64,000 nucleotides of DNA from Cyclobacteriaceae bacterium (GTDB lineage Bacteria > Bacteroidota > Bacteroidia > Cytophagales > Cyclobacteriaceae), in the NCBI GenBank assembly GCA_016786585.1, contig JAEUUI010000030.1:124001-188000 (forward strand), written 5' to 3'. Shown here one piece after another: positions 1 through 64,000 of this stretch. Positions within the stretch are counted from its first letter, which is position 1. The number at the start of each line of letters is the position of its first letter. The position numbers and the translations under genes were made by a program. Under the pieces are notes generated by a model. The model was not told the origin of the DNA and did not search any database. It worked only from the letters and a program-made list of their open reading frames with translations.

Positions 1-227
1 TTCGACCCGACACCGGCTTTTGTTTCCATCCACACATCATGACCATTATTCACCAGCAGCGCCACGGCATCGGGTGTAAGGGTGATCCGGTTTTCCTGTA
101 ACGAAATCTCTTTCGGTAGTCCGATAACAAATGAATTCTTTTCTTTCTTCACCGCGAGCATCTGCTCCTGCGGAACGAGGCTTGCCTTGGCAAGACTTTC
201 AAACCCCGTTTTCTTCTTGTCACTCAT
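1..227 (-). CDS. ald: Alanine dehydrogenase, N-terminal part (cut by the window edge)
   Basis: Only the first 75 or so codons are present; the gene continues left of base 1. The readable N-terminus has a short hydrophilic leader (about 35 residues) followed by IGLPKEISLQENRITLTP and then LLVNNGHDVWMETKAGVGS, the conserved start of the alanine dehydrogenase/transhydrogenase N-terminal domain (substrate-binding Arg in ENR, Lys in PKE). The family catalyses reversible NAD-dependent oxidative deamination of L-alanine to pyruvate and ammonia in the cytosol. The start ATG at 227 overlaps the end of tsaE by 8 bases, which indicates translational coupling in a porX-tsaE-ald operon. The leader before the first conserved motif is longer than in most homologues, as is common in Bacteroidota. 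Confidence 0.85.
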   Translation of the reverse strand, partial: MSDKKKTGFESLAKASLVPQEQMLAVKKEKNSFVIGLPKEISLQENRITLTPDAVALLVNNGHDVWMETKAGVGS

Positions 228-666
228 GTAGGGTAAAGGCTATGGTTCGTTGCTGGTCGTTGTTAGTTTTTGTAATGGAAACTTCAAAGTATCTTTCAGG
301 GAGCAGGCTTGAAATCTTCTCCGGCCATTCAATCAGGCAATACGATCCGGAATCAAGATATTCTTCCGTGCCGATGTCGTATGCTTCAAGCTCGTTTTTG
401 AGGCGATAAAAATCAAAATGATAAACGGGCTGTCCGTCAGCGGCTTCGTATTCATTGACGATCGAAAACGTTGGGCTGCTCATACCTTCTTTTACACCCA
501 GCGCGTGTCCAATGGCTTTGATAAACGTTGTCTTTCCCGAACCCATCTCACCCTGAAAAATGATCACCCGCACGGGGCCAGCTTCACGAATTAGTCGCTT
601 AGCCAATTCCTCCAAATCAGCAGCCGTAACCTTCTCAAACACGATACCCTTTACATCAGGACGCAT
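220..666 (-). CDS. tsaE: tRNA threonylcarbamoyladenosine biosynthesis ATPase TsaE
   Basis: This is a 148-residue protein of normal TsaE length. It has a Walker A motif GEMGSGKTT at residues 39-47, the family-specific SSPTFSIVNEY segment, HFDFYRL, and a Walker B-like LIEWPE. TsaE is the ATPase partner of TsaD and TsaB in the N6-threonylcarbamoyl modification of A37 in ANN-decoding tRNAs. The gene starts inside the last codons of porX (11-base overlap) and ends inside the start of the alanine dehydrogenase gene (8-base overlap), so the three are probably co-transcribed. Confidence 0.95.
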   Translation of the reverse strand: MRPDVKGIVFEKVTAADLEELAKRLIREAGPVRVIIFQGEMGSGKTTFIKAIGHALGVKEGMSSPTFSIVNEYEAADGQPVYHFDFYRLKNELEAYDIGTEEYLDSGSYCLIEWPEKISSLLPERYFEVSITKTNNDQQRTIAFTLHE

Positions 667-2218
667 TTTTCGAAGATAGCGAAATTATGGGAATTATCAT
701 CTCTTCCAGGCTTACACCTCCATGCTGAAACGTGTCTTTGTAGAAGTTGACGTAGTAGTTGTAGTTGTTCGGGTAAGCAAAGAACTGATCTTCAATGGCA
801 AACACGTACGAAGTTGACACATTCACCTTCGGCAGAAACAGGCGCTCAGGTTTTGCTACCTGCATAACTTTGTTGCCCTCGTATCCGAGGTTCTTGCCTT
901 GCTTGTAACGGAGGTTGGTGTTCACCGCTTTATCACCCACAATTTTAAAAGCCCGCTTCACGCGGATGGTTCCATGATCGGTGGTGATAATCACCCTGGC
1001 ATTTTTCTCTGAAATCTTCCGGAAGATCTCCAGTAAGGGTGAATGCTCAAGCCATGATTTTGTGATCGAACGGTAGGCCGATTCATCCGGAGCAAGCTCA
1101 CGCACCATCGCCATATCAGTCCGCGCATGCGAAAGCATATCCACGAAGTTGTATACAATCACGTTCAGGTCATTCTTAAAAAGATTATTCACTGAATCTG
1201 CGAGCTCGCGACCAGCTTCCAGGTTTTTAATTTTATGATACGAGAACTTAATGTTCAGATTGTTCTTTTTAATCTGCTTTTCCAGAAAGCTGTCTTCAAA
1301 ATTATTCTTACCCTCATCTTCATCTTCGCCAACCCAAAGATCAGGTTGAAGCTTTGCCATTTCAGCCGGCATCATTCCGGAAAAAATTGCATTGCGCGAG
1401 TACGCGGTTGTGGTCGGAAGAATTGAATAGTAGGTTTCCTCCTTCTCAACATTAAAGTACTCTGCGATAACCGGCTCGATAACTTTCCATTGATCATACC
1501 GGAGATTATCAATCAACAGCATAAAAACAGGTTTTCCCGGACTTAATTCAGGAAACACTTTTTTCTTCATCAGCTGGTGCGAGAGCAAGGGCTTGTCGCT
1601 GTTGGGGTCGTTCAGCCACTTTTCATAGTTCTTGATGATGAACTTCGCAAAGTTTGCGTTTGCTTCCGTTTTTTGGGTTTCAAACACATCCTTCATGTCG
1701 TTACTGTCGGATGTATCCAACTCAAGTTCCCAATACACCAGCTTCTTGTAGATATCTGCCCAGGCTTCATGGTTCATATCGTCCATAAATGCCATGCTGA
1801 TCTTGCGAAATTCCTGCTGGTAATTCAGGTTTGTCTTTTCAGTAACGAGGCGTTTGTTATCAAATATCTTTTTTACCGAAAGCAGAATCTGACTCGGGTT
1901 CAATGGCTTGATCAGGTAGTCGGCAATCTTGGATCCGATGGCCTCTTCCATGATATGTTCCTCTTCGTTCTTGGTGATCATCACCACCGGAAGATTCGGC
2001 TTGTTGTTTTTGATCAATCCCAACGCTTCGAGGCCTGACATTCCTGGCATATTTTCATCCAGGAATACCGCATCGAAGTGTCGTTCTTCACACAGCTCAA
2101 CAGCATCCGAGCCACTGTTCACGGGCGTGATGTCGTACCCGCGCTGCTCGAGAAATAGGATGTGCGGCTTCAACAAATCGATCTCATCATCCGCCCATAA
2201 AATGCTGTATCTTTGCAT
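656..2218 (-). CDS. porX: PorX: response regulator with PglZ domain, type IX secretion regulator
   Basis: The protein has 520 residues, essentially the length of Porphyromonas gingivalis PorX. Residues 1-120 form a receiver domain with the acidic pocket at DDE, phospho-acceptor D54 (VFLDENMPGMSG) and the switch Lys in LIKPLNPSQ. A helical linker follows, and the remainder is an alkaline-phosphatase-like PglZ domain with LLIDNLRYDQW, TTTAYSRNAIFSG, YNFVDMLSHAR and IITTDHGT carrying the metal ligands. In characterised Bacteroidota, PorX (with kinase PorY and sigma factor SigP) controls type IX secretion genes and hydrolyses oligonucleotide signals; here that role is inferred from family membership. 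It is the first gene of the porX-tsaE-ald operon. A T9SS-sorted protein lies about 8 kb away. Confidence 0.9.
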   Translation of the reverse strand: MQRYSILWADDEIDLLKPHILFLEQRGYDITPVNSGSDAVELCEERHFDAVFLDENMPGMSGLEALGLIKNNKPNLPVVMITKNEEEHIMEEAIGSKIADYLIKPLNPSQILLSVKKIFDNKRLVTEKTNLNYQQEFRKISMAFMDDMNHEAWADIYKKLVYWELELDTSDSNDMKDVFETQKTEANANFAKFIIKNYEKWLNDPNSDKPLLSHQLMKKKVFPELSPGKPVFMLLIDNLRYDQWKVIEPVIAEYFNVEKEETYYSILPTTTAYSRNAIFSGMMPAEMAKLQPDLWVGEDEDEGKNNFEDSFLEKQIKKNNLNIKFSYHKIKNLEAGRELADSVNNLFKNDLNVIVYNFVDMLSHARTDMAMVRELAPDESAYRSITKSWLEHSPLLEIFRKISEKNARVIITTDHGTIRVKRAFKIVGDKAVNTNLRYKQGKNLGYEGNKVMQVAKPERLFLPKVNVSTSYVFAIEDQFFAYPNNYNYYVNFYKDTFQHGGVSLEEMIIPIISLSSKNAS

Positions 2219-2340
2219 AGGTGTATTTTTACGTAAGTTAGTGATTAAACGAGGAAAAGTTATCCGTTAAGTATAGTTGAAAAAGGCTGTGTACAGCAAT
2301 TTCGTAACCACTTTAGCAGGATAACAAAACCGGTAGATGC

Positions 2341-3567
2341 ATGAACAAAAAGAAGATTATTAACGATCCCGTCTACGGATTTATTACGATCCCGGGCGAA
2401 CTTCTTTTCGATATCATTTCGCATCCCTGGTTCCAGCGCTTGCGACACATCAAGCAGTTAGGGTTAACCGACTTGGTTTATCCGGGTGCACAACATACGC
2501 GCTTTCAGCACGCATTAGGGGCAATGCACCTGATGACACGCGTGCTTGATAACCTTCGCAACAAAGGCGTTGAAATTTCTGACGAAGAATATGAAGGTGC
2601 AGTAATTGCCGTTCTCCTCCACGACATTGGCCACGGTCCGCTTTCGCATACGCTCGAACATACGCTATTACATGGAATCAAGCACGAGAGCCTCTCCTAT
2701 CTGTTCATGCAACGATTGAACAAAGAGTTCAATGGTGCGTTGGCAGTGAGTCTCAAAATATTTCAAAACACGTACAAACGAAAGTTCTTTCATCAATTGG
2801 TGTCCAGTCAACTGGATATTGACCGGCTGGATTACCTGAAGCGTGATTGCTTTTTTGCGGGAGTAATGGAAGGGACGATTGGTGTTGATCGCATCATCTC
2901 CATGCTTTCGGTATACAACGATCAACTGGTAGTTGAAGAAAAAGGTATTCTGAGCATTGAGAATTTTCTAAACGCCAGGCGGCTGATGTACTGGCAAGTG
3001 TACTTGCATAAAACAACTGTAAGCGCGGAGCGCATGATGGTAAACGTAATCAGACGTGCAGAACATCTGGTTAAGTCGGGCGAGAATCTTCCTGCGAGCG
3101 AATCGCTGCTCACGTTCTTACGGCACGCCTACACACTCGATAACTTTAAAGACAGAGCCGACGTGCTAAACGCATACGGTATGTTAGACGATAACGACAT
3201 TTGGGGTGCGATTAAGTTCTGGCGCAGTCATCCCGATTTCATTCTTTCAACGCTTTGCAAAATGTTAACCGAGCGCAAGCTTTTCCAGATCCGGTTGGGA
3301 ACGGAAGCCATTCGCAAGGAAGAGATCGAACGCATCCGCGAAACGGTAACGCAAACATTTGGTGTTCTTCGCTCCGAATCTTCCTACTTCTTTTCGTATG
3401 GATCGGTAAGCAATGAAGCCTATGCCGAAGGGCAGAAAATCAACATCCTGATGAAGTCGGGCGAACTGGTCGATCTCGCACAGGCATCCGACCTACCCAA
3501 CATCAAGGCTATCAGCAAAATCGTGAAAAAAAATTACCTCTGCTGGCCTAAAAATGTATCTTTGTAA
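2341..3567 (+). CDS. HD-domain phosphohydrolase (dNTPase-like)
   Basis: The protein has 408 residues. The N-terminal half carries an HD hydrolase core: HPWFQRLRHIKQLGL, then H57 in TRFQHALGAMH, the HD pair in VLLHDIGHGPLSHTLEH (residues 94-95), and a later metal-ligand Asp in SSQLDIDRLDYL. This arrangement matches the SAMHD1/dGTPase-like HD family common in Bacteroidota (YdhJ-type). The substrate is unknown; nucleotide phosphohydrolase activity is inferred. It is transcribed divergently from porX across a 122-base gap, and lies 64 bases upstream of lpxD. Its last codons overlap a TATCTTTG element (3557-3564) that may serve lpxD. Confidence 0.85.
   Translation: MNKKKIINDPVYGFITIPGELLFDIISHPWFQRLRHIKQLGLTDLVYPGAQHTRFQHALGAMHLMTRVLDNLRNKGVEISDEEYEGAVIAVLLHDIGHGPLSHTLEHTLLHGIKHESLSYLFMQRLNKEFNGALAVSLKIFQNTYKRKFFHQLVSSQLDIDRLDYLKRDCFFAGVMEGTIGVDRIISMLSVYNDQLVVEEKGILSIENFLNARRLMYWQVYLHKTTVSAERMMVNVIRRAEHLVKSGENLPASESLLTFLRHAYTLDNFKDRADVLNAYGMLDDNDIWGAIKFWRSHPDFILSTLCKMLTERKLFQIRLGTEAIRKEEIERIRETVTQTFGVLRSESSYFFSYGSVSNEAYAEGQKINILMKSGELVDLAQASDLPNIKAISKIVKKNYLCWPKNVSL
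3557..3564 (+). promoter_or_regulatory. Possible Bacteroidota -7 element for lpxD
   Basis: TATCTTTG matches the Bacteroidota housekeeping -7 consensus TAnnTTTG exactly and lies about 60 bases before lpxD, within the last codons of the HD gene. No convincing -33 TTTG is found 19 bases upstream (the position reads TTAC), so this is a partial match. Confidence 0.35.
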
Positions 3568-3569
3568 AA

Positions 3570-3624
3570 TAGGCATTTGGCTTTAGGATTAACAACCTGG
3601 CGCCTTCACCTAATGCCTGATGCC
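3570..3624. repeat. Intergenic inverted repeat with tandem TGATGCC copies before lpxD
   Basis: AGGCATT (3571-3577) is the reverse complement of AATGCCT (3612-3618), and the right arm is followed by a second TGATGCCT copy that supplies the upstream alternative ATG of lpxD (3620). The stretch could fold into a long-looped hairpin in the lpxD leader. No function is assigned. Confidence 0.4.
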
Positions 3625-3631
3625 TGAGATA

Positions 3632-4690
3632 ATGGAGTTTACGATACAGCAAATAGCCGCCATGCTTGGCGGAGAAGTAAAAGGCGATGGCAATGCAAAG
3701 ATTAACATGCTTGCCAAAATTCAGGACGCAAAGCCCGGACAAATTGCGTTTCTCTCCAATCCCAAATACGAGAACTTTATTTACACCACGCAGGCATCTG
3801 CGGTAATTGTTAGTAAAGACTTCGTTCCCAGAAAAGATATTTCTGCTGCATTAATTATTGTAGCCGATCCATACAGCAGCTTTACCGTTTTGCTGGAAGA
3901 ATATCACAAGATGATGAGCTTTCAGAAATCCGGAGTGGAAGAACCGAGCTTTCTCGGAACCAAAACCACCATCGGTAAAAACATTTATCGCGGTGCATTC
4001 TCATACATCGGCAATAATGTGAAGATCGGTGATAACGTAAAAGTCTATCCGCATGCATACATCGGTGATGACGTAGAGGTTGGCAACAATACTATCCTTC
4101 ATACCGGCACTAAACTTTACAGTGGAACCAAAGTCGGCAACAACTGTGTGATCCACGCCGGAACCGTTATCGGAAGCGATGGCTTTGGATTTGCCCCGCA
4201 GGCTGACGGAACCTATAAAACCATTCCGCAACTTGGTAATGTAATCATTGAAGATAACGTAACGGTTGGCGGCAACACGGTAATCGACTGTGCAACCTTG
4301 TTTGGCGATTCAACCATTATCCGCCAGGGTGTAAAGCTTGATAACCTTATTCAGATTGCACACAACGTAGAGATTGGTAAGAACACCGTGATCGCAGCAC
4401 AAGCCGGGATTTCCGGTTCAACTAAAATTGGTGAGAACAGTGTGCTTGCCGGACAAGTTGGTATTGCCGGTCACCTGGTGATTGCCAACAACACCAGCAT
4501 TGGCGCCCAATCGGGCATTTCGAAATCCATCAAAGAAGAAGGTCAAAAAATCCTCGGCTACCCTGCGTTTGACATCAAAGAGTACTTCCGTTCGTACGCG
4601 GTTTTTAAAAATCTGCCTGACCTGAATCAGCGGCTCCGCGACCTCGAGAAGAAGATGGAGGAACAAAAGCTGCCTACCGAAAAACCGTAA
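3632..4690 (+). CDS. lpxD: UDP-3-O-acylglucosamine N-acyltransferase LpxD
   Basis: LpxD transfers a 3-hydroxyacyl chain from acyl-ACP to the 2-amino group of UDP-3-O-acylglucosamine, the third step of lipid A synthesis. The protein has an N-terminal uridine-binding domain (starting [19 protein letters not shown]), then a long left-handed beta-helix of hexapeptide repeats ([20 protein letters not shown] and onward), the catalytic His region [14 protein letters not shown], and a C-terminal helical tail ending in a charged coil. I chose the ATG at 3632 because family N-termini begin at the EFT residue. An in-frame ATG at 3620 would add four residues and falls in a repeated sequence. It is followed by lpxC-fabZ and lpxA on the same strand. 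Confidence 0.95.
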
Positions 4691-4758
4691 TCCCTCCCCA
4701 AGCAGCCTCCCGCTAACGTTAGCGGTCATAATCACCTGATCATCAGCGACTCTTCTAT

Positions 4759-4789
4759 TTTGATAATCTGCCTGAAGGGCGTAAATTTG
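4759..4789 (+). promoter_or_regulatory. Bacteroidota housekeeping promoter for lpxC-fabZ
   Basis: TTTG (4759-4762), a 19-base spacer and TAAATTTG (4782-4789) match the Bacteroidota consensus TTTG-N19-TAnnTTTG at every fixed position. The predicted transcript start near 4796 gives a leader of about 10 bases before the ATG at 4806. It implies that lpxC-fabZ-lpxA can be expressed independently of lpxD. Confidence 0.75.
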
Positions 4790-4805
4790 CGGACTTTTAA
4801 AAGCG

Positions 4806-6203
4806 ATGCTAAACATTAAACAGCAAACCATCCAGAAGTCAGTAACGCTCTCCGGAGTTGGACTGCACACTGGCGCTAAAACGAACATGACGTTCGTTCC
4901 TGCCAAGCCCAACCATGGCATCAAATTCCAGCGTATCGACCTTCCGGGATCACCGATTATTGATGCCGATTGTGATAACGTGGTGGATATCTCTCGCGGA
5001 ACAACCATCGAACAAAGCGGTGGCCGTGTGAGCACCATTGAGCATACGCTTGCTGCACTCGTAGGATTGGAAATCGACAACGTGTTGATTCAGCTTGACG
5101 GGCCCGAGTGCCCGATCATGGATGGAAGCTCAATTCAGTTTGTTAATATTTTAAAAGAAGCCGGTACGGAAGAGCAGAATGCAATCCGCGACTTTTTTGA
5201 AGTTCAGGAGCCTACCTTCTATCGCGAGGCTGCCCGCAACGTAGAGATCGCAGCACTTCCGCTGGATGACTATCGTGTAACGGTAATGGTGGATTACAAT
5301 TCACCGGTACTGGGAAGTCAGCACGCATCAATTACTGACATCCGCCAGTTTGAAAAAGAAATTGCTTCATGCCGCACGTTCTGCTTCCTGCATGAACTTG
5401 AAATGCTTTATAAAAACAATCTTATCCGCGGTGGCGATCTGAATAATGCCATTGTAATTGTTGACCGCGTGGTGAAAGAAGATGAACTCGACAGCATCGC
5501 AAAAATGCTGGGTAAACCTAAAGTTGAAGTTCGTCATGAAGGTATCCTGAATAACATTGAGCTTCGATATAAAAACGAACCGGCACGCCATAAACTGCTA
5601 GATGTGATGGGCGACCTCGCGCTTGCAGGACGTCCGTTGAAGGCACAAATTCTGGCGGCCCGTCCGGGACACGCAGCAAACGTTGCCTTTGCAAAGAAAT
5701 TGAAGAAGCAGATGGCGGAAGCCGATCGCCAGGGAAGACCGAAATACAATCCGAACCTTCCCCCGGTGATGGACATTAACAAAATCACTACGATCCTCAA
5801 CCACCGCTATCCGTTCCTGCTGATCGATAAGATCATCTACCTCGACAGCGAGACTGTTGCCGGAGTGAAGAACGTAACGATGAACGAGCCGTTTTTCCAG
5901 GGACATTTCCCGGGCAATCCGGTAATGCCGGGCGTGCTTCAGGTTGAGGCGATGACGCAGATCGGGGGTATTCTCGTACTAAGCACCGTTCCGGATCCGG
6001 AAAATTACAACACCTATTTCCTGGGTATTGACGATTGCCGTTTCCGCAAGATGGTATTGCCGGGTGACACAATGGTTATCCAGTGCGACCTGCTTGCTCC
6101 TATAAAAAGAGGTATCGCGAAAATGAGAGGCCGCGCCTATGTAGGCAACACCCTCGTTTGTGAAGGTACAATGACAGCTATTATTTCCCGTAAAGACGCA
6201 TGA
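4806..6203 (+). CDS. lpxC-fabZ: Bifunctional UDP-3-O-acyl-GlcNAc deacetylase / (3R)-hydroxyacyl-ACP dehydratase
   Basis: This 465-residue fusion joins two cytosolic enzymes. Residues 1 to about 305 are LpxC, the zinc deacetylase committing to lipid A: GVGLHTG (17-23), zinc ligand His81 in STIEHTLAAL, PIMDGSS, and the second zinc/acid-base region in ARHKLLDVMGDLALAG. Residues from about 320 are FabZ, the hot-dog-fold dehydratase: HRYPFLLIDKI and the catalytic His/Glu segment QGHFPGNPVMPGVLQVEAM. Such LpxC-FabZ fusions are characteristic of Bacteroidota and couple the branch point between fatty acid and lipid A synthesis. Its stop codon overlaps the lpxA start by four bases (ATGA). A strong housekeeping promoter lies just upstream. 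Confidence 0.97.
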   Translation: MLNIKQQTIQKSVTLSGVGLHTGAKTNMTFVPAKPNHGIKFQRIDLPGSPIIDADCDNVVDISRGTTIEQSGGRVSTIEHTLAALVGLEIDNVLIQLDGPECPIMDGSSIQFVNILKEAGTEEQNAIRDFFEVQEPTFYREAARNVEIAALPLDDYRVTVMVDYNSPVLGSQHASITDIRQFEKEIASCRTFCFLHELEMLYKNNLIRGGDLNNAIVIVDRVVKEDELDSIAKMLGKPKVEVRHEGILNNIELRYKNEPARHKLLDVMGDLALAGRPLKAQILAARPGHAANVAFAKKLKKQMAEADRQGRPKYNPNLPPVMDINKITTILNHRYPFLLIDKIIYLDSETVAGVKNVTMNEPFFQGHFPGNPVMPGVLQVEAMTQIGGILVLSTVPDPENYNTYFLGIDDCRFRKMVLPGDTMVIQCDLLAPIKRGIAKMRGRAYVGNTLVCEGTMTAIISRKDA

Positions 6204-6988
6204 GCCGATTCCCTTTAGCCAATGTGCATCCTGATGCAAAAATTGGCAACAATGTTACTATAGAACCTTTTGCAACCGTTCAGGGCGATGTTGTCATTGA
6301 CGATAACTCCTGGATTGGCGGTGGAGCGATCATTTGGGATGGCGCAAGGATCGGCAAGAATGTAAAAATATTTCCGGGTGCTTCTGTTTCATCTATTCCG
6401 CAGGATTTAAAGTTCGCGGGCGAAAAAACAGAAACGCATATTGGCGATAACACAGTGATCCGTGAATACGTAACGATCAGTCGCGGAACAACGGATAAGA
6501 TGAAAACCGTTATCGGAAAGAATTGCCTGCTGATGGCGTATGTTCACGTAGCGCACGACTGTATCATTGGTAACAACTGCATCCTGGTAAACACGGTTCA
6601 GGTTGCCGGCCACGTAACGATTGAAGACTGGGCCATTATTGGCGGTGCAAGCGCATTGCATCAGTTTGTTAAAGTTGGTGCACACGTAATGCTTTCCGGC
6701 GGATCGCTGGTTCGTAAAGATGTTCCGCCTTACACAAAGGCAGCACGCGAGCCACTCTCCTACGCAGGCATCAACACGGTTGGACTGCGCAGAAGAGGCT
6801 TTACATCAGAAAAGATCAACGAGATTCAGGAAATCTATCGCTTTGTATTCATGAAAGGAATGAATAACACAAAGGCACTGGAGCTTGTGGAGTCATCCAT
6901 CGCGCCAAGCCAGGAACGCGACTATATTCTGAACTTCATCAAAACTTCCGAGCGGGGAATTATGAAGGGCTACGGCTCCGGTGATTAA
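6200..6988 (+). CDS. lpxA: UDP-N-acetylglucosamine acyltransferase LpxA
   Basis: LpxA performs the first lipid A step, moving a 3-hydroxyacyl chain from ACP to the 3-OH of UDP-GlcNAc. The 262-residue length is typical. Hexapeptide repeats form the left-handed beta-helix (IGNNVTIEPFATV, IGDNTVIREYVTIS), the catalytic His lies in YVHVAHDCIIGNN, and the C-terminal helical domain begins at GLRRRGFT. The start overlaps lpxC-fabZ (ATGA), so translation is coupled. The order lpxD, lpxC-fabZ, lpxA is the usual Bacteroidota arrangement. Confidence 0.97.
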   Translation: MSRFPLANVHPDAKIGNNVTIEPFATVQGDVVIDDNSWIGGGAIIWDGARIGKNVKIFPGASVSSIPQDLKFAGEKTETHIGDNTVIREYVTISRGTTDKMKTVIGKNCLLMAYVHVAHDCIIGNNCILVNTVQVAGHVTIEDWAIIGGASALHQFVKVGAHVMLSGGSLVRKDVPPYTKAAREPLSYAGINTVGLRRRGFTSEKINEIQEIYRFVFMKGMNNTKALELVESSIAPSQERDYILNFIKTSERGIMKGYGSGD

Positions 6989-6998
6989 TTGATTACCG

Positions 6999-7631
6999 AT
7001 GGCGGATCAATTAATCATTGAAGTAAGCGAGCTTGCCAAGCGGTATAACCGCGAATGGATTTTTAAGAATTTCACACAAACCTTTCGTTCGGGCCAGACA
7101 TACGCGATCACCGGTCCTAACGGTTCGGGTAAATCCACACTTCTTCAGGTGCTTTGGGGACAGTTACCGCAATCTGGTGGTAAAATCTCTTACGTAAAAA
7201 ACAACACGGCTATTACGGTTGATGATGTCTTCCGGTACGTGAGTGTGGCTGCACCGTACATGGATTTAATTGAAGAATTTACCCTGACTGAACAGCTTCA
7301 GTTTCATTTTAAGCTTCGTAAGCCTCGTACCGGGTATACGATCGAAAGCATGATCGGAAAGCTTTACATGACCGACAGTCGCGACAAACAGATTTCCAAT
7401 TTCTCCTCCGGGATGAAACAACGCGTCAAACTTGGATTGGCCTTTTTTACAGAAACAGACGTGATTTTTCTGGACGAGCCCGGCACAAACCTCGATGAAA
7501 AAGCTTTTGCCTGGTACAAGGAAAATCTGGCGGAAGCCACTCAAACCGGCAGCATGATCCTGATCGCATCCAATCAGAAAAGCGAATACCCGGACAACGC
7601 TGAGGTGATTTCCATGACGTCCTACAAATGA
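6999..7631 (+). CDS. ABC transporter ATP-binding protein
   Basis: This is a single 210-residue ABC ATPase domain with Walker A GPNGSGKST (residues 39-47), a degenerate signature FSSGMKQR in place of LSGGQ, Walker B DVIFLDEP, and no adjacent permease. It lies 10 bases after lpxA and is probably in the same operon. The substrate and partner cannot be told from the sequence. The context suggests an envelope-related role, but that is only inference from neighbourhood. Confidence 0.85.
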   Translation: MADQLIIEVSELAKRYNREWIFKNFTQTFRSGQTYAITGPNGSGKSTLLQVLWGQLPQSGGKISYVKNNTAITVDDVFRYVSVAAPYMDLIEEFTLTEQLQFHFKLRKPRTGYTIESMIGKLYMTDSRDKQISNFSSGMKQRVKLGLAFFTETDVIFLDEPGTNLDEKAFAWYKENLAEATQTGSMILIASNQKSEYPDNAEVISMTSYK

Positions 7632-7745
7632 CGGTTACAATGGGGTGAAATATCTTATTAAACCCTAAAAAACGCGCGAATTTCAGCCATTATTTGATTT
7701 TCTGAGTTATTAATCGCAAATTCGAAACCTAAGCATTTACAAAAA

Positions 7746-8237
7746 ATGAAATTTCTGACCAGAACCCTCTCATTAGTTACAGTAGCTTCACTAGCACTCT
7801 TCTTCGCCAACTGCGGTGGCGATGGAGGTGGTGGAAGTGCAAAAGAAAAGACCCAGTTGAAAAAGCTTTCCGGAACATGGGAAATCGTGTCAGCTGACCT
7901 TGACGGTGACGATCGCACTGCAGATTTTACAAACTTTAAATTGACCATCGGAGGTACATACAACTCTGATACCCCTGAAGGTCCATACTCGTTCTCAGTG
8001 AGCGGCAGCCGTCCTGACCCAAGTCCATGGCCTGCCAGCGGAACCTGGACATTTGCAAACATCAGCGGCAATGAAGGTAATCTCCTGAGAGATGATGACG
8101 TACCGATGCACTATAAAATCACCAGCAACGGTCAATTGACATTGGAAGTTGAATGTGCAGCATGTGACTATCCTGGCTCTGGCGCCCGTACTTTTGAGGT
8201 AAACGGCCCATGGACATTCGTACTCGATCCACAATAA
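7746..8237 (+). CDS. Small lipoprotein of unknown function
   Basis: The 163-residue protein begins with a lipoprotein signal peptide ending in LALFFANCGG, with Cys at about residue 23 followed by a Gly-rich tether. The mature part looks like a small beta-rich lipocalin/DUF5004-type domain (KLSGTWEIVSADLDGD near the start, NGQLTLEVECAACDYPG near the end, two Cys in CAAC). The function is unknown; envelope location is inferred. It stands alone, with a clear intrinsic terminator 20 bases after the stop. Confidence 0.75.
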   Translation: MKFLTRTLSLVTVASLALFFANCGGDGGGGSAKEKTQLKKLSGTWEIVSADLDGDDRTADFTNFKLTIGGTYNSDTPEGPYSFSVSGSRPDPSPWPASGTWTFANISGNEGNLLRDDDVPMHYKITSNGQLTLEVECAACDYPGSGARTFEVNGPWTFVLDPQ

Positions 8238-8256
8238 TCACACAATAAAAAAATTG

Positions 8257-8280
8257 AAGGCTCCTCTCGGAGCCTTTTTT
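8257..8280 (+). terminator. Intrinsic terminator after the 7746 lipoprotein gene
   Basis: AAGGCTCC (8257-8264), loop TCTC, and GGAGCCTT (8269-8276) form a perfect 8-bp stem followed by a T run to 8280. Confidence 0.9.
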
Positions 8281-8287
8281 ATAATAT

Positions 8288-10072
8288 TTATTTAATCAAA
8301 ACAATTCTCCTGATTTCAATCCCTGTTTGATGTTTTATTTGTAGGATGTATACCCCGTCCGAAAGGTGACTTACATTGAGCGCTACCTCTTCTTTACCTG
8401 AAAGATTATCGATTAAAACGCTTTTGCCTTCCGAGGACACTATCTGAACACTGATTAGCTTGATGGTATTACCGGCTTTGAGATTTATTATCCCGGTCGT
8501 TAAATTAGGAAATACATCAATAAAAGATTCGCGTGTCTCCTGACCCACGATATTTTCAGCGCTTGCCATCCTCCCCCCGCCTCCTGAACAATAATCAATC
8601 ACAAAATCATCACAAGCTTCAAGCCTCCCTCGGAAGTTTCCGCCTGCATTTACGGTGAATCCCGGTTTTAACAGAATCTGATCTCCAGCTTTAAACGTAA
8701 CAAACGTGCTTGGTGTAACTGTTACTGTGTTAGCTGTTTCGATTGTCTGGGACACTTTAACAATTGGTGTAAGTGAACCGTCGAAGGACGTTACATTAGA
8801 GATCATTCTATTAGTTATGCACCCTACCTGAAAAAAATTCTGAGTTGAAACATTGTCCACCTGCTTATTCAGGGTATAATAGTTCTTTGCCGAAGAACCT
8901 CCATTAACTGTCGTTGACTGTGAATTCAGTAACGATATGGATTTGGTAATACCTTTTGAATGATTTTGCGGATCAAATCCTTTCAAGTTGCTACCATCCG
9001 AAACATACATGTATCCGTCTACTGCATTCTCAACAAAAGATCCACCGAAATTATTTGTATTTGGCATGTACCAAATCTGACTACTACTCAGTGTTACTTG
9101 GTTCCATGAAAGATTTGAAGGAATCGTCACTGAGTTTAAATCAATAAACCCGATTTTGTCATGACCTGGGGGTGTGAGCTCGTTGGATAAGACAAAAAAC
9201 AGCTTATCTGAAGATGGACTAAACTCAAGCCCAACTGCTGAACCATTATTTATGTCGTTATTGAATAATCTTATCGTGCCATTCAAAACGCGATCGAAAA
9301 TAAAAATATTGATCCCATCGGCCTCACTTTTTATAAAAGCAACGTATCGTTCATCATTTGAAATTTCCATTTCCAAATACTCATTTCCAGCATAACCGCC
9401 AATATCGATTGATTGAATTAGCGTGAAGCCAGATTCGGCCACTTTGATTTCGTGCAAATACCTGCCATGTAGAAAAAATAAAGAACTCTCAGGCAAACCG
9501 CTTGTATTAATTTTAATTTTGGTAGATGCGTAAAAATTAAGTTCTTCAATTATGCCCCCCGACCCTGCTATGGGTAATGACTTGGTAATTACCGATGATC
9601 CATCCTTAGAAATCTCTTTATAGTTCAAGGTACCTTGAGGGCTCCAGTCACTGACCAAAAAGAAATAATTACACTTTCCTGGTACAGGAATAATTGGAAG
9701 ATCATCACTGTATTCAGAAGTATACAGAATGGTTTTTCCGGTAGTTACAAAGACTTTATTATTTAGATAAAACTGTAAATCTCCAGTATCCGAAAAATAT
9801 CCATTCGAAGATTTCCTCTTCCCTGAACTACTGATAAACGAAGTACCCTTATCTAGAGAAGTTCCTGAAATGGTAGTGCTGGATCCTGCTACCAAATCAA
9901 CAAAACTTACAGTAGTTGCTGGAGAAACAGCAGTATTCGGAAGTGGCAAAACCTGCCCGGTATAAAAGTCAACATAATTGGGCGGAATTACCCAATAACG
10001 GTTCTGTGCGTTTGCAGTCACTATTACGGTACCTAAAAGGCACGTAATAAATAATCGATTTAAGAGTCTCAT
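8288..10072 (-). CDS. Secreted beta-propeller-like protein with T9SS C-terminal sorting domain
   Basis: The 594-residue protein starts with a Sec signal peptide (LLNRLFITCLLGTVIVTANAQ) and has repeated beta-strand segments typical of a WD40/6-bladed propeller-like fold (for example ISNDERYVAFIKSEADG and LEFSPSSDKLFFVLS). A Cys/Gly-rich joint (DYCSGGGG) precedes a C-terminal domain of about 80 residues that carries the type A sorting pattern: VFPNLTTGIINLK, then LSDGVYILQI and a terminal basic IRRIVLIK. It is therefore predicted to be exported by Sec and then secreted or surface-anchored by the type IX system. It begins 21 bases after the repeat protein at 10094-11206, so the two likely form one operon. 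Confidence 0.8.
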   Translation of the reverse strand: MRLLNRLFITCLLGTVIVTANAQNRYWVIPPNYVDFYTGQVLPLPNTAVSPATTVSFVDLVAGSSTTISGTSLDKGTSFISSSGKRKSSNGYFSDTGDLQFYLNNKVFVTTGKTILYTSEYSDDLPIIPVPGKCNYFFLVSDWSPQGTLNYKEISKDGSSVITKSLPIAGSGGIIEELNFYASTKIKINTSGLPESSLFFLHGRYLHEIKVAESGFTLIQSIDIGGYAGNEYLEMEISNDERYVAFIKSEADGINIFIFDRVLNGTIRLFNNDINNGSAVGLEFSPSSDKLFFVLSNELTPPGHDKIGFIDLNSVTIPSNLSWNQVTLSSSQIWYMPNTNNFGGSFVENAVDGYMYVSDGSNLKGFDPQNHSKGITKSISLLNSQSTTVNGGSSAKNYYTLNKQVDNVSTQNFFQVGCITNRMISNVTSFDGSLTPIVKVSQTIETANTVTVTPSTFVTFKAGDQILLKPGFTVNAGGNFRGRLEACDDFVIDYCSGGGGRMASAENIVGQETRESFIDVFPNLTTGIINLKAGNTIKLISVQIVSSEGKSVLIDNLSGKEEVALNVSHLSDGVYILQIKHQTGIEIRRIVLIK

Positions 10073-10093
10073 AATTTATAATGTGCGAGAAAC

Positions 10094-11206
10094 TTATTTT
10101 TTACCGTTTTTCAACACCTCAACTTCCTTTTTAAGCTCAATCAAATGAAGAGTAAGCTCTTCAATCTTTTGAAGCAGCATGGCATTAAGTTCAGACACTT
10201 TAATCCCTTCTTCAGCTACCTGTTTTTCAGAAGGAACTTCCGGAAGGTGGCCATTTGCTTTTATGAACGCCTCAACTTCTGCAAGGCTCATAAGCTTATA
10301 ATCGGTCTTGAATACAAAGTCAGGCCAAGTCAGGCTTGTATTTTCTATCTGCACTTCTTTTGCACCAATTTTTCCGTTCACCGCAAGCTTGTAGCTATTC
10401 GGATTATTTAAGAGCGTCGTTCCTATTCCGATATTATCAGAGGTGCTTTGCGTATATACGTTTGACCCATTTCTATCCCAGAGCGAAAGATCACCGCTTA
10501 CTAACACACCATTTACATATAAGCCAGTTGAATGTATCGTTCCCCCGACTGTCAAAGTGTGGGTCGAGTTAGGTAACGAATTAATGCCCACCTTGTTCCC
10601 TGCAAAGTCACCATAAATTAAAGGGGTAGAAGTGTCGGAATTGTCTATATAAAGTTTATCTGAGCCGGTTTCAAAATACCCTGACTGGTACCCCACGAGA
10701 ACATTTCCCGTTCCGGTAGCATTTGAGAATCCTGATTTATATCCGATGAATACATTGTTGCTTCCAGAAGTTAAGACATCGCCCGCGTAATTTCCTAATA
10801 ATACATTATAGCTTCCTGATCCTGCACCTCCCGTATGAGCACCAAAGAAGGCGTTTCGGTCCCCTGTATTGGAAGTGCCTGAAAAATACCCCATAAAAAC
10901 ATTCATATTTCCTGTTGCATTCAGCCCAGAATTGTATCCAACAAATGAATTATAACTCCCCGTAGTAAGTGATTGACCTGCGTTCGACCCTAAGAATGTA
11001 TTCGAAGCGCCTGACGTTACCAACTTACCCGCGTAGTATCCTAAAAATGAATTGTTTGACCCTGTCACAACATCTCCCGCATAGTAGCCAATTGAAGTAT
11101 TATTGGAACCTGAGTTCCCCGCATTGGTGCCTGTATTAGTATTTTGTCCGAACACTGTAACTACTAGAAGCACAAAAACTTTAGTGAATAGAAATTTGAT
11201 GTTCAT
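10094..11206 (-). CDS. Repeat-rich tail-fibre-like surface protein
   Basis: The 370-residue protein has a signal peptide ending near VTVFGQ. Residues from about 30 to 190 are built of roughly 20-residue repeats of the form GxNNxFLGYYAGxxxTSG, rich in Gly, Asn, Ser and Tyr, resembling trimeric adhesin head or phage-fibre beta-solenoid repeats. The C-terminal 100 residues match a module common in Bacteroidota: WPDFVFKTDYKLMSLAEVEAF, GHLPEVPSEKQV, then a coiled coil ending EVLKNGKK. That end often sits where phage-type S74 intramolecular chaperones are found, and probably trimerises. Secretion and adhesion roles are inferred. Two related palindromes lie upstream of the gene. Confidence 0.75.
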   Translation of the reverse strand: MNIKFLFTKVFVLLVVTVFGQNTNTGTNAGNSGSNNTSIGYYAGDVVTGSNNSFLGYYAGKLVTSGASNTFLGSNAGQSLTTGSYNSFVGYNSGLNATGNMNVFMGYFSGTSNTGDRNAFFGAHTGGAGSGSYNVLLGNYAGDVLTSGSNNVFIGYKSGFSNATGTGNVLVGYQSGYFETGSDKLYIDNSDTSTPLIYGDFAGNKVGINSLPNSTHTLTVGGTIHSTGLYVNGVLVSGDLSLWDRNGSNVYTQSTSDNIGIGTTLLNNPNSYKLAVNGKIGAKEVQIENTSLTWPDFVFKTDYKLMSLAEVEAFIKANGHLPEVPSEKQVAEEGIKVSELNAMLLQKIEELTLHLIELKKEVEVLKNGKK

Positions 11207-11226
11207 ATTAGTGAATTTTAGTTAGC

Positions 11227-11234
11227 CAAAAATA
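11227..11234 (-). promoter_or_regulatory. Possible -7 element for the surface-protein operon
   Basis: Read on the minus strand this is TATTTTTG, an exact TAnnTTTG -7 element 20 bases before the ATG at 11206. No good -33 TTTG is seen 19 bases further upstream, so the promoter may need activation, possibly through the adjacent palindromes. Confidence 0.35.
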
Positions 11235-11242
11235 GCCGCATT

Positions 11243-11280
11243 AGGATAATCCTGTCATTTTCAATAGGAGTAACTCCTAT
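11243..11280. promoter_or_regulatory. Two related palindromes upstream of the surface-protein operon (candidate operators)
   Basis: AGGATAATCCT (11243-11253) and ATAGGAGTAACTCCTAT (11264-11280) are both perfect inverted repeats with a single-base centre, and share a TAGGA/TCCTA half-site. Their centres (11248 and 11272) are 24 bases apart. They sit just upstream of a possible -7 element for the operon at 11206 and beyond the 3' end of mutS2. Neither is followed by a U-tract, which argues against a terminator. Confidence 0.45.
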
Positions 11281-11307
11281 CGAAATCGACCCAGTTTTGA
11301 AGAAAAC

Positions 11308-13677
11308 TTATTTCAGCACAACAACGGTAATTCCATCTCCGCCACGGTCGACATGCTCATCAGCTGCAGAAGCGACCTGTTTGTATTTCCTGAGATGTTC
11401 GCGCACAACTTTCCGAAGCACACCTTCACCCTTTCCATGCAGGATTTTTATTTCACCATGACCGAGTAGAATCGCGTTATCCAGAAATTGTTCGAGCACG
11501 GGAATAACTTCTTCTACCCGCTTACCGCGGATGTCAAGCGTTGGATTAAATTGTGCCTGTTTCTCGTGAAGTTTAATTCCTGTTGAAACGGGTTTCCTGG
11601 AAACATCTGTCGTAGATTTCGTGCCCAGCTTTTCAAGTCGCGTTACCGCGATAGTTGATTTCAAGTCACCGAACTGAACTGTAGCATTCTTTCCTTTTAC
11701 CGACAATACAACACCACTTCCATCCTGGCCGATAATCCTGACCCGGTCGCCCGTGTTAATTACTCCGGCAACAGCTTTCTCTTTTTTTATTTCCGGCTCC
11801 TGTTCGACCTTTTTAGAAAGCTCCTGCAGGTTCTTCCTGACTTTTAATGTCTCTTTCCGCTCAGCCTGGTTCTCACGAATGTGCCGGATCGTTTTTTCAA
11901 TCTCTTTATTCGTCTCGCGAAGCAATGCGTTAGCTTCGACTTTCGCTTTATTAATAATCTCCTTCTTTTTCGACTCAAGCTCATGCGTGAGCGAATCGTA
12001 CTTCGACAAAAGAGCTTTCAGTTCACGTTCTTTCTTTTCAAGATTGGTAACCCGATCGCTCAACTCACTCTTCTCTTTTTCAAGCGTGCGCACCAGCGAT
12101 TCAAATCCCATCAGTTCCTTTCCGACAAGTTCTTTGGCTTCAAAAAGGGTTCGCTCAGGCAAACCGGTTTTCTCGGCAATCTCAAGCGCAAACGAGCTGC
12201 CGGGTTTACCGATTTCGAGTAAGTAAAGAGGCGTCAGGTTTTCTTCATCAAACCGCATCGCGGCATTGCGGATGCCCACATGCTTTTCGGCAAACAACTT
12301 TAAGTTATTGTAGTGTGTCGTGGCAACTCCCCACACCTGCTTGTTCAGCAAGCCATGCAGAATCGATTCGGCAATGGCTCCGCCAAAATCCGGGTCAGTT
12401 CCCGCCCCAAGTTCATCCATCAGTATCAGAGAATTTTTCCCGGCATGTTCGAGGAAGAACCGCATGTTCTTCAGGTGACTGCTATACGTGCTCAGATCAT
12501 TTTCGATCGACTGCTGGTCGCCAATGTCAATGAAGATGTCGTTAAAAATTCCAGCTTGTGAATCCGCGGATGCGGAAACCAGCAAACCGCACTGAAGCAT
12601 GTATTGCAGTAAACCTACGGTTTTCAAGCACACGGATTTACCACCGGCATTCGGACCAGAAACGAGCAGCATCCGGTTGTCGTCTGACAATTCAATATCG
12701 AGCGGAATAATTTCACGTTTGCCTTTTAACGTCAGCAATAAAATCGGATGGCGGGCTTTCATCCAGCGCACAACCTGCCGTTCAGACACTACCGGCAGAT
12801 CTGCATTAAGCTCAAGCGCCAGTTTTGCTTTTGCACGAATAAAATCAAGCTGACCCAAAAAATTGACAGCTGCTTCAATATCAAACAGGCTTACCCGCAA
12901 GGCGTTCGTCAGTTCTTTTAGTATCCTGACAATTTCCCGTTTCTGCGCATGCACGAGATCGCGAATTTCATTGTTTGCTTCCAGAGCTTCTGTCGGTTCC
13001 ATGAACACCGTCTGACCGGTTGCCGATTCGTCCAGGATAAATCCCTTCATTCTTCGCTTATGCTCCGCCAGAATGGGAATCACGAGGCGCCCTTCACGAA
13101 TGGTCGGTATTGCTCCTTCCGGAACCCATTGCTGTGAGATTGCATGCCGGTAGGCCTGATCCACAAGCTTTCGGATCTTGCCTTCTTCTTCCCGAAGTCT
13201 TTTGCGGATACGGCCCAGCTCGGCACTGGCATTATCCTTTACGGTACCGGTATCGTCAATGACCTGAAGTATCTGTGCTACCAATCGCTTGTCAACAGAA
13301 ACAGATTCGGTTAATGCAAACAATGTTGGATAAGCTTCCTTCGATTTTGTCAGAAATGCAATACAGTCCAGAATGGTTTGAAGCGAATAGGCAAACTGAA
13401 GAAACTCCGATTCGTCCAGGTAGTTTCCTTCGATTGAAGCTTTTTGCAATAACCCGCGTGAATCGAGATAATGACTGGATGGGAAATTTTCTGATCGCTC
13501 AAAAATCTGTTTGAACTCAAGCGTTTGTGTCAATTGCGTGAATACAGTTTCACGATCTGACATAAACTGCATCTCCCCAACGCGGGAAACACCTAAGCCT
13601 GAAAGGCAAAAATTCTCAAGCTTTCTGCGGATGTGATCAAAGCCCAGCCTGACCTCAATATCATTCGGGTGCAACAT
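11308..13677 (-). CDS. mutS2: MutS2 family DNA/RNA-processing ATPase with Smr nuclease domain
   Basis: The protein has 789 residues, the normal MutS2 length. It lacks the mismatch-recognition domain of MutS and begins with the lever/clamp helices. The ATPase has Walker A GPNAGGKSV, Walker B LILMDELGAGTDP and the ATTHYNNLK switch. A long coiled coil (LEKEKSELSDRVTNLEKKERE onward) leads to a KOW-like segment, and the last 85 residues are an Smr domain with LDIRG and HGKGEG motifs. Known MutS2 proteins act in suppressing recombination and in rescuing collided ribosomes; which applies here is not visible. It overlaps the upstream DUF4296 gene by 17 bases. Confidence 0.95.
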   Translation of the reverse strand: MLHPNDIEVRLGFDHIRRKLENFCLSGLGVSRVGEMQFMSDRETVFTQLTQTLEFKQIFERSENFPSSHYLDSRGLLQKASIEGNYLDESEFLQFAYSLQTILDCIAFLTKSKEAYPTLFALTESVSVDKRLVAQILQVIDDTGTVKDNASAELGRIRKRLREEEGKIRKLVDQAYRHAISQQWVPEGAIPTIREGRLVIPILAEHKRRMKGFILDESATGQTVFMEPTEALEANNEIRDLVHAQKREIVRILKELTNALRVSLFDIEAAVNFLGQLDFIRAKAKLALELNADLPVVSERQVVRWMKARHPILLLTLKGKREIIPLDIELSDDNRMLLVSGPNAGGKSVCLKTVGLLQYMLQCGLLVSASADSQAGIFNDIFIDIGDQQSIENDLSTYSSHLKNMRFFLEHAGKNSLILMDELGAGTDPDFGGAIAESILHGLLNKQVWGVATTHYNNLKLFAEKHVGIRNAAMRFDEENLTPLYLLEIGKPGSSFALEIAEKTGLPERTLFEAKELVGKELMGFESLVRTLEKEKSELSDRVTNLEKKERELKALLSKYDSLTHELESKKKEIINKAKVEANALLRETNKEIEKTIRHIRENQAERKETLKVRKNLQELSKKVEQEPEIKKEKAVAGVINTGDRVRIIGQDGSGVVLSVKGKNATVQFGDLKSTIAVTRLEKLGTKSTTDVSRKPVSTGIKLHEKQAQFNPTLDIRGKRVEEVIPVLEQFLDNAILLGHGEIKILHGKGEGVLRKVVREHLRKYKQVASAADEHVDRGGDGITVVVLK

Positions 13678-14062
13678 CCTTTTTCTTGTGCGCGCTGGCG
13701 CGCTGCGCTTTCAGGTTTAATGAATCGACCAATGTGGTGTAAATATCTTCCAGTTTATCCGGGTGGCTCATGTAGTAATCGAGTGACTTTCTGAATACCG
13801 TATCCGAAACGCCTGTATTACGAAATGCCCGTTCCGAAAACATCGGGAACAGTTCTTTAATCGAATCGTACGGTATCGAAAGACGATTCACTTTTTCTTC
13901 CGCCAGGTAAAGTTCAGTCATGGTGCTTACCATCTGTTTTTCCGACAGAATTCCTTCAGGCCGCTCGCTGCCTCCGCAGCCTGCCAAAACGGTGATAAAA
14001 CCAGTCAGCGCAAGCAGCAGCATTTTCCTTCCAAAGGGAATTTTTACCTGATCTCTAAACAT
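13661..14062 (-). CDS. DUF4296 lipoprotein
   Basis: The protein has a lipoprotein signal peptide (KMLLLALTGFITVLAGCGG) and a mature domain with the DUF4296 pattern: ILSEKQMVSTMTELYLAEEKV, then FRKSLDYYMSHPDKLEDIY. DUF4296 proteins are small helical Bacteroidota lipoproteins of unknown function. I placed the start at 14062; an ATG at 14083 would add seven residues, and an ATG at 14023 would give the shortest signal peptide. The gene overlaps mutS2 by 17 bases on the same strand and is probably co-transcribed with it. Confidence 0.75.
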   Translation of the reverse strand: MFRDQVKIPFGRKMLLLALTGFITVLAGCGGSERPEGILSEKQMVSTMTELYLAEEKVNRLSIPYDSIKELFPMFSERAFRNTGVSDTVFRKSLDYYMSHPDKLEDIYTTLVDSLNLKAQRASAHKKKDVAPE

Positions 14063-14149
14063 GGACGCAAAAGTAACTGACATTTATTTATTTTTGAAAC
14101 CGGTAAAAACCGGCATCACGTATTAAACAAAAACGGAGCCAACCTTGGC

Positions 14150-15028
14150 ATGAAAGCGCTTCTAAAAAAGCTTCGGAAGTATGAAATCCAGATTCGCAAG
14201 GCGATTAACAGCCAGATGCATGGAGACTTTCGTTCTGTGTTTAAGGGCACCGGCCTGGAGTTTGACGATGTCAGGCCATACCAGTATGGTGATGATATCC
14301 GGACGATCGACTGGCATGCTTCAGCCAAAGGCCATGGCGCATTTGTAAAAACGTTCCGGGAAGAAAAAGAACAGACCGTATTCTTTATTCTTGATGTGAG
14401 TGCCTCGCAAGAGATTGGTGCCGAAGGCCAGAAAAAGGTTGACGTGGGCCGCGAGATTTGCGGGGTTCTCTCCCTTTCAGCGGTGAAAGAATCGAGCCAC
14501 GTAGGGCTGATTTGTTTCTCAGATCAACGCGAACTTTACATCAAGCCAACCAAAGGCGTTTCACAGGCTTACCAGATCATTAACGGACTGGTTCAGCTTA
14601 ATCCTAAGTCCCTCAAAACAAACCTGAACAAAGCGCTTGCATTTGTACTGAACATGATCAAGCGCAGGGCTGTTATTATTCTGATTTCTGATTTTATTGA
14701 TGACGACTACTCGACTAACCTGAAGTCGCTTGCCCGCAGACACGATCTTGTTGTTATCCATTTAAGTGATAAACGTGAAACCAGGTTACCGAAACTTGGC
14801 ATTGTACCGGTAGTGGATAAAGAAACCAAAGAGACAATCTGGATTAATACTTCGTTCAGTGATTTCCGGCAGAAGATCAGTAAGCGATTAAACGACCGGA
14901 AAAAGGAGCTGGAATCGTTCAGCCGGAAGCATCAAATTAATTTTCTGTCACTGGACACCGATGAGGATTATGTTCCCAAACTGCTTCGTCTGTTCAAGGT
15001 GAGAAATCGTTCTGTTAAAACAACATGA
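14150..15028 (+). CDS. DUF58 domain protein (Bat operon type)
   Basis: The 292-residue protein has the DUF58 core GTGLEFDDVRPYQYGDDIRT followed by IDWHASAK, and a vWA-like fold with FFILDVSASQ (DxSxS-type metal site) and ILISDFIDDDY. In Bacteroidota, DUF58 proteins sit with a MoxR ATPase and BatA/B VWA proteins in an operon linked to aerotolerance or stress; the molecular role is unsettled. Its stop overlaps the next gene (ATGA at 15025-15028). No MoxR gene precedes it in this window, which is unusual for the operon. Confidence 0.85.
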   Translation: MKALLKKLRKYEIQIRKAINSQMHGDFRSVFKGTGLEFDDVRPYQYGDDIRTIDWHASAKGHGAFVKTFREEKEQTVFFILDVSASQEIGAEGQKKVDVGREICGVLSLSAVKESSHVGLICFSDQRELYIKPTKGVSQAYQIINGLVQLNPKSLKTNLNKALAFVLNMIKRRAVIILISDFIDDDYSTNLKSLARRHDLVVIHLSDKRETRLPKLGIVPVVDKETKETIWINTSFSDFRQKISKRLNDRKKELESFSRKHQINFLSLDTDEDYVPKLLRLFKVRNRSVKTT

Positions 15029-15933
15029 GGTTAATGGTCCGGGGCTTAGCAGTTGTTTTATTGATTTTCATTCAGCTCAGTGCGTTCGCACAGGAGATCA
15101 AAGTCGCTTCCGGCTTTGTAAAAGACAGTGTTGCTCTTGGCGAGCCTGTATCATACTACCTGACCGCACGCTACCCGGAGCGCGTGATGGCGCTGTTTCC
15201 GGATTCAACGTTTAAGTTCAGTCCTTTCGAATTCAACAGCAAAAAGTTCTTTCCAACAAAAACTGTTGACGGAATCAGCTACGATAGTGCGGTATATACC
15301 TTAAGTACGTTTGAAATCGACCCAACGCAATACCTTAGTCTCCCGGTTTATGTAACTACCGCGCGCGATTGTACAGCATTTGAATCAACACGCGACAGCA
15401 TTTTCCTGATCGAACAAATAAAAATACCTGCCGGTGATACACTCGCCATCAAGAACCTGGAATTAAAAAGCAATACGCTGTATGAGCGGGTACGCATGCA
15501 GTTTAACACCGTTATCCTGATGATAGTACTGGGTGTATTGCTGGTTGCGGCAATCATCGTCTGGATAATCTTTGGAAAGAGAATTATTCGTCATTTCAGG
15601 ATTAAGCGCCTTGAAAAACAATTTCAAAAATTCATCGCTGTCTTTACAGAACAAATTGAAGACGCAACGAAAACATTCTCACGCGAAAAAACAGAGCGAG
15701 CCTTATCTACCTGGAAAAAATACCAGGAGCAACTGGAGCGTAAACCTTACACGAAGCTAACGACCCGCGAAATTGTTCGTATGGATCAGGATAAAGCGCT
15801 GGAGGAATCATTATCGGCAGTCGACAAGTCGATCTACGGTAATCAACCTGTTGCCGCGGAGCCGCTCCAAAGGTTAAAAGTAATCGCAGAGCAACGATTC
15901 GTGAAAAAAATTGAACAACTCAGGCATGGATGA
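15025..15933 (+). CDS. Membrane protein of the Bat operon, BatD/DUF4381-like
   Basis: The protein has 302 residues with a signal peptide (LLIFIQLSAFAQ), a periplasmic beta-rich region of about 130 residues (VKDSVALGEPVSYYLTARYPE), one transmembrane helix at about residues 165-185 (TVILMIVLGVLLVAAIIVWI) and a basic cytoplasmic helical tail. The topology matches the BatD/DUF4381-type partner found between DUF58 and VWA genes in Bacteroidota. It overlaps both neighbours, so translation is coupled. The assignment rests on topology and gene order rather than on a strong motif. Confidence 0.65.
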   Translation: MRLMVRGLAVVLLIFIQLSAFAQEIKVASGFVKDSVALGEPVSYYLTARYPERVMALFPDSTFKFSPFEFNSKKFFPTKTVDGISYDSAVYTLSTFEIDPTQYLSLPVYVTTARDCTAFESTRDSIFLIEQIKIPAGDTLAIKNLELKSNTLYERVRMQFNTVILMIVLGVLLVAAIIVWIIFGKRIIRHFRIKRLEKQFQKFIAVFTEQIEDATKTFSREKTERALSTWKKYQEQLERKPYTKLTTREIVRMDQDKALEESLSAVDKSIYGNQPVAAEPLQRLKVIAEQRFVKKIEQLRHG

Positions 15934-16975
15934 ACTGAATGCAATCGATCCGTGGTATTCACCTGAATGGTTCAGGCCTGATACGCTTTTGTCGTTTTCG
16001 TGGGAACGGCCTCTGTTTCTGTACCTGATTGCAGCTGTACCCTTGATTTTCCTGCTTCGCTGGCTGTGGCGGTACCGGTTCAATCAAAAGCTGCCGGTTG
16101 CGCTCGTGAAAAAAGAAATCAAGAGCTCGCCCATCACGCTGGTTCGTTTTATACCCGATCTGTTGCTGATGTTGTCAATGTCCTTAATATTGGTTGCGCT
16201 GGCGCGTCCGCAACGCACGAACGAAAAAGTTGAGCAGAAAACCGAGGGTATCGACATTATGCTGGCAATCGATATTTCGCAATCCATGCAACTTCAGGAT
16301 TTTACACCAAATCGCCTGGAAGCGGCTAAAGTTGTTGCCGGAAAATTCATCGATGGGCGGATAAAAGACCGCATCGGGATTGTCGTGTTTTCGGGTGAAG
16401 CGTTTTCGCTGGCACCCTTAACCAGTGACTACAATCTATTGAAGACGTATATTAAAGACATCACATTCGATATGATCAACAACCGGGGAACTGCGATCGG
16501 AAGCGCACTCGGTGTTGTCATCAACCGGATGCGGGAGTCAGAAACGAAATCGAAGGTTTGTATCCTGCTGAGTGACGGTGAAAATACCGCAGGGAACATC
16601 GACCCGATTACGGCTGCCGAGCTTGCTTCGGCTTATGGAATCAAAGTCTATACGATTGTTATCGGCAAAGAAGGTCTCGTGCCATTCGGCAAAGATTTCT
16701 TCGGAAATCCGAACATGATCGAGAACACCGTGGATGAATCGACCATGCGGAAAATTGCAGAGATTGGCGGTGGAGAATTCTTCCGGGTACCAGATAACAA
16801 AACACTGAACCAGGTTTTCAAACTCATCGATCAATACGAGAAGGCGGAGATTATTGAAACCCGCTTTAAGGATACAGCAGATTATTACTACAACTATCTG
16901 GCCTGGGGAGTAGCACTATTGCTTCTGTGGTTACTTACGAAGTCAACGTTCATCAGCAACGTGTTACAGGATTAA
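15926..16975 (+). CDS. batA: VWA domain membrane protein BatA
   Basis: The protein has about 349 residues. An N-terminal membrane part (hydrophobic segments near residues 25-45 and 70-90) precedes a von Willebrand A domain with a complete MIDAS: DISQSMQ, the Thr in LAPLTSDYN, and LLSDGENTAG. A final transmembrane helix lies at WGVALLLLWLLTKSTF. This is the BatA architecture. I chose the ATG at 15926, which overlaps the previous gene by 8 bases; a TTG 15 bases earlier is possible. BatB, BatC and BatD-like genes that usually follow are absent, because the next gene runs in the opposite direction. Confidence 0.85.
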   Translation: MDELNAIDPWYSPEWFRPDTLLSFSWERPLFLYLIAAVPLIFLLRWLWRYRFNQKLPVALVKKEIKSSPITLVRFIPDLLLMLSMSLILVALARPQRTNEKVEQKTEGIDIMLAIDISQSMQLQDFTPNRLEAAKVVAGKFIDGRIKDRIGIVVFSGEAFSLAPLTSDYNLLKTYIKDITFDMINNRGTAIGSALGVVINRMRESETKSKVCILLSDGENTAGNIDPITAAELASAYGIKVYTIVIGKEGLVPFGKDFFGNPNMIENTVDESTMRKIAEIGGGEFFRVPDNKTLNQVFKLIDQYEKAEIIETRFKDTADYYYNYLAWGVALLLLWLLTKSTFISNVLQD

Positions 16976-16978
16976 TAA

Positions 16979-17590
16979 TTAATGGAAAATGATCAGCTTC
17001 AATCCGAAGCCGAACATCACCAATCCGACCAACAGATTCATAATCTTCATGGTTTGAGCTGTTAACAACATCCGCAGTTTATCCGACAGCTTTGCTTTGA
17101 TCACATCCGTTGTAAACACGGTAGCAACAATCGAACAGAAAAATGTCGCAGCCTTTCCATGGGTTGTGTAACCCAATTGTGCGGTAGCCACCCCGATCGT
17201 TCCGATCCAGAAAAATAAAACCATCGGGTTGAACCCGTTAATAACAAATCCCTTTGCCATCAACTGAAAAGGTTTCTGTACTTCAATGTGCTCCGGATTA
17301 TAAACAACCGGCTTGCGGGCTTTTACAAACAGATAATACGCACCAAAGGCAAGCAGAATCCCGCCCCCGATGTAGGAGAGGTAAACCCGGAAGTCGGGTG
17401 TGTTAATAAGCGAAATACCCATGTAAGCGATTGCAATGCAAAGTGCGTCACTAAGCGAAATCCCAACAGCCACATAAACCCCGCTTTTAAAGCCGCGTTC
17501 AATGCTGGTTTGAATAAGCGTAAAAAATACCGGGCCTACCAGCACGGCAAGCACAAGTCCGGAAAAAACTCCTTTAAAGACAGCGTCCAT
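16979..17590 (-). CDS. LysE family amino-acid exporter
   Basis: The 203-residue protein has six hydrophobic segments and the LysE/RhtB signature near the N-terminus: GVFSGLVLAVLVGPVFFTLI followed by SIERGFKSGVYVAVGISLSD, and GFVINGFNPMVLFFWIG in the middle. The family exports amino acids or related metabolites across the inner membrane; the substrate is not predictable. It begins within the stop of the GH3 gene (TGATG), so the two are translated in coupling. Confidence 0.85.
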   Translation of the reverse strand: MDAVFKGVFSGLVLAVLVGPVFFTLIQTSIERGFKSGVYVAVGISLSDALCIAIAYMGISLINTPDFRVYLSYIGGGILLAFGAYYLFVKARKPVVYNPEHIEVQKPFQLMAKGFVINGFNPMVLFFWIGTIGVATAQLGYTTHGKAATFFCSIVATVFTTDVIKAKLSDKLRMLLTAQTMKIMNLLVGLVMFGFGLKLIIFH

Positions 17591-19128
17591 CAGCGGGTAG
17601 CAAGGAATGATTTCCAGTCCTCAAGCTGGGCGCCTTTTAATACGCGCGGAAACTTATTCTGTCCACCAATCTTCCCTTTCGACTGCATCCAGTCGTAGAA
17701 AGTTTGAACGGGAAGCACATCTACATAAACATCTTTTAAAGCTGCGCTGCGTTCGGTCGCATAATCGTCATTAATTACTTTAAGGTGTGAATCGATTTTG
17801 TCGCGAAGTATCTTTGTATCGACTTTATCATCCGAACCGATGTACCAATGATGTGCAAACAGCGTTCCGTGAGGAATTCCGGCAACCGTGAATTCAGGTG
17901 CTGTGATGTTAAGCTCTTCGCAACTCAGTTCAAGGGCTTTGTTCATATTCTCAACGGAAAGGTGTTCGCCACATAAACTGAGGAAATGTTTGGTGCGGCC
18001 GGTGATTACGATTTCTGAATCTTCCAGGGAAGTGAACTTTACCACGTCACCAATCAGGTAACGCCATGCACCCGCACACGTGGAAAGTAACAACGCATAT
18101 TCTTTTCCTTCCTCCACTTCGCCAATTGTGAGTGCTTCTGCATCCGGTTTAATATCACCGTTCGTATCAAAGTTTTTATCCTCAAACGGCACGAACTCAT
18201 AAAATATCCCGTTGTTCAGCACAATGCGCATTGAGCGCCTGTTGGGATATGCCTGGAAACCTATGAAGCCCTCTGACGCGAGATAGGTTTCGATGTAGTG
18301 AATCGGGCGACCCAGTAACTTTTCAAAGCCTTTGCGATAAGGATCGAATGATACACCGCCATGTACATACACCTGCAGGTTTGGCCAAACCTCGTGAATG
18401 TTGTCGACCTTATAATGTGCAATGATCTTTTCCATCAGGATCTGGATCCATGCCGGCACCCCGACAATAATCCCGATGTCCCAGTCCTTTGCTTTACGGG
18501 TGATCTCGTTCAGTTTGTTATCCCAGTTGCGGGTTTTGGCGATCTTTTTGCCGGGTTTATAGAAATGCTGGAACCAGAATGGCAGTCGCGCAGCCTGAAT
18601 ACCACTAAGATCCCCATCGAAATAACTTCCTTTCTTATTCAAGTGTGTACTTCCGCCCAGCATTAAAATACCAGCCGTGAAAAAATCAGCAGGCAGGTCA
18701 TACTTGGATAGCGTCAATATCTGCCGGAGGCTGGTTCGCTGGATGGCCTTTGTCATTCCTTTTGTAACAGGAATGTGTTTTGATGCCGATTCGGATGTAC
18801 CAGAGCTCAGCGCAAAATATTTTGTGCGGCCCGGCCAGGTAACATTCTTAATTCCCTTCAGCGAAAGCTTCCACCAATCGGAGTACATTTTATTGTACGT
18901 GTGAATTGGGATATTCTGTCGGAAAACTTTATGAAACTCCTTCTCCCCTTTCCGGAACGCGTTGAGGATATCTTTGAAGTTGTAATATTTGCCAAACTCG
19001 GTGTTGCTTGCTTCCATCAGGAGTTCTTTGAGCTCCTTTTTTTGCAAGTCGAAAGGAGAAGTGTACTCCTGCTCCATCATTTCACGCAAATGCACTCCTT
19101 TTTTGAGCAAGGTTCCTAAAATCGCCAT
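17590..19128 (-). CDS. GH3 auxin-responsive promoter family acyl-adenylating enzyme
   Basis: The protein has 512 residues, typical of bacterial GH3 proteins. It shows the adenylate-forming core: the P-loop-like SSGTSESASKHIPVT, YVHGGVSFDPY, ETYLASEGFIGFQ, and the C-terminal hinge YLIGDVVKFTSLEDSEIVITGRTKHFLSL. Plant homologues conjugate amino acids to acyl acids. In Bacteroidota the substrate is unknown, although these proteins are very conserved. It is translationally coupled to a LysE-type exporter, which hints that the product could be an amino-acid conjugate that is exported; that is inference only. Confidence 0.85.
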   Translation of the reverse strand: MAILGTLLKKGVHLREMMEQEYTSPFDLQKKELKELLMEASNTEFGKYYNFKDILNAFRKGEKEFHKVFRQNIPIHTYNKMYSDWWKLSLKGIKNVTWPGRTKYFALSSGTSESASKHIPVTKGMTKAIQRTSLRQILTLSKYDLPADFFTAGILMLGGSTHLNKKGSYFDGDLSGIQAARLPFWFQHFYKPGKKIAKTRNWDNKLNEITRKAKDWDIGIIVGVPAWIQILMEKIIAHYKVDNIHEVWPNLQVYVHGGVSFDPYRKGFEKLLGRPIHYIETYLASEGFIGFQAYPNRRSMRIVLNNGIFYEFVPFEDKNFDTNGDIKPDAEALTIGEVEEGKEYALLLSTCAGAWRYLIGDVVKFTSLEDSEIVITGRTKHFLSLCGEHLSVENMNKALELSCEELNITAPEFTVAGIPHGTLFAHHWYIGSDDKVDTKILRDKIDSHLKVINDDYATERSAALKDVYVDVLPVQTFYDWMQSKGKIGGQNKFPRVLKGAQLEDWKSFLATR

Positions 19129-19168
19129 AAGTTTGTACCCGTGTTAAGCGGTCGGTTAAAAATACGGA

Positions 19169-19837
19169 ATGAGCATTAAAAATAATATAGAGAAGTTTAC
19201 CCAAACCTTACCCGCAGGTTGCCGCCTGATCGCGGTGAGTAAAACCCAGCCTGTTGAGAAAATCACAGAAGCCTATGCGGCCGGGCAGCGACTTTTCGGA
19301 GAGAACAAAGCGCAGGAGTTAACAGCCAAATATGAAGCATTGCCGAAAGACATCGAATGGCATATGATCGGCCATTTGCAGACGAACAAGGTGAAGTACA
19401 TCGCTCCTTTCGTTCATTTAATTCACTCGGTAGACAGTCTTAAGCTTTTAACCGAAATCGACAAGCAGGCTAAAAAGGTCAGCCGGACAATCCGATGCCT
19501 GCTACAGGTTCACATCGCCCGTGAGGAAACCAAGTTTGGCTTTTCTGAATCAGAGGTTTTGGACATGTTACAATCCGGGCAATTTCAAACACTAAAAAAT
19601 ATTCAGGTATGCGGATTAATGGGCATGGCAACATTAACCGATGACGTGGCCCAGATCAGGAATGAGTTCAAGGGACTCAAAACGTTATTCGAAAAAATCA
19701 AAGCAGTTCAAATTGCATCGGTCAGCATGGAAGAATTATCGATGGGCATGAGCAGCGACTACGCCATTGCGATTGAAGAAGGAAGCACACTTATTCGTGT
19801 AGGAACCGCTATATTTGGTGAACGTAATTACCACTAA
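19169..19837 (+). CDS. YggS family PLP homeostasis protein
   Basis: This 222-residue single TIM-barrel protein has the PLP-binding Lys in LIAVSKTQPVEKI, GENKAQEL, WHMIGHLQTNKVKYI, GLMGMATL and the C-terminal phosphate-binding LSMGMSSDYAIAIEEGSTLIR (shown in part). YggS/PROSC proteins bind pyridoxal phosphate and balance vitamin B6 and amino-acid pools without a known catalytic reaction. It is divergent from GH3 and followed after 17 bases by a DUF423 gene. Confidence 0.93.
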   Translation: MSIKNNIEKFTQTLPAGCRLIAVSKTQPVEKITEAYAAGQRLFGENKAQELTAKYEALPKDIEWHMIGHLQTNKVKYIAPFVHLIHSVDSLKLLTEIDKQAKKVSRTIRCLLQVHIAREETKFGFSESEVLDMLQSGQFQTLKNIQVCGLMGMATLTDDVAQIRNEFKGLKTLFEKIKAVQIASVSMEELSMGMSSDYAIAIEEGSTLIRVGTAIFGERNYH

Positions 19838-19854
19838 TTATTTCAATCAAGAAT

Positions 19855-20235
19855 ATGAATCAGCGCGTAAGCTTACTAACCGCATCATTGTTTGGATTGC
19901 TCGGGGTTGCGTTAGGCGCTTTCGGAGCACACGCATTAAAAGCTCAGCTAACAGCAACTGGCAGACTGGATACTTTCGAACTTGCTGTTCGTTATCAATT
20001 CTACCACGCATTTGCGTTGCTGACTGTAGGGCTGTTGCAACATCACATTACTTCCGGGTATCTGAAAATGGCTTCTGTGTTTTTCTTTGCCGGCACCTTG
20101 CTGTTCAGCGGAAGCTTATATATACTTTGTTTGAGCGGCTGGACGGGTATTGCAATGGTTACACCCTTTGGAGGCGTGCTGCTGATTTTCGGATGGCTCT
20201 TTCTCGCAGTAGCGATTTTCAATAGCAAAAAATAA
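19855..20235 (+). CDS. DUF423 membrane protein (YgdD-like)
   Basis: The 126-residue protein has four transmembrane helices and the DUF423 hallmark GVALGAFGAHALK near the N-terminus, ELAVRYQFYHAFALL, SGSLYILCLSG, and a final TPFGGVLLIFGWLFLAVA. The function is unknown. It follows yggS by 17 bases and is probably in the same operon. Confidence 0.88.
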   Translation: MNQRVSLLTASLFGLLGVALGAFGAHALKAQLTATGRLDTFELAVRYQFYHAFALLTVGLLQHHITSGYLKMASVFFFAGTLLFSGSLYILCLSGWTGIAMVTPFGGVLLIFGWLFLAVAIFNSKK

Positions 20236-20258
20236 AGCCGTCTCTTTCGAAACGGCTT
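20223..20258 (-). terminator. Intrinsic terminator of the DUF1573 gene
   Basis: GAAACGGCTT/AAGCCGTCTC arms (20249-20258 and 20235-20244, one G-T pair) flank a 4-base loop. Read on the minus strand, the stem is followed by TATTTTTT. The T-rich side overlaps the last codons of the convergent DUF423 gene. Confidence 0.8.
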
Positions 20259-20283
20259 CAACTATCGTTCAGATTATTATTTC

Positions 20284-20700
20284 TTACTGAGGCTTCTTGT
20301 CAAGTACGTTTGTTGTAAACGTGATCGAAGATTCAGTAACGGAATTCGAAATGATTGGAAGCACTTTTGTTTGCTTGCCCATTTTTCCGGCACTGTTAAA
20401 ACCAACTTTCAGTTCACCTTTTCCCCCCGGCATGATCGGATCACGTGGCCACTGTGGCGTAGTACAACCGCAAGAAGTTTGAATGTTTGTGATCAGCAAT
20501 GGCTGATTACCGGTGTTCGTGAATTTAAAGGTATGCTCAACCACATCGCCCTGGTAAATGTCACCGAAATCGTGTGTGTTCTTTTCCAGTGTAATAACGG
20601 GACCGTCAGCTTTAATAACAGGTGCCTGAGGCTTTGCTTCCTGTGCGAAAGCTGCCGAAACAAACAGCACGAGGAATGCTAAAATAGCGTACTTCTTCAT
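20284..20700 (-). CDS. DUF1573 periplasmic protein
   Basis: The 138-residue protein has a clear signal peptide (AILAFLVLFVSAAFAQ). The mature part is the DUF1573 immunoglobulin-like fold (ITLEKNTHDFGDIYQGDVV, then FKFTNTGNQPLLI and TSCGCTTPQWP with its conserved Cys-Gly-Cys). The family is abundant in Bacteroidota periplasms; the function is unknown. A minus-strand terminator follows directly, so it is a single-gene unit. Confidence 0.88.
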   Translation of the reverse strand: MKKYAILAFLVLFVSAAFAQEAKPQAPVIKADGPVITLEKNTHDFGDIYQGDVVEHTFKFTNTGNQPLLITNIQTSCGCTTPQWPRDPIMPGGKGELKVGFNSAGKMGKQTKVLPIISNSVTESSITFTTNVLDKKPQ

Positions 20701-20714
20701 ATCTTAATTTTTTT

Positions 20715-20722
20715 CAAAGTTA
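20715..20722 (-). promoter_or_regulatory. Possible -7 element for DUF1573
   Basis: Read on the minus strand this is TAACTTTG, an exact TAnnTTTG match 15 bases before the start codon at 20700. A -33 element at the usual spacing is not obvious. Confidence 0.35.
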
Positions 20723-20833
20723 ACAAGACTGCAACAACAATGTTGCCAATAACATTCGAAATTTACGCGATTATTTCACGCAGCAACAACGAATCACGGT
20801 GCATAACAAAACTTTAACAGAAGTAACCGCCAA

Positions 20834-21310
20834 ATGAGCCCCGAAATACCCAAAATTTACCAGAACAGAACCCGGATACGGGCGTGTGGCTTATGCTGGA
20901 GGGGCGGCAAATTATTGATGGTGAATCACCGTGGTTTGTCTTCCGGAAACTTCTGGGCGCCACCCGGTGGCGGTGTCGAGTTTGGTGAGTCAGCGCATGC
21001 TACGCTCGTACGTGAATTCCGGGAGGAGACCCATGTGCGGATTGAAACAAAAGACCTGCTATTTGTTTGTGAGTTCATTCAACCTCCGCTTCATGCACTT
21101 GAACTGTTCTTTTCTGTGGAAGATCTGGGAGGCGACCCTCAGCGTGGCCGTGATCCCGAAAGTGATGAACACGATCAACTCATCACGGACGTTCGGTTCA
21201 TGACCCTGGAAGAAATTCTTGCCGTACCGGAAGGCGAGCGGCATGGAATTTTCAAGCATCTACAGAACATAGCTGATGTGAAGAATCTGTCGGGGTTTTA
21301 CAGAATATAG
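20834..21310 (+). CDS. Nudix hydrolase
   Basis: The 158-residue protein has a complete Nudix box, GGGVEFGESAHATLVREFRE followed by ETHV (consensus Gx5Ex7REUxEExGU), after WAPPG. The family cleaves nucleoside diphosphates linked to another moiety; the substrate is not evident. It stands alone between divergent DUF1573 and the DUF3822 gene. Confidence 0.88.
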   Translation: MSPEIPKIYQNRTRIRACGLCWRGGKLLMVNHRGLSSGNFWAPPGGGVEFGESAHATLVREFREETHVRIETKDLLFVCEFIQPPLHALELFFSVEDLGGDPQRGRDPESDEHDQLITDVRFMTLEEILAVPEGERHGIFKHLQNIADVKNLSGFYRI

Positions 21311-21320
21311 TGCCCGGATT

Positions 21321-21379
21321 CTGCGTTTTTACGCAGTAAAATATTTATTATTGTACGCTTTCCCCGGTTCAGGTCGGGG
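21321..21379 (+). other. Two hairpins in the leader of the DUF3822 gene
   Basis: CTGCGT-TTTT-ACGCAG (21321-21336) and CCCCG-N8-CGGGG (21362-21379) are perfect short stems between the Nudix stop and the TTG start of the DUF3822 gene. The first could be a weak terminator, though only A/T-mixed sequence follows it. Either could act in a leader. Confidence 0.35.
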
Positions 21380-21417
21380 TTTACGAAAAACAGATAACCG
21401 CTTAAAACCGGAACACC

Positions 21418-22302
21418 TTGCAAGCGACAGAAACCACTTATAAGCTCATCAAGAAAATTAAGGACGATCGTTTTGATGAGGACAAAATCCCACAGTACGA
21501 ACTTCTGTTGAATTTAGGAACGCGTGATTTTCAGGTTGGGATTATCGATACCGACCAAAATCGTTTTTTGTTTCTGGAGGATTATGTATTCCCAAACGTT
21601 TCTTCACAGGATGAATTGATTGAAGCGCTGGACGTTTTATTCGAAGCACATGCTTTTCTAAAAGCTAATTACTGGAAGAGCATCAAGGTGTCGCTAAAAA
21701 ATCAAAACTTTGTTCAGGTTCCGCAAGCTTTATTTTCAGAAGATGTGCTGGTCGACTACCTGAAGTTCAATACCCATATCAATACCGAGGAAGAAGATTT
21801 TGTTCCGGTTTATTTGAAAAATACACAGGCTGTAACGGTGTTTGCGATTCACAAAGACATCAAGGCTTGGTTTGCCAATGTTTATCCAAACAACAGTCCG
21901 AAGTTCGTTCATCAGTCGGCTGTTTTGATTGACGGTGTGATGGAAGCTGCTAAAAGGAAGCCGGGCAATCCACTTTACATCTACATCGACCGGTTCAAGC
22001 TGCACGTATTATCGGTTCACAACGGTAACCTGATTTTCTACAACCAGTTTATCATCAAACAGTTTTCAGATTACATCAAGTATATCATGCTGGTGATGAA
22101 GTCGTTGAACATGAACCAGCAAACAAGCCAGGTGATCCTGTGGGGTTACATCGGAAAAAACTCTCCGCATTACCACGAGTTTTATAAATACATCAACAAC
22201 GTTGCATTTGGCGAACGACCTGCAAATCTGGAATTCAGTTATTTCTTTGATGAGGCTCAGGATCATCACTTCTTCGATCTGTATAGTATTCACCTGAGCT
22301 GA
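21418..22302 (+). CDS. DUF3822 family protein, TTG start
   Basis: The 294-residue protein matches the DUF3822 family of Bacteroidota (YKLIKKIKDDRFDEDKIPQY near the N-terminus; YIDRFKLHVLSVHNGNLIFYN in the middle), which has an actin-like/ASKHA-type fold. The function is unknown. The start must be the TTG at 21418: an in-frame stop lies at 21403-21405 and no ATG occurs before the conserved N-terminal motif. It precedes coaD by 52 bases, a conserved neighbourhood in the phylum. Confidence 0.8.
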   Translation: MQATETTYKLIKKIKDDRFDEDKIPQYELLLNLGTRDFQVGIIDTDQNRFLFLEDYVFPNVSSQDELIEALDVLFEAHAFLKANYWKSIKVSLKNQNFVQVPQALFSEDVLVDYLKFNTHINTEEEDFVPVYLKNTQAVTVFAIHKDIKAWFANVYPNNSPKFVHQSAVLIDGVMEAAKRKPGNPLYIYIDRFKLHVLSVHNGNLIFYNQFIIKQFSDYIKYIMLVMKSLNMNQQTSQVILWGYIGKNSPHYHEFYKYINNVAFGERPANLEFSYFFDEAQDHHFFDLYSIHLS

Positions 22303-22354
22303 TTGGGATATTTACCGTATTTAACGATCTTTAGAAAGAACTAATTCATTCTTC

Positions 22355-22813
22355 ATGAAGAAACGTATCGCCCTCTTCCCCGGCTCGTTCGATCCGTTTA
22401 CCAAAGGCCACGAAGACATTGTACTGCGAGGCCTGCAACTGTTTGATGAGATTGTAATCGCAATTGGCTATAACTCACAAAAGAGTCAGCGCTACTTCGA
22501 GATTAACCTGATGATGGGCAAGATTCGTGAGACTTTCAAAAATTATCCAAATATCCGTGTAGAGCACTTCAGCCTTCTGACAGCAGAATTTGCCCGTCAG
22601 AACGGAGCACAGTTTTTATTGCGCGGACTTCGCAACACAACCGACTTTGAATACGAAAACAGCATTGCGCAGGTAAACCGAAACCTGTATGAAGAACTTG
22701 AATCTGTTTTCCTGATTACTTCTCCCCAGTTCGCCTGGATCAGCTCTTCCATCATCCGGGAAGTTCACCGGTACAAGGGTGATGTTTCGGAGTTTTTGCC
22801 TTACAAACTTTAG
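22355..22813 (+). CDS. coaD: Phosphopantetheine adenylyltransferase
   Basis: CoaD makes dephospho-CoA from ATP and 4'-phosphopantetheine. The 152-residue protein has the nucleotidyltransferase HxGH-type motif in FPGSFDPFTKGHEDIV, the substrate Lys region YNSQKSQRYF, RGLRNTTDFEYENSIAQ and the ISSSIIRE motif near the C-terminus. It is followed by a strong inverted repeat. Confidence 0.96.
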   Translation: MKKRIALFPGSFDPFTKGHEDIVLRGLQLFDEIVIAIGYNSQKSQRYFEINLMMGKIRETFKNYPNIRVEHFSLLTAEFARQNGAQFLLRGLRNTTDFEYENSIAQVNRNLYEELESVFLITSPQFAWISSSIIREVHRYKGDVSEFLPYKL

Positions 22814-22823
22814 TTGTTAGAAA

Positions 22824-22870
22824 TAAAAAATGGAATCCTGAACATCAAATATTCAATGTTCAGGATTCCA
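22824..22870 (-). terminator. Strong terminator between convergent coaD and the macroglobulin gene
   Basis: TGGAATCCTGAACAT (22831-22845) and ATGTTCAGGATTCCA (22856-22870) form a perfect 15-bp stem with a 10-base loop. On the minus strand it is followed by TTTTTTATTT, so it ends the 22890 gene; it may also stop coaD transcription, with a poorer T-tract. Confidence 0.88.
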
Positions 22871-22889
22871 AAGTTAAAATTTATTCAAG

Positions 22890-25800
22890 CTACTTCACCT
22901 CTACCCTAATACCCTGAGAGTGACTTGTAAACTCCGGTGCGTACATGCACTGGATCGTGGTGATCCCGTTGGAGAAATCACCTTTCTGCGAAACGCGGAG
23001 TGAATACTCAAACACATACGTTCCTTTCGGCATATAGCCGATGAAGAAGTTTGTCGCCAGATCGCGTGGACTTTCGTAGTAGTACAATCCATCCTGATAT
23101 TTATGTGTTGACAGAGTCGACACGGGTTCGAAGCCTGCAGCACGCATATCTTTCAAATGAACGTACTCCAGGTTGCGATCAACCCGAAGCTCAATTCGCA
23201 CCTTGATAAGATCGCCAACGTGCAATTCCTTGCCGGCAATGGGCGTAATCACCGGGCCGCGATCTGTATTTTGTTGCAGGAACAAATCCTTCTTGAGCTT
23301 CAGCGGAGTCTCAGCAGGTGTTATCTTATCGAGCTGCTCGAAGTATTGCCAGTACACCGCACCCCACGCAACACCGTCATCGGTTTTCGTAATCGTTACG
23401 TTGCCCATTTCCGGCTTGATCTCACCTGCCTGCCATGCGGTCTTAAAGTATCCCGTTCCGGCTTCAACTTTTGCATCCGGGCGTTTGTTTGGATCGATTG
23501 TCTCATTACCCACTTTAATTTCCACAAGCTTGCTGCTGGCCAGCGCATCACTACCTCTTCGTAATAGGGCGTAGCACGCTTCCACAGTTGCCTTGGTTGT
23601 TCTCCAATCCTGTGTTTGCTTTTGCTTGAGCAACCAGGCTTTCATATCCTCCACCGATTTCTGATCGTTGGCAACTTCGTCATACACTTCGATCATCAGC
23701 GCCTGTGTTTCGATCGGTGCCTGGTACCAGTAATAACCGTAGTCGCTCTTCCAGTACATGCCCATCTCTTCCGAATGCAACGCTTTTTCGGAGAACGATT
23801 TAATCATCGCTGCGGTGGTGGTTTTGTCGTCAAACCGGTGCAGTGCCAGGCAAGTCATTCCCTGCATGTACATGTTGGTATTCAGCCAGTACTTCTTCGC
23901 CTGTCCGAGGAAATAATTGAAAGCCTCCTTCGTGTTAGCGGGTATCTCGACATCCTTGAAATAGCTGCGGATGTACAAATAGTGATACTGGATATACCCG
24001 ATGTTGTCGTCTTCCAGATTAATCTTCTTCTGGCGCGCAAGCTCTTTCAGTTCATCGTAGTCGCGTTTAATCTTACTGTCGAGGAAGCCCAGCGCATTGC
24101 GAACCATTGTCCACGTGCGGTCGTCTTCCCGTACCGACTTCACGCCCATCACATCCAAATGCCCCATGCCGGCAATAATATGCTGTGTCATGTACCGGTC
24201 TTCCGGGAAACCGGGGAACCAGCTGAAGCCCCCGTTGGCCGCTTGAGCTTTTACAATTTTATCCAACGCCCGTGACTGTTCATTCGCCATCCGGTTCAAA
24301 TCGAACAATACGCCTACCATGCGCTTACGCTGACTTTCATCTTTTGCCTGAAGCACCCACGGTGTTTCTTCCAGCAAAGCTGATTTCAACTCCTGGTTCT
24401 TTTCGAGGTTCGACAATAACGCATCCGGCTGAATGTTCTTCCACGTATCGAACACCTGCTTAATCTTAGGATTGGAGTTTGCGATGTGCGAAGCAATGCT
24501 GTTTGCGTAATACTTGCTAAAGGTTTGTTCCACACAGTCGTATGGATACTCCATCAGGTATGGTAACGCCTGAATCGCGTACCAGGCCGGGTTCGAAGTG
24601 AACTCAAGTGTGTACCGCTGGTTGCGCAATGTTGACGAGGTATTGTTCACCAACTTATCAAGCCTGAATGCTTTGGTTTGCTTGCCGCGGATCGGCAACG
24701 GCATCGTCTCCGTTACGAGCATCCGGTTGGTAACAACCGGCAGCACCATTTCTTCGCCATCTGAGAAGTCGCCCGACTTAGCAACAATGCGGTACGTGAT
24801 GGCCTGCAAGCCTTCCGGAATTTCAATGCTCCACTCCAGACTTGTGCTTTGCTTTGGTTTGAGCGAGAAGTTTTGCACGGAAGTCTTGTTCTTCATCAGG
24901 TTGTCTACCGGCTTCATCGTGAGTGCATCAAAGAACTCGAGGCGTGCCTGACCACTAAGATCTTTGTCAACCAGGCTGCTGATCTTTGCCGAAAACTTCA
25001 TCTTGTCGTTCTCGCGGAAGAAGCGGGGCTGGTTAGGAACCACCATGATATCTTTTTGGGTAACCAGCGCATTTGTAGTCAGACCATATTGCAAATCTTT
25101 GGTGTGTGCAAAACCGAGCATCTTCCACCGGGTTAATGCTTCCGGCACGGTAAACTTCACGATGATCTCTCCTTTCTCGTTGGTCATTAATGTTGGATAG
25201 AAGAAAGCGGTTTCGTTAAAGTTTGTCCTGACTTTTACATCGGACATGTCAGTAGACGGAGTAGCCACCTTCCCTAAATCTCCTTTCATCGCTTCCTCAG
25301 TTAAAGCAAACTGCTTATCATCGACTTGTCCAGCTAAGAAGCCATCTTTACTCTCATCTTCAGCCGCCTCTTTCTTTGATTTTGCCGGAGCCGCGGCCAT
25401 CTCCATAGCAATACCGGGAGCACGTCCAGAGAGGGCGTATCTCCGTGAATAATAGTAGAAGCTATACCCAAACCAATTCAGGTAATCAAATGATGGATAA
25501 TCGGCAGAGCGTGAATGACCCGGATTCCAGCCCGAAGTAAACAGGTTCATGGTTTCGTGATTGAACCCGTTGGTGCTTGCCCAACCCAACTCACTGGAGT
25601 TATAATTATAGAATGATGCATACCATTGGTTTGCGCGGAACTCATCGAGCGAAGCATCATACAGCGTTGCCGCCATTTCAGCAGCAACCTTATCGGCCTT
25701 TTTCCCTTTTACAATAATTTTCCATTCCTCATTCGCGCCTGGCTGCAACTTATCGCGGAAGCTTGCAAAAGAAATATCAAGGTCTTTGTTCGAGTACGGT

Positions 25801-28800
25801 ACGCTTACCATGTAATTCTCTGCATACAGCCGGTTATTCTTAATGAAGGTGTAGTGCACCGCCAAGTTACCGCGATACTCTTCCTTGATTGGAATTTCAA
25901 ACAAGCGCTGTTCCTTATTCAGCGTCAGCCACTCCTTCGCGATCAGCGTTCCGTCCAGTTCGATTTCATACAATACATGAACACCAACCTCTGATGTTCC
26001 GGCTACGAAAGATGCTTTCTCGCCAGGTTCAGCCGACATTTTTATCGGTTTGTATGCATGAACAGCCGGAACAGCCAGCGTTTTGGCAGCGGTATTAAAC
26101 ACGGTGAAGTAGCTAACCTCTTTTACTTCATTGCCGTCTTTATCTTTTGATATGATCTCAGCCACGTACTCTCCTTCGGTCCATTTCGGAAAGTCGCTAA
26201 TCTCAAGCACTTTGCTCTTTTCACTGTCGAAGTTCACCGAAAGAACTTCTTTCTGTCGTGGCCACTTGAACTTGTTGGCTTCATCGGCAAACAAATCGTG
26301 CGGGAATAATTTATAATACTCCTCTGCACTGTAAATGCTTCTATCCGCCTGTGCCCACATCCGCTCACGAAAGGCTTTATCTGGTGACTTCAACGCATAG
26401 ATCTTAATCTGGCCTTTTGCAGCCTGGAACTGCCCAGCCAAATTATTGGTGACAATATCGAACTTGGTTTGAGCAGGTTTTGCCTTGTCAACATCGGACA
26501 TGGAAATTCCAACCACTAACGATTTGTAGGCAACGGATATCGTGGTTGATGAGCTGTGTGTTTCACCGTTGATATCCGTTACATCTGCATGCACGGTATA
26601 GTTAAAGGTTGGATCCGATGCACGATCAACCGAAAGATCCGGGATCGCCTTGAAGTCAACTACAAACTTTCCGTTTTCATCCGTTGTGGCAGTTCCATTT
26701 ATGATTTCCATCTGCGGAGATGTCGGGTACCAGCCCCAGCGATACCACCACCAGAACGGGAAGTTCGCGGTGCGCACAACTCGGTACTTCACTGCGGCAC
26801 CATCGAGGTTGGCTCCCGAGTACGCGCGTGCAAAGCCTTCTGCCTTAATCCGATCATTCAACCGGAAGGAAGCGGTAAGCGGATTGAACCCGACTTCAAA
26901 CTTCGGGCGTTTGTATTCTTCCACTGAAAAGTTCGCTTCTCCGCTGCCATCAGTGTTAACAATCATCATGTTGCCGGTCAAACCGGATGACGGTGCTGTG
27001 AATGCTCCGTTAAAGGTTCCGTACTCGTTCGTTGTAAGGCTTACGCTTGCAACCTCCTGGTGATTTACATCATACAGGGTAAGGCTAACCGGATACTTGG
27101 TTCTAATTTTTGGATTCTTGCCATCGGTGTTGATAACAAGGCCTTTGAAATAGATTGTCTGACCGGGACGGTATATTCCGCGATCCAGGAAGAAATATGT
27201 TTGCGTATACGATTCCCGTTTATCGCGCTCATATTGATAGATTGATGTGCCATAGTAATAGCGTTTGTCGATGGATTCGGTGCTGTTGAAATCGTTACCT
27301 TTGCGGAACGTTACGGAAAAACTCCGGCTGTCTTCCTTTTTAAAATACGGAACTTTAAAATACCCTTTCGCATCGCTGGTGTACGTGACTCCTTTAACGT
27401 GCTCGTATTCGCCTTTCGAACTGTTGTATCGTTGTGTATAAAGGGTAGCCGTTACACCGGGCATAGGGTCACCCGACTGACGGTGAAGAACAAAGAACTC
27501 CGTAGTACCATCAGCTGCGAGGCGATGGATATACCCGATGTTCGACACTACCGTAAAGCCGTACGCAAGACCATTGCCTCCGGTTTTAAAATCCGCCTGG
27601 TGACTGAACAACACCATATACTCCCCTTCCGGCATCGCATCGAGCTTCACCTCTGCGCTGTGCTGCTGATAATCGCCATCGTCCGGAAGTTTATAGCTTC
27701 CTGTTTTAGCAGGAGTTTTTGCAATGAAGTATTTCAGAAACTCCTCCTCCCGATCAATGTTGTAGTCGCGGTCCAGCTTCTTGCGAAGCTTCTCAACTTC
27801 TTCACGGGAAATTTTTATGATCCGGTAATGCAGGTCAGTGAAATTCTGGTAGCTGACTTTGCTGCGGAATGGTGTGTTGGGTACGTTTACTTCTTCAAGT
27901 TCAGCCTGAATCGATTTGTTCAGGATGTCTTCCTGCAGATTCTCACACAAGATTGCGCCATCGGAGTCCGGGAAACGTTTTTTGGCAGCCTCACAGAGAT
28001 CGAACGCTTTTTTCAAATCCCACTTGTGATCATCGCCCTGAAGCGGTTTGTATTTCCCAGCCGACTCAACATATATGCGGGCTTTTTCCACCGTAACTTT
28101 TCCAACAACCGGATTATCAGAAATCTGTTTTTCAAGATTTTCAATCGCTTTCAGATATAGCTCATCTTTGGTTGGCAGGACAAGATGATTTTTAACAAAT
28201 GCCAGTCTTTTAATATCCACCTCTACCCAGGCAGCCGGATCGTTGTCGTTCAAATGAAAGCGCTCAAGGTCCTGAAAAATCTGAAGCGCATAGAATTTCA
28301 TGGAAGCAGTATCCTTCGACTCAATCTTCAGGTTCACGAATGTCTTTGCGTCTGCGAGATATTCTTCTTTATCGATCGTAAAAGCGTAGGCAGGTTTTGT
28401 AAGGTCCGGTTCGGATGACGAGAAGAAATCGACCGCGCGGTGCGCGAGAAAATCATACAAGGTAGGACGAAGCTGGCGGCCTTGTTCATTGCCGCGATAG
28501 ATCACCGGCTGATAGACATCAATCTTTTCCGTCTTGCTTTTCTCTGCATCCTGCAAACTCAACGTGTATTGTTGTGTAGTTTCTGCTACAATCCGTGCAA
28601 GGCTCCATGTTTCAATATCGTTTGCATCAAAGTCAACCGTTTCGCTGCGGTTCATAAACTCCCAGCGGTTCTGCTGATAGTATTGCCAGTACATCTCTCC
28701 CACCATGGAGTGCAGCAGGGGTTTGAGCGGGAACGATGCCTGATCAGCTTCATGACGAAGCCGGGTCAGGTTCTTGATAAATGCGTCTTCTTCTTTTGCA

Positions 28801-29069
28801 TCGGTAAACTTAAGCTGGTGGATGTATGCCTTTACCAACTGCCCGGAGTTGTTCCGGAGTTTTGCTTCTTTTTCGATCTGGCTTACAACTCCCAAAGCCG
28901 ATTCGGGCAAGCCTTTACTTTCAAAATCTGCTACTTCTCTCCAGGCTTTGTCAAAATCGAATGGACTCATCGTGTCGGTGGTTTTAGGGTCAGGTTGGGT
29001 TGAATTGTTTTGGGTTGATGTGCATTGAATCAAAAAGAGCAATGCGAGTATAAAAAGGTGATTTTTCAT
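22890..29069 (-). CDS. Alpha-2-macroglobulin family lipoprotein with thioester motif
   Basis: This very large protein (about 2059 residues from the ATG at 29069) has a lipoprotein signal peptide ending in LLFLIQCTSTQ. After an N-terminal helical region (about 400 residues) come MG domains, with the MG2-type TYFFLDRGIYRPGQTIYFKG near residue 635, the alpha-2-macroglobulin/ANA domain (FFYPTLMTNEKGEIIVKFTV), and the thioester site YPYDCVEQTFSKYYA, inside an alpha/alpha toroid. The last 130 residues are a receptor-binding-like domain. Bacterial macroglobulins are thought to trap attacking proteases in the envelope. It is not next to a penicillin-binding protein 1C gene, as in many proteobacteria. 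The start at 29069 is preferred over a TTG nine bases upstream because it yields a standard lipoprotein signal. Confidence 0.9.
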   Translation of the reverse strand: MKNHLFILALLFLIQCTSTQNNSTQPDPKTTDTMSPFDFDKAWREVADFESKGLPESALGVVSQIEKEAKLRNNSGQLVKAYIHQLKFTDAKEEDAFIKNLTRLRHEADQASFPLKPLLHSMVGEMYWQYYQQNRWEFMNRSETVDFDANDIETWSLARIVAETTQQYTLSLQDAEKSKTEKIDVYQPVIYRGNEQGRQLRPTLYDFLAHRAVDFFSSSEPDLTKPAYAFTIDKEEYLADAKTFVNLKIESKDTASMKFYALQIFQDLERFHLNDNDPAAWVEVDIKRLAFVKNHLVLPTKDELYLKAIENLEKQISDNPVVGKVTVEKARIYVESAGKYKPLQGDDHKWDLKKAFDLCEAAKKRFPDSDGAILCENLQEDILNKSIQAELEEVNVPNTPFRSKVSYQNFTDLHYRIIKISREEVEKLRKKLDRDYNIDREEEFLKYFIAKTPAKTGSYKLPDDGDYQQHSAEVKLDAMPEGEYMVLFSHQADFKTGGNGLAYGFTVVSNIGYIHRLAADGTTEFFVLHRQSGDPMPGVTATLYTQRYNSSKGEYEHVKGVTYTSDAKGYFKVPYFKKEDSRSFSVTFRKGNDFNSTESIDKRYYYGTSIYQYERDKRESYTQTYFFLDRGIYRPGQTIYFKGLVINTDGKNPKIRTKYPVSLTLYDVNHQEVASVSLTTNEYGTFNGAFTAPSSGLTGNMMIVNTDGSGEANFSVEEYKRPKFEVGFNPLTASFRLNDRIKAEGFARAYSGANLDGAAVKYRVVRTANFPFWWWYRWGWYPTSPQMEIINGTATTDENGKFVVDFKAIPDLSVDRASDPTFNYTVHADVTDINGETHSSSTTISVAYKSLVVGISMSDVDKAKPAQTKFDIVTNNLAGQFQAAKGQIKIYALKSPDKAFRERMWAQADRSIYSAEEYYKLFPHDLFADEANKFKWPRQKEVLSVNFDSEKSKVLEISDFPKWTEGEYVAEIISKDKDGNEVKEVSYFTVFNTAAKTLAVPAVHAYKPIKMSAEPGEKASFVAGTSEVGVHVLYEIELDGTLIAKEWLTLNKEQRLFEIPIKEEYRGNLAVHYTFIKNNRLYAENYMVSVPYSNKDLDISFASFRDKLQPGANEEWKIIVKGKKADKVAAEMAATLYDASLDEFRANQWYASFYNYNSSELGWASTNGFNHETMNLFTSGWNPGHSRSADYPSFDYLNWFGYSFYYYSRRYALSGRAPGIAMEMAAAPAKSKKEAAEDESKDGFLAGQVDDKQFALTEEAMKGDLGKVATPSTDMSDVKVRTNFNETAFFYPTLMTNEKGEIIVKFTVPEALTRWKMLGFAHTKDLQYGLTTNALVTQKDIMVVPNQPRFFRENDKMKFSAKISSLVDKDLSGQARLEFFDALTMKPVDNLMKNKTSVQNFSLKPKQSTSLEWSIEIPEGLQAITYRIVAKSGDFSDGEEMVLPVVTNRMLVTETMPLPIRGKQTKAFRLDKLVNNTSSTLRNQRYTLEFTSNPAWYAIQALPYLMEYPYDCVEQTFSKYYANSIASHIANSNPKIKQVFDTWKNIQPDALLSNLEKNQELKSALLEETPWVLQAKDESQRKRMVGVLFDLNRMANEQSRALDKIVKAQAANGGFSWFPGFPEDRYMTQHIIAGMGHLDVMGVKSVREDDRTWTMVRNALGFLDSKIKRDYDELKELARQKKINLEDDNIGYIQYHYLYIRSYFKDVEIPANTKEAFNYFLGQAKKYWLNTNMYMQGMTCLALHRFDDKTTTAAMIKSFSEKALHSEEMGMYWKSDYGYYWYQAPIETQALMIEVYDEVANDQKSVEDMKAWLLKQKQTQDWRTTKATVEACYALLRRGSDALASSKLVEIKVGNETIDPNKRPDAKVEAGTGYFKTAWQAGEIKPEMGNVTITKTDDGVAWGAVYWQYFEQLDKITPAETPLKLKKDLFLQQNTDRGPVITPIAGKELHVGDLIKVRIELRVDRNLEYVHLKDMRAAGFEPVSTLSTHKYQDGLYYYESPRDLATNFFIGYMPKGTYVFEYSLRVSQKGDFSNGITTIQCMYAPEFTSHSQGIRVEVK

Positions 29070-29075
29070 CTTACT

Positions 29076-29083
29076 CAAAGTTA
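29076..29083 (-). promoter_or_regulatory. Possible -7 element for the macroglobulin gene
   Basis: Read on the minus strand this is TAACTTTG (TAnnTTTG). It lies only 6 bases from the ATG at 29069, so a transcript from it would be leaderless or nearly so. No -33 match is seen. Confidence 0.25.
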
Positions 29084-29284
29084 AATACTATCAGAATACG
29101 GTAATGTAAAATAAGTCACTGCATAGGATGTTACAGCCACTTTTATTCCACAAAATCCGAAAAGTTCGAACCCTCAAAAATGCCTTGTTTTAACGCATTT
29201 ATAAAAGCTACCGGGTAAACAGCAGGTTTGACTTAGTGGACAGGCCGGTTGGCTTAGGTAGGTAACGTATGTGATTGAAGTGCT

Positions 29285-29953
29285 TTACTTCATGTCGTGA
29301 TAACGCTCGAATACGTAAGCGATTGATTTATACGACAATTGCAGTGCGTGATATACTTCTTTGGGGTTCATCCAGCGCAATTCTTCAATATCTTCTTCCA
29401 GCGCAGGGCGCATTTTGGAATCGTCAAGCGTATCCATTACGTACCAGCGCGTTTTCTTGAGCATGGCGCGCTTGTTCATGGTATAGGTATGCCAAGTGGT
29501 GCAGATTTTTTTTCCAAGCTTCACCGAAATGTTGCATTCTTCAGAAACCTCCCGAACAGCAGTGTCTTTATATTTTTCCTTTTTCTCCTTTTTGCCTTTC
29601 GGCAGATCCCACTTTTTCATGCGGTAGATCATCAGGAACTTGTCCTTCTTGCGCACCAGCCCGCCCGCAGCTTTTATCACCTTAAATTTGCTTTGCAGAT
29701 AGTCTTTCAACGCCGGATAGTCTGCGGGTGAAATATGAAGCGACAAAAGCGAGGTAGGAACCGGAGAGTTCAGGAATCCAAGCAGAATATCAAGGTCTTT
29801 TTCATGTGCATTTTGCACCCAAACGTGATGAATCAGTTTTGAGGTGGTAATGGTTTCCACGGATGCATCGATCACCAGGTTAAACTGGCCATCGGAAGGA
29901 TTTTCGTCCGCGCGGTACATCCGCACGGGTACATCATTAATAAAAATGATCAT
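29285..29953 (-). CDS. Nudix hydrolase with N-terminal extension
   Basis: The protein has 222 residues. The first 90 residues are an extra alpha/beta region (IIFINDVPVRMYRADENPSD at the start), and the rest is a Nudix domain with GGLVRKKDKFLMIYR, WDLPKGK and the box GKKEKKEKYKDTAVREVSEE followed by CNI. Residues fit the consensus except for several Lys in the first loop. The substrate is unknown. It is transcribed away from pyrE. Confidence 0.82.
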   Translation of the reverse strand: MIIFINDVPVRMYRADENPSDGQFNLVIDASVETITTSKLIHHVWVQNAHEKDLDILLGFLNSPVPTSLLSLHISPADYPALKDYLQSKFKVIKAAGGLVRKKDKFLMIYRMKKWDLPKGKKEKKEKYKDTAVREVSEECNISVKLGKKICTTWHTYTMNKRAMLKKTRWYVMDTLDDSKMRPALEEDIEELRWMNPKEVYHALQLSYKSIAYVFERYHDMK

Positions 29954-30117
29954 GAACTATAAATTAACACCGCATCCAATCAGCAAAAGAATAAATAATT
30001 CGGGAGCAGACAAGCGGTAGGGCGTTTTTTTACCCGCAAATTTTCAATAAATCTTACTGCAGTAAAAATGCTTTTTCACCGTGAACGAAGTGTGCCGGGG
30101 CATTTGTAATTTGCACC

Positions 30118-30768
30118 ATGCCAATCATTAAAACTCAGGAAAAAACCGCGGGCAAGGTTGCCCAAATGCTGTTGCAAATCGAAGCTATTAAGCTCCGTGC
30201 CAACAACCCATTCACATGGAGTTCGGGCTGGAAGTCGCCCATTTATTGTGATAACCGCCTGTCGCTGTCGTATCCCGACATCCGGACGGCCATTAAAGAA
30301 GGATTGGAGCAGGTAATCCGTGAAAATTTCGCTGCCGCAGAAGCAATTGCCGGAGTGGCTACAGCCGGAATTCCACAAGGCGCGCTTGTGGCCGAGGCGA
30401 TGCAGTTGCCGTTTGCCTATGTGCGACCAAAGCCGAAAGATCATGGCATGGAGAATCTTATCGAAGGCCGGGTTTCCAAAGGACAGAAAGTTGTTGTCAT
30501 TGAAGATCTCGTGTCGACCGGTGGCAGTTCGTTAAAAGCAGTTGAGGCCCTTCGCAAAGAAGGCGCTCATGTACTGGGTATGGTTTCGATCTTCAATTAT
30601 GGGTTCGATATCGCAACCCGGAACTTTCACGATGCCGATGTTTCGCTGGTGAGTCTGAGCGACTTCAGCCATTTGTTAACCATAGCCGTTGAAAACAACT
30701 ACATCAGCGAAAGCGATTTAGTATCGCTGAAATCGTGGCGCGTTGATCCGAGTAACTGGAAGAAGTAA
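30118..30768 (+). CDS. pyrE: Orotate phosphoribosyltransferase
   Basis: PyrE converts orotate and PRPP to orotidine 5'-phosphate in pyrimidine synthesis. The 216-residue protein has FTWSSGWKSPIYCDNR, the Lys/Arg loop YVRPKPKDHG and the PRPP-binding motif KVVVIEDLVSTGGSSLKAVE. The predicted leader is very short: a TAATTTG-like sequence ends only a few bases before the ATG. It converges with the GH2 gene. Confidence 0.95.
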   Translation: MPIIKTQEKTAGKVAQMLLQIEAIKLRANNPFTWSSGWKSPIYCDNRLSLSYPDIRTAIKEGLEQVIRENFAAAEAIAGVATAGIPQGALVAEAMQLPFAYVRPKPKDHGMENLIEGRVSKGQKVVVIEDLVSTGGSSLKAVEALRKEGAHVLGMVSIFNYGFDIATRNFHDADVSLVSLSDFSHLLTIAVENNYISESDLVSLKSWRVDPSNWKK

Positions 30769-30785
30769 CTAATTCCGGATTCAAA

Positions 30786-30826
30786 GTTTAAGATTCAGGT
30801 TTCGACAAGCTTAACCTGACAATCTT
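30786..30826. terminator. Hairpin between convergent pyrE and GH2 genes
   Basis: AAGATT-C-AGGTT (30790-30801) can pair with AACCT-GAC-AATCTT (30813-30826) with small internal bulges, overlapping the GH2 stop codon. The left arm begins with GTTTAAGATTCA (30786-30797), which recurs in the convergent gap at 37706. No long T-run follows, so terminator function is probable but not certain. Confidence 0.5.
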
Positions 30827-33236
30827 ACTTCGTCTGAATGATCTGCTTCGCGGTGATCAATCCTCCACTAACTGCTTCAAGCTCAAACGTGCCTGATACA
30901 TCTGTCGATTGAATAATGATCTGGCACTTGCCACCGAAAAGCTTGCGTTTCCATTTGCCATCGGTGAATTGATCAGGCTCGTGACTGCTCGGGTCGCCAT
31001 TGCCAACACCTAAAATTTTTCCGTTTCCTTTCAGCGCAAACTCAATCACGTTTGTTGCATCGGGAACTTCGCGGCCTTTTTTGTCTTTCACCACCACATT
31101 AATAATCGCAATGTCTTTTCCGTCTGCATGGATCGCGGTTCGGTCTGCAACAAGTTGAATGCTGTAAGCCTGACCGGAAGTTACTTGCTGGATACTGATT
31201 TTTTTGCCGTTACGATAGCCAACAGCCTCCAGCGTTCCCGGTGCGTATTTAACATCCCATTCCAGGTGCCGGTTAGCGGGCATATCTTTTTTACCCAGGC
31301 TTTTCTTGTTCAGAAAAAGTTCGACCGTCTGCGCATTGCTGTTCACCCAAACCCTGATCGTCTCTCCTTCCCTACCTTTCCAGTTCCAGTGCGGTGAAAT
31401 GTGAATCACGTCTTTATCGGTACGCCACCATGATTGATAATAGTAATAGATGTTTTTCGGGAAGCCGCACATATCCATGATTCCGAAATGCGAGTTAATG
31501 TTGGGCCATTCAAACGGAGTTGGTTCACCCCGGTAATCAAAACCTGTCCACACAAAACCACCCATAAACCACGGCCGGTCGGCAGCGATTGTCCACCATT
31601 GTTCGGCCGAGCTTGCCCACCACGGATAGGTGATATCCTGATCAGGAACGTATGCCCTTACCGAATCAATTTTTAATACTCCGCGGGTTGTAACCGTGCT
31701 GCCCATTTCTGTACCGATGGTCGGCTGATCCGGATGATCGCGATGGTAGTCGTCAATGCTGTTAATACGATAGTTAAAGCCGCGCACCGGGATTACTTCA
31801 TTGATGCCGTTAAACACATTACCAAGGTCAGCCGCGTAGGTTGACGTGCGACCCGGATCCAGTTCCAGTTGCTTTGCCAGTAACGTCTGGGCGATTCGTT
31901 TTCCGAAGCTGTTGTACTGAATTCCCTGTTCTTCATTTCCGATCGACCACAGGAAAACAGACGGATGATTGCGGTCACGTTTAATCAATCGGGTAAACTG
32001 ATCGATATACTCAGGACTGCTGTTCAGCAACCGCTGTTCATCGATTACGAGCATCCCCAGGCTGTCGCATGCGTCAAGCAACTCCGGTGTTGGTGCATTG
32101 TGGCTGGCGCGATAGGCATTCACACCCATTTCTTTGAGCAACGCAATGCGGTAATATTGCAGCCTGTCGGGCATGGCGCTGCCAACACCCGCATGATCCT
32201 GGTGGCAGTTAACACCCTGCACCTTGACGTGCTTATTATTGAGGAACAGGCCCTGTGCAGCATCGATGCGAATCGTACGAACACCAAACCGTATTTGCTG
32301 TGTGTCGATTATTTGATTGCCCGATTTAACGACAGCAACTACTTTATACAGATACGGATCTTCCAGCGACCAAAGATGCGGGTTGGAAACCGGAAGAAGT
32401 TGTGTGACGGTGCGCGATTGCTGCGGATCGATTTCAATTTTATTTTGAGCGCTTTCCGTTATTTTCTTTCCATTGCGATCCGTAACGTAGCAGTATACCT
32501 GAATTTCACTTGGCTCCTCACCCAAATTCTTATTATTGATGGACGTAGACACGGTAATGTACCCCTGATCATCACGCACAAAACTGCTCGCGAAGATTCC
32601 GTTCTCGTCAATATGCACATTCGGGAACTGATTCAGCCACACGTGGCGATAGATACCTGCGCCCTCGTAAAACCAGCCTTCATATTGCGATGCATCAACA
32701 CGAAAAACCAGTACATTTTCTTTTTTATAGCTGATGTAATCGGTAATGTCGTACGTGACACCCACATACCCGCTTTCGTTGTTACCGAGGTAAAAGCCGT
32801 TGCACCAGATTTTCGCATCGCGAAAAATGCCGTCAAACTGAATAGTGAAACGCTGGCCGGAGTCAGCTGGATTAATGCTAAAATGCTTGCGATACCAACC
32901 CACACTGTTTTGTGGAAACAAACCACCCACGGGTTTGTATCCGTGTGCCATCACATCGAAGTTGGGTGATTTCTCAAATGGCAACGCTACCACCCAATCG
33001 TGGGGCACGGTTATCGACTGCCAGGATTGATCATCAAACTTTGGATCAATTGCAATTTTCTCAGCCTTACCCGACTTAGCAAAAATATTGGCAATGGAAT
33101 AATTGAAATCCCTTGATGCGTCTGCCGCATGGCCCAATGAAAATTTCCAATTGTTGTCGAAGTCAATCTTCTTTCTCGTTTGCGCGTGGCCTGTAATCGT
33201 TACAAGAACAAACGAAAATAAAAGTAAACGTTTCAT
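30825..33236 (-). CDS. Secreted glycoside hydrolase family 2 enzyme (beta-galactosidase-like)
   Basis: The 803-residue protein has a signal peptide (LLLFSFVLVTITGHAQ), then the GH2 sugar-binding jelly roll (KIDFDNNWKFSLGHA; VPHDWVVALPFEKSP; NSVGWYRKHF), the immunoglobulin-like domain, and the TIM barrel with HNAPTPELLDACDSLGM, acid/base Glu in WSIGNEEQ and nucleophile Glu in TIGTEMGS. A DUF4982-like and an Ig-like C-terminal domain follow. It hydrolyses beta-linked sugars, probably in the periplasm; the exact substrate is unknown. An 18-bp perfect palindrome ends 3 bases before its ATG. Confidence 0.9.
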   Translation of the reverse strand: MKRLLLFSFVLVTITGHAQTRKKIDFDNNWKFSLGHAADASRDFNYSIANIFAKSGKAEKIAIDPKFDDQSWQSITVPHDWVVALPFEKSPNFDVMAHGYKPVGGLFPQNSVGWYRKHFSINPADSGQRFTIQFDGIFRDAKIWCNGFYLGNNESGYVGVTYDITDYISYKKENVLVFRVDASQYEGWFYEGAGIYRHVWLNQFPNVHIDENGIFASSFVRDDQGYITVSTSINNKNLGEEPSEIQVYCYVTDRNGKKITESAQNKIEIDPQQSRTVTQLLPVSNPHLWSLEDPYLYKVVAVVKSGNQIIDTQQIRFGVRTIRIDAAQGLFLNNKHVKVQGVNCHQDHAGVGSAMPDRLQYYRIALLKEMGVNAYRASHNAPTPELLDACDSLGMLVIDEQRLLNSSPEYIDQFTRLIKRDRNHPSVFLWSIGNEEQGIQYNSFGKRIAQTLLAKQLELDPGRTSTYAADLGNVFNGINEVIPVRGFNYRINSIDDYHRDHPDQPTIGTEMGSTVTTRGVLKIDSVRAYVPDQDITYPWWASSAEQWWTIAADRPWFMGGFVWTGFDYRGEPTPFEWPNINSHFGIMDMCGFPKNIYYYYQSWWRTDKDVIHISPHWNWKGREGETIRVWVNSNAQTVELFLNKKSLGKKDMPANRHLEWDVKYAPGTLEAVGYRNGKKISIQQVTSGQAYSIQLVADRTAIHADGKDIAIINVVVKDKKGREVPDATNVIEFALKGNGKILGVGNGDPSSHEPDQFTDGKWKRKLFGGKCQIIIQSTDVSGTFELEAVSGGLITAKQIIQTK

Positions 33237-33239
33237 ACG

Positions 33240-33257
33240 GTTCGGGTTAACCCGAAC
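33240..33257. promoter_or_regulatory. Perfect 18-bp palindrome next to the GH2 start codon
   Basis: GTTCGGGTTAACCCGAAC is fully self-complementary (9+9, no spacer). It lies 3 bases upstream of the GH2 ATG and 23 bases after the terC stop. It is a candidate operator for a sugar-responsive repressor or a hairpin covering the ribosome-binding region. There is no T-run on the minus strand after it, so a simple terminator is unlikely. Confidence 0.5.
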
Positions 33258-33279
33258 AAGGTACTAAAACAGCAAACAA

Positions 33280-33993
33280 CTAGGATTTTTTAATTTGATT
33301 TTTTCTAATGCGCATGTTCAGCAGTTCAATTGCGAGCGCAAATGCCATCGAAAAATAAATGTATCCTTTCGGTACATGAACATGCAATCCCTCGATTACC
33401 AACACGGTTCCGATCATCAGCAGGAAGGCAATCGCCAGCAATTTCATGGTCGGGTGATTATTGATGAAATCGCTGATGGATTTGGAGAATATCAGCATCA
33501 CACCCATTGAGATCACAATCGCGATAACGATAATGTAAACCTGATCGACCAGGCCCACGGCCGTGATAATCGAATCGAGTGAAAATACCAGGTCGAGTAA
33601 TAAAATCTGCACAATGGCTGACCGCATCGTATGCTTACGCAGATTTTTGGTTTCCTCTTCTTTCGAAACTTCAAGCTTTTTATGCATTTCGGAAGTACTC
33701 TTCGCAATCAGGAAGAGCCCGCCCACGATGAGTATCAAATCGCGGAAACTGAACGCAAAGTCATTGATGGTGAAAATTGGTTTCGTAAGCCCGATAATCC
33801 ATTCGATTGCAAGCAACAGAAGGATCCTGCCCACCAGTGCAAGCATCAATCCGAGAATGCGAACTTTCTTTTGCTGATCGGCTGGAAGGCGACTCCCGAC
33901 AATGGAGATAAAAACAATGTTGTCGATCCCCAGAACAATCTCCAGGAATGTAAGCGTAATTAAACTGATGATTATCTCCGAAGTAAGTTCCAT
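33280..33993 (-). CDS. TerC family integral membrane protein
   Basis: The 237-residue protein has about seven transmembrane helices and the TerC acidic signatures LEIVLGIDNIVFISI and LLDLVFSLDSIITAVGLVD. The family (tellurite-resistance TerC, YjbE, MeeF-like) is linked to metal ion (Mn) export and metalation of secreted enzymes. It starts in the last bases of the MCE gene (one-base overlap), so it belongs to the lipid-transport operon. Confidence 0.9.
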   Translation of the reverse strand: MELTSEIIISLITLTFLEIVLGIDNIVFISIVGSRLPADQQKKVRILGLMLALVGRILLLLAIEWIIGLTKPIFTINDFAFSFRDLILIVGGLFLIAKSTSEMHKKLEVSKEEETKNLRKHTMRSAIVQILLLDLVFSLDSIITAVGLVDQVYIIVIAIVISMGVMLIFSKSISDFINNHPTMKLLAIAFLLMIGTVLVIEGLHVHVPKGYIYFSMAFALAIELLNMRIRKNQIKKS

Positions 33994-34955
33994 CAGCTTT
34001 TTGCCTTATGCTTACGGAAATACTTTTTAAACGGCCAGCTCGAACGCATTGCTTTCAGGTTCTCATCCAGCTTCGCGGATGCCTTCTCGGCATTTGTCAT
34101 CGTGCTTTTCAGCTTTGTAGCAAACGTAGTGTCGGTAAGCAGCACGCCCATCGCATTATTCCGGTCGTTCATTTTATCGGTCACTTCCTTCAGATCGGCT
34201 GCCATTTTCTTCGCATTCTTTCCCACTTGTTCTACGTTCTCCATTGTACGACTGAATTGCGCAGCATACGTGGTATCGCGGATCAGCTTCGTCATGAGGC
34301 CATCGCCCTGATTAATCTCCGTCAGCATCTTGTTGATTTCATTCGTAGCGCGGGTTGCATTTTCGCTCGCCCTGCGGATGGCGGACATGGAAGCACGTAA
34401 TTCTTTTGCCATATCACCTTCGTTGAGAAGTTCTCCGATCACGCCCTGGCCGGCATTGATCTTCGCAGTAGTCATTTTTAAATCAGACGTGATTGCTTTT
34501 ATATCCGTGCCCACTTCTTTGGCAAGATTAAACAACTCCTGCGTATCGGTTGGAGAGAATGAATTGATGGTATCGTTGTCGTGGATAGTTTCAGCGGCCG
34601 AACCGGGACGAATAACGACAATCTTATTTCCAACAAGACCATCAGAACCAATGTTCGCAGTCGCATCTTTCTTGATGAATTCGTTCTGCTTTTCTTTCAG
34701 CGACATGGTTACAATCACCTGGCCTTCTGAAATAATGCTTACTTTCTTAACGGTTCCGATTTTCACACCCGACAGCCACACGTTATCACCATCTTTCAAG
34801 CCTTCCACGTTTTTGAAGACAGCCGAAACGGTAAAGGTTTTACTGAAGATGTTGTTCTCGCGTCCGAGGTAAAACACGGAGATCAGGAATAAGGCGACCC
34901 CGCCCAGCACGAAGGCTCCTAATTTTGTATTTCGCTTGATTTCCTGGCTGTCCAT
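33993..34955 (-). CDS. MCE/MlaD family lipid-transport protein
   Basis: The 320-residue protein has one N-terminal transmembrane helix (LGAFVLGGVALFLISVFYLG), then an MCE domain (VSAVFKNVEGLKDGDNVWLS through GNKIVVIRPG), and a long helical/coiled-coil tail ending in a basic segment. MlaD-type proteins form hexameric periplasmic rings that pass phospholipids between membranes with the MlaE permease and MlaF ATPase, both encoded just upstream. Start ATG at 34955. Confidence 0.9.
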   Translation of the reverse strand: MDSQEIKRNTKLGAFVLGGVALFLISVFYLGRENNIFSKTFTVSAVFKNVEGLKDGDNVWLSGVKIGTVKKVSIISEGQVIVTMSLKEKQNEFIKKDATANIGSDGLVGNKIVVIRPGSAAETIHDNDTINSFSPTDTQELFNLAKEVGTDIKAITSDLKMTTAKINAGQGVIGELLNEGDMAKELRASMSAIRRASENATRATNEINKMLTEINQGDGLMTKLIRDTTYAAQFSRTMENVEQVGKNAKKMAADLKEVTDKMNDRNNAMGVLLTDTTFATKLKSTMTNAEKASAKLDENLKAMRSSWPFKKYFRKHKAKS

Positions 34956-34969
34956 AATAATCGTGATAA

Positions 34970-35740
34970 TTAATAATTGAAAAATAATTCGAGTTCTTCC
35001 TTAGGTGAGGCTTTCAGTTCCTCGTATGTTCCTTCTACTTTATTATAACCGTCAAACAGTCCGATGATTCTGTCGGACGTGGTTCGTGCACAACTTAAGT
35101 CGTGCGTGATAATGATTGAAGCCGTTTTGTATTTGTCGCGCACCTCGAGAATCAACTCATTGATCTCACCTGCGGTAATTGGATCGAGCCCGGCAGTTGG
35201 TTCATCATAGAGCATAATCTCCGGGTTAAGGATCAGGGTGCGGGCAATACCGATACGTTTTTTCATCCCGCCCGAAAGCTCGGAAGGCAACTGATCGGCA
35301 GCGTGCGCCAGGCCTACATCCTCAAGCGCCTTCATTACCTTTTCATTCAGTATTTTCTTGTCGTAGATTTTCAGGTTCCGCTTCAGCGGGAATTCAAGGT
35401 TTTCGCGAACAGTCATCGAATCATACAACGCGCTCAGCTGAAATGAAAACCCGACTTTAATGCGAAGTTCATTGAGCTCGTTTGGCGTCAGCGAATTCAC
35501 ATCGTAGCCTAAGATGTTTATATAACCAGAATCAGGTTTAATAAGCCCGATCATGCATTTAATGAGTACCGATTTTCCGGCTCCCGATTTTCCAAGGATT
35601 ACCAGGTTTTCGTTTTCGTAGAGGTCGAGATTCACATTCTTCAACACCACGCGGTCACCAAAACTTTTGTTCAGATCACGCACTTCCGCCACGCGGTTGG
35701 ACCGGTTAACCTGTGTTTTATGGTCTGCTGACTTGCTCAT
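34970..35740 (-). CDS. MlaF-type ABC transporter ATP-binding protein
   Basis: The 256-residue ATPase has Walker A GKSGAGKS, Q-loop SFQLSAL, signature LSGGMKKR, Walker B IMLYDEPTAGLDP and the switch His in IIITHDL. An N-terminal stretch (about 18 residues) precedes the fold. It drives lipid transport with the MlaE-like permease, whose stop overlaps its start by four bases, and with the MCE protein that follows after 14 bases. Confidence 0.92.
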   Translation of the reverse strand: MSKSADHKTQVNRSNRVAEVRDLNKSFGDRVVLKNVNLDLYENENLVILGKSGAGKSVLIKCMIGLIKPDSGYINILGYDVNSLTPNELNELRIKVGFSFQLSALYDSMTVRENLEFPLKRNLKIYDKKILNEKVMKALEDVGLAHAADQLPSELSGGMKKRIGIARTLILNPEIMLYDEPTAGLDPITAGEINELILEVRDKYKTASIIITHDLSCARTTSDRIIGLFDGYNKVEGTYEELKASPKEELELFFNY

Positions 35741-36492
35741 CGGAAAAACAGGTTAACGATTTGAAGAACGATCAGGTCAATGATAAAGATGAACATCATC
35801 GAAATTACCACCGCAATGTTTGCCGCCTTACCCACACCGGTTGTTCCTTTATCGGAATGATAACCTGCATATGAGCTGATGATGCCAATAGCAAATCCGA
35901 ATAATGCTGATTTGATAACCGATGACCAGATGTCGGTATACGTAATGGATGCAGCTGCTTCATTGAAATACAAGGCGAAGCTGGTGCTGTTAATGGAGTT
36001 CACCATCATGAACGATCCAAGCAGGGCAACAACATCTGCAAATACCACCAAAAGCGGAAGCATAAGCGTTGTGGCAACTACACGTGTTACTACCAAATAT
36101 GAAAATGGGCGGGTACCTGACACTTCCATGGCATCAATTTGTTCGGTTACCTGCATGCTGGCGAGCTCCGCACCGATGTTAGAGCCAAGTTTACCTGCAC
36201 AAATTAATCCGGTGATAAGCGGCCCAAGTGAACGAACCACAGCTTGCGATACGAGCGAGGGCAGCCACGACTCAGCTCCGAATGACGATAGTGACGGACG
36301 GGACTGTTTTGTAAATACGATTCCCGCGAGGAAAGCAGTAAAGCAAATCAGGAAAAGCGACCGGTACCCGACAATGTAACATTGGTTGAGGATCTCCTTT
36401 GTTTCGTATGGGGGAAACAGCGCTTCCTTGAAGAAATTCCGGATAAACTTAAAAATCTCAGCGGTGCGAAGTAAAATGTTCCTAATCTTCAT
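35737..36492 (-). CDS. MlaE-type ABC transporter permease
   Basis: The permease has about 251 residues from the ATG at 36492 (an ATG at 36507 would add five). It shows the MlaE/YrbE signature ELASMQVTEQIDAMEVSGTR and five or so membrane helices, with SYLVVTRVVATTLMLPLLVV and the terminal IFIIDLIVLQIVNLFF. It is first in the mlaE-mlaF-MCE-terC order and is probably the start of the operon, which may continue into the GH2 gene. The system maintains outer-membrane lipid asymmetry in better-studied bacteria. Confidence 0.9.
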   Translation of the reverse strand: MKIRNILLRTAEIFKFIRNFFKEALFPPYETKEILNQCYIVGYRSLFLICFTAFLAGIVFTKQSRPSLSSFGAESWLPSLVSQAVVRSLGPLITGLICAGKLGSNIGAELASMQVTEQIDAMEVSGTRPFSYLVVTRVVATTLMLPLLVVFADVVALLGSFMMVNSINSTSFALYFNEAAASITYTDIWSSVIKSALFGFAIGIISSYAGYHSDKGTTGVGKAANIAVVISMMFIFIIDLIVLQIVNLFFR

Positions 36493-36681
36493 GAATCTGT
36501 CGTGCAAGGAGCATCATAGAAATTGTGCCAAAAAGCCTGTCCTGCGCTAACCTTTGAGGATCAGGTTTAAAAGCCGGTAAAAGTAATTTAATTATAAGAG
36601 GTGTGTGGAATTTTGTCCCCACAAAAATTCGATTTTTTCATTTTTTGAAGGGAATGTCGTTGTTCTTACTTTTCCGGAAGC

Positions 36682-37695
36682 ATGGATTCAATTACGCACA
36701 TAGCCCTTGGGGCGGTTATCGGGGAAGTGGTTGCCGGCAAACAGCTGGGACGTAAGGCTCTGATCATTGGCGCAGCTGCGCAGAGCCTCCCCGACATTGA
36801 TTTTGTGCTCGGATTCTTTCACACACCCGTGGAAGACCTGCTCGTGCACCGCGGCATCACCCACTCGTTTATATTCGGCATCTTTGTCACGATCGGGCTT
36901 GCCTATGCGATGAGACGATGGTCGCGCGATCCCGAGCCACTCTCAATGCGGCTCTGGATATTTTTCCTGGGTCTTGAAATCCTGATGCACCTGACACTGG
37001 ATTCGCTGAATTCCTACGGCACGGGATTGTTCGAGCCATTCAGCAACACACGGATATCATTCAATGTGATTTTTGTAGCTGATCCGTTCTTTACCATCTG
37101 GACGTTCGCTGCAATGATCGCATTGTTTTTCAAGCGCCTGAAAGAACCTGCAAGAAGGCGTCTTGCCATAGTCACACTTGTATTAAGCGCAGCGTACATG
37201 AGTATATGCCTGATCAATAAAAAAATTATTGACGGCCGCGTTCAGCAAACGTTCGCTAAAGCGGGATTGAATCCGAAGAACTATTTTACATCTCCTACCC
37301 CGCTTAATAATATATTATGGTATGTTGTGGCCGAAGCGGACTCGGGATTTTATATCGGCTACAGTTCGGTGTTCGACAGCGATCCGAATATTCATCTCGA
37401 GTTTTATCCACAAAACAATCAGCTGCTGCAAGGTGTACCTAACCCGGAGGAGGTGGCGTTACTGAAACGCTTTTCGCAAGGATACTATACGATTGAAAAA
37501 GTTGAAGAGACGATCGTGCTGAATGATTTACGTTTCGGACAGATAGCAGGATGGGATACTCCGCGTGCCCGATTTGTGTTTTACTTTTTCCTGGAGAAGC
37601 CTGATATGAATTCACTCGTTGTTCAGCGTGGGCGGTTTACCGGATGGAATAAGAAAACAATGCGCTCATTCTGGAACAGGATCAAGGGCAACTAG
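36682..37695 (+). CDS. Membrane-bound metal-dependent hydrolase (YdjM/DUF457 family)
   Basis: The 337-residue protein starts with MDSITHIALGAVIGEVVAGK, then SLPDIDFVLGFF and VHRGITHSFIFG, the metal-binding His/Asp set of this family, and has four or five transmembrane helices (the last near residue 160-180). The C-terminal 150 residues are a soluble domain (NPKNYFTSPTPLNNILWYVV). Catalytic activity is inferred from the family only. Confidence 0.85.
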   Translation: MDSITHIALGAVIGEVVAGKQLGRKALIIGAAAQSLPDIDFVLGFFHTPVEDLLVHRGITHSFIFGIFVTIGLAYAMRRWSRDPEPLSMRLWIFFLGLEILMHLTLDSLNSYGTGLFEPFSNTRISFNVIFVADPFFTIWTFAAMIALFFKRLKEPARRRLAIVTLVLSAAYMSICLINKKIIDGRVQQTFAKAGLNPKNYFTSPTPLNNILWYVVAEADSGFYIGYSSVFDSDPNIHLEFYPQNNQLLQGVPNPEEVALLKRFSQGYYTIEKVEETIVLNDLRFGQIAGWDTPRARFVFYFFLEKPDMNSLVVQRGRFTGWNKKTMRSFWNRIKGN

Positions 37696-37705
37696 CAGGT
37701 TTCAT

Positions 37706-37741
37706 GTTTAAGATTCAAGAATGGGTTATTGAATTTTAAAC
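37706..37741. terminator. Convergent hairpin after the 36682 hydrolase
   Basis: GTTTAAGATTCAA (37706-37718) pairs with TTGAATTTTAAAC (37729-37741) with one G-T pair and a 10-base loop. It sits between two convergent genes. The arm shares GTTTAAGATTCA with the hairpin at 30786-30826. No long T-run follows. Confidence 0.5.
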
Positions 37742-37754
37742 TCTCGTTTTGAAA

Positions 37755-38906
37755 TCACTCGGGATGTCTGATCCTGAGCGTGAACAAAAATAGCATAAAC
37801 CGAAAGAAGTTGTAGGCCGTAGTCTGCGCCAGCCTGTTAAACCAGTTCGTGCGCTTTCTGAATTCCTCGCGTGTAATCTGTACGCAATCTTTCTTTATGA
37901 TGTTAGCTAGTCGTTTCTCAATTTCAACAGCAAGCGATGGATCGATCACCTCCAGGTTTAATTCGATGCTGGCGTATGCACTCAGGTTATTAACATTATA
38001 AGAACCAACCGTGGCACACGTGCCATCAACGGAAGCAATTTTTCCGTGCAGCACATTCTTCCGGTATTCCCAGATTTCGATTTTATTGTCCAGCAGCCAG
38101 TTATACATGTAGCGTTCGGCATACTTCGCCACGGGGATATCAGAATTTTCGGTGAGGATCATCTTAATGTTCACACCCCGCTTTGCAGCCGCACGTAAAC
38201 TCCGCTTGAATTCATGTCCCGGCATAAAATAGGGAGTCATGATCACGACCGACTCACGCGCGTCCCGGAGCATGCGCAGATACATACGCGTGATCTCCTG
38301 CCTTCTCCCGACCCAATCATTCACGCGAACCCCGATCTCGCATTGATCCGATTTGATTGGATTATCGATCCTGTCTTTCGGGGCACGCATTTTCATGCGT
38401 TTTCGGCAGACTTCTTCCAGTTGTTGCGATACGGAACCCTGACAGTATAGGCCCCAATCGAGCCAGGCTTCCGCTTCAGCCGTGTCGTTATACCGGTCGC
38501 TGATGTTTAATCCGCTCACCAAACTATGCATGCCGTCAATCACTACTACTTTGTGATGAAGCCTTCGGCCGAGGTAAAATTTATCGCTCTTGAAAAATGG
38601 CTGGAACCAGCGAACGTGAACACCGGCATCTTTCCAGCGGTTGATAAAATTGCGAGACAATTTCTGGGATCCGTACGCGTCAAGCAGCATGTGAACTTTT
38701 ACTCCGCGTTGTGCTGCCGCGATGAGTGCCTTTCCAATCGTTTTCCCGGTGGAATCCGGATCGAAAATATAAAACTGAAGATGAATGCGTTCCTGCGCGT
38801 CACCGATCAGCTTTTCCAGCAACGCGAAATATTCGCGTCCGCCTTTGATCAATGTCGCCTCGTTGCTGGTTGTATTCTGGGTCCGGTTACGTTTTCTGCT
38901 TAGCAC
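37755..38906 (-). CDS. Phospholipase D / cardiolipin synthase family protein
   Basis: The protein has two HKD catalytic motifs, HHKVVVIDGMHSLVSGLN and HGKIASVDGTCATVGSYN, joined by the usual alpha/beta core (LQFYIFDPDSTGKTIG; MTPYFMPG). Cardiolipin synthases condense two phosphatidylglycerols. Unlike classical Cls there is no N-terminal pair of membrane helices, although a C-terminal aromatic segment (YNFFRFMLFLFTLRI) could bind the membrane. I place the start at the GTG at 38906. An upstream ATG at 39020 adds 38 residues with no family similarity and runs through the promoter of the divergent gene. Confidence 0.8.
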   Translation of the reverse strand: MLSRKRNRTQNTTSNEATLIKGGREYFALLEKLIGDAQERIHLQFYIFDPDSTGKTIGKALIAAAQRGVKVHMLLDAYGSQKLSRNFINRWKDAGVHVRWFQPFFKSDKFYLGRRLHHKVVVIDGMHSLVSGLNISDRYNDTAEAEAWLDWGLYCQGSVSQQLEEVCRKRMKMRAPKDRIDNPIKSDQCEIGVRVNDWVGRRQEITRMYLRMLRDARESVVIMTPYFMPGHEFKRSLRAAAKRGVNIKMILTENSDIPVAKYAERYMYNWLLDNKIEIWEYRKNVLHGKIASVDGTCATVGSYNVNNLSAYASIELNLEVIDPSLAVEIEKRLANIIKKDCVQITREEFRKRTNWFNRLAQTTAYNFFRFMLFLFTLRIRHPE

Positions 38907-39014
38907 GTGAAAAGATAAATGAAAGTAGCTTGAACCCTTAATAACCAACACAGATTTTGTAGAAACTTCTCCCCCCGTTAAGCCCGTGTATCCGTAAAAA
39001 TGCGCTTTCGCGCA

Positions 39015-39030
39015 TGGCACGGTGTTTTCC
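39015..39030 (+). promoter_or_regulatory. Sigma-54-like -24/-12 promoter for the 39053 gene
   Basis: TGGCACGGTGTTTTCC has a perfect -24 element (TGGCACG) and TT-T-C at the -12 spacing (GG-N11-C), 38 bases before the ATG at 39053. It is the best single -24 match of the set that recurs through 39-59 kb. Confidence 0.55.
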
Positions 39031-39052
39031 CTTACCAGGAAAAAATACTTGT

Positions 39053-39424
39053 ATGAAACGACTACTCATAACCGCAGTATTGCTGGCAAGCTTGCAAAGC
39101 GCATTTGCCCAAAATCTGCTCGACTCCTTAAAGGGCCATTGGACGATCACCAAGATCACTCCGAACGCAAAAAATGTTAAACCAGGTTCGCTGTACTTTA
39201 GTGACGATGGTAAGTTTGTAAGCACCGGCCAACCGATCGGTTCGCAACATGCATTGTTCAGCACTAACGAAACAACTTCAACCGTTCTCATTGAAAGCTC
39301 CGATAAATCGGGGGCGGAATGGAAAGTGATTATCAAAAGCGGAGTATTAACCATGACGAGCACCAACCCACAGAAAAAGAATGAACCCGGGGTGACAATC
39401 ATGGCAGTCAGAAAGCGACAATAA
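39053..39424 (+). CDS. Small exported protein of unknown function
   Basis: The 123-residue protein has a signal peptide (LLITAVLLASLQSAFAQ) and a small beta-rich mature domain with a lipocalin-like beginning (LLDSLKGHWTITKITPNA) and LYFSDDGKFVSTGQP. I do not recognise a named family. I chose the ATG at 39053, which gives a clean signal peptide; an ORF start at 39014 would lie before the promoter. It ends in a terminator that overlaps the convergent gene. Confidence 0.65.
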   Translation: MKRLLITAVLLASLQSAFAQNLLDSLKGHWTITKITPNAKNVKPGSLYFSDDGKFVSTGQPIGSQHALFSTNETTSTVLIESSDKSGAEWKVIIKSGVLTMTSTNPQKKNEPGVTIMAVRKRQ

Positions 39425-39440
39425 TTGATGCAAAATAGGA

Positions 39441-39467
39441 AGAAGGCTAACCAGCCTTCTTTTTTTT
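39441..39467 (+). terminator. Intrinsic terminator overlapping the 3' end of the convergent gene
   Basis: AGAAGGCT-AACC-AGCCTTCT (39441-39460) followed by eight T. The T-run is, on the other strand, the AAA/AAG codons of the C-terminal GKKKKAG of the low-affinity iron permease-like gene. Confidence 0.88.
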
Positions 39468-39917
39468 GCCCAGCTCTTCCGCCTCGTCAATGGAATGTGA
39501 ACTGTGCAGATCGTTTTGCTTCAGGGCGATTTTGGAAAGCTTAATATAAAATTTCTTCAATACCTCCAGTTCCTCATCCGTCAAATCTTCCACATCAATG
39601 AGCCGGTTGCTGGCGTGCCGTTGCGAAGCGATTAACTCGTTCAGTTTCAGGTGAATCGCTACCGTATCCTTGTTCTGAGATTGCTGAATAATAAACACCA
39701 TCAAAAATGTGATGATGGTTGTACCCGTGTTAATAAAAAGTTGCCAGGTGTTTGAATAATCGAACAGTGGCCCGCACAGCGCCCATACAATTACAATTCC
39801 CATCGCCACAATGGACGTAACAGGCTTGCCAGCGATGCGTGTAACGGTGTTGGATATTTTATTGAATGCCCGACCAAGAGGTGAACATTTCACGTTTTTT
39901 AAAGCCTTACTCATCAT
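39447..39917 (-). CDS. Low-affinity iron permease family-like membrane protein
   Basis: The 156-residue protein has two transmembrane helices (SIVAMGIVIVWALCGPLFDY and FINTGTTIITFLMVFIIQQS), the core of the low affinity iron permease family, followed by QNKDTVAIHLKLNELI, also typical of that family. Iron transport by bacterial members is not established. It ends in a Lys-rich tail. It overlaps the topoisomerase gene by four bases (last gene of a four-gene unit). Confidence 0.82.
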   Translation of the reverse strand: MMSKALKNVKCSPLGRAFNKISNTVTRIAGKPVTSIVAMGIVIVWALCGPLFDYSNTWQLFINTGTTIITFLMVFIIQQSQNKDTVAIHLKLNELIASQRHASNRLIDVEDLTDEELEVLKKFYIKLSKIALKQNDLHSSHSIDEAEELGKKKKAG

Positions 39918-40999
39918 CCCAATCTTTTTAGAATCCGCATCAACACTTTTTCCTCACATGTAAGCTCTATTGAATCTTCAACATCTGCTGTTATTTCAAG
40001 TTCTTTCAGGTAACGGGTTAAGCTTTGTTCTTCGTAAAGTTTAACAATTCCCGGATGGATATAATATTTCCGGCAAACAGAGCGGGTGTTGCCTAATTTT
40101 GAGCTGACTTCATCAATTGCAGCAACAACATTTTTCTTCACCTGTGCATTGTCATCACAAAGCCCTAAGTTCTTGAAACACGATAGCACGGTCAGTGAGC
40201 CTGCCCAGGTTCTGAAATCCTTTGCTGTAAAATCGTTTCCGGTGGCTTCCTTGATGTAGTTGTTAACCATGCCGGAATCAACACTGCACCGTACGCCTTC
40301 TTCGTTCATGTACTGGAAAAGTTCTTTGCCGGGGATATCGCGACACGCCTGCACAATTTTGGCCAGCCGTTTATTTTTCAGTGTGATCGAATGATGAATA
40401 CCCTTTTTGCCCTTAAAAGAGAAGGCAATGGTTGCACCATTGATTTTAACATGCCCGTCTTTTAATGTGGTTAAGCCATACGAGCCGTAAAGCTTCTCGT
40501 ATTCGCTGTTGCCAACACGAATGAATGTTTTCTCCATCAGGCTGACTATCGTGGCAAGCACTTTATCTTTTGAAAGCGTTGCCGAAGCAAGGTCATGCTC
40601 CAGCCTTTTCCGCAATGCCGGAAGGCACTTACCAAACTCCAATAAACGATGAAATTTTGTCTGGTTGCGGATCTCGTTCCACTGCGGATGGTATTTGTAT
40701 TGTTTTCTGTGACGAACATCAAACCCGGTTGCCTGGATATGGCCGTTATCCTTTTCAGAAATCCAGACATTTGTCCAGGCTGGCGGTATCACCAGCTTTT
40801 TAATACGCATTAAAACTTCTTTGTCTTTGACGACTTCACCGGTACTGAGCCGGTAAGCGAAACCAGTACCTTTCTTAATTCGAAGGATTCCGGGAGCGGA
40901 ATCAGAAACATACTGAAGGCTTGCAATTTTAGCCGTGAACTTGTAATCCCGATGAAGGCGGTTTGATGCTACCCGCGACACATTAGCCACTGCTACCAT
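39914..40999 (-). CDS. DNA topoisomerase IB (poxvirus-like)
   Basis: The 361-residue protein matches bacterial type IB topoisomerases: the N-terminal YRLSTGEVVKDKEVLMRIKK and IPPAWTNVWIS, KHH-type HRKQYKYHP, the catalytic core with Arg/Lys in GNSEYEKLYGSYGLTTLKDGH (in part) and KDFRTWAGSL, and the C-terminal NTRSVCRKYYIHPG with the active-site Tyr. It relaxes supercoils by a 3'-phosphotyrosine intermediate. It is the third gene of a unit that begins at 41552 behind a sigma-54-like promoter. Confidence 0.92.
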   Translation of the reverse strand: MVAVANVSRVASNRLHRDYKFTAKIASLQYVSDSAPGILRIKKGTGFAYRLSTGEVVKDKEVLMRIKKLVIPPAWTNVWISEKDNGHIQATGFDVRHRKQYKYHPQWNEIRNQTKFHRLLEFGKCLPALRKRLEHDLASATLSKDKVLATIVSLMEKTFIRVGNSEYEKLYGSYGLTTLKDGHVKINGATIAFSFKGKKGIHHSITLKNKRLAKIVQACRDIPGKELFQYMNEEGVRCSVDSGMVNNYIKEATGNDFTAKDFRTWAGSLTVLSCFKNLGLCDDNAQVKKNVVAAIDEVSSKLGNTRSVCRKYYIHPGIVKLYEEQSLTRYLKELEITADVEDSIELTCEEKVLMRILKRLG

Positions 41000-41010
41000 A
41001 CTGCAAGACG

Positions 41011-41190
41011 TTAGGCCCGGAACTGGAATCCCAGTAAACCAATGGCTAATAAAATCATATAAAGTGAGCGGATAATGAGGAGCCAGTCGTTATTCACATA
41101 TCCATACCCCATATTCGTAAAGCTTAACCAAATAGGTTCAGTCTTTACTTTCCTCAACTCCGACATCCTGCTCCTCAAAAACCGACTCAT
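41011..41190 (-). CDS. Small membrane protein (59 residues)
   Basis: ATG at 41190, TAA at 41011-41013. The protein starts MSRFLRSRMSELRKVKTEPI and ends with one hydrophobic helix, LLIIRSLYMILLAIGLLGFQ, and a short basic tail. It fits with 11-base gaps on both sides between the 41552 gene and topoisomerase IB. I do not recognise a family. The gene spacing and amphipathic/hydrophobic pattern support a real product. Confidence 0.5.
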   Translation of the reverse strand: MSRFLRSRMSELRKVKTEPIWLSFTNMGYGYVNNDWLLIIRSLYMILLAIGLLGFQFRA

Positions 41191-41201
41191 AACGTTAATA
41201 C

Positions 41202-41552
41202 TTAAGCGTGTGCTTTATCTTTCTTTTGGATTTCTTCCACAGCTTTGATGAATTCCGCAATCTTGTTGTCAGAATACATTCCGTACGAATCCACCAACGT
41301 GCCTTTGCGGCCATCGGAAGTTTCAACCAAATACAAGATTGAATTGTCGTTCGGATCTGAATAGCCCTCAAACCGGTAGAAGTTATTTATCTTTATTTCA
41401 GAAGGCTCGTAGAATTTCTGATCAGACACCGAAGCACCTGTCATTCCCTTACCTTCAACTTTAAAGCTCTCCGTATATCCATCAAGCACCGCATTGTTCA
41501 TGCATGAGGTGAGCGTTGACATTGTTTCAGGGGTGTTTGTTATTGTTTTCAT
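41202..41552 (-). CDS. Conserved Bacteroidota hypothetical protein
   Basis: The 116-residue soluble protein contains YEPSEIKINNFYRFEGYSDP and NSILYLVETSDGRKGTLVD, which recur in a small family widespread in Bacteroidota. Some databases label it as phosphoribosylpyrophosphate synthetase, but the sequence lacks a PRPP loop, so I do not use that name. It heads the unit that continues into the 59-residue protein, topoisomerase IB and the permease-like gene. Confidence 0.7.
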   Translation of the reverse strand: MKTITNTPETMSTLTSCMNNAVLDGYTESFKVEGKGMTGASVSDQKFYEPSEIKINNFYRFEGYSDPNDNSILYLVETSDGRKGTLVDSYGMYSDNKIAEFIKAVEEIQKKDKAHA

Positions 41553-41577
41553 AACCTTCGTTTTTTAAACCAGGTAT

Positions 41578-41593
41578 AGAAAATCTTTTGCCA
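41578..41593 (-). promoter_or_regulatory. Sigma-54-like promoter for the topoisomerase IB operon
   Basis: On the minus strand TGGCAAAAGATTTTCT, 41 bases before the ATG at 41552. It shares the TTTCT -12 version with 39015, 45436 and 57616. A perfect inverted repeat GGGAAT-ATT-ATTCCC lies 48 bases further upstream. Confidence 0.55.
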
Positions 41594-41632
41594 CAAAAAA
41601 GTCGCTAAATCAGCCTGATTTTAAGGTTTATT

Positions 41633-41648
41633 GGGGAATATTATTCCC
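41633..41648. promoter_or_regulatory. Inverted repeat GGGGAATATTATTCCC, candidate activator site
   Basis: GGGAAT (41634-41639) and ATTCCC (41643-41648) are a perfect repeat about a 3-base centre, 48 bases upstream of the -24 element of the topoisomerase operon. Similar G(G/T)GGAA..TCC(C/A)C elements occur before several other promoters of the cassette. Confidence 0.4.
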
Positions 41649-41672
41649 AGGATTGTAGATAGCGGCAATAAA

Positions 41673-41698
41673 AAAAGCTACCGTTGCGGGTAGCTTTT
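41673..41698 (-). terminator. Intrinsic terminator of the DUF892 gene
   Basis: AAAAGCTACC (41673-41682) and GGTAGCTTTT (41689-41698) pair across a 6-base loop. On the minus strand the stem is followed by TTTATTG, and the A-rich base of the stem forms the T-tract. Confidence 0.85.
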
Positions 41699-41714
41699 CA
41701 ATTGGTTGATTGTT

Positions 41715-42299
41715 TCATTCTTCGCCTTCGCTTGCCATCTTGTTTATCTTGTCGGCCAGACGGGTCAGTTTTTCATCTGTTTCAGCTTCTTCATCTTTGG
41801 TAGCCTCCAGTAACTCGGCACACTGTACGCGACCCAACACGGTAGCAATTGTGCGCAATGTTCCATACGATGAAATTTCATAATGCTCAACTTTTTGAGC
41901 AGCCGCGATCAGCGCAGCATCGCGCGCATGCCCCGCATCATATTCGCTAATTGCTTCCTGGCCTTCTTCTACCAGGCCTTGCATAGCAGGACATTTCTTG
42001 CCCTGCGGTTTCATTTCCAGCAAAGCAAAACACTTTTCCAATCTTGAAATCTGGGCAATTGTTTCCTTGTAATGGGTTTCAAATGCGATCGTCAATTCTT
42101 CATTGTATGCTGCTTTGGCAAGTTTGGGTAATGCTTTCGCAAGATGATTTTCAGCCCAATAAATATCCTTCAGCATATCTTCAAAAATATCTTCCAGTGA
42201 TTCCTTCGATGACTTGACAACTTTTGCCGGTCTTCTTGTTTTCACTACAGTTTTTTTGGCAACGGTTTTCTTCGCTGCATTTCGGGTGCGTGTTTTCAT
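41715..42299 (-). CDS. DUF892/YciE ferritin-like stress protein
   Basis: The protein of about 194 residues has a Lys/Arg/Ala-rich N-terminal tail (MKTRTRNAAKKTVAKKTVVK), like a DNA-binding or histone-like extension, and then a four-helix DUF892 bundle: LEDIFEDMLKDIYWAENHLA, ETHYKETIAQISRLEKCF, CPAMQGLVEEGQE and KVEHYEISSYGTLRTIA. YciE/YciF proteins are induced by osmotic and general stress; several keep the diiron ligand Glu/His. I prefer the start at 42299, because a sigma-54-like element lies exactly 42 bases upstream; an ATG at 42317 would add six residues. Confidence 0.88.
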   Translation of the reverse strand: MKTRTRNAAKKTVAKKTVVKTRRPAKVVKSSKESLEDIFEDMLKDIYWAENHLAKALPKLAKAAYNEELTIAFETHYKETIAQISRLEKCFALLEMKPQGKKCPAMQGLVEEGQEAISEYDAGHARDAALIAAAQKVEHYEISSYGTLRTIATVLGRVQCAELLEATKDEEAETDEKLTRLADKINKMASEGEE

Positions 42300-42325
42300 A
42301 GGTACGTTGTTTTTCAAATGAAGTA

Positions 42326-42341
42326 ATCAAAAGGGATACCG
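42326..42341 (-). promoter_or_regulatory. Sigma-54-like promoter for the DUF892 gene
   Basis: On the minus strand CGGTATCCCTTTTGAT, with TTG at the -12 position and a C in place of T at the first -24 base, 42 bases before the ATG at 42299. A TAGGAAAATACCCA element (42386-42399) lies about 52 bases further upstream. Confidence 0.5.
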
Positions 42342-42408
42342 TTGAAAAAATCTATGATTCCAAACAATCTGATCATTTGTATGTGTAGGAAAATACCCAA
42401 CTTCCACG

Positions 42409-43611
42409 CTACCGTTTAAATCGGAAGTAATGAAGAAACTTGTTCGGCCTTCCGGCAAGTGCATCGGAAATCAGTTGCATACCCATCACGCTGAATGTTA
42501 TTCCGTTTCCGCCAAAGGCAAGTACGAAGTATGAATTTGGATAATCCGGATGTTCACCGATATAGGGAAGCGCATCCTTCGTGACACCGAATGTTCCTGC
42601 CCATGCGTAATCCGGAATGAGGTTAAGGCCTTGAAATTTCTTTGAGGCTTTCTGCAACAACCGTTCTTGTTTTTTGTCGATGAGCCGGTCGCGCCTGTCG
42701 GGGTTTTTAAATTGCTCGTCCTCCCCGCCTACCAGAATCCGGTTGTCATCAGTTGCCCGCATATACAGATAAGGGTCTTCTGTGTCCCAGAAAAGCGTAT
42801 GCCTGAAGGGTTTTGGAATTTTAAGCGGCTCGCTGATGAAAGCAAACGTACTGATCAGGTCTACAACTTTATCGCGCAGCATCGCCTGACTTTCATAGCC
42901 GGTGGCATAAACTATCTTGCGGGTTTTAACACGGAAATCACCGGATAGTTCAGCTTCGCAATGATTGGGTAAATTGTGAACTGTGCGTAATTCTGTATGG
43001 TCGTATACGCGAAGCCCGTAGTTTTTAATCGAATGCTCCACCAGACATCGCACCAACTGAAAGACATCGGTAGCCGCGCCTGTATTGGACAGAATCGCTC
43101 CTTCCCCTTCAACACCAAATTGTTTAGCGAGTTGCGTTTTGGAAAGCCATTTTACTGCTAATCCAGTACGTTTACGCTGTAGGAATTCTTCGTTTAACCA
43201 TTGCGCATCCTTTTCACGATGTGCAAAATACACGCTTTGTTTATGTTCAAAACCACAATTCGCATTAAGCGTTTTAATGAGTTTGCCAAGCTTTCTGATA
43301 ACCTTTACACCTTCCAGGTACGTATCAACCGCAGCCTCCTCGCCTACTTTACCAATCAACGAATAAAGAGGTTCATCCAATTCATATTGCAACAACGATG
43401 TGCTTGCGCTCGTGCTTCCAAGCGAGATGTCGCGCTTGTCGATAAGAACCGTTTTGTACCCTTCGCTGCAAAGCTGATAAGCCATGAGCGCACCGGTGAT
43501 GCCACCACCCACGATCAGGATGTCTGCCGAAATATCTTTTTGAAGTGAGGGATACGTACCGATCAATCCGTTTTTGAGCAGCCAGTACGGTTCCTTTGAA
43601 CGAAGTTTCAT
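42409..43611 (-). CDS. FAD-dependent oxidoreductase (DAO family)
   Basis: The 400-residue protein has an N-terminal dinucleotide-binding motif DILIVGGGITGALMAYQLCS, TSLLQYELDEPLYSLIG (a feature of the gamma-glutamylputrescine-oxidase-like branch), and the FAD C-terminal segment YPNSYFVLAFGGNGITFS. It oxidises an amine or amino acid, substrate unknown. It sits after the OmpA gene terminator and does not show the sigma-54-like element found near most neighbours. Confidence 0.85.
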   Translation of the reverse strand: MKLRSKEPYWLLKNGLIGTYPSLQKDISADILIVGGGITGALMAYQLCSEGYKTVLIDKRDISLGSTSASTSLLQYELDEPLYSLIGKVGEEAAVDTYLEGVKVIRKLGKLIKTLNANCGFEHKQSVYFAHREKDAQWLNEEFLQRKRTGLAVKWLSKTQLAKQFGVEGEGAILSNTGAATDVFQLVRCLVEHSIKNYGLRVYDHTELRTVHNLPNHCEAELSGDFRVKTRKIVYATGYESQAMLRDKVVDLISTFAFISEPLKIPKPFRHTLFWDTEDPYLYMRATDDNRILVGGEDEQFKNPDRRDRLIDKKQERLLQKASKKFQGLNLIPDYAWAGTFGVTKDALPYIGEHPDYPNSYFVLAFGGNGITFSVMGMQLISDALAGRPNKFLHYFRFKR

Positions 43612-43647
43612 AATGTGGGAGTTGCTAACGGGTTTAGCACCGGGGTT

Positions 43648-43674
43648 AAAAAAGGGCTGCTCGTTGAGCAGCCC
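43648..43674 (-). terminator. Intrinsic terminator after the OmpA gene
   Basis: GGGCTGCTC-GTT-GAGCAGCCC (43654-43674) is a perfect 9-bp stem. On the minus strand it is followed by TTTTTTAA. Confidence 0.88.
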
Positions 43675-43701
43675 GTGCAGTGGTTTATTACAGACTTAAT
43701 G

Positions 43702-44400
43702 TTATTCTCCAAGCTGACCTTTCTCAGCCATTTTTTGCATTTTCTTATTGGCGTAGATCGCAACTTCAACTCTTCTGTTTTTCGCGCGACCTGCTTCCGT
43801 ATCGTTTGTTTCGAGTGGTTGTGATTCTCCGTACCCTTTCGTTTCGATACGACCGGATTTAATTCCTTTGTCTTTGAGATAGTCTTTAACAGCGTCTGCG
43901 CGATTGTCAGACAAACGCATGTTGTAGGCATCGTCTCCTGAACTGTCGGTGTGACCTTCAATCAGGATGTTGGTATCGTCATACTTTTTCAGCGTCTTTG
44001 CGAGATCATCCAGGTTCGCTTTGGTTGCCGCCTGAAGCTCGTATGAATTCAGGTTAAACTGCAGGCCAGAGTTAAACGTAATCAAAATACCTTCACCCAC
44101 GCGTTCAACAGTAGCACCTTTCAAATCGCGCTGAAGTTCCTCAGCTTGTTTATCCATCTGGCGTCCGATTACAGCCCCCGCAGCACCGCCCACCGTTGCA
44201 CCGATGATCGCCCCTACTACAGTGTTATCGGATTTATGGCCAATCAGGCCGCCTATTGCTGCTCCAGCGCCTGCGCCAATGGCACCGGCTTTTGCCGTGT
44301 TAGAAGCCTTACAACTGAATAACAGTTGAAAAGCAATTACAGTTAACAACATCAAACATGCTGTTATTAACGATACAAGTTTGTTTCTCATGGCTGTCAT
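43702..44400 (-). CDS. OmpA family lipoprotein with glycine-zipper segment
   Basis: The 232-residue protein has a lipoprotein signal (LLTVIAFQLLFSCKAS), then a glycine zipper of two hydrophobic small-residue stretches (GAIGAGAGAAIGGLIG and VGAIIGATVGGAAGAVIG), and a C-terminal OmpA/peptidoglycan-binding domain (LIEGHTDSSGDDAYNMRLSD; GYGESQP; NRRVEV). It probably tethers the outer membrane to peptidoglycan. An ATG at 44391 would remove three residues. It begins 4 bases after the preceding lipoprotein gene. Confidence 0.88.
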   Translation of the reverse strand: MTAMRNKLVSLITACLMLLTVIAFQLLFSCKASNTAKAGAIGAGAGAAIGGLIGHKSDNTVVGAIIGATVGGAAGAVIGRQMDKQAEELQRDLKGATVERVGEGILITFNSGLQFNLNSYELQAATKANLDDLAKTLKKYDDTNILIEGHTDSSGDDAYNMRLSDNRADAVKDYLKDKGIKSGRIETKGYGESQPLETNDTEAGRAKNRRVEVAIYANKKMQKMAEKGQLGE

Positions 44401-44404
44401 ATTC

Positions 44405-44827
44405 TTAGTCGTTTTTAAAAGCTTCTTTTAATCTGTCTCCCAAACGCTCCATCTCGACTTTTACATCGCTGGCCGTATTTTTTGCCTTTTGCTGAATATC
44501 ATCCCAGGTATTATCGGATGAGGTTTCGATGTCGTCAAGCGCACGCTCAACTTTCAGCCGCTGATCGGTCAGGTTGTCTCTCAGTTCCTCAACATCTCCG
44601 CGACTCTTTTCGGCCTGCGTGTCGAGACGCTTCGAAAGCTTGTCGAGATCGTTGTTAATGTCATCGCGGAGTGTACGCAGCTGGCGGGTTACATCTTCTT
44701 TTTCCTTACGGATGTCGCGCTGAACTTCTTCCTGGGCTTTCTGAGCCTTTTCTTCCGCGGAGCGGGAACATTGATAAAAACTTACGCTTCCCAGTGTGAG
44801 CGCTGACAGGATGAGTATTTTTTTCAT
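44405..44827 (-). CDS. Coiled-coil lipoprotein of unknown function
   Basis: The 140-residue protein has a short lipoprotein-type signal (LILSALTLGSVSFYQCSRS; the residues before Cys are FYQ, a loose lipobox), followed by one long charged coiled coil from residue 25 to the end, rich in Glu, Lys, Arg and Asp. It resembles apolipoprotein/LEA-like stress proteins in composition. The downstream OmpA gene follows after 4 bases. Confidence 0.7.
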   Translation of the reverse strand: MKKILILSALTLGSVSFYQCSRSAEEKAQKAQEEVQRDIRKEKEDVTRQLRTLRDDINNDLDKLSKRLDTQAEKSRGDVEELRDNLTDQRLKVERALDDIETSSDNTWDDIQQKAKNTASDVKVEMERLGDRLKEAFKND

Positions 44828-44864
44828 ATCAGTTGTTTTGGGTTGTTTTCGTTCTACAGGTTAT

Positions 44865-44892
44865 TGCAGTCCGGAAAAATTTCCGGGCTGCA
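44865..44892. other. Strong hairpin between csbD and the coiled-coil lipoprotein gene
   Basis: TGCAGTCCGGAAA (44865-44877) and TTTCCGGGCTGCA (44880-44892) pair over 13 positions with one G-T pair and a 2-base centre. No T-run follows on the minus strand, so it may be an mRNA-processing or attenuating hairpin inside a ytxH-csbD-lipoprotein-ompA transcript rather than a full terminator. Confidence 0.5.
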
Positions 44893-44906
44893 TCCTGTAT
44901 TCTGAC

Positions 44907-45095
44907 TTATAATTCAGCCAGTTCTTTTCTGATATCATCTTTTGTACGGCCAAGGCGCTTCTGCAGGCGGCCCAACAATTCGTCTTCTTTGCCTTCGGCA
45001 AACATCAAATCGTCATCGGTTAATTCGCCATACTTTTGCTTCAGTTTCCCCTTAGCTTCATTCCACGTTCCCTTCAATTCTAGCTTCGTTGTCAT
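44907..45095 (-). CDS. CsbD family stress protein
   Basis: The 62-residue protein matches CsbD throughout: [20 protein letters not shown] followed by a second half, [19 protein letters not shown]. CsbD-like proteins are small, charged, and induced in general stress responses; the molecular role is unknown. It follows the ytxH-like gene by 18 bases. Confidence 0.92.
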
Positions 45096-45113
45096 AGTCT
45101 GAGATTTAAATGG

Positions 45114-45374
45114 TTAAACTTTCACACGTTCGCTCGTGTGATTGATCGCCTCTTTACCCTGTTTCGCGAGTCTGTCAATTTTTGCATTGAACTGATCACG
45201 AAGAGCATCAAGCGACTCTTCAACTGAACTCAAAAGCTCATCTTTTAATTTATTCGAGCCTTTGATCAATTTTTTACGTGTCTGCACTCCGCTTGCGGGT
45301 GCCAGAAGAATTCCAGCCGCAACGCCAAGCGCTGCACCTGCGAGCAATCCTCCGATCAAACTTTTTGCGTTCAT
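45114..45374 (-). CDS. YtxH-like membrane-anchored protein
   Basis: The 86-residue protein has one N-terminal transmembrane helix rich in Gly/Ala (IGGLLAGAALGVAAGILLAP) with the YtxH LLAP motif, and a soluble amphipathic helical tail. YtxH-family proteins accompany stress genes in many bacteria. It heads a unit with csbD. A second YtxH-like gene occurs at 59942. Confidence 0.88.
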   Translation of the reverse strand: MNAKSLIGGLLAGAALGVAAGILLAPASGVQTRKKLIKGSNKLKDELLSSVEESLDALRDQFNAKIDRLAKQGKEAINHTSERVKV

Positions 45375-45435
45375 AATTTTTTTGTTTAAGTGATTGAGTT
45401 AATGCCGCACACCGTGCGGTTCCGCAGCAGCTAAA

Positions 45436-45451
45436 AGAAAAGTATGTGCCA
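45436..45451 (-). promoter_or_regulatory. Sigma-54-like promoter for ytxH-csbD
   Basis: On the minus strand TGGCACATACTTTTCT, an exact TGGCAC -24 with TTTCT at -12. It is 77 bases from the ATG at 45374, further than for the other units, giving a leader of about 50 bases that includes the CCGCAC/GTGCGG repeat. Confidence 0.45.
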
Positions 45452-45582
45452 GTTGACAACGAACCGCGAGTTGTTGGTTTTCGCAAACCATTTTGTGCGC
45501 AAAACAATTCTGTTTTAAAAGTTATACAGTTATCTCAGGCCGTATTGAGCCAGCGCATGCCTGTAGAATTGTGCTAGTATCC

Positions 45583-45596
45583 GGGGAGAACATTCT
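45583..45596. promoter_or_regulatory. GGGGAGAACATTCT element, candidate activator site
   Basis: An imperfect dyad related to GGGGAATATTATTCCC, centred 61 bases upstream of the -24 element of the DUF2267 promoter. Confidence 0.3.
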
Positions 45597-45650
45597 ACAT
45601 CAAACCCCGCGCGAAGCATTAAAAATCCTGTAAAAACAACGCCCACCAAA

Positions 45651-45666
45651 TGGTACGAAGATTTAT
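45651..45666 (+). promoter_or_regulatory. Sigma-54-like promoter for the DUF2267 operon
   Basis: TGGTACGAAGATTTAT has TGGYACG at -24 and TTT at -12, 42 bases before the ATG at 45693. Confidence 0.5.
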
Positions 45667-45692
45667 AGATACCCGGAAACAACTGAAAAAAC

Positions 45693-46145
45693 ATGACAAC
45701 CTTAGCCAGACTTGTAACACCCGAGCAACAAGCCGTTCGTTTCTTCAAAGAAGTGAAGAATGAGCTCGGCATTGATTCTACTCAAAAGATTGTTACCGTA
45801 GTACGTTGTGTGCTTTCGCAATTGCGGAAATCACTTACCCACGAACAAGCGTCAATGTTGATCCGGAAACTCCCGGATACATTTCAACTCTTGCTTGTTA
45901 GTGGCTGGCGGTATGATGAGAAGGAAGGTTCGATCAAGCACCTGGATGAACTGGCTGATCAGGTCTACAAACAGACCCTGGTGCAGGAAAAAAGGTTGTT
46001 TTCAAGCGAAATTGATGCATTAAACACCGTTTTACGTGTGATTAAGAAACTGGATAAATTCTTCGGCCTGTTGGGGTTAAACCTGATTCGGTACACCATG
46101 GTTGAAGAAATCAAGCAAGCAGCTGCCATGGAAGACGCTGCATAA
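45693..46145 (+). CDS. DUF2267 family protein
   Basis: The 150-residue helical protein shows the duplicated DUF2267 pattern: AVRFFKEVKNELG, TVVRCVLSQLRKSLTHEQA and LLLVSGWRYDEK. The family is often found beside CsbD and other stress genes; the function is unknown. It is the first gene of a probable DUF2267-DUF1328-YXWGXW unit closed by the terminator at 46672. Confidence 0.8.
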   Translation: MTTLARLVTPEQQAVRFFKEVKNELGIDSTQKIVTVVRCVLSQLRKSLTHEQASMLIRKLPDTFQLLLVSGWRYDEKEGSIKHLDELADQVYKQTLVQEKRLFSSEIDALNTVLRVIKKLDKFFGLLGLNLIRYTMVEEIKQAAAMEDAA

Positions 46146-46196
46146 AAAAATCTTCCTGAATAGTAAAAACAATTCATCAACTAAACTCAATTAATT

Positions 46197-46367
46197 ATGT
46201 TACGCTGGGCAGTTATATTTTTTATCATCGCTATTGTAGCGGCTCTTTTTGGATTTGGAGGCATTGCAGAAGGTGCCGCATCGATTGCACAAGTTCTGTT
46301 CTTCATCTTTATCGTGCTGTTTCTACTGGCTTTGATCTTTGGAGCAACGATCTTCAAGAAGAGATGA
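46197..46367 (+). CDS. DUF1328 small membrane protein (YtjA-like)
   Basis: ATG at 46197, TGA at 46365-46367, 56 residues. It begins [20 protein letters not shown] and continues with [20 protein letters not shown], two transmembrane helices with the DUF1328 GIA...AxxAQ pattern, ending in FKKR. The function is unknown; stress-linked membrane peptides of this family are common. Confidence 0.92.
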
Positions 46368-46389
46368 TTTGAATCAATAATTCAAACTA

Positions 46390-46689
46390 ATGAAAACGAT
46401 CATCAGAATTTTATCAGCAGGAGCTTTCGTAACAGCCGTTACGCTTAGCTCATGCGTTTCTGACACGGTTGCAAGCCGGCCGGCAGATCCGGTGGTGGTT
46501 GTTCCTGCTTCACCGGGACCCAACTATGTATGGGTTAACGGTTCATGGCATTACAACCGGCCGACACGTGCCTATGTATATCGTGAAGGATATTGGGTAG
46601 TTCCGGCCCGCGCCGGAAGAACCTGGGTTGAAGGACATTGGGTACAAACCGGCAGAGGCTGGCGATATGTAAAAGGGCACTGGCGTTAG
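46390..46689 (+). CDS. YXWGXW repeat lipoprotein
   Basis: The 99-residue protein has a lipoprotein signal (AVTLSSCVSD) and a mature part with four aromatic repeats of the type (Y/W)VxxGxW: YVWVNGSWHY, YVYREGYWVV, TWVEGHWVQT and RYVKGHW. Such YXWGXW repeats are found in small surface or periplasmic lipoproteins of unknown function. The terminator stem includes its last codons and the stop. Confidence 0.85.
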   Translation: MKTIIRILSAGAFVTAVTLSSCVSDTVASRPADPVVVVPASPGPNYVWVNGSWHYNRPTRAYVYREGYWVVPARAGRTWVEGHWVQTGRGWRYVKGHWR

Positions 46690-46699
46690 TGCCCTTTTT
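46672..46699 (+). terminator. Intrinsic terminator overlapping the YXWGXW stop codon
   Basis: AAAGGGCACT (46672-46681) and AGTGCCCTTT (46688-46697) form a perfect 10-bp stem followed by T residues to 46699. The stop TAG is 46687-46689, so the stem is built partly from the last codons. Confidence 0.88.
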
Positions 46700-46731
46700 C
46701 TTATCGGTTTTTTTCGTTTCAACGCAAATTG

Positions 46732-47220
46732 ATGGGTATGACACAGTCGGGGAATATTGAAACGTTCAATGATTTAATTCGCGCACACCGCGACAGAATA
46801 GCAGAATACCAAAATGCCACGCTCAGGCTTCGGCCACAGGAAGCCGGGCTGGCTTCAACCTTCACGGAAATAATCCGCGAAAGCGAGCAATGTATAGCCG
46901 ACCTTACGAGCCGAATGATTTCGGAGGGTGACGTTCCCGAGAACCGGACTTCATTCGAAGGAAAAATCTTCCAGCTTTGGATGGATCTGAAAGTAAAGTT
47001 TTCGGCCAATCCTAATTCTTCTTTACTTGACATTTGCGAAAAGGGTGAAGACGCGATGCTGAAATGTTATCGCGAAGCCCTGAAGCATCCGGGTACATTT
47101 GCTCCGGATGATATTCATCTCCTTAACTCCCAGCAGGAGATTGTGACAAAAACACATGACATAATTAAAGCCAAGCGTGATCAATATCACGAGTTGGTGA
47201 AGAATAATCAAATTATATGA
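46732..47220 (+). CDS. DUF2383 four-helix-bundle protein, copy 1 (PA2169-like)
   Basis: The protein of about 162 residues is an all-helical DUF2383 bundle: FNDLIRAHRDRIAEYQNATL, FTEIIRESEQCIADLTSRMI, then EGKIFQLWMDLKVKF and EKGEDAMLKCYREAL. Its neighbour at 47342 is a clear paralogue. PA2169-type proteins are ferritin-superfamily relatives linked to stress. Start may be 46732 or 46738; a TTG at 46729 is less likely. Confidence 0.82.
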   Translation: MGMTQSGNIETFNDLIRAHRDRIAEYQNATLRLRPQEAGLASTFTEIIRESEQCIADLTSRMISEGDVPENRTSFEGKIFQLWMDLKVKFSANPNSSLLDICEKGEDAMLKCYREALKHPGTFAPDDIHLLNSQQEIVTKTHDIIKAKRDQYHELVKNNQII

Positions 47221-47299
47221 GTGCGATTTTCTATACCATCATGTCATTTTATCTACAGGAATTAAAAGTATCCTAATGCAATTCTCATCATTTTTCAAT

Positions 47300-47315
47300 T
47301 GGTATAATTTTTTTA
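47300..47315 (+). promoter_or_regulatory. Sigma-54-like promoter for the second DUF2383 gene
   Basis: TGGTATAATTTTTTTA, 42 bases before the ATG at 47342. The -24 half is good (TGGYA) and the -12 half is a plain T-run. An AGGAATTAAAAGTATCCT repeat (47257-47274) lies 35 bases upstream. Confidence 0.4.
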
Positions 47316-47341
47316 GCGGGGAAGACTCAAACGTGAGGAGT

Positions 47342-47839
47342 ATGAAAACGAGGCAGCGTGACAAAACGATTGAGGTGCTGAACGACCTTTTGAAAATCAA
47401 TACAGACCGGGCCGATGGCTACACCCTGGCAATTCAGGAAAGCAAGGATGCCGACCTGAAGATTATGTTCAGAAACATGGCCGAAGAAAGTAAAAAAAAT
47501 ATCTCAGACCTAAGCCGCATCATTCTGCAGCTTGGGGGCGATCCGAAATTCGGAGAAAATACAGTAGCCGGAAAAATCTACCATGTGTGGATGGAGCTTA
47601 AAACCTCCTTTACGGGAAAAGACAGGCAGGCTATTTTGAATTCGTGCGAATTCGGAGAAGATGCCGCGGTTAAGGCCTACAAGAGCGCAGTTCGCGAACA
47701 GGACCTGGTTGTGGAAGCGTTTGATTTGATTTACCGGCAAGCACAGTTGCAGCGTGCCTCACACGATGTGATTCGCGCGTACCGCGATGCAAATCTCAAA
47801 CTCCGGCAAGCTGAGTTTGAAACAGGATCAATTAAATGA
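47342..47839 (+). CDS. DUF2383 four-helix-bundle protein, copy 2
   Basis: The 165-residue paralogue of the preceding gene has VLNDLLKINTDRADGYTLAI, FRNMAEESKKNISDLSRIIL, AGKIYHVWMELKTSF and CEFGEDAAVKAYKSAV. I chose the ATG at 47342 because family N-termini begin near here and the promoter-like element 42 bases upstream would otherwise be inside the gene; an ATG at 47276 would add 22 unmatched residues. Its stop overlaps the next gene by four bases. Confidence 0.83.
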   Translation: MKTRQRDKTIEVLNDLLKINTDRADGYTLAIQESKDADLKIMFRNMAEESKKNISDLSRIILQLGGDPKFGENTVAGKIYHVWMELKTSFTGKDRQAILNSCEFGEDAAVKAYKSAVREQDLVVEAFDLIYRQAQLQRASHDVIRAYRDANLKLRQAEFETGSIK

Positions 47840-48414
47840 AGCAGGTCAATTACTATAAATTATTAGTTATACCGCTCATCATTCTGATTGCGCTGCTCAC
47901 TTCATTATGCACACCACGCGAATCGCAGGTTGACAGCAAGGAAGTGGCCGACGAGAAAAATAAGGAAAAATTCACAACACGCGAAGCACGCCAGGACGCA
48001 AAAATTGTTACGGCAGCCGTAGCCTCTTCTCTGGCAGAAATCAGGCTCGCTGAACTGGCGATTGAGAAAACACGCGATGAAGAGGTAAAGAACATTGCGC
48101 TTCATTTTAAAAATGATCATGCCATGTTACTGGCCGATTTAAGGACCTATGCTGCCGGACATGTAATCACTGTTCCTTCAGCAGAAGGCAACAGCGAGCG
48201 TTCAGAGATAGAAAAGCTGAAGGCTGAATCTTCCAACTTCAATAAAAAGTGGTGTGAGCAGGTACGCGATCTCCACAAAGATGCAATCTCAAACCTCGAA
48301 CGGGCCAGGGAGAACGCAAGTGATCCCGATTTGCGAAAATGGGCAACTAACACTCTCCCGCGGTTGCGGAAAAATCTTGACCTGGCATCCGCTTGTTACA
48401 ACCGCGTGAAGTAA
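47836..48414 (+). CDS. DUF4142 lipoprotein
   Basis: The 192-residue protein has a lipoprotein signal (LIILIALLTSLCTPRES) and a DUF4142 ferritin-like helical domain: VTAAVASSLAEIRLAELAIE, VKNIALHFKNDHAMLLADLR, CEQVRDLHKDAISNLERARE and CYNRVK. It is coupled to the DUF2383 gene (ATGA overlap). Its stop is directly adjacent, with no gap, to the stop of the convergent kinase gene at 48415. Confidence 0.83.
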   Translation: MKQVNYYKLLVIPLIILIALLTSLCTPRESQVDSKEVADEKNKEKFTTREARQDAKIVTAAVASSLAEIRLAELAIEKTRDEEVKNIALHFKNDHAMLLADLRTYAAGHVITVPSAEGNSERSEIEKLKAESSNFNKKWCEQVRDLHKDAISNLERARENASDPDLRKWATNTLPRLRKNLDLASACYNRVK

Positions 48415-49860
48415 CTATTCCGCGAGTTTAAAATAGATAATAAACGAAGTACCCTTCTTCACTTTACTTTCCACTTCAATGTTCGCATTATGACTGCTGA
48501 TAATGTTTTTTGTAGAGGTAAGTCCCAGGCCCATCCCTCCGGGTTTTTCGGTAAAGAACGGATCGAACAGCTTTTCTAAATCTTCGGCAGGTATACCTTT
48601 CCCGTTATCAGAGATCGTTACCACGATGGTGTGATCCAGGCGTTTAACTTCCACCGTAAGTTCACCTTTACCCCGCTCCATCGCTTCGATTGCGTTAACG
48701 ATGATGTTAAGAAAGGCAATTTTCAATTTCTCACGGTCAACCAGAATGCGCGGAAGGTTCTCAATGAAATTTTTCCTGAGCTTAATCTGGTTCAGGTTGA
48801 TGCTGTCCGTAGCCAGTGCGATAGTCTCATTAAGAATCTCCGTTACTTCCGCCAACTCGAGATTCAGATCTTTCGGTTTGGACGAGTTAAGCATTTCGGT
48901 AATGAGCGTATCAATTCGTTTTGCATTACGTTCGATAATTTCACTGTACAGCTTTACCGATTCATTGTCTTTCGGCATTTCATCGCGCAGGTGTTCCAGT
49001 GCAAGATTCAGGTTTGTTAACGGGTTGCGAACTTCGTGGGCGATAGTCCTGGCAAGTTTACCCGTCATGGACAATCGCTCTGCAACCAGCATATCTTTCT
49101 CTGCCTTCTTGCGAAGCGTAAGATCATAGATGATCCCCTGGTAGCAGCAGAAGTCGGACGTCTGATCCGGAATAAATACGCAGTTGATCATACAGATCTT
49201 CTTCTCACCACGGTTATTCACCAGTACCACTTCAAAGTCTTTTACCTGTTCATCCTCGCGTAATTCGGAAAGCAAATATTCATAGTCCTTTTCATCGGCA
49301 AATATTTGCGAAAGGCTTAACGAACGGGCATCATCATGCGAGTATCCAAAAAAATTCAGGAACGACTCGTTCACATCCAGTAATTTAAAATCAATGTTTG
49401 CAAGAAAAATGGGATCAATCGATCGCTCGAACAGCGACCGGTATTTTTTCTCCTTCTCATCGAGCTCACGGATCACGCGCGACTGTGAAAGCGCATACCG
49501 AATACTCCGCTCCAGCATTGAGGCATCCAAATCCGTTTTTACCAGGTAATCCGCTGCACCGTACCGGCTCGCGTCAATATCAACCTTTAAATCGCCCTGG
49601 CCGGTTAACAAAATACAGGGTGTTAGAACACCGTTTTCCTGCGCATATTTGATAAGATCCAGCCCGGTTTCACTGCCCAGACGGTAGTCGACCAGAATCA
49701 CATCGTGCGAATTTTCGGTCATTTTTTCACGGGCTTTGTCAGTTTCCGCAATCCACTCCAGTTCGAACTTAAAGTTCTCACTGTCGGACAGGTATTCTTT
49801 CGCCAACAGCACGTCATCTTCGTCATCTTCAATCAGCAGAACTCGTATTTGTTGTCTCAT
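48415..49860 (-). CDS. Response regulator-PAS-histidine kinase hybrid
   Basis: The 481-residue protein has an N-terminal receiver domain with phospho-acceptor D58 (VILVDYRLGSETG) and LVKTDLDA, a PAS domain at about 140-260 (FERSIDPIFLANIDFKLLDV), a HisKA helix with the His in LARTIAHEVRNPLTNL, and an HATPase domain with FLNIIVNAIEAM and ISDNGKGIPAEDL. It has no membrane segment, so it senses in the cytosol and can be phosphorylated by another kinase. It follows the CHASE3 kinase gene by 31 bases and is likely co-transcribed with it. Confidence 0.9.
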   Translation of the reverse strand: MRQQIRVLLIEDDEDDVLLAKEYLSDSENFKFELEWIAETDKAREKMTENSHDVILVDYRLGSETGLDLIKYAQENGVLTPCILLTGQGDLKVDIDASRYGAADYLVKTDLDASMLERSIRYALSQSRVIRELDEKEKKYRSLFERSIDPIFLANIDFKLLDVNESFLNFFGYSHDDARSLSLSQIFADEKDYEYLLSELREDEQVKDFEVVLVNNRGEKKICMINCVFIPDQTSDFCCYQGIIYDLTLRKKAEKDMLVAERLSMTGKLARTIAHEVRNPLTNLNLALEHLRDEMPKDNESVKLYSEIIERNAKRIDTLITEMLNSSKPKDLNLELAEVTEILNETIALATDSINLNQIKLRKNFIENLPRILVDREKLKIAFLNIIVNAIEAMERGKGELTVEVKRLDHTIVVTISDNGKGIPAEDLEKLFDPFFTEKPGGMGLGLTSTKNIISSHNANIEVESKVKKGTSFIIYFKLAE

Positions 49861-49891
49861 AAGTTGAAAAACTTCTTCGGTTAGTTAAATT

Positions 49892-51715
49892 TTATCGTGC
49901 GTATGGGAAGATGAGGATAAACTCCGAACCCTGATTAATTACGCTTTGTGCGCGAATGTATCCGCGATGGTTCGACATGATCTTTCTGCAAATGGCAAGG
50001 CCGATACCGGTTCCTTCATACTCCGCCCTTCCCTGGAGCCGCTGGAAAATGTTGAATATCTTTTCTGAATATTTTTCATCGAAGCCGATGCCGTTGTCTT
50101 TAACAACGATGCGTACATATGCCGGCTCGGTTAGTGAAAATCCGAATTCCTTCTCGGCTTCGTTGGAAGAAATCACATCTCCTGAAATTTCAACCACGGG
50201 TAATGCGCCCGGCTTATGGAATTTAATTGCATTGCTGATCAGGTTCTGGAACAAGCGCCTGATCTGACCGCGGTCGCCATTGATTTCTGCGATCGGCTTG
50301 ACACCCACTTTTGCTTTCTCGCGTAGAATTTGTCCTTCGATATCATCAACAACTTCATTTACCACTGCGGTAAGGTCAACCCGTGTAAATTGTTCGTGTC
50401 CGCTCGAAATCCGTGAAAACGATAGCAGGTCTTCAATCAGCTTTTGCATACGTGCTGATGCCTGTTGCATGCGCGTGATGTACTCAGCTCCTACTTCATC
50501 AAGCTTGTCTTCATAGCGGGCTGCCAGCCGGTCGCCAAACGCGCGGATTTTACGAAGCGGCTCCTGTAAATCGTGCGAGGCCACGTACGCAAATTGCTCA
50601 AGGTCCTGATTGGAGCGCTTCAATTCTTCGGCGTACTGTGTGAGCCGGGACTCGGCAATTGTCTTTTCGGTTACATCGGTATACGTTACAATCAACCCGT
50701 CATCGAGTTTTACGGCAGCCATGTAAAACCATTTCACTTCTCCGCTCAAATCAAACTCGCGCTCAAACTGCTGGGAAATACTAGTATCAACCACACTTTT
50801 GTAGATATCGAATAACCCCGATTTTTTTGCATCCGGAACAACATCCAGCAGGCGTTTGCCGGTAAGATCGCCTTTACCACGCCCCAGTGTTTGGGCACTG
50901 ATAAAGTTCGCAAGCATCCATTGAAAGTCAGTTATCTCCCCGTTTTCATCGCGCACCGACGCGAACGCCATAATTCCATCCAGCGAGTGATCAAGAATAT
51001 TTTGAATAGTACGTTGGGCGAATTGCTTTTCGGCAACCTCACGCTCGAGTGTTTTGAGATTTTCTTTCAATCCGATTTCTGCTTTTCGTTTTTGATCAAG
51101 CGCACCCATAACTCGTGAGAATAAAAATGCGACTCCAAAAACAGAAATAATCGAAAACGCAAGCAATGAAAAGGGTGCGATGTTCCGGTAACCTTCTTCT
51201 GTCGCGATACGATTCGTATACAGCTCTTCCTCTACGGCCCGGATTTTTCCGATCACAGCCCGGATGCGGCTCATGTTATTCTTACCGTCCTTCAACAGTT
51301 TGCTTTCATACCGGTCCATGTACAACGAACTGCGCTCTGCGTTCGATAAGATTCGGCTGATCAATAGGTATTGATCATTGATCAGGGTTTGAAGGGTATC
51401 GACATAACGTTTTTGCATAAAGTTATCCTGAACCATGCTGTCGAGGTCGTGAAGCATGCCGGGTAACTGTCGGATAGATGCGTGGTAGGGTTCGAGATAA
51501 CTTGAATCGCGGGTGAGCTGAAATCCCCGGTGCCCCGTCTCTGCATCTTTCACGGCAGAAAGTACATTTTCCACCAGGCGGAAAACCACACTTGAGTGAC
51601 GTACCAGCTTTACCTCGTTGATATAATTATTCAGGTTGCGATACGTCATCAAACTGATGAAGACCAGCACAATCAGCGTAGATAAAAATATGAACCGAAT
51701 GTAAATATTCTTCAT
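49892..51715 (-). CDS. CHASE3-PAS sensor histidine kinase
   Basis: The 607-residue membrane kinase has a first transmembrane helix (FIFLSTLIVLVFISLMTY), a periplasmic CHASE3 domain (residues 38-175, with AETGHRGFQLTRDSSYLEPY), a second helix (FSLLAFSIISVFGVAFLFS), a coiled coil, a PAS domain, HisKA with FAYVASHDLQEPLRKIRAFG and HATPase with FQNLISNAIKFHKPG and GTGIGLAICRKIM. It is phytochrome-kinase-like in the C-terminal half. It probably responds to an envelope or extracellular cue and passes phosphate to the nearby regulators. A sigma-54-like element lies 44 bases upstream. Confidence 0.9.
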   Translation of the reverse strand: MKNIYIRFIFLSTLIVLVFISLMTYRNLNNYINEVKLVRHSSVVFRLVENVLSAVKDAETGHRGFQLTRDSSYLEPYHASIRQLPGMLHDLDSMVQDNFMQKRYVDTLQTLINDQYLLISRILSNAERSSLYMDRYESKLLKDGKNNMSRIRAVIGKIRAVEEELYTNRIATEEGYRNIAPFSLLAFSIISVFGVAFLFSRVMGALDQKRKAEIGLKENLKTLEREVAEKQFAQRTIQNILDHSLDGIMAFASVRDENGEITDFQWMLANFISAQTLGRGKGDLTGKRLLDVVPDAKKSGLFDIYKSVVDTSISQQFEREFDLSGEVKWFYMAAVKLDDGLIVTYTDVTEKTIAESRLTQYAEELKRSNQDLEQFAYVASHDLQEPLRKIRAFGDRLAARYEDKLDEVGAEYITRMQQASARMQKLIEDLLSFSRISSGHEQFTRVDLTAVVNEVVDDIEGQILREKAKVGVKPIAEINGDRGQIRRLFQNLISNAIKFHKPGALPVVEISGDVISSNEAEKEFGFSLTEPAYVRIVVKDNGIGFDEKYSEKIFNIFQRLQGRAEYEGTGIGLAICRKIMSNHRGYIRAQSVINQGSEFILIFPYAR

Positions 51716-51743
51716 GCTGTGGACACGTTTCTACATGGGGTGT

Positions 51744-51759
51744 GACAAAAATCTTTCCA
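51744..51759 (-). promoter_or_regulatory. Sigma-54-like promoter for the CHASE3 kinase
   Basis: On the minus strand TGGAAAGATTTTTGTC, with TTG at -12, 44 bases before the ATG at 51715. It is divergent with the element at 51818. Confidence 0.5.
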
Positions 51760-51817
51760 AAAACGCAACTTTTTAAATTTCATACGCTAAAAACATCAAA
51801 TCCTCAAGTTTGTTTTT

Positions 51818-51833
51818 TGGCTCAAGATTTACA
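51818..51833 (+). promoter_or_regulatory. Sigma-54-like promoter for the outer-membrane beta-barrel gene
   Basis: TGGCTCAAGATTTACA, 45 bases before the ATG at 51863; the -12 half is TTACA. It shares AAGATTTAyAG with the DUF2267 promoter. Confidence 0.5.
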
Positions 51834-51862
51834 GCGAGAGAAGTGTACCAAAACAAACGGAT

Positions 51863-52561
51863 ATGTTCTCAAAATCAAAATTTCTTATAGTGGGTTTTTT
51901 ACTCATATTCATTCTGGGGCTGATTGCTAACCTCGCGATCGCGCAGGATACGAGCACAACTACGTACTCGACAACCACAACAACTACAACGGAAGAAGAA
52001 ACGACAACATCTACTGCACGTGCCGGTATTAAAGGCGGATTAAATGTAAGCAATTTGTATGTTGACGATGTTGACGATGAAAACGCGCGCTTCGGCTTTA
52101 ACGTGGGCCTTTACGCCCAGCTGTTTTCATCTGAAGTATTTGCCATCCAGCCCGAACTTTTGTATTCCACAAAAGGAACCCGTACAACGTACGATAATTT
52201 GCTGATGGGCGAAGGCGATGCAAAATTCAATTTAAACTACCTCGAAGTACCTGTTCTGGCTGTTATTAAGCTTGGATCGGCTGCAGAGCTTCATTTTGGC
52301 CCGTATTGGGGATATTTATTGAGCGCCAACATCGATGTTGACGGTGATACCGACACATTCGATGAGCTTGACCGCGACAGTTTCCGTTCATGGGATTTCG
52401 GTTTAGCCGGTGGCGTAGGGCTTAATTTTGGATCGACTCAAATCGGAGTACGCTACTCGAAAGGTTTAAGAAAATTAGCAGACTCAAATGAGGCAGAAGA
52501 CCTCGTGGGTGATGCAAAGAATTCATGCGCCCAGCTGTACATCGCATTTAGCATGCACTAG
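51863..52561 (+). CDS. Outer-membrane beta-barrel protein with Thr-rich linker
   Basis: The 232-residue protein has a signal peptide (FLLIFILGLIANLAIAQ), a 25-residue Thr/Glu-rich linker (STTTYSTTTTTTTEEE), and a PorT-like eight-stranded barrel (outer-membrane beta-barrel family 2): ARAGIKGGLNVSNLYVDDVD, VGLYAQLFSSEVFAIQPELL, SKGLRKLADSNEAED and a C-terminal aromatic-rich strand LYIAFSMH. Surface location is inferred. It faces the CHASE3 kinase gene across a 147-base divergent control region. Confidence 0.85.
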   Translation: MFSKSKFLIVGFLLIFILGLIANLAIAQDTSTTTYSTTTTTTTEEETTTSTARAGIKGGLNVSNLYVDDVDDENARFGFNVGLYAQLFSSEVFAIQPELLYSTKGTRTTYDNLLMGEGDAKFNLNYLEVPVLAVIKLGSAAELHFGPYWGYLLSANIDVDGDTDTFDELDRDSFRSWDFGLAGGVGLNFGSTQIGVRYSKGLRKLADSNEAEDLVGDAKNSCAQLYIAFSMH

Positions 52562-52597
52562 TACAGTCAGGGTGTTTGAAGTGGGGGGTTATGTTGT

Positions 52598-52630
52598 GAA
52601 GGTTGCTCAATGAGCAACCTTCTTTTTTTT
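52598..52630 (+). terminator. Intrinsic terminator after the outer-membrane barrel gene
   Basis: GAAGGTTGCTC-AAT-GAGCAACCTTC (52598-52622) is a perfect 11-bp stem followed by a T-run. Confidence 0.92.
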
Positions 52631-52821
52631 TCCTGAACCACAGAACTGTTATGCGGATCGTACGGGTCCTGCCCTGCAAGGTGTTATTGCGAACTACTTA
52701 TCACACGACCCTTACACGGATATCACCCATACTTGCTTAAGAGCCTTTTCGGCAATCGCCTTAGACAAACACCATCAGCGATGATTAATTTATCCTGATC
52801 GGTTTAAATCAATTTCAAAGG

Positions 52822-52851
52822 CATAAAAAAAGCCGGAGGGTTCCGGCTTTT
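52822..52851 (-). terminator. Intrinsic terminator after the sigma-54 activator gene
   Basis: AAAAGCCGGA-GGGT-TCCGGCTTTT (52828-52851) with further A residues to the left, which read TTTTTTTATGC on the minus strand. Confidence 0.92.
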
Positions 52852-52867
52852 AGGGATTAATTTTCTT

Positions 52868-54271
52868 CTACGCTTTAATGTTATAAAGCTTGAGCTTGTT
52901 ATAGAGTGTTTTACGGTCGATGTTCATCAATTCCGCAGCGCGTGACTTGTTGTAATTCACTTTTTCGAGTACGTCAATAATCGCCTGGCGCTCAGCTGAG
53001 CCTGCAATGTTTTTAAGCAAGCTGACTTCTTCGTTGTGATGCTGTGAAATCCCTGCCATTTCCATGGAGTGAACAATCTCCTGAGGCAGTGCTTCTGCTT
53101 CAACAGTTTCACCCTGCGTTAACAGAACAGCGCGTTTTACCACGTTATTCAGCTCCCGGAGGTTTCCATGCCAGTAGTAGTTACGTAACTGGTCTGTCAC
53201 TTCCGGTGAGAAGGCTTTCGCATTTTTATTCAGCGCCACGTTGGCTTTTTGCAGGAAATGATCCGCGAACACAAGAATGTCTTCCTTCCGCTCACGCAAC
53301 GGTGAAAGCGAGATTTTAAACTCGTTAAGGCGGTGGTAAAGATCTTCGCGGAAGCGTCCTTCTTTTACGGCCTTATTGAGGTCTTCATTTGTTGCTGCGA
53401 TAATGCGCACATCAATGGCAATATCACGTGTAGCACCGATTCGCTTGATTCTGCGCTCCTGCAATACGCGAAGCAGTTTAACCTGATTCTCGTACGACAG
53501 GTTTCCGATCTCGTCCAGGAAGATGGTTCCGTTATTGGCTACCTCAAAACTTCCTTGCTTGTCGTTTACAGCACCGGTAAAAGCACCTTTTACGTGACCA
53601 AACAGTTCGCTTCCCGCAAGTTCTTTTGGAAGTGCACCACAGTCGATGGCGATAAAAGCTTTATCCGAACGATTACTGAAACGATGGATTGCCTGCGCAA
53701 CGAATTCTTTACCGGTTCCGGTTTCACCGGTAATGATAACCGACATGTCGGATGGCGCGATAAGTTCAACATACCGCTGAACGGTTTGTGACTGTACGCT
53801 CTTCCCGACAATAAAATCCTGGCCGCTTTTCGTTGTTGTTCCGCGGCTTGGTTTCGCTGCGTCAGTTTTACCGTTTTGTGCCTTATCTCCGGTAAAACTT
53901 TTATTGCTGTTTTTGGCGATTGTTTCGCGGATGGTGACCAGCAACTCATCCGGATATAATGGCTTCGTCACATAATCGCTCGCTCCGTACCGGAAGGTTT
54001 CAACAGCCGTGCGAACATCCGAATAGCCGGTAATGATAATCACAGGAACGTTCGGACTTAATACTTTTATTTTTTGCAGGGCTTCAACTCCCGTGATATC
54101 CGGCAGGCGATAGTCGCACAAAATAAGGATATACTCGGTGTCGCGCAGCAGCTTTAAACCGCCTTCGCCTGTGTGGGCGATATCCACCTCATAATCATTT
54201 TTGGTTAGGAATTTCGACAGCACAAGGCACATGTCCTTATCATCATCTATCACCAGGATTCTTCCGATCAT
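52868..54271 (-). CDS. NtrC-type sigma-54-dependent response regulator
   Basis: The 467-residue protein is a full NtrC-family activator. It has a receiver with D53 (LILCDYRLPDITG), a central AAA+ ATPase with Walker A GETGTGKE, the sigma-54-contacting loop HVKGAFTGAVNDKQ, Walker B GTIFLDEIG and the Arg finger region RREDLYHRL-like RFREDLYHRLNEF, and a C-terminal Fis-type HTH (NYNKSRAAELMNIDRKTLYN). Such proteins bind distant upstream sites as oligomers and open RpoN promoters. It follows a lone receiver gene (6-base gap) and is the obvious candidate to drive the sigma-54-like promoters around it. Confidence 0.95.
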   Translation of the reverse strand: MIGRILVIDDDKDMCLVLSKFLTKNDYEVDIAHTGEGGLKLLRDTEYILILCDYRLPDITGVEALQKIKVLSPNVPVIIITGYSDVRTAVETFRYGASDYVTKPLYPDELLVTIRETIAKNSNKSFTGDKAQNGKTDAAKPSRGTTTKSGQDFIVGKSVQSQTVQRYVELIAPSDMSVIITGETGTGKEFVAQAIHRFSNRSDKAFIAIDCGALPKELAGSELFGHVKGAFTGAVNDKQGSFEVANNGTIFLDEIGNLSYENQVKLLRVLQERRIKRIGATRDIAIDVRIIAATNEDLNKAVKEGRFREDLYHRLNEFKISLSPLRERKEDILVFADHFLQKANVALNKNAKAFSPEVTDQLRNYYWHGNLRELNNVVKRAVLLTQGETVEAEALPQEIVHSMEMAGISQHHNEEVSLLKNIAGSAERQAIIDVLEKVNYNKSRAAELMNIDRKTLYNKLKLYNIKA

Positions 54272-54277
54272 AGTCTG

Positions 54278-54634
54278 TTAGTTTATTACTTGGAGGTTAT
54301 TTAAAACAAGTTCTATCGTTCGTTTCGAAAATGGCTTGGGAATAAAGCCGTCGGCTCCGCACTCCAGAGCTTTTCTGCGTTCAACATCATACGCACTGAT
54401 TACTACCACACGCGAGTCTGAGTTGATGTTGTTCAACGATTCAAGAAGATCGAAGCCCGAACCATCAGGTAAGTTTAAATCGACAAAAATGACATCGTAT
54501 CCTGTGGGGGAAATCTTCGCTTTAGCCTCCCCGATGGATGAAACGTACTCAGCGTTCAGGCCGAGAGATTTCAGGTGCAGGGTTAGCAAGCGACAGATGT
54601 CCAGCTCATCGTCTACGACTAAAGCCTTCTTCAT
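54278..54634 (-). CDS. Single-domain response regulator
   Basis: The 118-residue protein is a receiver domain alone, with DDE acidic pocket, phospho-acceptor D52 (VIFVDLNLPDGSGFD), the Ser/Thr in VVVISAYD and the switch Lys in FIPKPFSKRT. It could relay phosphate between the kinases and the activator that follows six bases later. Confidence 0.9.
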   Translation of the reverse strand: MKKALVVDDELDICRLLTLHLKSLGLNAEYVSSIGEAKAKISPTGYDVIFVDLNLPDGSGFDLLESLNNINSDSRVVVISAYDVERRKALECGADGFIPKPFSKRTIELVLNNLQVIN

Positions 54635-54652
54635 GTATATATGTTAAAAATC

Positions 54653-54838
54653 TTACCGAATGCTCAATACGCCTTTGTGGCGGATCGACTTCAAGCTCTT
54701 CACTTCGTAGCGGTTGCTTCCCAATCCGAGTTTGGTAACCTTAAAGGGGAAGAAGATTCGGATCATGAGTGCTGCTACACTCCACCCGCCTGCGAATAAG
54801 ATCACGATCGATAACAAAACCTTGAGAAAATCTTCCAT
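54653..54838 (-). CDS. Small membrane protein upstream of the response regulator pair
   Basis: The 61-residue protein starts MEDFLKVLLSIVILFAGGWS with one transmembrane helix (about residues 5-27) and has a basic soluble tail ending KSIRHKGVLSIR. No family recognised. I placed the start at 54838 because the upstream residues do not match a membrane protein start. It lies 18 bases before the receiver gene and is probably in the same operon. Confidence 0.55.
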   Translation of the reverse strand: MEDFLKVLLSIVILFAGGWSVAALMIRIFFPFKVTKLGLGSNRYEVKSLKSIRHKGVLSIR

Positions 54839-54861
54839 AACAATGATTTTCCCACACCCAT

Positions 54862-54877
54862 GAGAAAAATCATGCCA
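54862..54877 (-). promoter_or_regulatory. Sigma-54-like promoter for the activator operon
   Basis: On the minus strand TGGCATGATTTTTCTC, 39 bases before the ATG at 54838. The TTTCT -12 version sits one base closer than in the others, so this is a weaker match. Confidence 0.4.
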
Positions 54878-54925
54878 CCGGTAAAAATGGTGCATCTTCC
54901 CCGAATACTAAAGAAATGTAGAAAA

Positions 54926-54948
54926 AATTCCACAAATCGTGGGGAATT
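54926..54948. promoter_or_regulatory. Inverted repeat exactly between two divergent sigma-54-like promoters
   Basis: AATTCCAC (54926-54933) and GTGGGGAATT (54939-54948) pair with a 2-base bulge. The centre (about 54937) is 60 bases from the -24 start of both the minus promoter (54877) and the plus promoter (54996). It is a candidate shared enhancer for the NtrC-type activator encoded next door. Confidence 0.45.
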
Positions 54949-54995
54949 AACTATCCATCGGAAACAAAAACACCACGCTGGTAACACGATTGACG

Positions 54996-55011
54996 TGGCA
55001 CGCTTTTTAGC
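54996..55011 (+). promoter_or_regulatory. Sigma-54-like promoter for the lmo0937-like gene
   Basis: TGGCACGCTTTTTAGC has a perfect -24 TGGCACG, 46 bases before the ATG at 55042. The GC dinucleotide falls one base beyond the ideal -12 spacing. Confidence 0.5.
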
Positions 55012-55041
55012 CTTTGGGTTAAAAACTAAAACACACTCACT

Positions 55042-55194
55042 ATGAACAATCTACTTTATGTCATCGCGGTTATATTGATTATCGGATGGATCTTCGGCTT
55101 CTTCGTATACAGCGCTGGCGGGTTGATCCACATCCTGCTCGTGATCGCGGTTATTGCTATTGTGTTAAGATTAATTCGCGGGGACAGAGTTTAA
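55042..55194 (+). CDS. lmo0937 family small membrane protein
   Basis: ATG at 55042, TAA at 55192-55194, 50 residues. It begins MNNLLYVIAVILIIGWIFGF and continues with a second helix IHILLVIAVIAIVLRLI, the pattern of the lmo0937 family of two-helix stress-associated peptides, with a short basic C-terminus (RGDRV). The function is unknown. It is a single-gene unit closed by a hairpin at 55201. Confidence 0.88.
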   Translation: MNNLLYVIAVILIIGWIFGFFVYSAGGLIHILLVIAVIAIVLRLIRGDRV

Positions 55195-55200
55195 CAATAG

Positions 55201-55229
55201 GAGGCGCTTTTATTTGTTAAAGGCGCCTC
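55201..55229 (+). terminator. Hairpin after the lmo0937-like gene
   Basis: GAGGCGC (55201-55207) and GCGCCTC (55223-55229), extended by partial pairing of TTTTA with TTAAA. The trailing sequence TTCATTTC is only moderately T-rich. Confidence 0.6.
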
Positions 55230-55242
55230 TTCATTTCTATGT

Positions 55243-56844
55243 ATGTCTAAATCCCCCAAACGTTTTTTAAAAATAGCCGGTGTTGTTGTTCTGATCCTGA
55301 TCGCACTGATATCAGTTGCAGGATTTTGGGTGACGAACCGAATCGAACAAAACCTGGATGCATCGCTGCGTAAAGCAGGTATACATGTAAAAAAGGCGCG
55401 CATCAGTTTATGGAGCAGATCTGTTCAACTGAACGATATTACCTATCTCCCCTCCGATTCAATTGGCCGTTATCCGCATCAACTATCCGTTCAATACCTG
55501 AGCGTTGAAGGTGTGCATGTACTTCACTTCCTGCGAAAGCATGAGTTAATTATCAGCCGCCTTATCGTTGACGAAGGCACACTTGGCTACAGTAAGAATT
55601 TCAAATTCAAAAAAGATTCAACGTCCGGGCAACAAGATTCAGGTCTTGAGATTACCGGAATCAGGATCCGGAATATTGTGATAACGAACATCGCAGCTTC
55701 TGTAATGAACGATTCAGTAACGGAAATTTCTGCTACACTGCACGATCTGCAGATAAAAGACGCACACGTATCGTTTGGGGCCGACACCACGTATTCCGTT
55801 GGTGATGTAAGTACAACCGTAAACAACTTTACATCTTCCCAAAAAGGTTCGTTCCACACGTTTTCACTTTCGAGCGTTTCCTATAACAGCCGCGATAAAC
55901 AAATCGAAGCTGATTTGTTTCGTATCACTCCAAAACACAGCAAAACCGACTTTGCGCGAATTGCGAGAATCCAAAAGACCCGGCTTGAAGTTGAACTGCC
56001 CAAAATCGTGGTCGAGGGCGTAGAACTTGAAAAGCTGTTAACGGATCATATGTTACGCGCCACACGCATCACCATCCCGAAGCCGGTTGTACACGCTTAT
56101 CGCGATAAAAATTATCCATTCGTTCGCGACTGGATTATGCCGTTGCCGATCGAAGGAATCCGAAGGATCCCGTTTGCAGTAAATATTGACAGCATCCTGA
56201 TTTACCAGGCCGACATCGCTTATGAAGAATTTTCAGAAAAAGGTTTGCCCCAACCCGGTACAATTACATTTAACAAGCTGGATGCTTCGTTTGCAGGACT
56301 TAACACCGCATTAAAAACACCCGGCAGTAAAGACTTCTGCACGCTGGTAGCCGATTGCTACGTAATGAACAGCGGAGCGTTACATGCTACGTTCAGGTTT
56401 CCGCTCAACAGTCAAACAAACTACCAGGCGTTCGGCAGTGTGCGCAACATGAACCTGAAGTCGCTGAATCCTTCTCTCGGGAATCTTACGCGGTTCGAAA
56501 TTGCAGATGGAACCTTGAACGAACTGTACTTCAACTTTTCCTACAATGATGAAGTTTCAACCGGGGAAGTTTTGATTAACTATAAGGATCTGAAACTGCA
56601 AGCGTTAAAAAAGGACAAGAAATATCACGAAACCAACAAGTTCTTAACCGCAGCAATCAACGCAATTGTTAAGTCCGACAAGGATAGATCGGTTGACAAA
56701 TCGAAACGTACCGGAGTCATTGATATCGAACGCGATAAAAAGCGCTTCGTATTTCAGTTATGGTGGAAGTCGATACTTGATGGATTGCAATCCGTGTTCT
56801 TGAACAACGGCAAAAAAAAGAAGACCCGCAAAAGGTCTTCTTGA
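55243..56844 (+). CDS. AsmA/DUF748-like membrane-anchored protein
   Basis: The 533-residue protein has one N-terminal transmembrane helix (IAGVVVLILIALISVAGFWV), then repeated beta-strands with AsmA/TamB-like features: VTNRIEQNLDASLRKAGIHV, RISLWSRSVQLNDITY and VEGVHVLHFLRKHELIISRL. It is probably a periplasmic lipid-transfer groove protein. The C-terminus is strongly basic (KKKKTRKRSS), and its last codons contain the U-tract of the opposing gene's terminator. No sigma-54-like element precedes it. Confidence 0.7.
   Translation: MSKSPKRFLKIAGVVVLILIALISVAGFWVTNRIEQNLDASLRKAGIHVKKARISLWSRSVQLNDITYLPSDSIGRYPHQLSVQYLSVEGVHVLHFLRKHELIISRLIVDEGTLGYSKNFKFKKDSTSGQQDSGLEITGIRIRNIVITNIAASVMNDSVTEISATLHDLQIKDAHVSFGADTTYSVGDVSTTVNNFTSSQKGSFHTFSLSSVSYNSRDKQIEADLFRITPKHSKTDFARIARIQKTRLEVELPKIVVEGVELEKLLTDHMLRATRITIPKPVVHAYRDKNYPFVRDWIMPLPIEGIRRIPFAVNIDSILIYQADIAYEEFSEKGLPQPGTITFNKLDASFAGLNTALKTPGSKDFCTLVADCYVMNSGALHATFRFPLNSQTNYQAFGSVRNMNLKSLNPSLGNLTRFEIADGTLNELYFNFSYNDEVSTGEVLINYKDLKLQALKKDKKYHETNKFLTAAINAIVKSDKDRSVDKSKRTGVIDIERDKKRFVFQLWWKSILDGLQSVFLNNGKKKKTRKRSS
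56812..56842 (-). terminator. Terminator of the 56864 gene inside the AsmA-like coding end
   Basis: AAGAAGACC (56818-56826) and GGTCTTCTT (56834-56842) pair across a 7-base loop. On the minus strand it is followed by eight T, encoded as the poly-Lys codons of the plus-strand gene. Confidence 0.85.
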
Positions 56845-56863
56845 TTTAATAACATACGATTTT

Positions 56864-57277
56864 CTACTTCCGTCCCCAGGCTTCAATCACAGCCTTCTTT
56901 GAAGATGCGTTTTTGGTATCGTACCAAAAAGTAATTTTCTCAATGATCCGGTTATTCCCTTTCAGGTCAACTGTTTTTTCGGAATTCGCGGTAAACTGGT
57001 GCTTGATTTCAATTTCCTGTTTATCGCCATTCTCGAATGTAACCATACACCGGTGCATATTGATATTCCCGTCCAGCACGCGAAACTTCAATGTGGTAAA
57101 GGTTCCTTTTTTGTACGTTACCGGGATCACATCATAATCGAGTGTGTAATCCACCACATGTGTTCCTAATTGTTGCCACTCTTCGGAAACAGAACTTGTT
57201 TGTGCAACTGCCAGTTTGTTGCTAACCAGCGTGCCGATCAGGAACGATACCACAAACAATATGTTAATTGTTTTCAT
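56864..57277 (-). CDS. Small exported protein, DUF2541-like
   Basis: The 137-residue protein has a signal peptide (NILFVVSFLIGTLVSNKLAVA) ending near AQ, and a beta-sandwich mature part with WQQLGTHVVDYTLDYDVIPV, NMHRCMVTFENGDKQEIEIK and IIEKITFWYDTKN. The pattern resembles DUF2541 proteins of the envelope, function unknown. It is 7 bases downstream of the disordered protein gene. Confidence 0.6.
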   Translation of the reverse strand: MKTINILFVVSFLIGTLVSNKLAVAQTSSVSEEWQQLGTHVVDYTLDYDVIPVTYKKGTFTTLKFRVLDGNINMHRCMVTFENGDKQEIEIKHQFTANSEKTVDLKGNNRIIEKITFWYDTKNASSKKAVIEAWGRK

Positions 57278-57284
57278 AATAACC

Positions 57285-57587
57285 TTAGCGTTTACTTTGC
57301 TCGCGTTGTTTTTCCATTTCGCGTTGCTTACGCTCCTGCTCGCTCAGGCTTTCATTGCCTTTCCGGCCACCTTCACCACCCGATTGGTTATCACCATTCG
57401 TGATTTCTTCCTCTTCATCCTGATTCGTTCTGCGCTTTTGATCATCTTCATTGATGCCGCGGTTCGGATTAGTTGTATTTTGAGAAGGCTCAGGACGTTT
57501 GCTATTCTGAGAATCTTGCTCTTTGTTCTTGTCTTTCATCGCAGTGCGTTCCTGCACATCCGATTGATTTTCATTTTCACGTTTCAT
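57285..57587 (-). CDS. Disordered hydrophilic protein
   Basis: The 100-residue protein has almost no hydrophobic residues and is rich in Glu, Lys, Asn, Gln and Arg (for example RENENQSDVQERTAMKDKNK and EQERKQREMEKQREQSKR). It looks intrinsically disordered, similar to hydrophilin or LEA-type protectants of desiccation and osmotic stress. A sigma-54-like element lies 44 bases upstream, and the 56864 gene follows in the same unit. Confidence 0.6.
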   Translation of the reverse strand: MKRENENQSDVQERTAMKDKNKEQDSQNSKRPEPSQNTTNPNRGINEDDQKRRTNQDEEEEITNGDNQSGGEGGRKGNESLSEQERKQREMEKQREQSKR

Positions 57588-57615
57588 ACTTCAATTGTTT
57601 TGTTTGCGTGAATAC

Positions 57616-57631
57616 AGAAAGAAATATGCCG
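57616..57631 (-). promoter_or_regulatory. Sigma-54-like promoter for the disordered-protein unit
   Basis: On the minus strand CGGCATATTTCTTTCT (C instead of T at the first -24 base), 44 bases before the ATG at 57587, with TTTCT at -12. Confidence 0.45.
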
Positions 57632-57703
57632 GGAAGTTAAATGATCAAATAGGGAGTAATTCAGCCATTCACCTGTTTATCATCTGTAGAATATAGAACA
57701 CAA

Positions 57704-58636
57704 CTAGGGTTTCGCAACGTTCTGAATGGGCACTTTCTTCTCAATCTCGATTGTTTCCACCCGCACTGCGTTGGTGTAGGGTTCGATGCCACTACCAATT
57801 TCCTTGGTGTACACATATGTAAGCTCGGCACCAAACAGGAAAATGAGTGCTGAATAATACACCCACACGAGGATGATTACCAGCGAACCAGCCGCCCCGT
57901 AAGCAGAATTCAGCGAACTGCTGCCAAGATACAACCCAATCAAAAATTTCCCGCTTGTAAAAAGTGCTGTGGTCACAAACGAACCCACCCATACATCGCG
58001 CCAGCGGATTTTGGCATCGGGGAGCATTTTGAACATCAATCCAAATAAAAGCGCAATGAACAACAACGACATTACCACGTTGAGGCTCGTAACAAGCACC
58101 AGGGTAATCCCGCCCAAATTATCGGACAGCCGTTCTTGAAACATCACCAGCAGCGTATCAATCACCAGCGACACCATCAGCACGAAACCCATACTGATCA
58201 CCATTGCCAGTGAAAGCAGGCGATTGACCAGAAATTTAATAAACCCACGTTTGGGTTTCGGTTTGATTTTCCAGATTTGATTTATACTGATCTGCAGGGA
58301 AAGAAACACAGATGTGGCGCTGACCACGAGCGTGACAATGCCGACCACGCGCGCAAACCAGGTGTCGGTATGCCGCGCCGCATTGAGCAGAATATTTTCA
58401 ATTTCCATCGCACTACCCAACCCGATTAGTGAACCGACTTGCGAGATGAGTTCGCGTTGCACATCCGCACGCTCAAAAAGCGTTGAACCAAGCGAGAGGG
58501 AAATGAGCAGAATAGCCGGCAACGAAAAGATCGTATAAAAGGCAATGGAAGACGCATGTGTAAACGATGGTCCTTCAACAAAGTTCACTACGCTTTGCTT
58601 GAGAACGCCCCAGGATGATTTTGCAAATTTTTTCAT
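57704..58636 (-). CDS. YihY/BrkB family membrane protein
   Basis: The protein of about 310 residues has six transmembrane helices and the family N-terminus SFTHASSIAFYTIFSLPAIL, and GAAGSLVIILVWVYYSALIF near the C-terminus. YihY (formerly called RNase BN) is a membrane protein of unclear function, possibly a transporter. I chose the ATG at 58636; one at 58666 would add ten residues. A weak sigma-54-like GGGCTTAATCTTTGGA is present 41 bases upstream. Confidence 0.87.
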   Translation of the reverse strand: MKKFAKSSWGVLKQSVVNFVEGPSFTHASSIAFYTIFSLPAILLISLSLGSTLFERADVQRELISQVGSLIGLGSAMEIENILLNAARHTDTWFARVVGIVTLVVSATSVFLSLQISINQIWKIKPKPKRGFIKFLVNRLLSLAMVISMGFVLMVSLVIDTLLVMFQERLSDNLGGITLVLVTSLNVVMSLLFIALLFGLMFKMLPDAKIRWRDVWVGSFVTTALFTSGKFLIGLYLGSSSLNSAYGAAGSLVIILVWVYYSALIFLFGAELTYVYTKEIGSGIEPYTNAVRVETIEIEKKVPIQNVAKP

Positions 58637-58661
58637 GCAGGTTGTTATGACGCACCCAGCA

Positions 58662-58677
58662 TCCAAAGATTAAGCCC
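58662..58677 (-). promoter_or_regulatory. Weak sigma-54-like element before the YihY/BrkB gene
   Basis: On the minus strand GGGCTTAATCTTTGGA, with TTG at -12 but a poor -24 (GGGCTTA), 41 bases before the ATG at 58636. It is listed because of the constant distance. Confidence 0.25.
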
Positions 58678-58737
58678 TTTAAAAAGTTACCATAGTGATT
58701 TTTTTTAGCACTTCTGTAGAGGGGCAGGCCTGCTGAT

Positions 58738-58755
58738 TGTGGAAAAGTATCCACA
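58738..58755. promoter_or_regulatory. Inverted repeat TGTGGA-N6-TCCACA, candidate activator site
   Basis: Perfect 6-bp arms (58738-58743 and 58750-58755), centred about 57 bases upstream of the -24 element of the AI-2E transporter promoter. Its sequence GTGGAAAAGTATCCAC aligns with GGGGAATATTATTCCC at 41633. Confidence 0.4.
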
Positions 58756-58803
58756 CTTTTTAAGAAACAAGCTGTTTATGGGGCTGTTTTAGCGGTTTAC
58801 GGT

Positions 58804-58819
58804 TGGGCACATTATTGAA
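58804..58819 (+). promoter_or_regulatory. Sigma-54-like promoter for the AI-2E transporter operon
   Basis: TGGGCACATTATTGAA, with TTG-A at -12, 42 bases before the ATG at 58846. Confidence 0.5.
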
Positions 58820-58845
58820 GTAGCCGGGAAAGACAACAACCCCGT

Positions 58846-59934
58846 ATGGAAGCCACAAAACATCCCTTTTATCAACGCCTTAGTCTGAATTTAATTTCAA
58901 TAGCATTACTTGTTGCTGCTATATATCTCGGTAAAGATGTAGTGCTCCCGGTATTATTCTCCATCCTGCTGGCCACACTCCTGCTACCGGTATATAAATT
59001 CCTGTTGCGAAAAAAGTTTCCGCGCCCGCTTGCCATCATTCTTCCATTAACCATTTCGCTGGTGCTGGTCTTCATGGTTGTGTTTCTGCTTTCGAAGCAA
59101 ATCGTAAAGTTCTTTGATGATCTCCCGACATTAACCGAGCGCGTAGACGAGTTGAAAGTCTCAGCTGAGCGTTGGATTGATGATCAGACCAACGTTACCG
59201 TGCGTGAACAGGAGAAATATCTCGATCAAACCGTTAAGAATCTGAAAAACAATGCGCCTAAAATGGTTGGTGCAACCTTCGGCACGTTAACCGATATCCT
59301 GACGTACGTGGTACTGATCCCCATTTATACATTTCTCATCCTCTATTATAAAGACACGATAAAAGTATTCCTGATGAACGCCTTCCGCAATGGAAGTGAA
59401 AAACGAGTCGGAGAAATACTCAATGAATCAACAAGTGTGGCCCAGCATTATGTTGTTGGCTTGTCTATTGAAACAGGAATCGTCTTTGCCCTGAACGTTG
59501 CAGGCTTTCTGATCCTGGGCATTAAGTATGCGGTATTTTTAGCGTTGCTGGCTGCATTGCTTAACCTCATCCCCTATGTGGGTATTCTTTCCGCCAATAT
59601 CATTTGTATGTTTATAACATTGGTGAGTTCTGATACACCAACCGATGTTATCTGGGTCGGTGTGATTCTTGCAGTCGTTCAATTCTTCGATAACAATTTT
59701 GGAATGCCGATGATTGTCGGAAACCGGGTCAAGATCAACGCGCTCGTGACCATTCTCGGAATTTTAATCGGGGGCGCAATCTGCGGCATACCGGGAATGT
59801 TTTTAGCGATACCCGCGCTGGCAGTGATGAAGGTGATTTGCGAGCGGGTACCTGATCTGAAAGCGTGGGCCATCTTGTTATCAGATGAAGAGAATGATTT
59901 CAAACGTAAACGAATAACTAAAAAAGCCAATTAA
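58846..59934 (+). CDS. AI-2E family transporter (TqsA/PerM-like)
   Basis: The 362-residue protein has about eight transmembrane helices, a soluble coiled insertion (LTERVDELKVSAERWIDDQT), VVLIPIYTFLILYYKD, and the family signature LNLIPYVGILSANIICMF followed later by IPGMFLAIPALAVMKV. The family is named for AI-2 export in E. coli, but most members have unknown substrates. It heads a unit continuing through ytxH, the holin-like gene and possibly tamB. Confidence 0.9.
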   Translation: MEATKHPFYQRLSLNLISIALLVAAIYLGKDVVLPVLFSILLATLLLPVYKFLLRKKFPRPLAIILPLTISLVLVFMVVFLLSKQIVKFFDDLPTLTERVDELKVSAERWIDDQTNVTVREQEKYLDQTVKNLKNNAPKMVGATFGTLTDILTYVVLIPIYTFLILYYKDTIKVFLMNAFRNGSEKRVGEILNESTSVAQHYVVGLSIETGIVFALNVAGFLILGIKYAVFLALLAALLNLIPYVGILSANIICMFITLVSSDTPTDVIWVGVILAVVQFFDNNFGMPMIVGNRVKINALVTILGILIGGAICGIPGMFLAIPALAVMKVICERVPDLKAWAILLSDEENDFKRKRITKKAN

Positions 59935-59941
59935 TATATCT

Positions 59942-60187
59942 ATGAAAACGTCAGCAAAATTTATCATCGGTTTAACCATCGCAGCCGCTGCAGGTGCAGC
60001 AATCGGAATGTTATTAGCTCCTGAGAAAGGAAAAGACTTGCAAAAGAAACTGAAAGATGAAGCGGAAGACTTGTTGAGCCAGTTCGGATCCCTTGTTCAG
60101 GCTGGCAAGCGTGCAGCTTCAAAAATGACAGACACGGCAGTCGAAGAAATTGATCGCGCAAGCACGGAAATCAAAAAACAATTCTAA
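59942..60187 (+). CDS. YtxH-like membrane-anchored protein, second copy
   Basis: The 81-residue protein has a Gly/Ala-rich N-terminal helix (IIGLTIAAAAGAAIGMLLAP) and a charged helical tail, the YtxH form, like the gene at 45114. It lies 7 bases after the AI-2E transporter and overlaps the next gene by one base. Confidence 0.88.
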   Translation: MKTSAKFIIGLTIAAAAGAAIGMLLAPEKGKDLQKKLKDEAEDLLSQFGSLVQAGKRAASKMTDTAVEEIDRASTEIKKQF

Positions 60188-60537
60188 TGGAAGAGGAAAA
60201 AAAATCCGGTGAAAAGATTCTCGACATCGCGGGCGATATGGTCGAAAACTACCGCAACCTGATTACGATCAAGGTTATTGAACACTCGTCACGGGCTGGT
60301 GCAGCCAGCATCCTGGGCGTGGTTCTGCTGGTGGTGGCTGTATTCGGGCTCCTGTTTGCGGGAATCGGTTGTGCGTGGTGGCTGGGCGAATCGCTTGGCA
60401 ACATGAAGGCCGGATTTTTTATTGTAGGCGGCTTTTATGTCCTAATCCTGGTTGTGCTAATGCTGCTTTCCAAAAAAACATTGTTACCAACAATTCGCGA
60501 TTTGATAATCAAAAAGATCTATGAAGAAGATCAGTAA
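60187..60537 (+). CDS. Phage-holin-family-like membrane protein (DUF1469)
   Basis: The 116-residue protein has a soluble N-terminus and two membrane helices (AASILGVVLLVVAVFGLLFA and AGFFIVGGFYVLILVVLMLL), the DUF1469/actinobacterial holin-like family. In stress clusters such proteins are not lysis genes; the role is unknown. It overlaps both neighbours. Confidence 0.8.
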   Translation: MEEEKKSGEKILDIAGDMVENYRNLITIKVIEHSSRAGAASILGVVLLVVAVFGLLFAGIGCAWWLGESLGNMKAGFFIVGGFYVLILVVLMLLSKKTLLPTIRDLIIKKIYEEDQ

Positions 60538-60844
60538 CTATCGTGAGCTGGTAGCGGAACGCCTCCGGCTCGAACAGGAACTTGCCGTACAGAAAGCAGA
60601 AATCAATGGTGAAGTCCAGGAAATAAAAAACCGGCTGAAACCTGTATCCGGGTTGCTGTCGTTTTTTAACACCGACAAGAAATCGTCCCTGAAGTCAACT
60701 GCCATGCAAGTGGGCGCAAACATCGGCATCGATGTACTGTTGCGCAACACGCTGCTTGGTAAAGCCAGCTGGCTTACCCGATTGATTGTTCCATTCATCG
60801 CCAAAAAATTATCTTCGAAAGTGATCGAAAATACGGTCGACTAA
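60521..60844 (+). CDS. Small conserved hypothetical in the ytxH/holin-like operon
   Basis: The 107-residue protein has an N-terminal coiled coil (AERLRLEQELAVQKAEINGE) and a Gly/hydrophobic segment (MQVGANIGIDVLLRNTLLG), possibly membrane-associated; YqjK-like organisation in position and size. It overlaps the holin-like gene by 17 bases. Confidence 0.6.
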   Translation: MKKISNYRELVAERLRLEQELAVQKAEINGEVQEIKNRLKPVSGLLSFFNTDKKSSLKSTAMQVGANIGIDVLLRNTLLGKASWLTRLIVPFIAKKLSSKVIENTVD

Positions 60845-60907
60845 ACAACACGTGACCAGGCGGCAGTGGCAAGTAATAATAAAATCAGGTGGATCTTCAT
60901 AAAAATC

Positions 60908-63900
60908 ATGAAGGTGTTGGGATGGATTACCCTATCCATCCTTACGCTTTTTATCCTTACGATTTTTTTAATCCGGCTTCCCGGCATTCAGCAAAAAATC
61001 ACAAACCGCGCCGTAGCATTCCTGAAAGACAAAATCGGAACCGAAGTCCGGCTCAAGCGGGCATTCGTAGCTTTCCCCAAGCAAGTTGTACTCGAGGGAT
61101 TTTATGTAGAGGATCAACAACGTGATACATTGGTGTACGCGGGTGAGTTGGTGGTTGATGCCGACTTGTGGGCGCTTACAAAAAATACGGTCTCTGTCAG
61201 TAAAATTAGTCTTACCGACTTTTCCGGAACGATTAAACGAAAGGCGAACGACTCCGCGTTTAACTTCTCTTATATAATAGACGCTTTTGCGTCAGACTCT
61301 ACGGAAACGCAACAACCCGCAGACACAACCAGCAAGCCGTGGACATTCAAGGTTGGCGATATTGCGCTTAATAACGTAGCATTGGTTTATGACGACCGAT
61401 ACAGCGGAAGTTTTGTTAAAGCAAAAATCGGAGCGCTAACACTTCCTGTAACAGAATTTGATCCGGCTGCAGCTATTTACAAGGTGGGTGAAGTACAAGC
61501 AAAAAATATTACTGCGGTGGTTGAGCAAAATGGAAAATCCTCAGCTCAACAATCCGAAGCTGCCGATTCAACGTCATCCCTGCCTGTTCTGGGACTTGAA
61601 GAACTGGATTTGAAAAATGTTAATGTTCGCTATGCTGACCTTACGTTAAAAACGTACCTGACGGTTGATCTGAAAGAAGTCTATCTCGACATGAATTCGA
61701 TGGATTTGGCCGCGCGTAAAATTGACATCGATAACATCGAATTAAAACACTCCTTTATTACCTATAATTTCTATCAGCCGGAATCACGGGTAACAGCGCA
61801 ACCGGTTCCCGCCGAGCCCTTCACCGGATTAAACATTCCGTGGGATGTTCGCGTTCGCGATGTAAACCTGGAAGACAACTCCATTCAATATTACAACAGT
61901 GCGGTGCCGGTTGAGAAAGGTGCACTGGATTTTAATCATTTGTGGATTTTTGGACTACAATGCCAGGTGAACAATATTGCCGTAAACGGCAATACACTTG
62001 CAGCGGATATTGAAAATCTTTCTTTCCAGGAGAAAAGTGATTTCTCGCTTCAACAACTCATCGCTGATTTTAAACTGACTGAAAAAACACTCGCAATCGA
62101 TAAATTTCTGATTCAATCAGGATCATCACGAATTGAACTGGAAGGTGACGCAACGTTCACTTCCCTAACCGATTATAAAACTGCACGCGTTAACCTGAAC
62201 ATTCCCGAATCGGTTATCGCGACTAAAGACATTTTATCATTTGCCCCTCACCTGCTTGACAGCATTCCTGTTACGCTGCCAAGAGAAACCCGGATCACAC
62301 TTGCATCGAACGTTCACGGAACGGTTAACGACCTTACGATTGAAAAGCTTTCAGTAAAAACACTCGCCAGCACTTCGCTGGCGCTAACCGGAAATGTTAA
62401 AAACGTAACCGATGCGGATAACATGAAGCTGCGTATGCAGCTCAAAAAATTCTTCACCACCACCAAAGACTTGCGCAGTGTACTTCGTGATTCTCTGTTA
62501 CCCGAATCGGTTCAGCTTCCTGATTCAATAAGCCTCGCGGGTAGTTACACTGGTCTCCTCAAGGCTCCTGCTGTCGATCTGCAGCTTACCACCAGCTCGG
62601 GAAATGCATCGGCACATGGAAAATTTGATTTTCGTTCCACACCTTCCTACAATGTAACGGTTGAGACAAAACAACTTAGCTTGGGGAGAATTTTAAAACA
62701 ACCGGAAACTCTGGGAATGCTCGACATGAAAGCCACAGCAAAAGGTACGGGCATTGAAGTAAATGATATCCGCGCAAATGTTGATATTCTTGTTTCGCGT
62801 TTTCAATATAGTAAATATGACTACCGCGATTTCAAGATAAAAGGTTCGCTGAACAAGTATTTGTTTTCAGGGGAAGCAGCGCTTCACGATGAAAACCTTG
62901 ACTTCACGGTTACCGGTGACCTGGATTACACCGGGAACGTTCCCACCTACAAGCTAACCGTTAATCTAGTTAATGCAGACTTTCAAAAATTAAATTTGTC
63001 TGAGCGGCCCTTGAAAGCGCGCGGTGGAGTGAAGGTTGATCTCGCTACAGCTGACTTTCGTGCAATCAACGGTGATCTGGCAATCTATAAGGTCGGCATC
63101 TATAATGGTGAATCACTTTACATGGTCGACTCGCTGTTGTTTGCCAGCATCGATCAGGATGGAAAAAGCAGTATGACCATCCGGTCTGAAATCCTCTCCG
63201 GAAAATTTGAAGGAACATTCAACATATTTACCATCGGCACGGTGATAAAACAGCATGTTAACCGGTACTTCTCGCTTCACGACGAATCGGTTAAAGAATT
63301 TACCTCTCCGCAAAATTTCAAATTCGATCTGACGATTCGCGATACTGATCTGATCACTGAAATTCTGGTACCCGAATTGGAACCCTTTGTTCCCGGGGTG
63401 ATCAAGGGAGAATTCGACAGCGAGGAGAACCGGCTTGACCTTGAAATCGCGCTGTCAAAAATAACGTATGCAACAACTTCGTTCGACTCGGTTTCTGTTG
63501 ATGTTGAATCGGATGATGAGGAACTTTCTTACCGTGTGCGGCTAAAAAATATTCTGCTGGATACGTTAACCATCGATGCCATGCAGCTTACCGGTAAGGT
63601 TGAAAATGATTCCATATACAGTGCGCTTCAGATTCTGAACTCAAAAAATGAAAACAAGTATGTGCTGGGCGGAGTTTTCAGAAGCCAGGAAAATAACTTC
63701 CGGTTCAGGTTTTTGAAAGATCAGGTGATGCTGAACTATAGCGAGTGGTCGGTCCCTGACGACAATTACCTTGAGTTTAGCAAGCGGGGGTTGGTTGCTC
63801 ATAACTTTACCATTTCAAAAGATCCCGAGCGCATCGGACTTGTAACAACTGTTAAGGATTCCACGATCGCGCTTGAGTTTCAACACGTGCAACTCTCGAA

Positions 63901-64000
63901 TCTCACGCGTATTGTGCGGGGTGTGATGCCAGCCAGCGGGCTGCTTGACGGAAACCTGAAGTTTACATCCTCATCAAGCGGAAAGTTTTCGTCTGAACTG
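60908..64000 (+). CDS. TamB/AsmA-like translocation and assembly protein (cut by the window edge)
   Basis: The frame is open from the ATG at 60908 to the last base (1031 codons), and the gene continues beyond the window. The N-terminus has one transmembrane helix (LGWITLSILTLFILTIFLIR) followed by LPGIQQKITNRAVAFLKDKI and long repeated beta-strand segments, the beginning of a large TamB-like protein that bridges the inner and outer membranes for lipid transport or outer-membrane protein assembly. A GTG at 60866 could add 14 residues. The DUF490 C-terminal domain is not in view. Confidence 0.85.
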   Translation, partial: MKVLGWITLSILTLFILTIFLIRLPGIQQKITNRAVAFLKDKIGTEVRLKRAFVAFPKQVVLEGFYVEDQQRDTLVYAGELVVDADLWALTKNTVSVSKISLTDFSGTIKRKANDSAFNFSYIIDAFASDSTETQQPADTTSKPWTFKVGDIALNNVALVYDDRYSGSFVKAKIGALTLPVTEFDPAAAIYKVGEVQAKNITAVVEQNGKSSAQQSEAADSTSSLPVLGLEELDLKNVNVRYADLTLKTYLTVDLKEVYLDMNSMDLAARKIDIDNIELKHSFITYNFYQPESRVTAQPVPAEPFTGLNIPWDVRVRDVNLEDNSIQYYNSAVPVEKGALDFNHLWIFGLQCQVNNIAVNGNTLAADIENLSFQEKSDFSLQQLIADFKLTEKTLAIDKFLIQSGSSRIELEGDATFTSLTDYKTARVNLNIPESVIATKDILSFAPHLLDSIPVTLPRETRITLASNVHGTVNDLTIEKLSVKTLASTSLALTGNVKNVTDADNMKLRMQLKKFFTTTKDLRSVLRDSLLPESVQLPDSISLAGSYTGLLKAPAVDLQLTTSSGNASAHGKFDFRSTPSYNVTVETKQLSLGRILKQPETLGMLDMKATAKGTGIEVNDIRANVDILVSRFQYSKYDYRDFKIKGSLNKYLFSGEAALHDENLDFTVTGDLDYTGNVPTYKLTVNLVNADFQKLNLSERPLKARGGVKVDLATADFRAINGDLAIYKVGIYNGESLYMVDSLLFASIDQDGKSSMTIRSEILSGKFEGTFNIFTIGTVIKQHVNRYFSLHDESVKEFTSPQNFKFDLTIRDTDLITEILVPELEPFVPGVIKGEFDSEENRLDLEIALSKITYATTSFDSVSVDVESDDEELSYRVRLKNILLDTLTIDAMQLTGKVENDSIYSALQILNSKNENKYVLGGVFRSQENNFRFRFLKDQVMLNYSEWSVPDDNYLEFSKRGLVAHNFTISKDPERIGLVTTVKDSTIALEFQHVQLSNLTRIVRGVMPASGLLDGNLKFTSSSSGKFSSEL

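Follow-up and report, generated by a model that had tools for sequence, protein, structure and literature searches.

The general stress regulons of SigB in Bacillota and RpoS in Proteobacteria, which are under sigma-70-family control, include CsbD, YtxH, YciF/DUF892, and Dps-like ferritins. Among sigma-54 activators, NtrC recognizes TGCACC-N5-GGTGCA and NifA recognizes TGT-N10-ACA. In Listeria, csbD is described as SigB dependent and negatively affected by sigma-54 (PMC8568364). Within Bacteroidota, the SM4 regulon of Flavobacterium psychrophilum combines -24/-12 promoters with a stress-type output; the selection of its targets in Table 2 of that study comprises GroESL, DnaK, GrpE-DnaJ, HtpG, Lon, ClpB, gliding, and other functions, and the section on the regulon assigns neither an activator nor an operator (PMC9723704).

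Here we analyzed a window of 64,000 nucleotides from a Cyclobacteriaceae bacterium (GCA_016786585.1, contig JAEUUI010000030.1, forward-strand positions 124,001-188,000), in which a single sigma-54 activator appears to govern a cluster of stress-type, little-studied genes jointly; its probable binding site is a newly recognized DNA palindrome. The same arrangement is present in close relatives, and a full-text literature search returned no published description of the regulon. The island at 39-60 kb shares target families with the SigB and RpoS regulons but would be run by a sigma-54 enhancer system. Unlike the SM4 regulon, whose Table 2 selection names no CsbD, YtxH, DUF2383, or DUF5670 (PMC9723704), it contains these families and offers candidates for both activator and operator. 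The main genes are as follows:

52868-54271, minus strand: NtrC-family activator with receiver, sigma-54 AAA+, and Fis-type HTH with NKSRAAELMNIDRKTLYNK (Pfam Response_reg, Sigma54_activat, HTH_8)
54278-54634, minus strand: single-domain response regulator of the activator operon (Pfam Response_reg, 3.6e-21)
54653-54838, minus strand: leading gene of the activator operon, encoding a 61-aa small protein (gene call)
49892-51715, minus strand: CHASE3-PAS histidine kinase (Pfam)
48415-49860, minus strand: receiver-PAS-histidine kinase (Pfam)
55042-55194, plus strand: DUF5670/lmo0937 family small membrane protein (Pfam; NCBIfam NF033488)
44907-45374, minus strand: YtxH and CsbD genes (Pfam)
46729-48414, plus strand: two DUF2383 (PA2169 family) genes and a DUF4142 gene (Pfam, NCBIfam)

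The activator resembles NtrC/AtoC/ZraR-type response regulators in its receiver, GAFTGA-bearing AAA+ domain, and Fis-type HTH; GAFTGA and Walker A can both be read, giving the NtrC-family enhancer-binding architecture. Assignment to NtrC, AtoC, ZraR, LuxO, GlrR, NtrX, FlbD, or FlgR was rejected, as the protein fell below the curated NCBIfam cut-off in all 25 families listed of 114 matched (AtoC, 410 against 714 bits; NtrC, 387 against 559; ZraR, 381 against 760). It had been described as the only NtrC-family gene, which is true of the window but not of the genome, where eight genes carry a full-length sigma-54 activator domain. The 61-aa small protein matched no Pfam family and is 90-97% identical in the related loci L002 and L003. 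The genome also encodes an intact rpoN (PF04552, 1.4e-56), a 486-aa open reading frame with the RpoN box ARRTVAKYRE near its end.

The original prediction placed 12 sigma-54-like -24/-12 sites before nearly every transcription unit of the island. Re-reading the sequence recovered every one at its position and spacing, and the start codons lie at the predicted distances from the first -24 base (38-46 bases for 11 of the 12). These sites, and one additional element at the end of the list, are:

39015-39030, plus strand: sigma-54 site TGGCACGGTGTTTTCC, 38 bases (sequence reading, matrix score)
41578-41593, minus strand: sigma-54 site TGGCAAAAGATTTTCT, 41 bases (sequence reading, matrix score)
42326-42341, minus strand: weak sigma-54-like site CGGTATCCCTTTTGAT before DUF892, 42 bases (score 3.5; no operator)
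45436-45451, minus strand: sigma-54 site TGGCACATACTTTTCT before the YtxH-CsbD operon, 77 bases (reading, score, conservation)
45651-45666, plus strand: sigma-54 site TGGTACGAAGATTTAT before DUF2267, 42 bases (reading, score, conservation)
47300-47315, plus strand: weak site TGGTATAATTTTTTTA, upstream of a DUF2383 gene or within it, 42 bases (score 3.7; no operator); the start codon is ambiguous, the internal ATG at 47342 being needed where the longest reading frame runs from 47276
51744-51759, minus strand: sigma-54 site TGGAAAGATTTTTGTC before the CHASE3 kinase, 44 bases (16 of 16 columns conserved)
51818-51833, plus strand: sigma-54 site TGGCTCAAGATTTACA before an OMP gene, 45 bases (reading, score, conservation)
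54862-54877, minus strand: sigma-54 site TGGCATGATTTTTCTC before the activator operon, 39 bases, ATG at 54838 (reading, score, conservation)
54996-55011, plus strand: sigma-54 site TGGCACGCTTTTTAGC before DUF5670, 46 bases (reading, conservation)
57616-57631, minus strand: sigma-54 site CGGCATATTTCTTTCT before 57285-57587, 44 bases (14 of 16 columns conserved; no operator scoring at least 10.5)
58804-58819, plus strand: sigma-54-like site TGGGCACATTATTGAA before the AI-2E transporter, 42 bases (15 of 16 columns conserved; the register could shift by one base)
36515-36530, minus strand: additional -24 element TGGCAC with an irregular -12 part, TGGCACAATTTCTATG, 38 bases before the start of the MlaE-type permease gene 35737-36492, with an operator palindrome 91 bases upstream

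Density at island starts lies far above that at other gene starts. The predicted pattern itself, YGG-N8-TT at 36-48 bases before the start (-48 to -36), precedes 10 of 17 leading genes in the island. Elsewhere in the window it precedes 1 of 17, and along the same contig, C9, 12 of 186 (Fisher 2.5e-7). These counts rest on a crude gene caller that overlooked the 50-aa DUF5670 gene and produced at least one doubtful call in the island (46374-46523); the 186 control leaders came from 22 of 24 C9 stretches, none selected for motifs, with the two that overlap the window (L025 and L026) omitted. A generic sigma-54 matrix with rounded probabilities (maximum 17.7) gave means of 6.88 for the 17 island leaders and 3.55 for 330 sampled leaders, part of them from stretches selected by motif matches, and island scores exceeded those of the 330 plus the 17 other window leaders (Mann-Whitney 9e-5). 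Scores were low at 42341 (3.5), 47300 (3.7), and, in the predicted register, 58804 (4.5). The T/C-GG at -24 of all 12 sites is required by the search pattern; TGGCA stands there in five and CGGCA in one more. Together with the presence of rpoN, this density supports putative sigma-54 promoters under an NtrC-type activator.

Near 8 of the 12 sites we recognized an 18-bp palindrome, TGTRGAA-N4-TTCYACA, which differs from the NtrC and NifA sites and is a predicted operator. Scores refer to a matrix built after the window sites had been seen (maximum 22.0), and columns are compared with L002 and L003:

54917-54934, no strand: operator palindrome TGTAGAAAAAATTCCACA in the gap between the activator operon and DUF5670 (score 21.2 of 22.0; 18 of 18 columns identical)
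51718-51735, no strand: operator TGTGGACACGTTTCTACA between the CHASE3 kinase and the OMP gene (score 17.6; 17 of 18 columns conserved)
45582-45599, no strand: operator CGGGGAGAACATTCTACA between YtxH and DUF2267 (score 15.3; 18 of 18 columns conserved)
58738-58755, no strand: operator TGTGGAAAAGTATCCACA before the AI-2E transporter gene (score 18.7; 10 of 18 columns identical)
38958-38975, no strand: operator TGTAGAAACTTCTCCCCC, 57 bases before site 39015 (score 15.1)
41632-41649, no strand: weak palindrome resembling the operator, TGGGGAATATTATTCCCA, 56 bases upstream of site 41593 (score 12.3; register shifted by one)
36604-36621, no strand: operator TGTGGAATTTTGTCCCCA, outside the range of the original prediction (score 17.5)

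The counterparts of the AI-2E operator in L002 and L003 still score 21.2 and 17.2. The operator at 38958-38975 falls within the 5' end assigned to the divergent reading frame 37755-39020, whose GTG start is uncertain. Membership of all 12 sites in the regulon had been proposed; the palindrome of 41593 is weak, and 42341, 47300, and 57631 have none scoring at least 10.5 upstream, and their membership is therefore weaker. Palindromes between the activator operon and DUF5670 and beside the CHASE3-kinase operon support the proposed autoregulation.

Genome-wide, there are 19 palindrome sites compared with 5 for a reversed control. In context, 10 of 15 genomic palindromes were judged to be paired, by eye, with a particular TGG-type -24 element 57-124 bases on, and 9 of these 10 are intergenic by the gene calls; a longer set of 44 operator-linked promoter candidates includes several certain chance picks. 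The regulon had been presented as local, with 1-38 kb nearly free of targets. This is only partly right: the candidate at 36515-36530, whose irregular -12 part kept it from matching the pattern, must be added, and palindromes with -24 elements also occur on contigs C7 and C8 and at position 195869 of C9. The regulon would thus reach 36 kb within the window and probably extends to C7 and C8.

Both elements are conserved. Across five intergenic regions aligned with L002 and L003, 121 of 128 sigma-54 columns and 63 of 72 operator columns are identical in all three, compared with 423 of 790 outside the motifs. Fourteen relatives' loci fetched by the activator alone (L004-L017) hold 20 palindromes scoring at least 14, where 20 shuffles average 1.65, and five scoring at least 18, where the shuffles give none, genic matches being included in real and shuffled counts alike. 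The palindrome, which is coupled to eight of the 12 sites and in relatives to further ones, would serve as the upstream enhancer of sigma-54 promoters.

The palindrome also tracks the activator. All six orthologues at 62-96% identity (L002-L006, L016) have a palindrome of at least 14 in their 21.7-kb locus, and all three at 60% (G045, G059, and G029, the last of the same genus as G059) have one of at least 20 within 1.5 kb, those of G045 and G059 being the palindromes of their DUF5670 loci. At 49-54% identity only 1 of 10 homologues has one of at least 14 within 1.5 kb, even though most keep IDRKTLYNK where the HTH was read, and below 49% none of 17 does. Over these 30 loci out of 61 matches listed, presence is 4 of 13 at 49% or more and 0 of 17 below (Fisher p 0.026), and the link fades beyond close orthologues. 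It is unlikely, we think, that a different protein (a repressor or DnaA) binds the palindrome and that several of the eight activators serve the sigma-54 promoters. The number of such activators, the 9 of 10 intermediate homologues lacking a nearby palindrome, the variable distances, and the one palindrome lying downstream of its site (51759) would suit this explanation, as would the likeness of the half-site to the DnaA box, which resembles TTTTCCACA. However, the N4 spacing is fixed, TTCTACA halves misfit the DnaA box, and the palindromes adjoin close orthologues of 52868-54271 and none of the 17 distant homologues; within about 1.5 kb of the genome's seven other activators, the only palindromes of at least 13 score 15.0 and 16.4, the latter inside an activator gene.

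In the DUF5670 loci of G045 and G059 the palindromes score 20.4 and 21.2, and TGGCACANAWTTTTCT follows 139-150 bases further downstream. A TGGCAY-type -24 element precedes 7 of 29 DUF5670 genes of other Cytophagales (two near-identical) and 3 of 29 DUF2383 genes, against a baseline of 1.6%. None of the 29 DUF2383 loci (for at least four of which the script took a wrong frame or an empty one) has a palindrome of at least 11 just upstream, so DUF2383 was rejected as a universal target. Activator identity differed between seven genomes with the -24 element at the tested DUF5670 gene and 12 without (Mann-Whitney p 0.0007); the search covered 20 of 36 genomes with DUF5670, and G029, omitted, would count against the difference, its examined copy (L082, no -24 element) not being the one beside its 60% activator. 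A strict joint operator and TGGCAY pattern hit 3 of 291 order genomes and 3 of 395 phylum genomes (overlapping sets, own genome included each time; reversed control 0), and was discarded as too strict because it is absent from G019 and G078, which belong to the same genus.

The -12 box is T-rich in the island and departs from the sigma-54 GC element: G stands at -13 in 3 of 12 sites, compared with 27 of 27 groES sites of the clade (26 readable of 30 fetched loci plus the genome's own), these having been picked with a matrix favoring that G. Deviant -12 boxes occur among experimentally validated Escherichia coli promoters (PMC12316311), so the missing G is compatible with sigma-54 membership while making it less likely. 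The strict consensus TGGCAYRNNNNTTKCW gave 5 matches genome-wide and 13 in the reversed control; the classical consensus thus misses the regulon. We consider it improbable that the sites are primary or ECF sigma elements that happen to start with TGGCAC. The mostly absent -12 GC doublet and a second RpoD-like sigma factor of 287 aa would fit; a supposed absence of group 2/3 alternative sigma-70 was rejected, as the genome has two region-3 sigma factors, each of 287 aa. Against it, the primary-sigma box TAnnTTTG precedes 0 of 17 island leaders (32 of 186 others), the sites are coupled to an activator gene with GAFTGA, and their TGGCAY -24 element is that of the clade's groES promoters, groES having a sigma-54-type promoter by transcript mapping in F. 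psychrophilum (PMC9723704). The genome's own groES carries TGGCACAAAAAGTGTC and has no palindrome of at least 14 within 2 kb, and only 1 of 31 groES loci has one, about 1.4 kb from groES. This argues against the palindrome as a general companion of sigma-54 promoters, and the island differs from an SM4-type chaperone regulon in that groESL does not share its operator. That a loose pattern merely accumulated by chance in AT-rich intergenic DNA is very improbable: it does match 12 of 186 control leaders, and two or three sites score like background, but the Fisher value, the conservation, and the coupled palindrome disfavor this explanation.

We regard the following course, with control by the activator at 52868-54271, as likely. 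The CHASE3 and receiver-PAS histidine kinases, perhaps via the small response regulator, would phosphorylate the activator. The activator would bind TGTRGAA-N4-TTCYACA, an enhancer lying some 55-150 bases away from the -24/-12 promoters, and would drive sigma-54 RNA polymerase at roughly a dozen transcription units between 36 and 60 kb, including the activator operon itself and that of the kinase, as well as at further units on other contigs. One switch may then serve all the genes originally listed, including DUF892, CsbD, YtxH, DUF2267, DUF2383, and DUF4142, and the gene families suggest an envelope-type stress response as output. In other phyla, genes of the CsbD, YtxH, DUF892, DUF2383, DUF5670, and Dps types are under SigB or RpoS. 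Tentatively, and leaning slightly against it ourselves, we raise the possibility of a Bacteroidota counterpart of the general stress response built on sigma-54, in which one reversible switch for these genes would consist of a phosphorelay and a hitherto undescribed subfamily of activators that has an operator of its own and a T-rich -12 box.

An operator and a regulator are thereby proposed for widespread genes of unknown function (DUF2383, DUF2267, DUF5670, DUF4142, CsbD, and YtxH), and targets in related genomes could be predicted from the operator sequence. Should the T-rich -12 box prove functional, it would represent a sigma-54 promoter variant missed by the strict consensus. For the order, the locus makes a testable case that some Cytophagales may use an enhancer-dependent sigma-54 switch for stress-type genes.

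The twelve -24/-12-type sites (YGG-N8-TT, named by the first -24 base) that the original prediction placed in the island, at 39-60 kb of the window, were all found as written when the sequence was read at each position, and lie 38 to 46 bases before their start codons with one exception at 77. Their claimed local density also held: with gene calls from a simple hexamer caller, the pattern occurs 36 to 48 bases before 10 of 17 leading genes of transcription units in the island, compared to 1 of 17 in the remainder of the window and 12 of 186 control leaders drawn from C9 stretches (C9 being the contig whose positions 124001-188000 form the window) without selection by motif (Fisher 2.5e-7). A generic sigma-54 matrix gave the same result, but less sharply. 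The genome is a 4.19-Mb draft; two MAGs of Cyclobacteriaceae and two Chryseolinea genomes are the closest named records that were found for it. This draft contains the rpoN gene that the prediction calls for, as a 486-aa ORF with ARRTVAKYRE close to its end. It also encodes two sigma-70 proteins resembling RpoD, each 287 aa long (L218 1096-1959 on C9 and L217 41-904 on C2), the second of which may be a group-2 sigma factor. Elsewhere in the window, the minus strand holds an uninterrupted 2062-aa ORF (22890-29078).

Aligning the upstream regions with those of relatives brought out an 18-bp palindrome, TGTRGAA-N4-TTCYACA, a candidate operator for which the maximum matrix score is 22.0. Six copies scoring at least 14 lie in the window (36604, 38958, 45582, 51718, 54917, and 58738), five of which were attributed to 8 of the 12 predicted sites. 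The palindrome of site 51759 sits downstream of its promoter, and the copy at 38958 falls inside a divergent ORF, at its 5' end as called. Site 41593 is preceded by a weak copy, and sites 42341, 47300, and 57631 have no palindrome scoring 10.5 or more. Outside the predicted range, an operator and -24 element (36515-36621) precede an MlaE-type permease gene, adjoining a divergent YdjM-type gene. Across the window and C9 stretches L019-L042, all palindromes of at least 14 that are intergenic by gene calls fall within C9:160604-C9:195886; two more are intragenic (L037 and L041). Summed over five intergenic regions compared among the window and the loci of two close relatives (L002 and L003), identical columns make up 121 of 128 in the sigma-54 elements, 63 of 72 in the operators, and 423 of 790 in the remainder. 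In the 58738 operator 8 of 18 columns differ, yet the three versions score 18.7, 21.2, and 17.2.

The -12 box of the island sites departs from the textbook form, and the strict sigma-54 consensus therefore fails. The F. psychrophilum groES promoter is of sigma-54 type (PMC9723704); groES promoters of the clade retain TGGCAY followed downstream by TG (of 30 loci fetched, 26 were readable, and the genome studied here agrees) but not the palindrome, as only 1 of 31 groES loci has any copy of at least 14, about 1.4 kb away. With these two elements, the TG being at the -12 box, the Cytophagales groES promoters (L149-L179) are a useful reference for a clade-specific sigma-54 matrix. A G at position -13 is present in 27 of 27 groES sites, chosen with a matrix favoring that G, versus 3 of 12 island sites. 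We also compared 44 operator-linked candidates drawn from several genomes, with many contributed by close relatives and some that are certainly there by chance; their -12 region reads as a run of T, with G at -13 in 6. The missing G is what speaks most strongly, at the sequence level, against reading the sites as plain sigma-54 promoters. Judged from the motif, the T-rich box may reflect weaker contact at -12, a variant spacing, or a promoter type specific to this regulon; a promoter variant in this regulon is possible. The primary-sigma box TAnnTTTG, as given in the same source (PMC9723704), precedes 0 of 17 island leaders versus 32 of 186 others.

A whole-genome search with TGKRGAANNNNTTCYMCA, allowing at most one mismatch, returned 19 sites versus 5 for the reversed control. 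We read 15 of the 19 in context and judged 10 to be paired with a -24 element 57 to 124 bases on:

C9 (five palindromes): 160604, 175718, 178917, 182738, 195869
C8 (three palindromes): 22947, 40332, 45465
C7 (two palindromes): 61680, 387287

Pairing is least certain for C9:195869 (TGGTAAGG, matrix score 4.7), C7:61680 (within a called 119-aa ORF), and C7:387287 (score 6.8). The other five lie inside ORFs; one, C1:27279 (L128), has TGGCATGATTTTTTGA 145 bases on, 46 before the start of a divergent ORF, and could be a further regulon target. The C8 and C7 palindromes adjoin genes for, among others, a further DUF2383 protein, a ferritin-like protein, an OMP, and DUF4397. These genes, together with the paired sites on C9, C8, and C7, suggest a regulon with a dense core in the island and probable outliers on other parts of the genome. 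A second cluster on C8 (L047 4434-10386; C8:39434-45386) combines DUF2383, DUF3185-like, ferritin-like, and penicillin-binding proteins with three operator-like palindromes scoring at least 14. At C7:387287 (L045 9287-9304), the near-symmetric palindrome TGTAGACGGGCTTCTACA has an OMP gene on one side and a response regulator gene on the other, a layout similar to the arrangement at 51718.

The candidate regulator lies within the island:

52868-54271, minus strand: NtrC-type activator with receiver, sigma-54 AAA+, and HTH_8 domains and a GAFTGA motif

It scored under the cut-off of every NCBIfam family shown (25 of 114 matched). The 14 loci that were fetched solely by similarity to the activator (L004-L017) contain 20 palindromes of at least 14, where 20 second-order shuffles average 1.65, and 5 of at least 18, where the shuffles have 0; at least one scoring 14 or more occurs in 10 of the 14. 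Orthologues at 62-96% identity (L002-L006 and L016) have such a palindrome somewhere in the 21.7-kb locus in 6 of 6 cases. Within 1.5 kb of the activator, one is present at 1 of 10 loci of 49-54% identity and at 0 of 17 loci below 49%. DUF5670 genes were also collected by family from other Cytophagales: an upstream TGGCAY-type -24 element (random baseline, 1.6%) occurs in 7 of 29, two of the 7 being near-identical. Two of the 7, in genomes G045 and G059, combine TGGCAC promoters with palindromes of 20.4 and 21.2. In G045, G059, and G029, a DUF5670 gene and an activator orthologue of 60% identity are about 1 kb apart, and each of the three loci has a palindrome scoring 20 or more, which in two of them is the 20.4 or 21.2 site. 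Near the genome's own seven other activators, just two palindromes reach 13, one of 15.0 and one of 16.4 that lies within an activator gene. The HTH of close orthologues contains DRKTLYNK, absent from those seven; 49-54% homologues with a readable HTH also keep it, mostly without a nearby palindrome, and the operator thus cannot be predicted from the HTH sequence by itself. In a Flavobacteriales MAG (L007 5909-12288), palindromes and TGGCAC elements precede genes for a Por-secretion-tail protein and a DUF4382 protein, adjoining an activator of 51% identity; the target set in that genome may differ.

Sigma-54 regulons, NtrC-type activators, and a Bacteroidota sigma-54 chaperone regulon are already known. 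Full-text literature searches, with most subscription papers outside their reach, returned no published report of this activator, operator, or target set, and CsbD has zero occurrences in the main text of a 2025 sigma-54 regulon survey (PMC12316311). The activator's neighbors are a lone receiver protein, a CHASE3-PAS kinase, and a receiver-PAS kinase. Based on this anatomy, the most likely route is that a kinase signal would lead to phosphorylation of the activator, which would bind the palindromes and, by looping, contact sigma-54 polymerase at the -24/-12 sites. Positive feedback would act on the activator operon and the kinase operon. The island gene families include DUF892, YtxH, CsbD, DUF2267, DUF1328, DUF2383 (twice), DUF4142, DUF5670, and OMP, BrkB-type, and AI-2E-type proteins, and from these families only we infer a stress role for the regulon.
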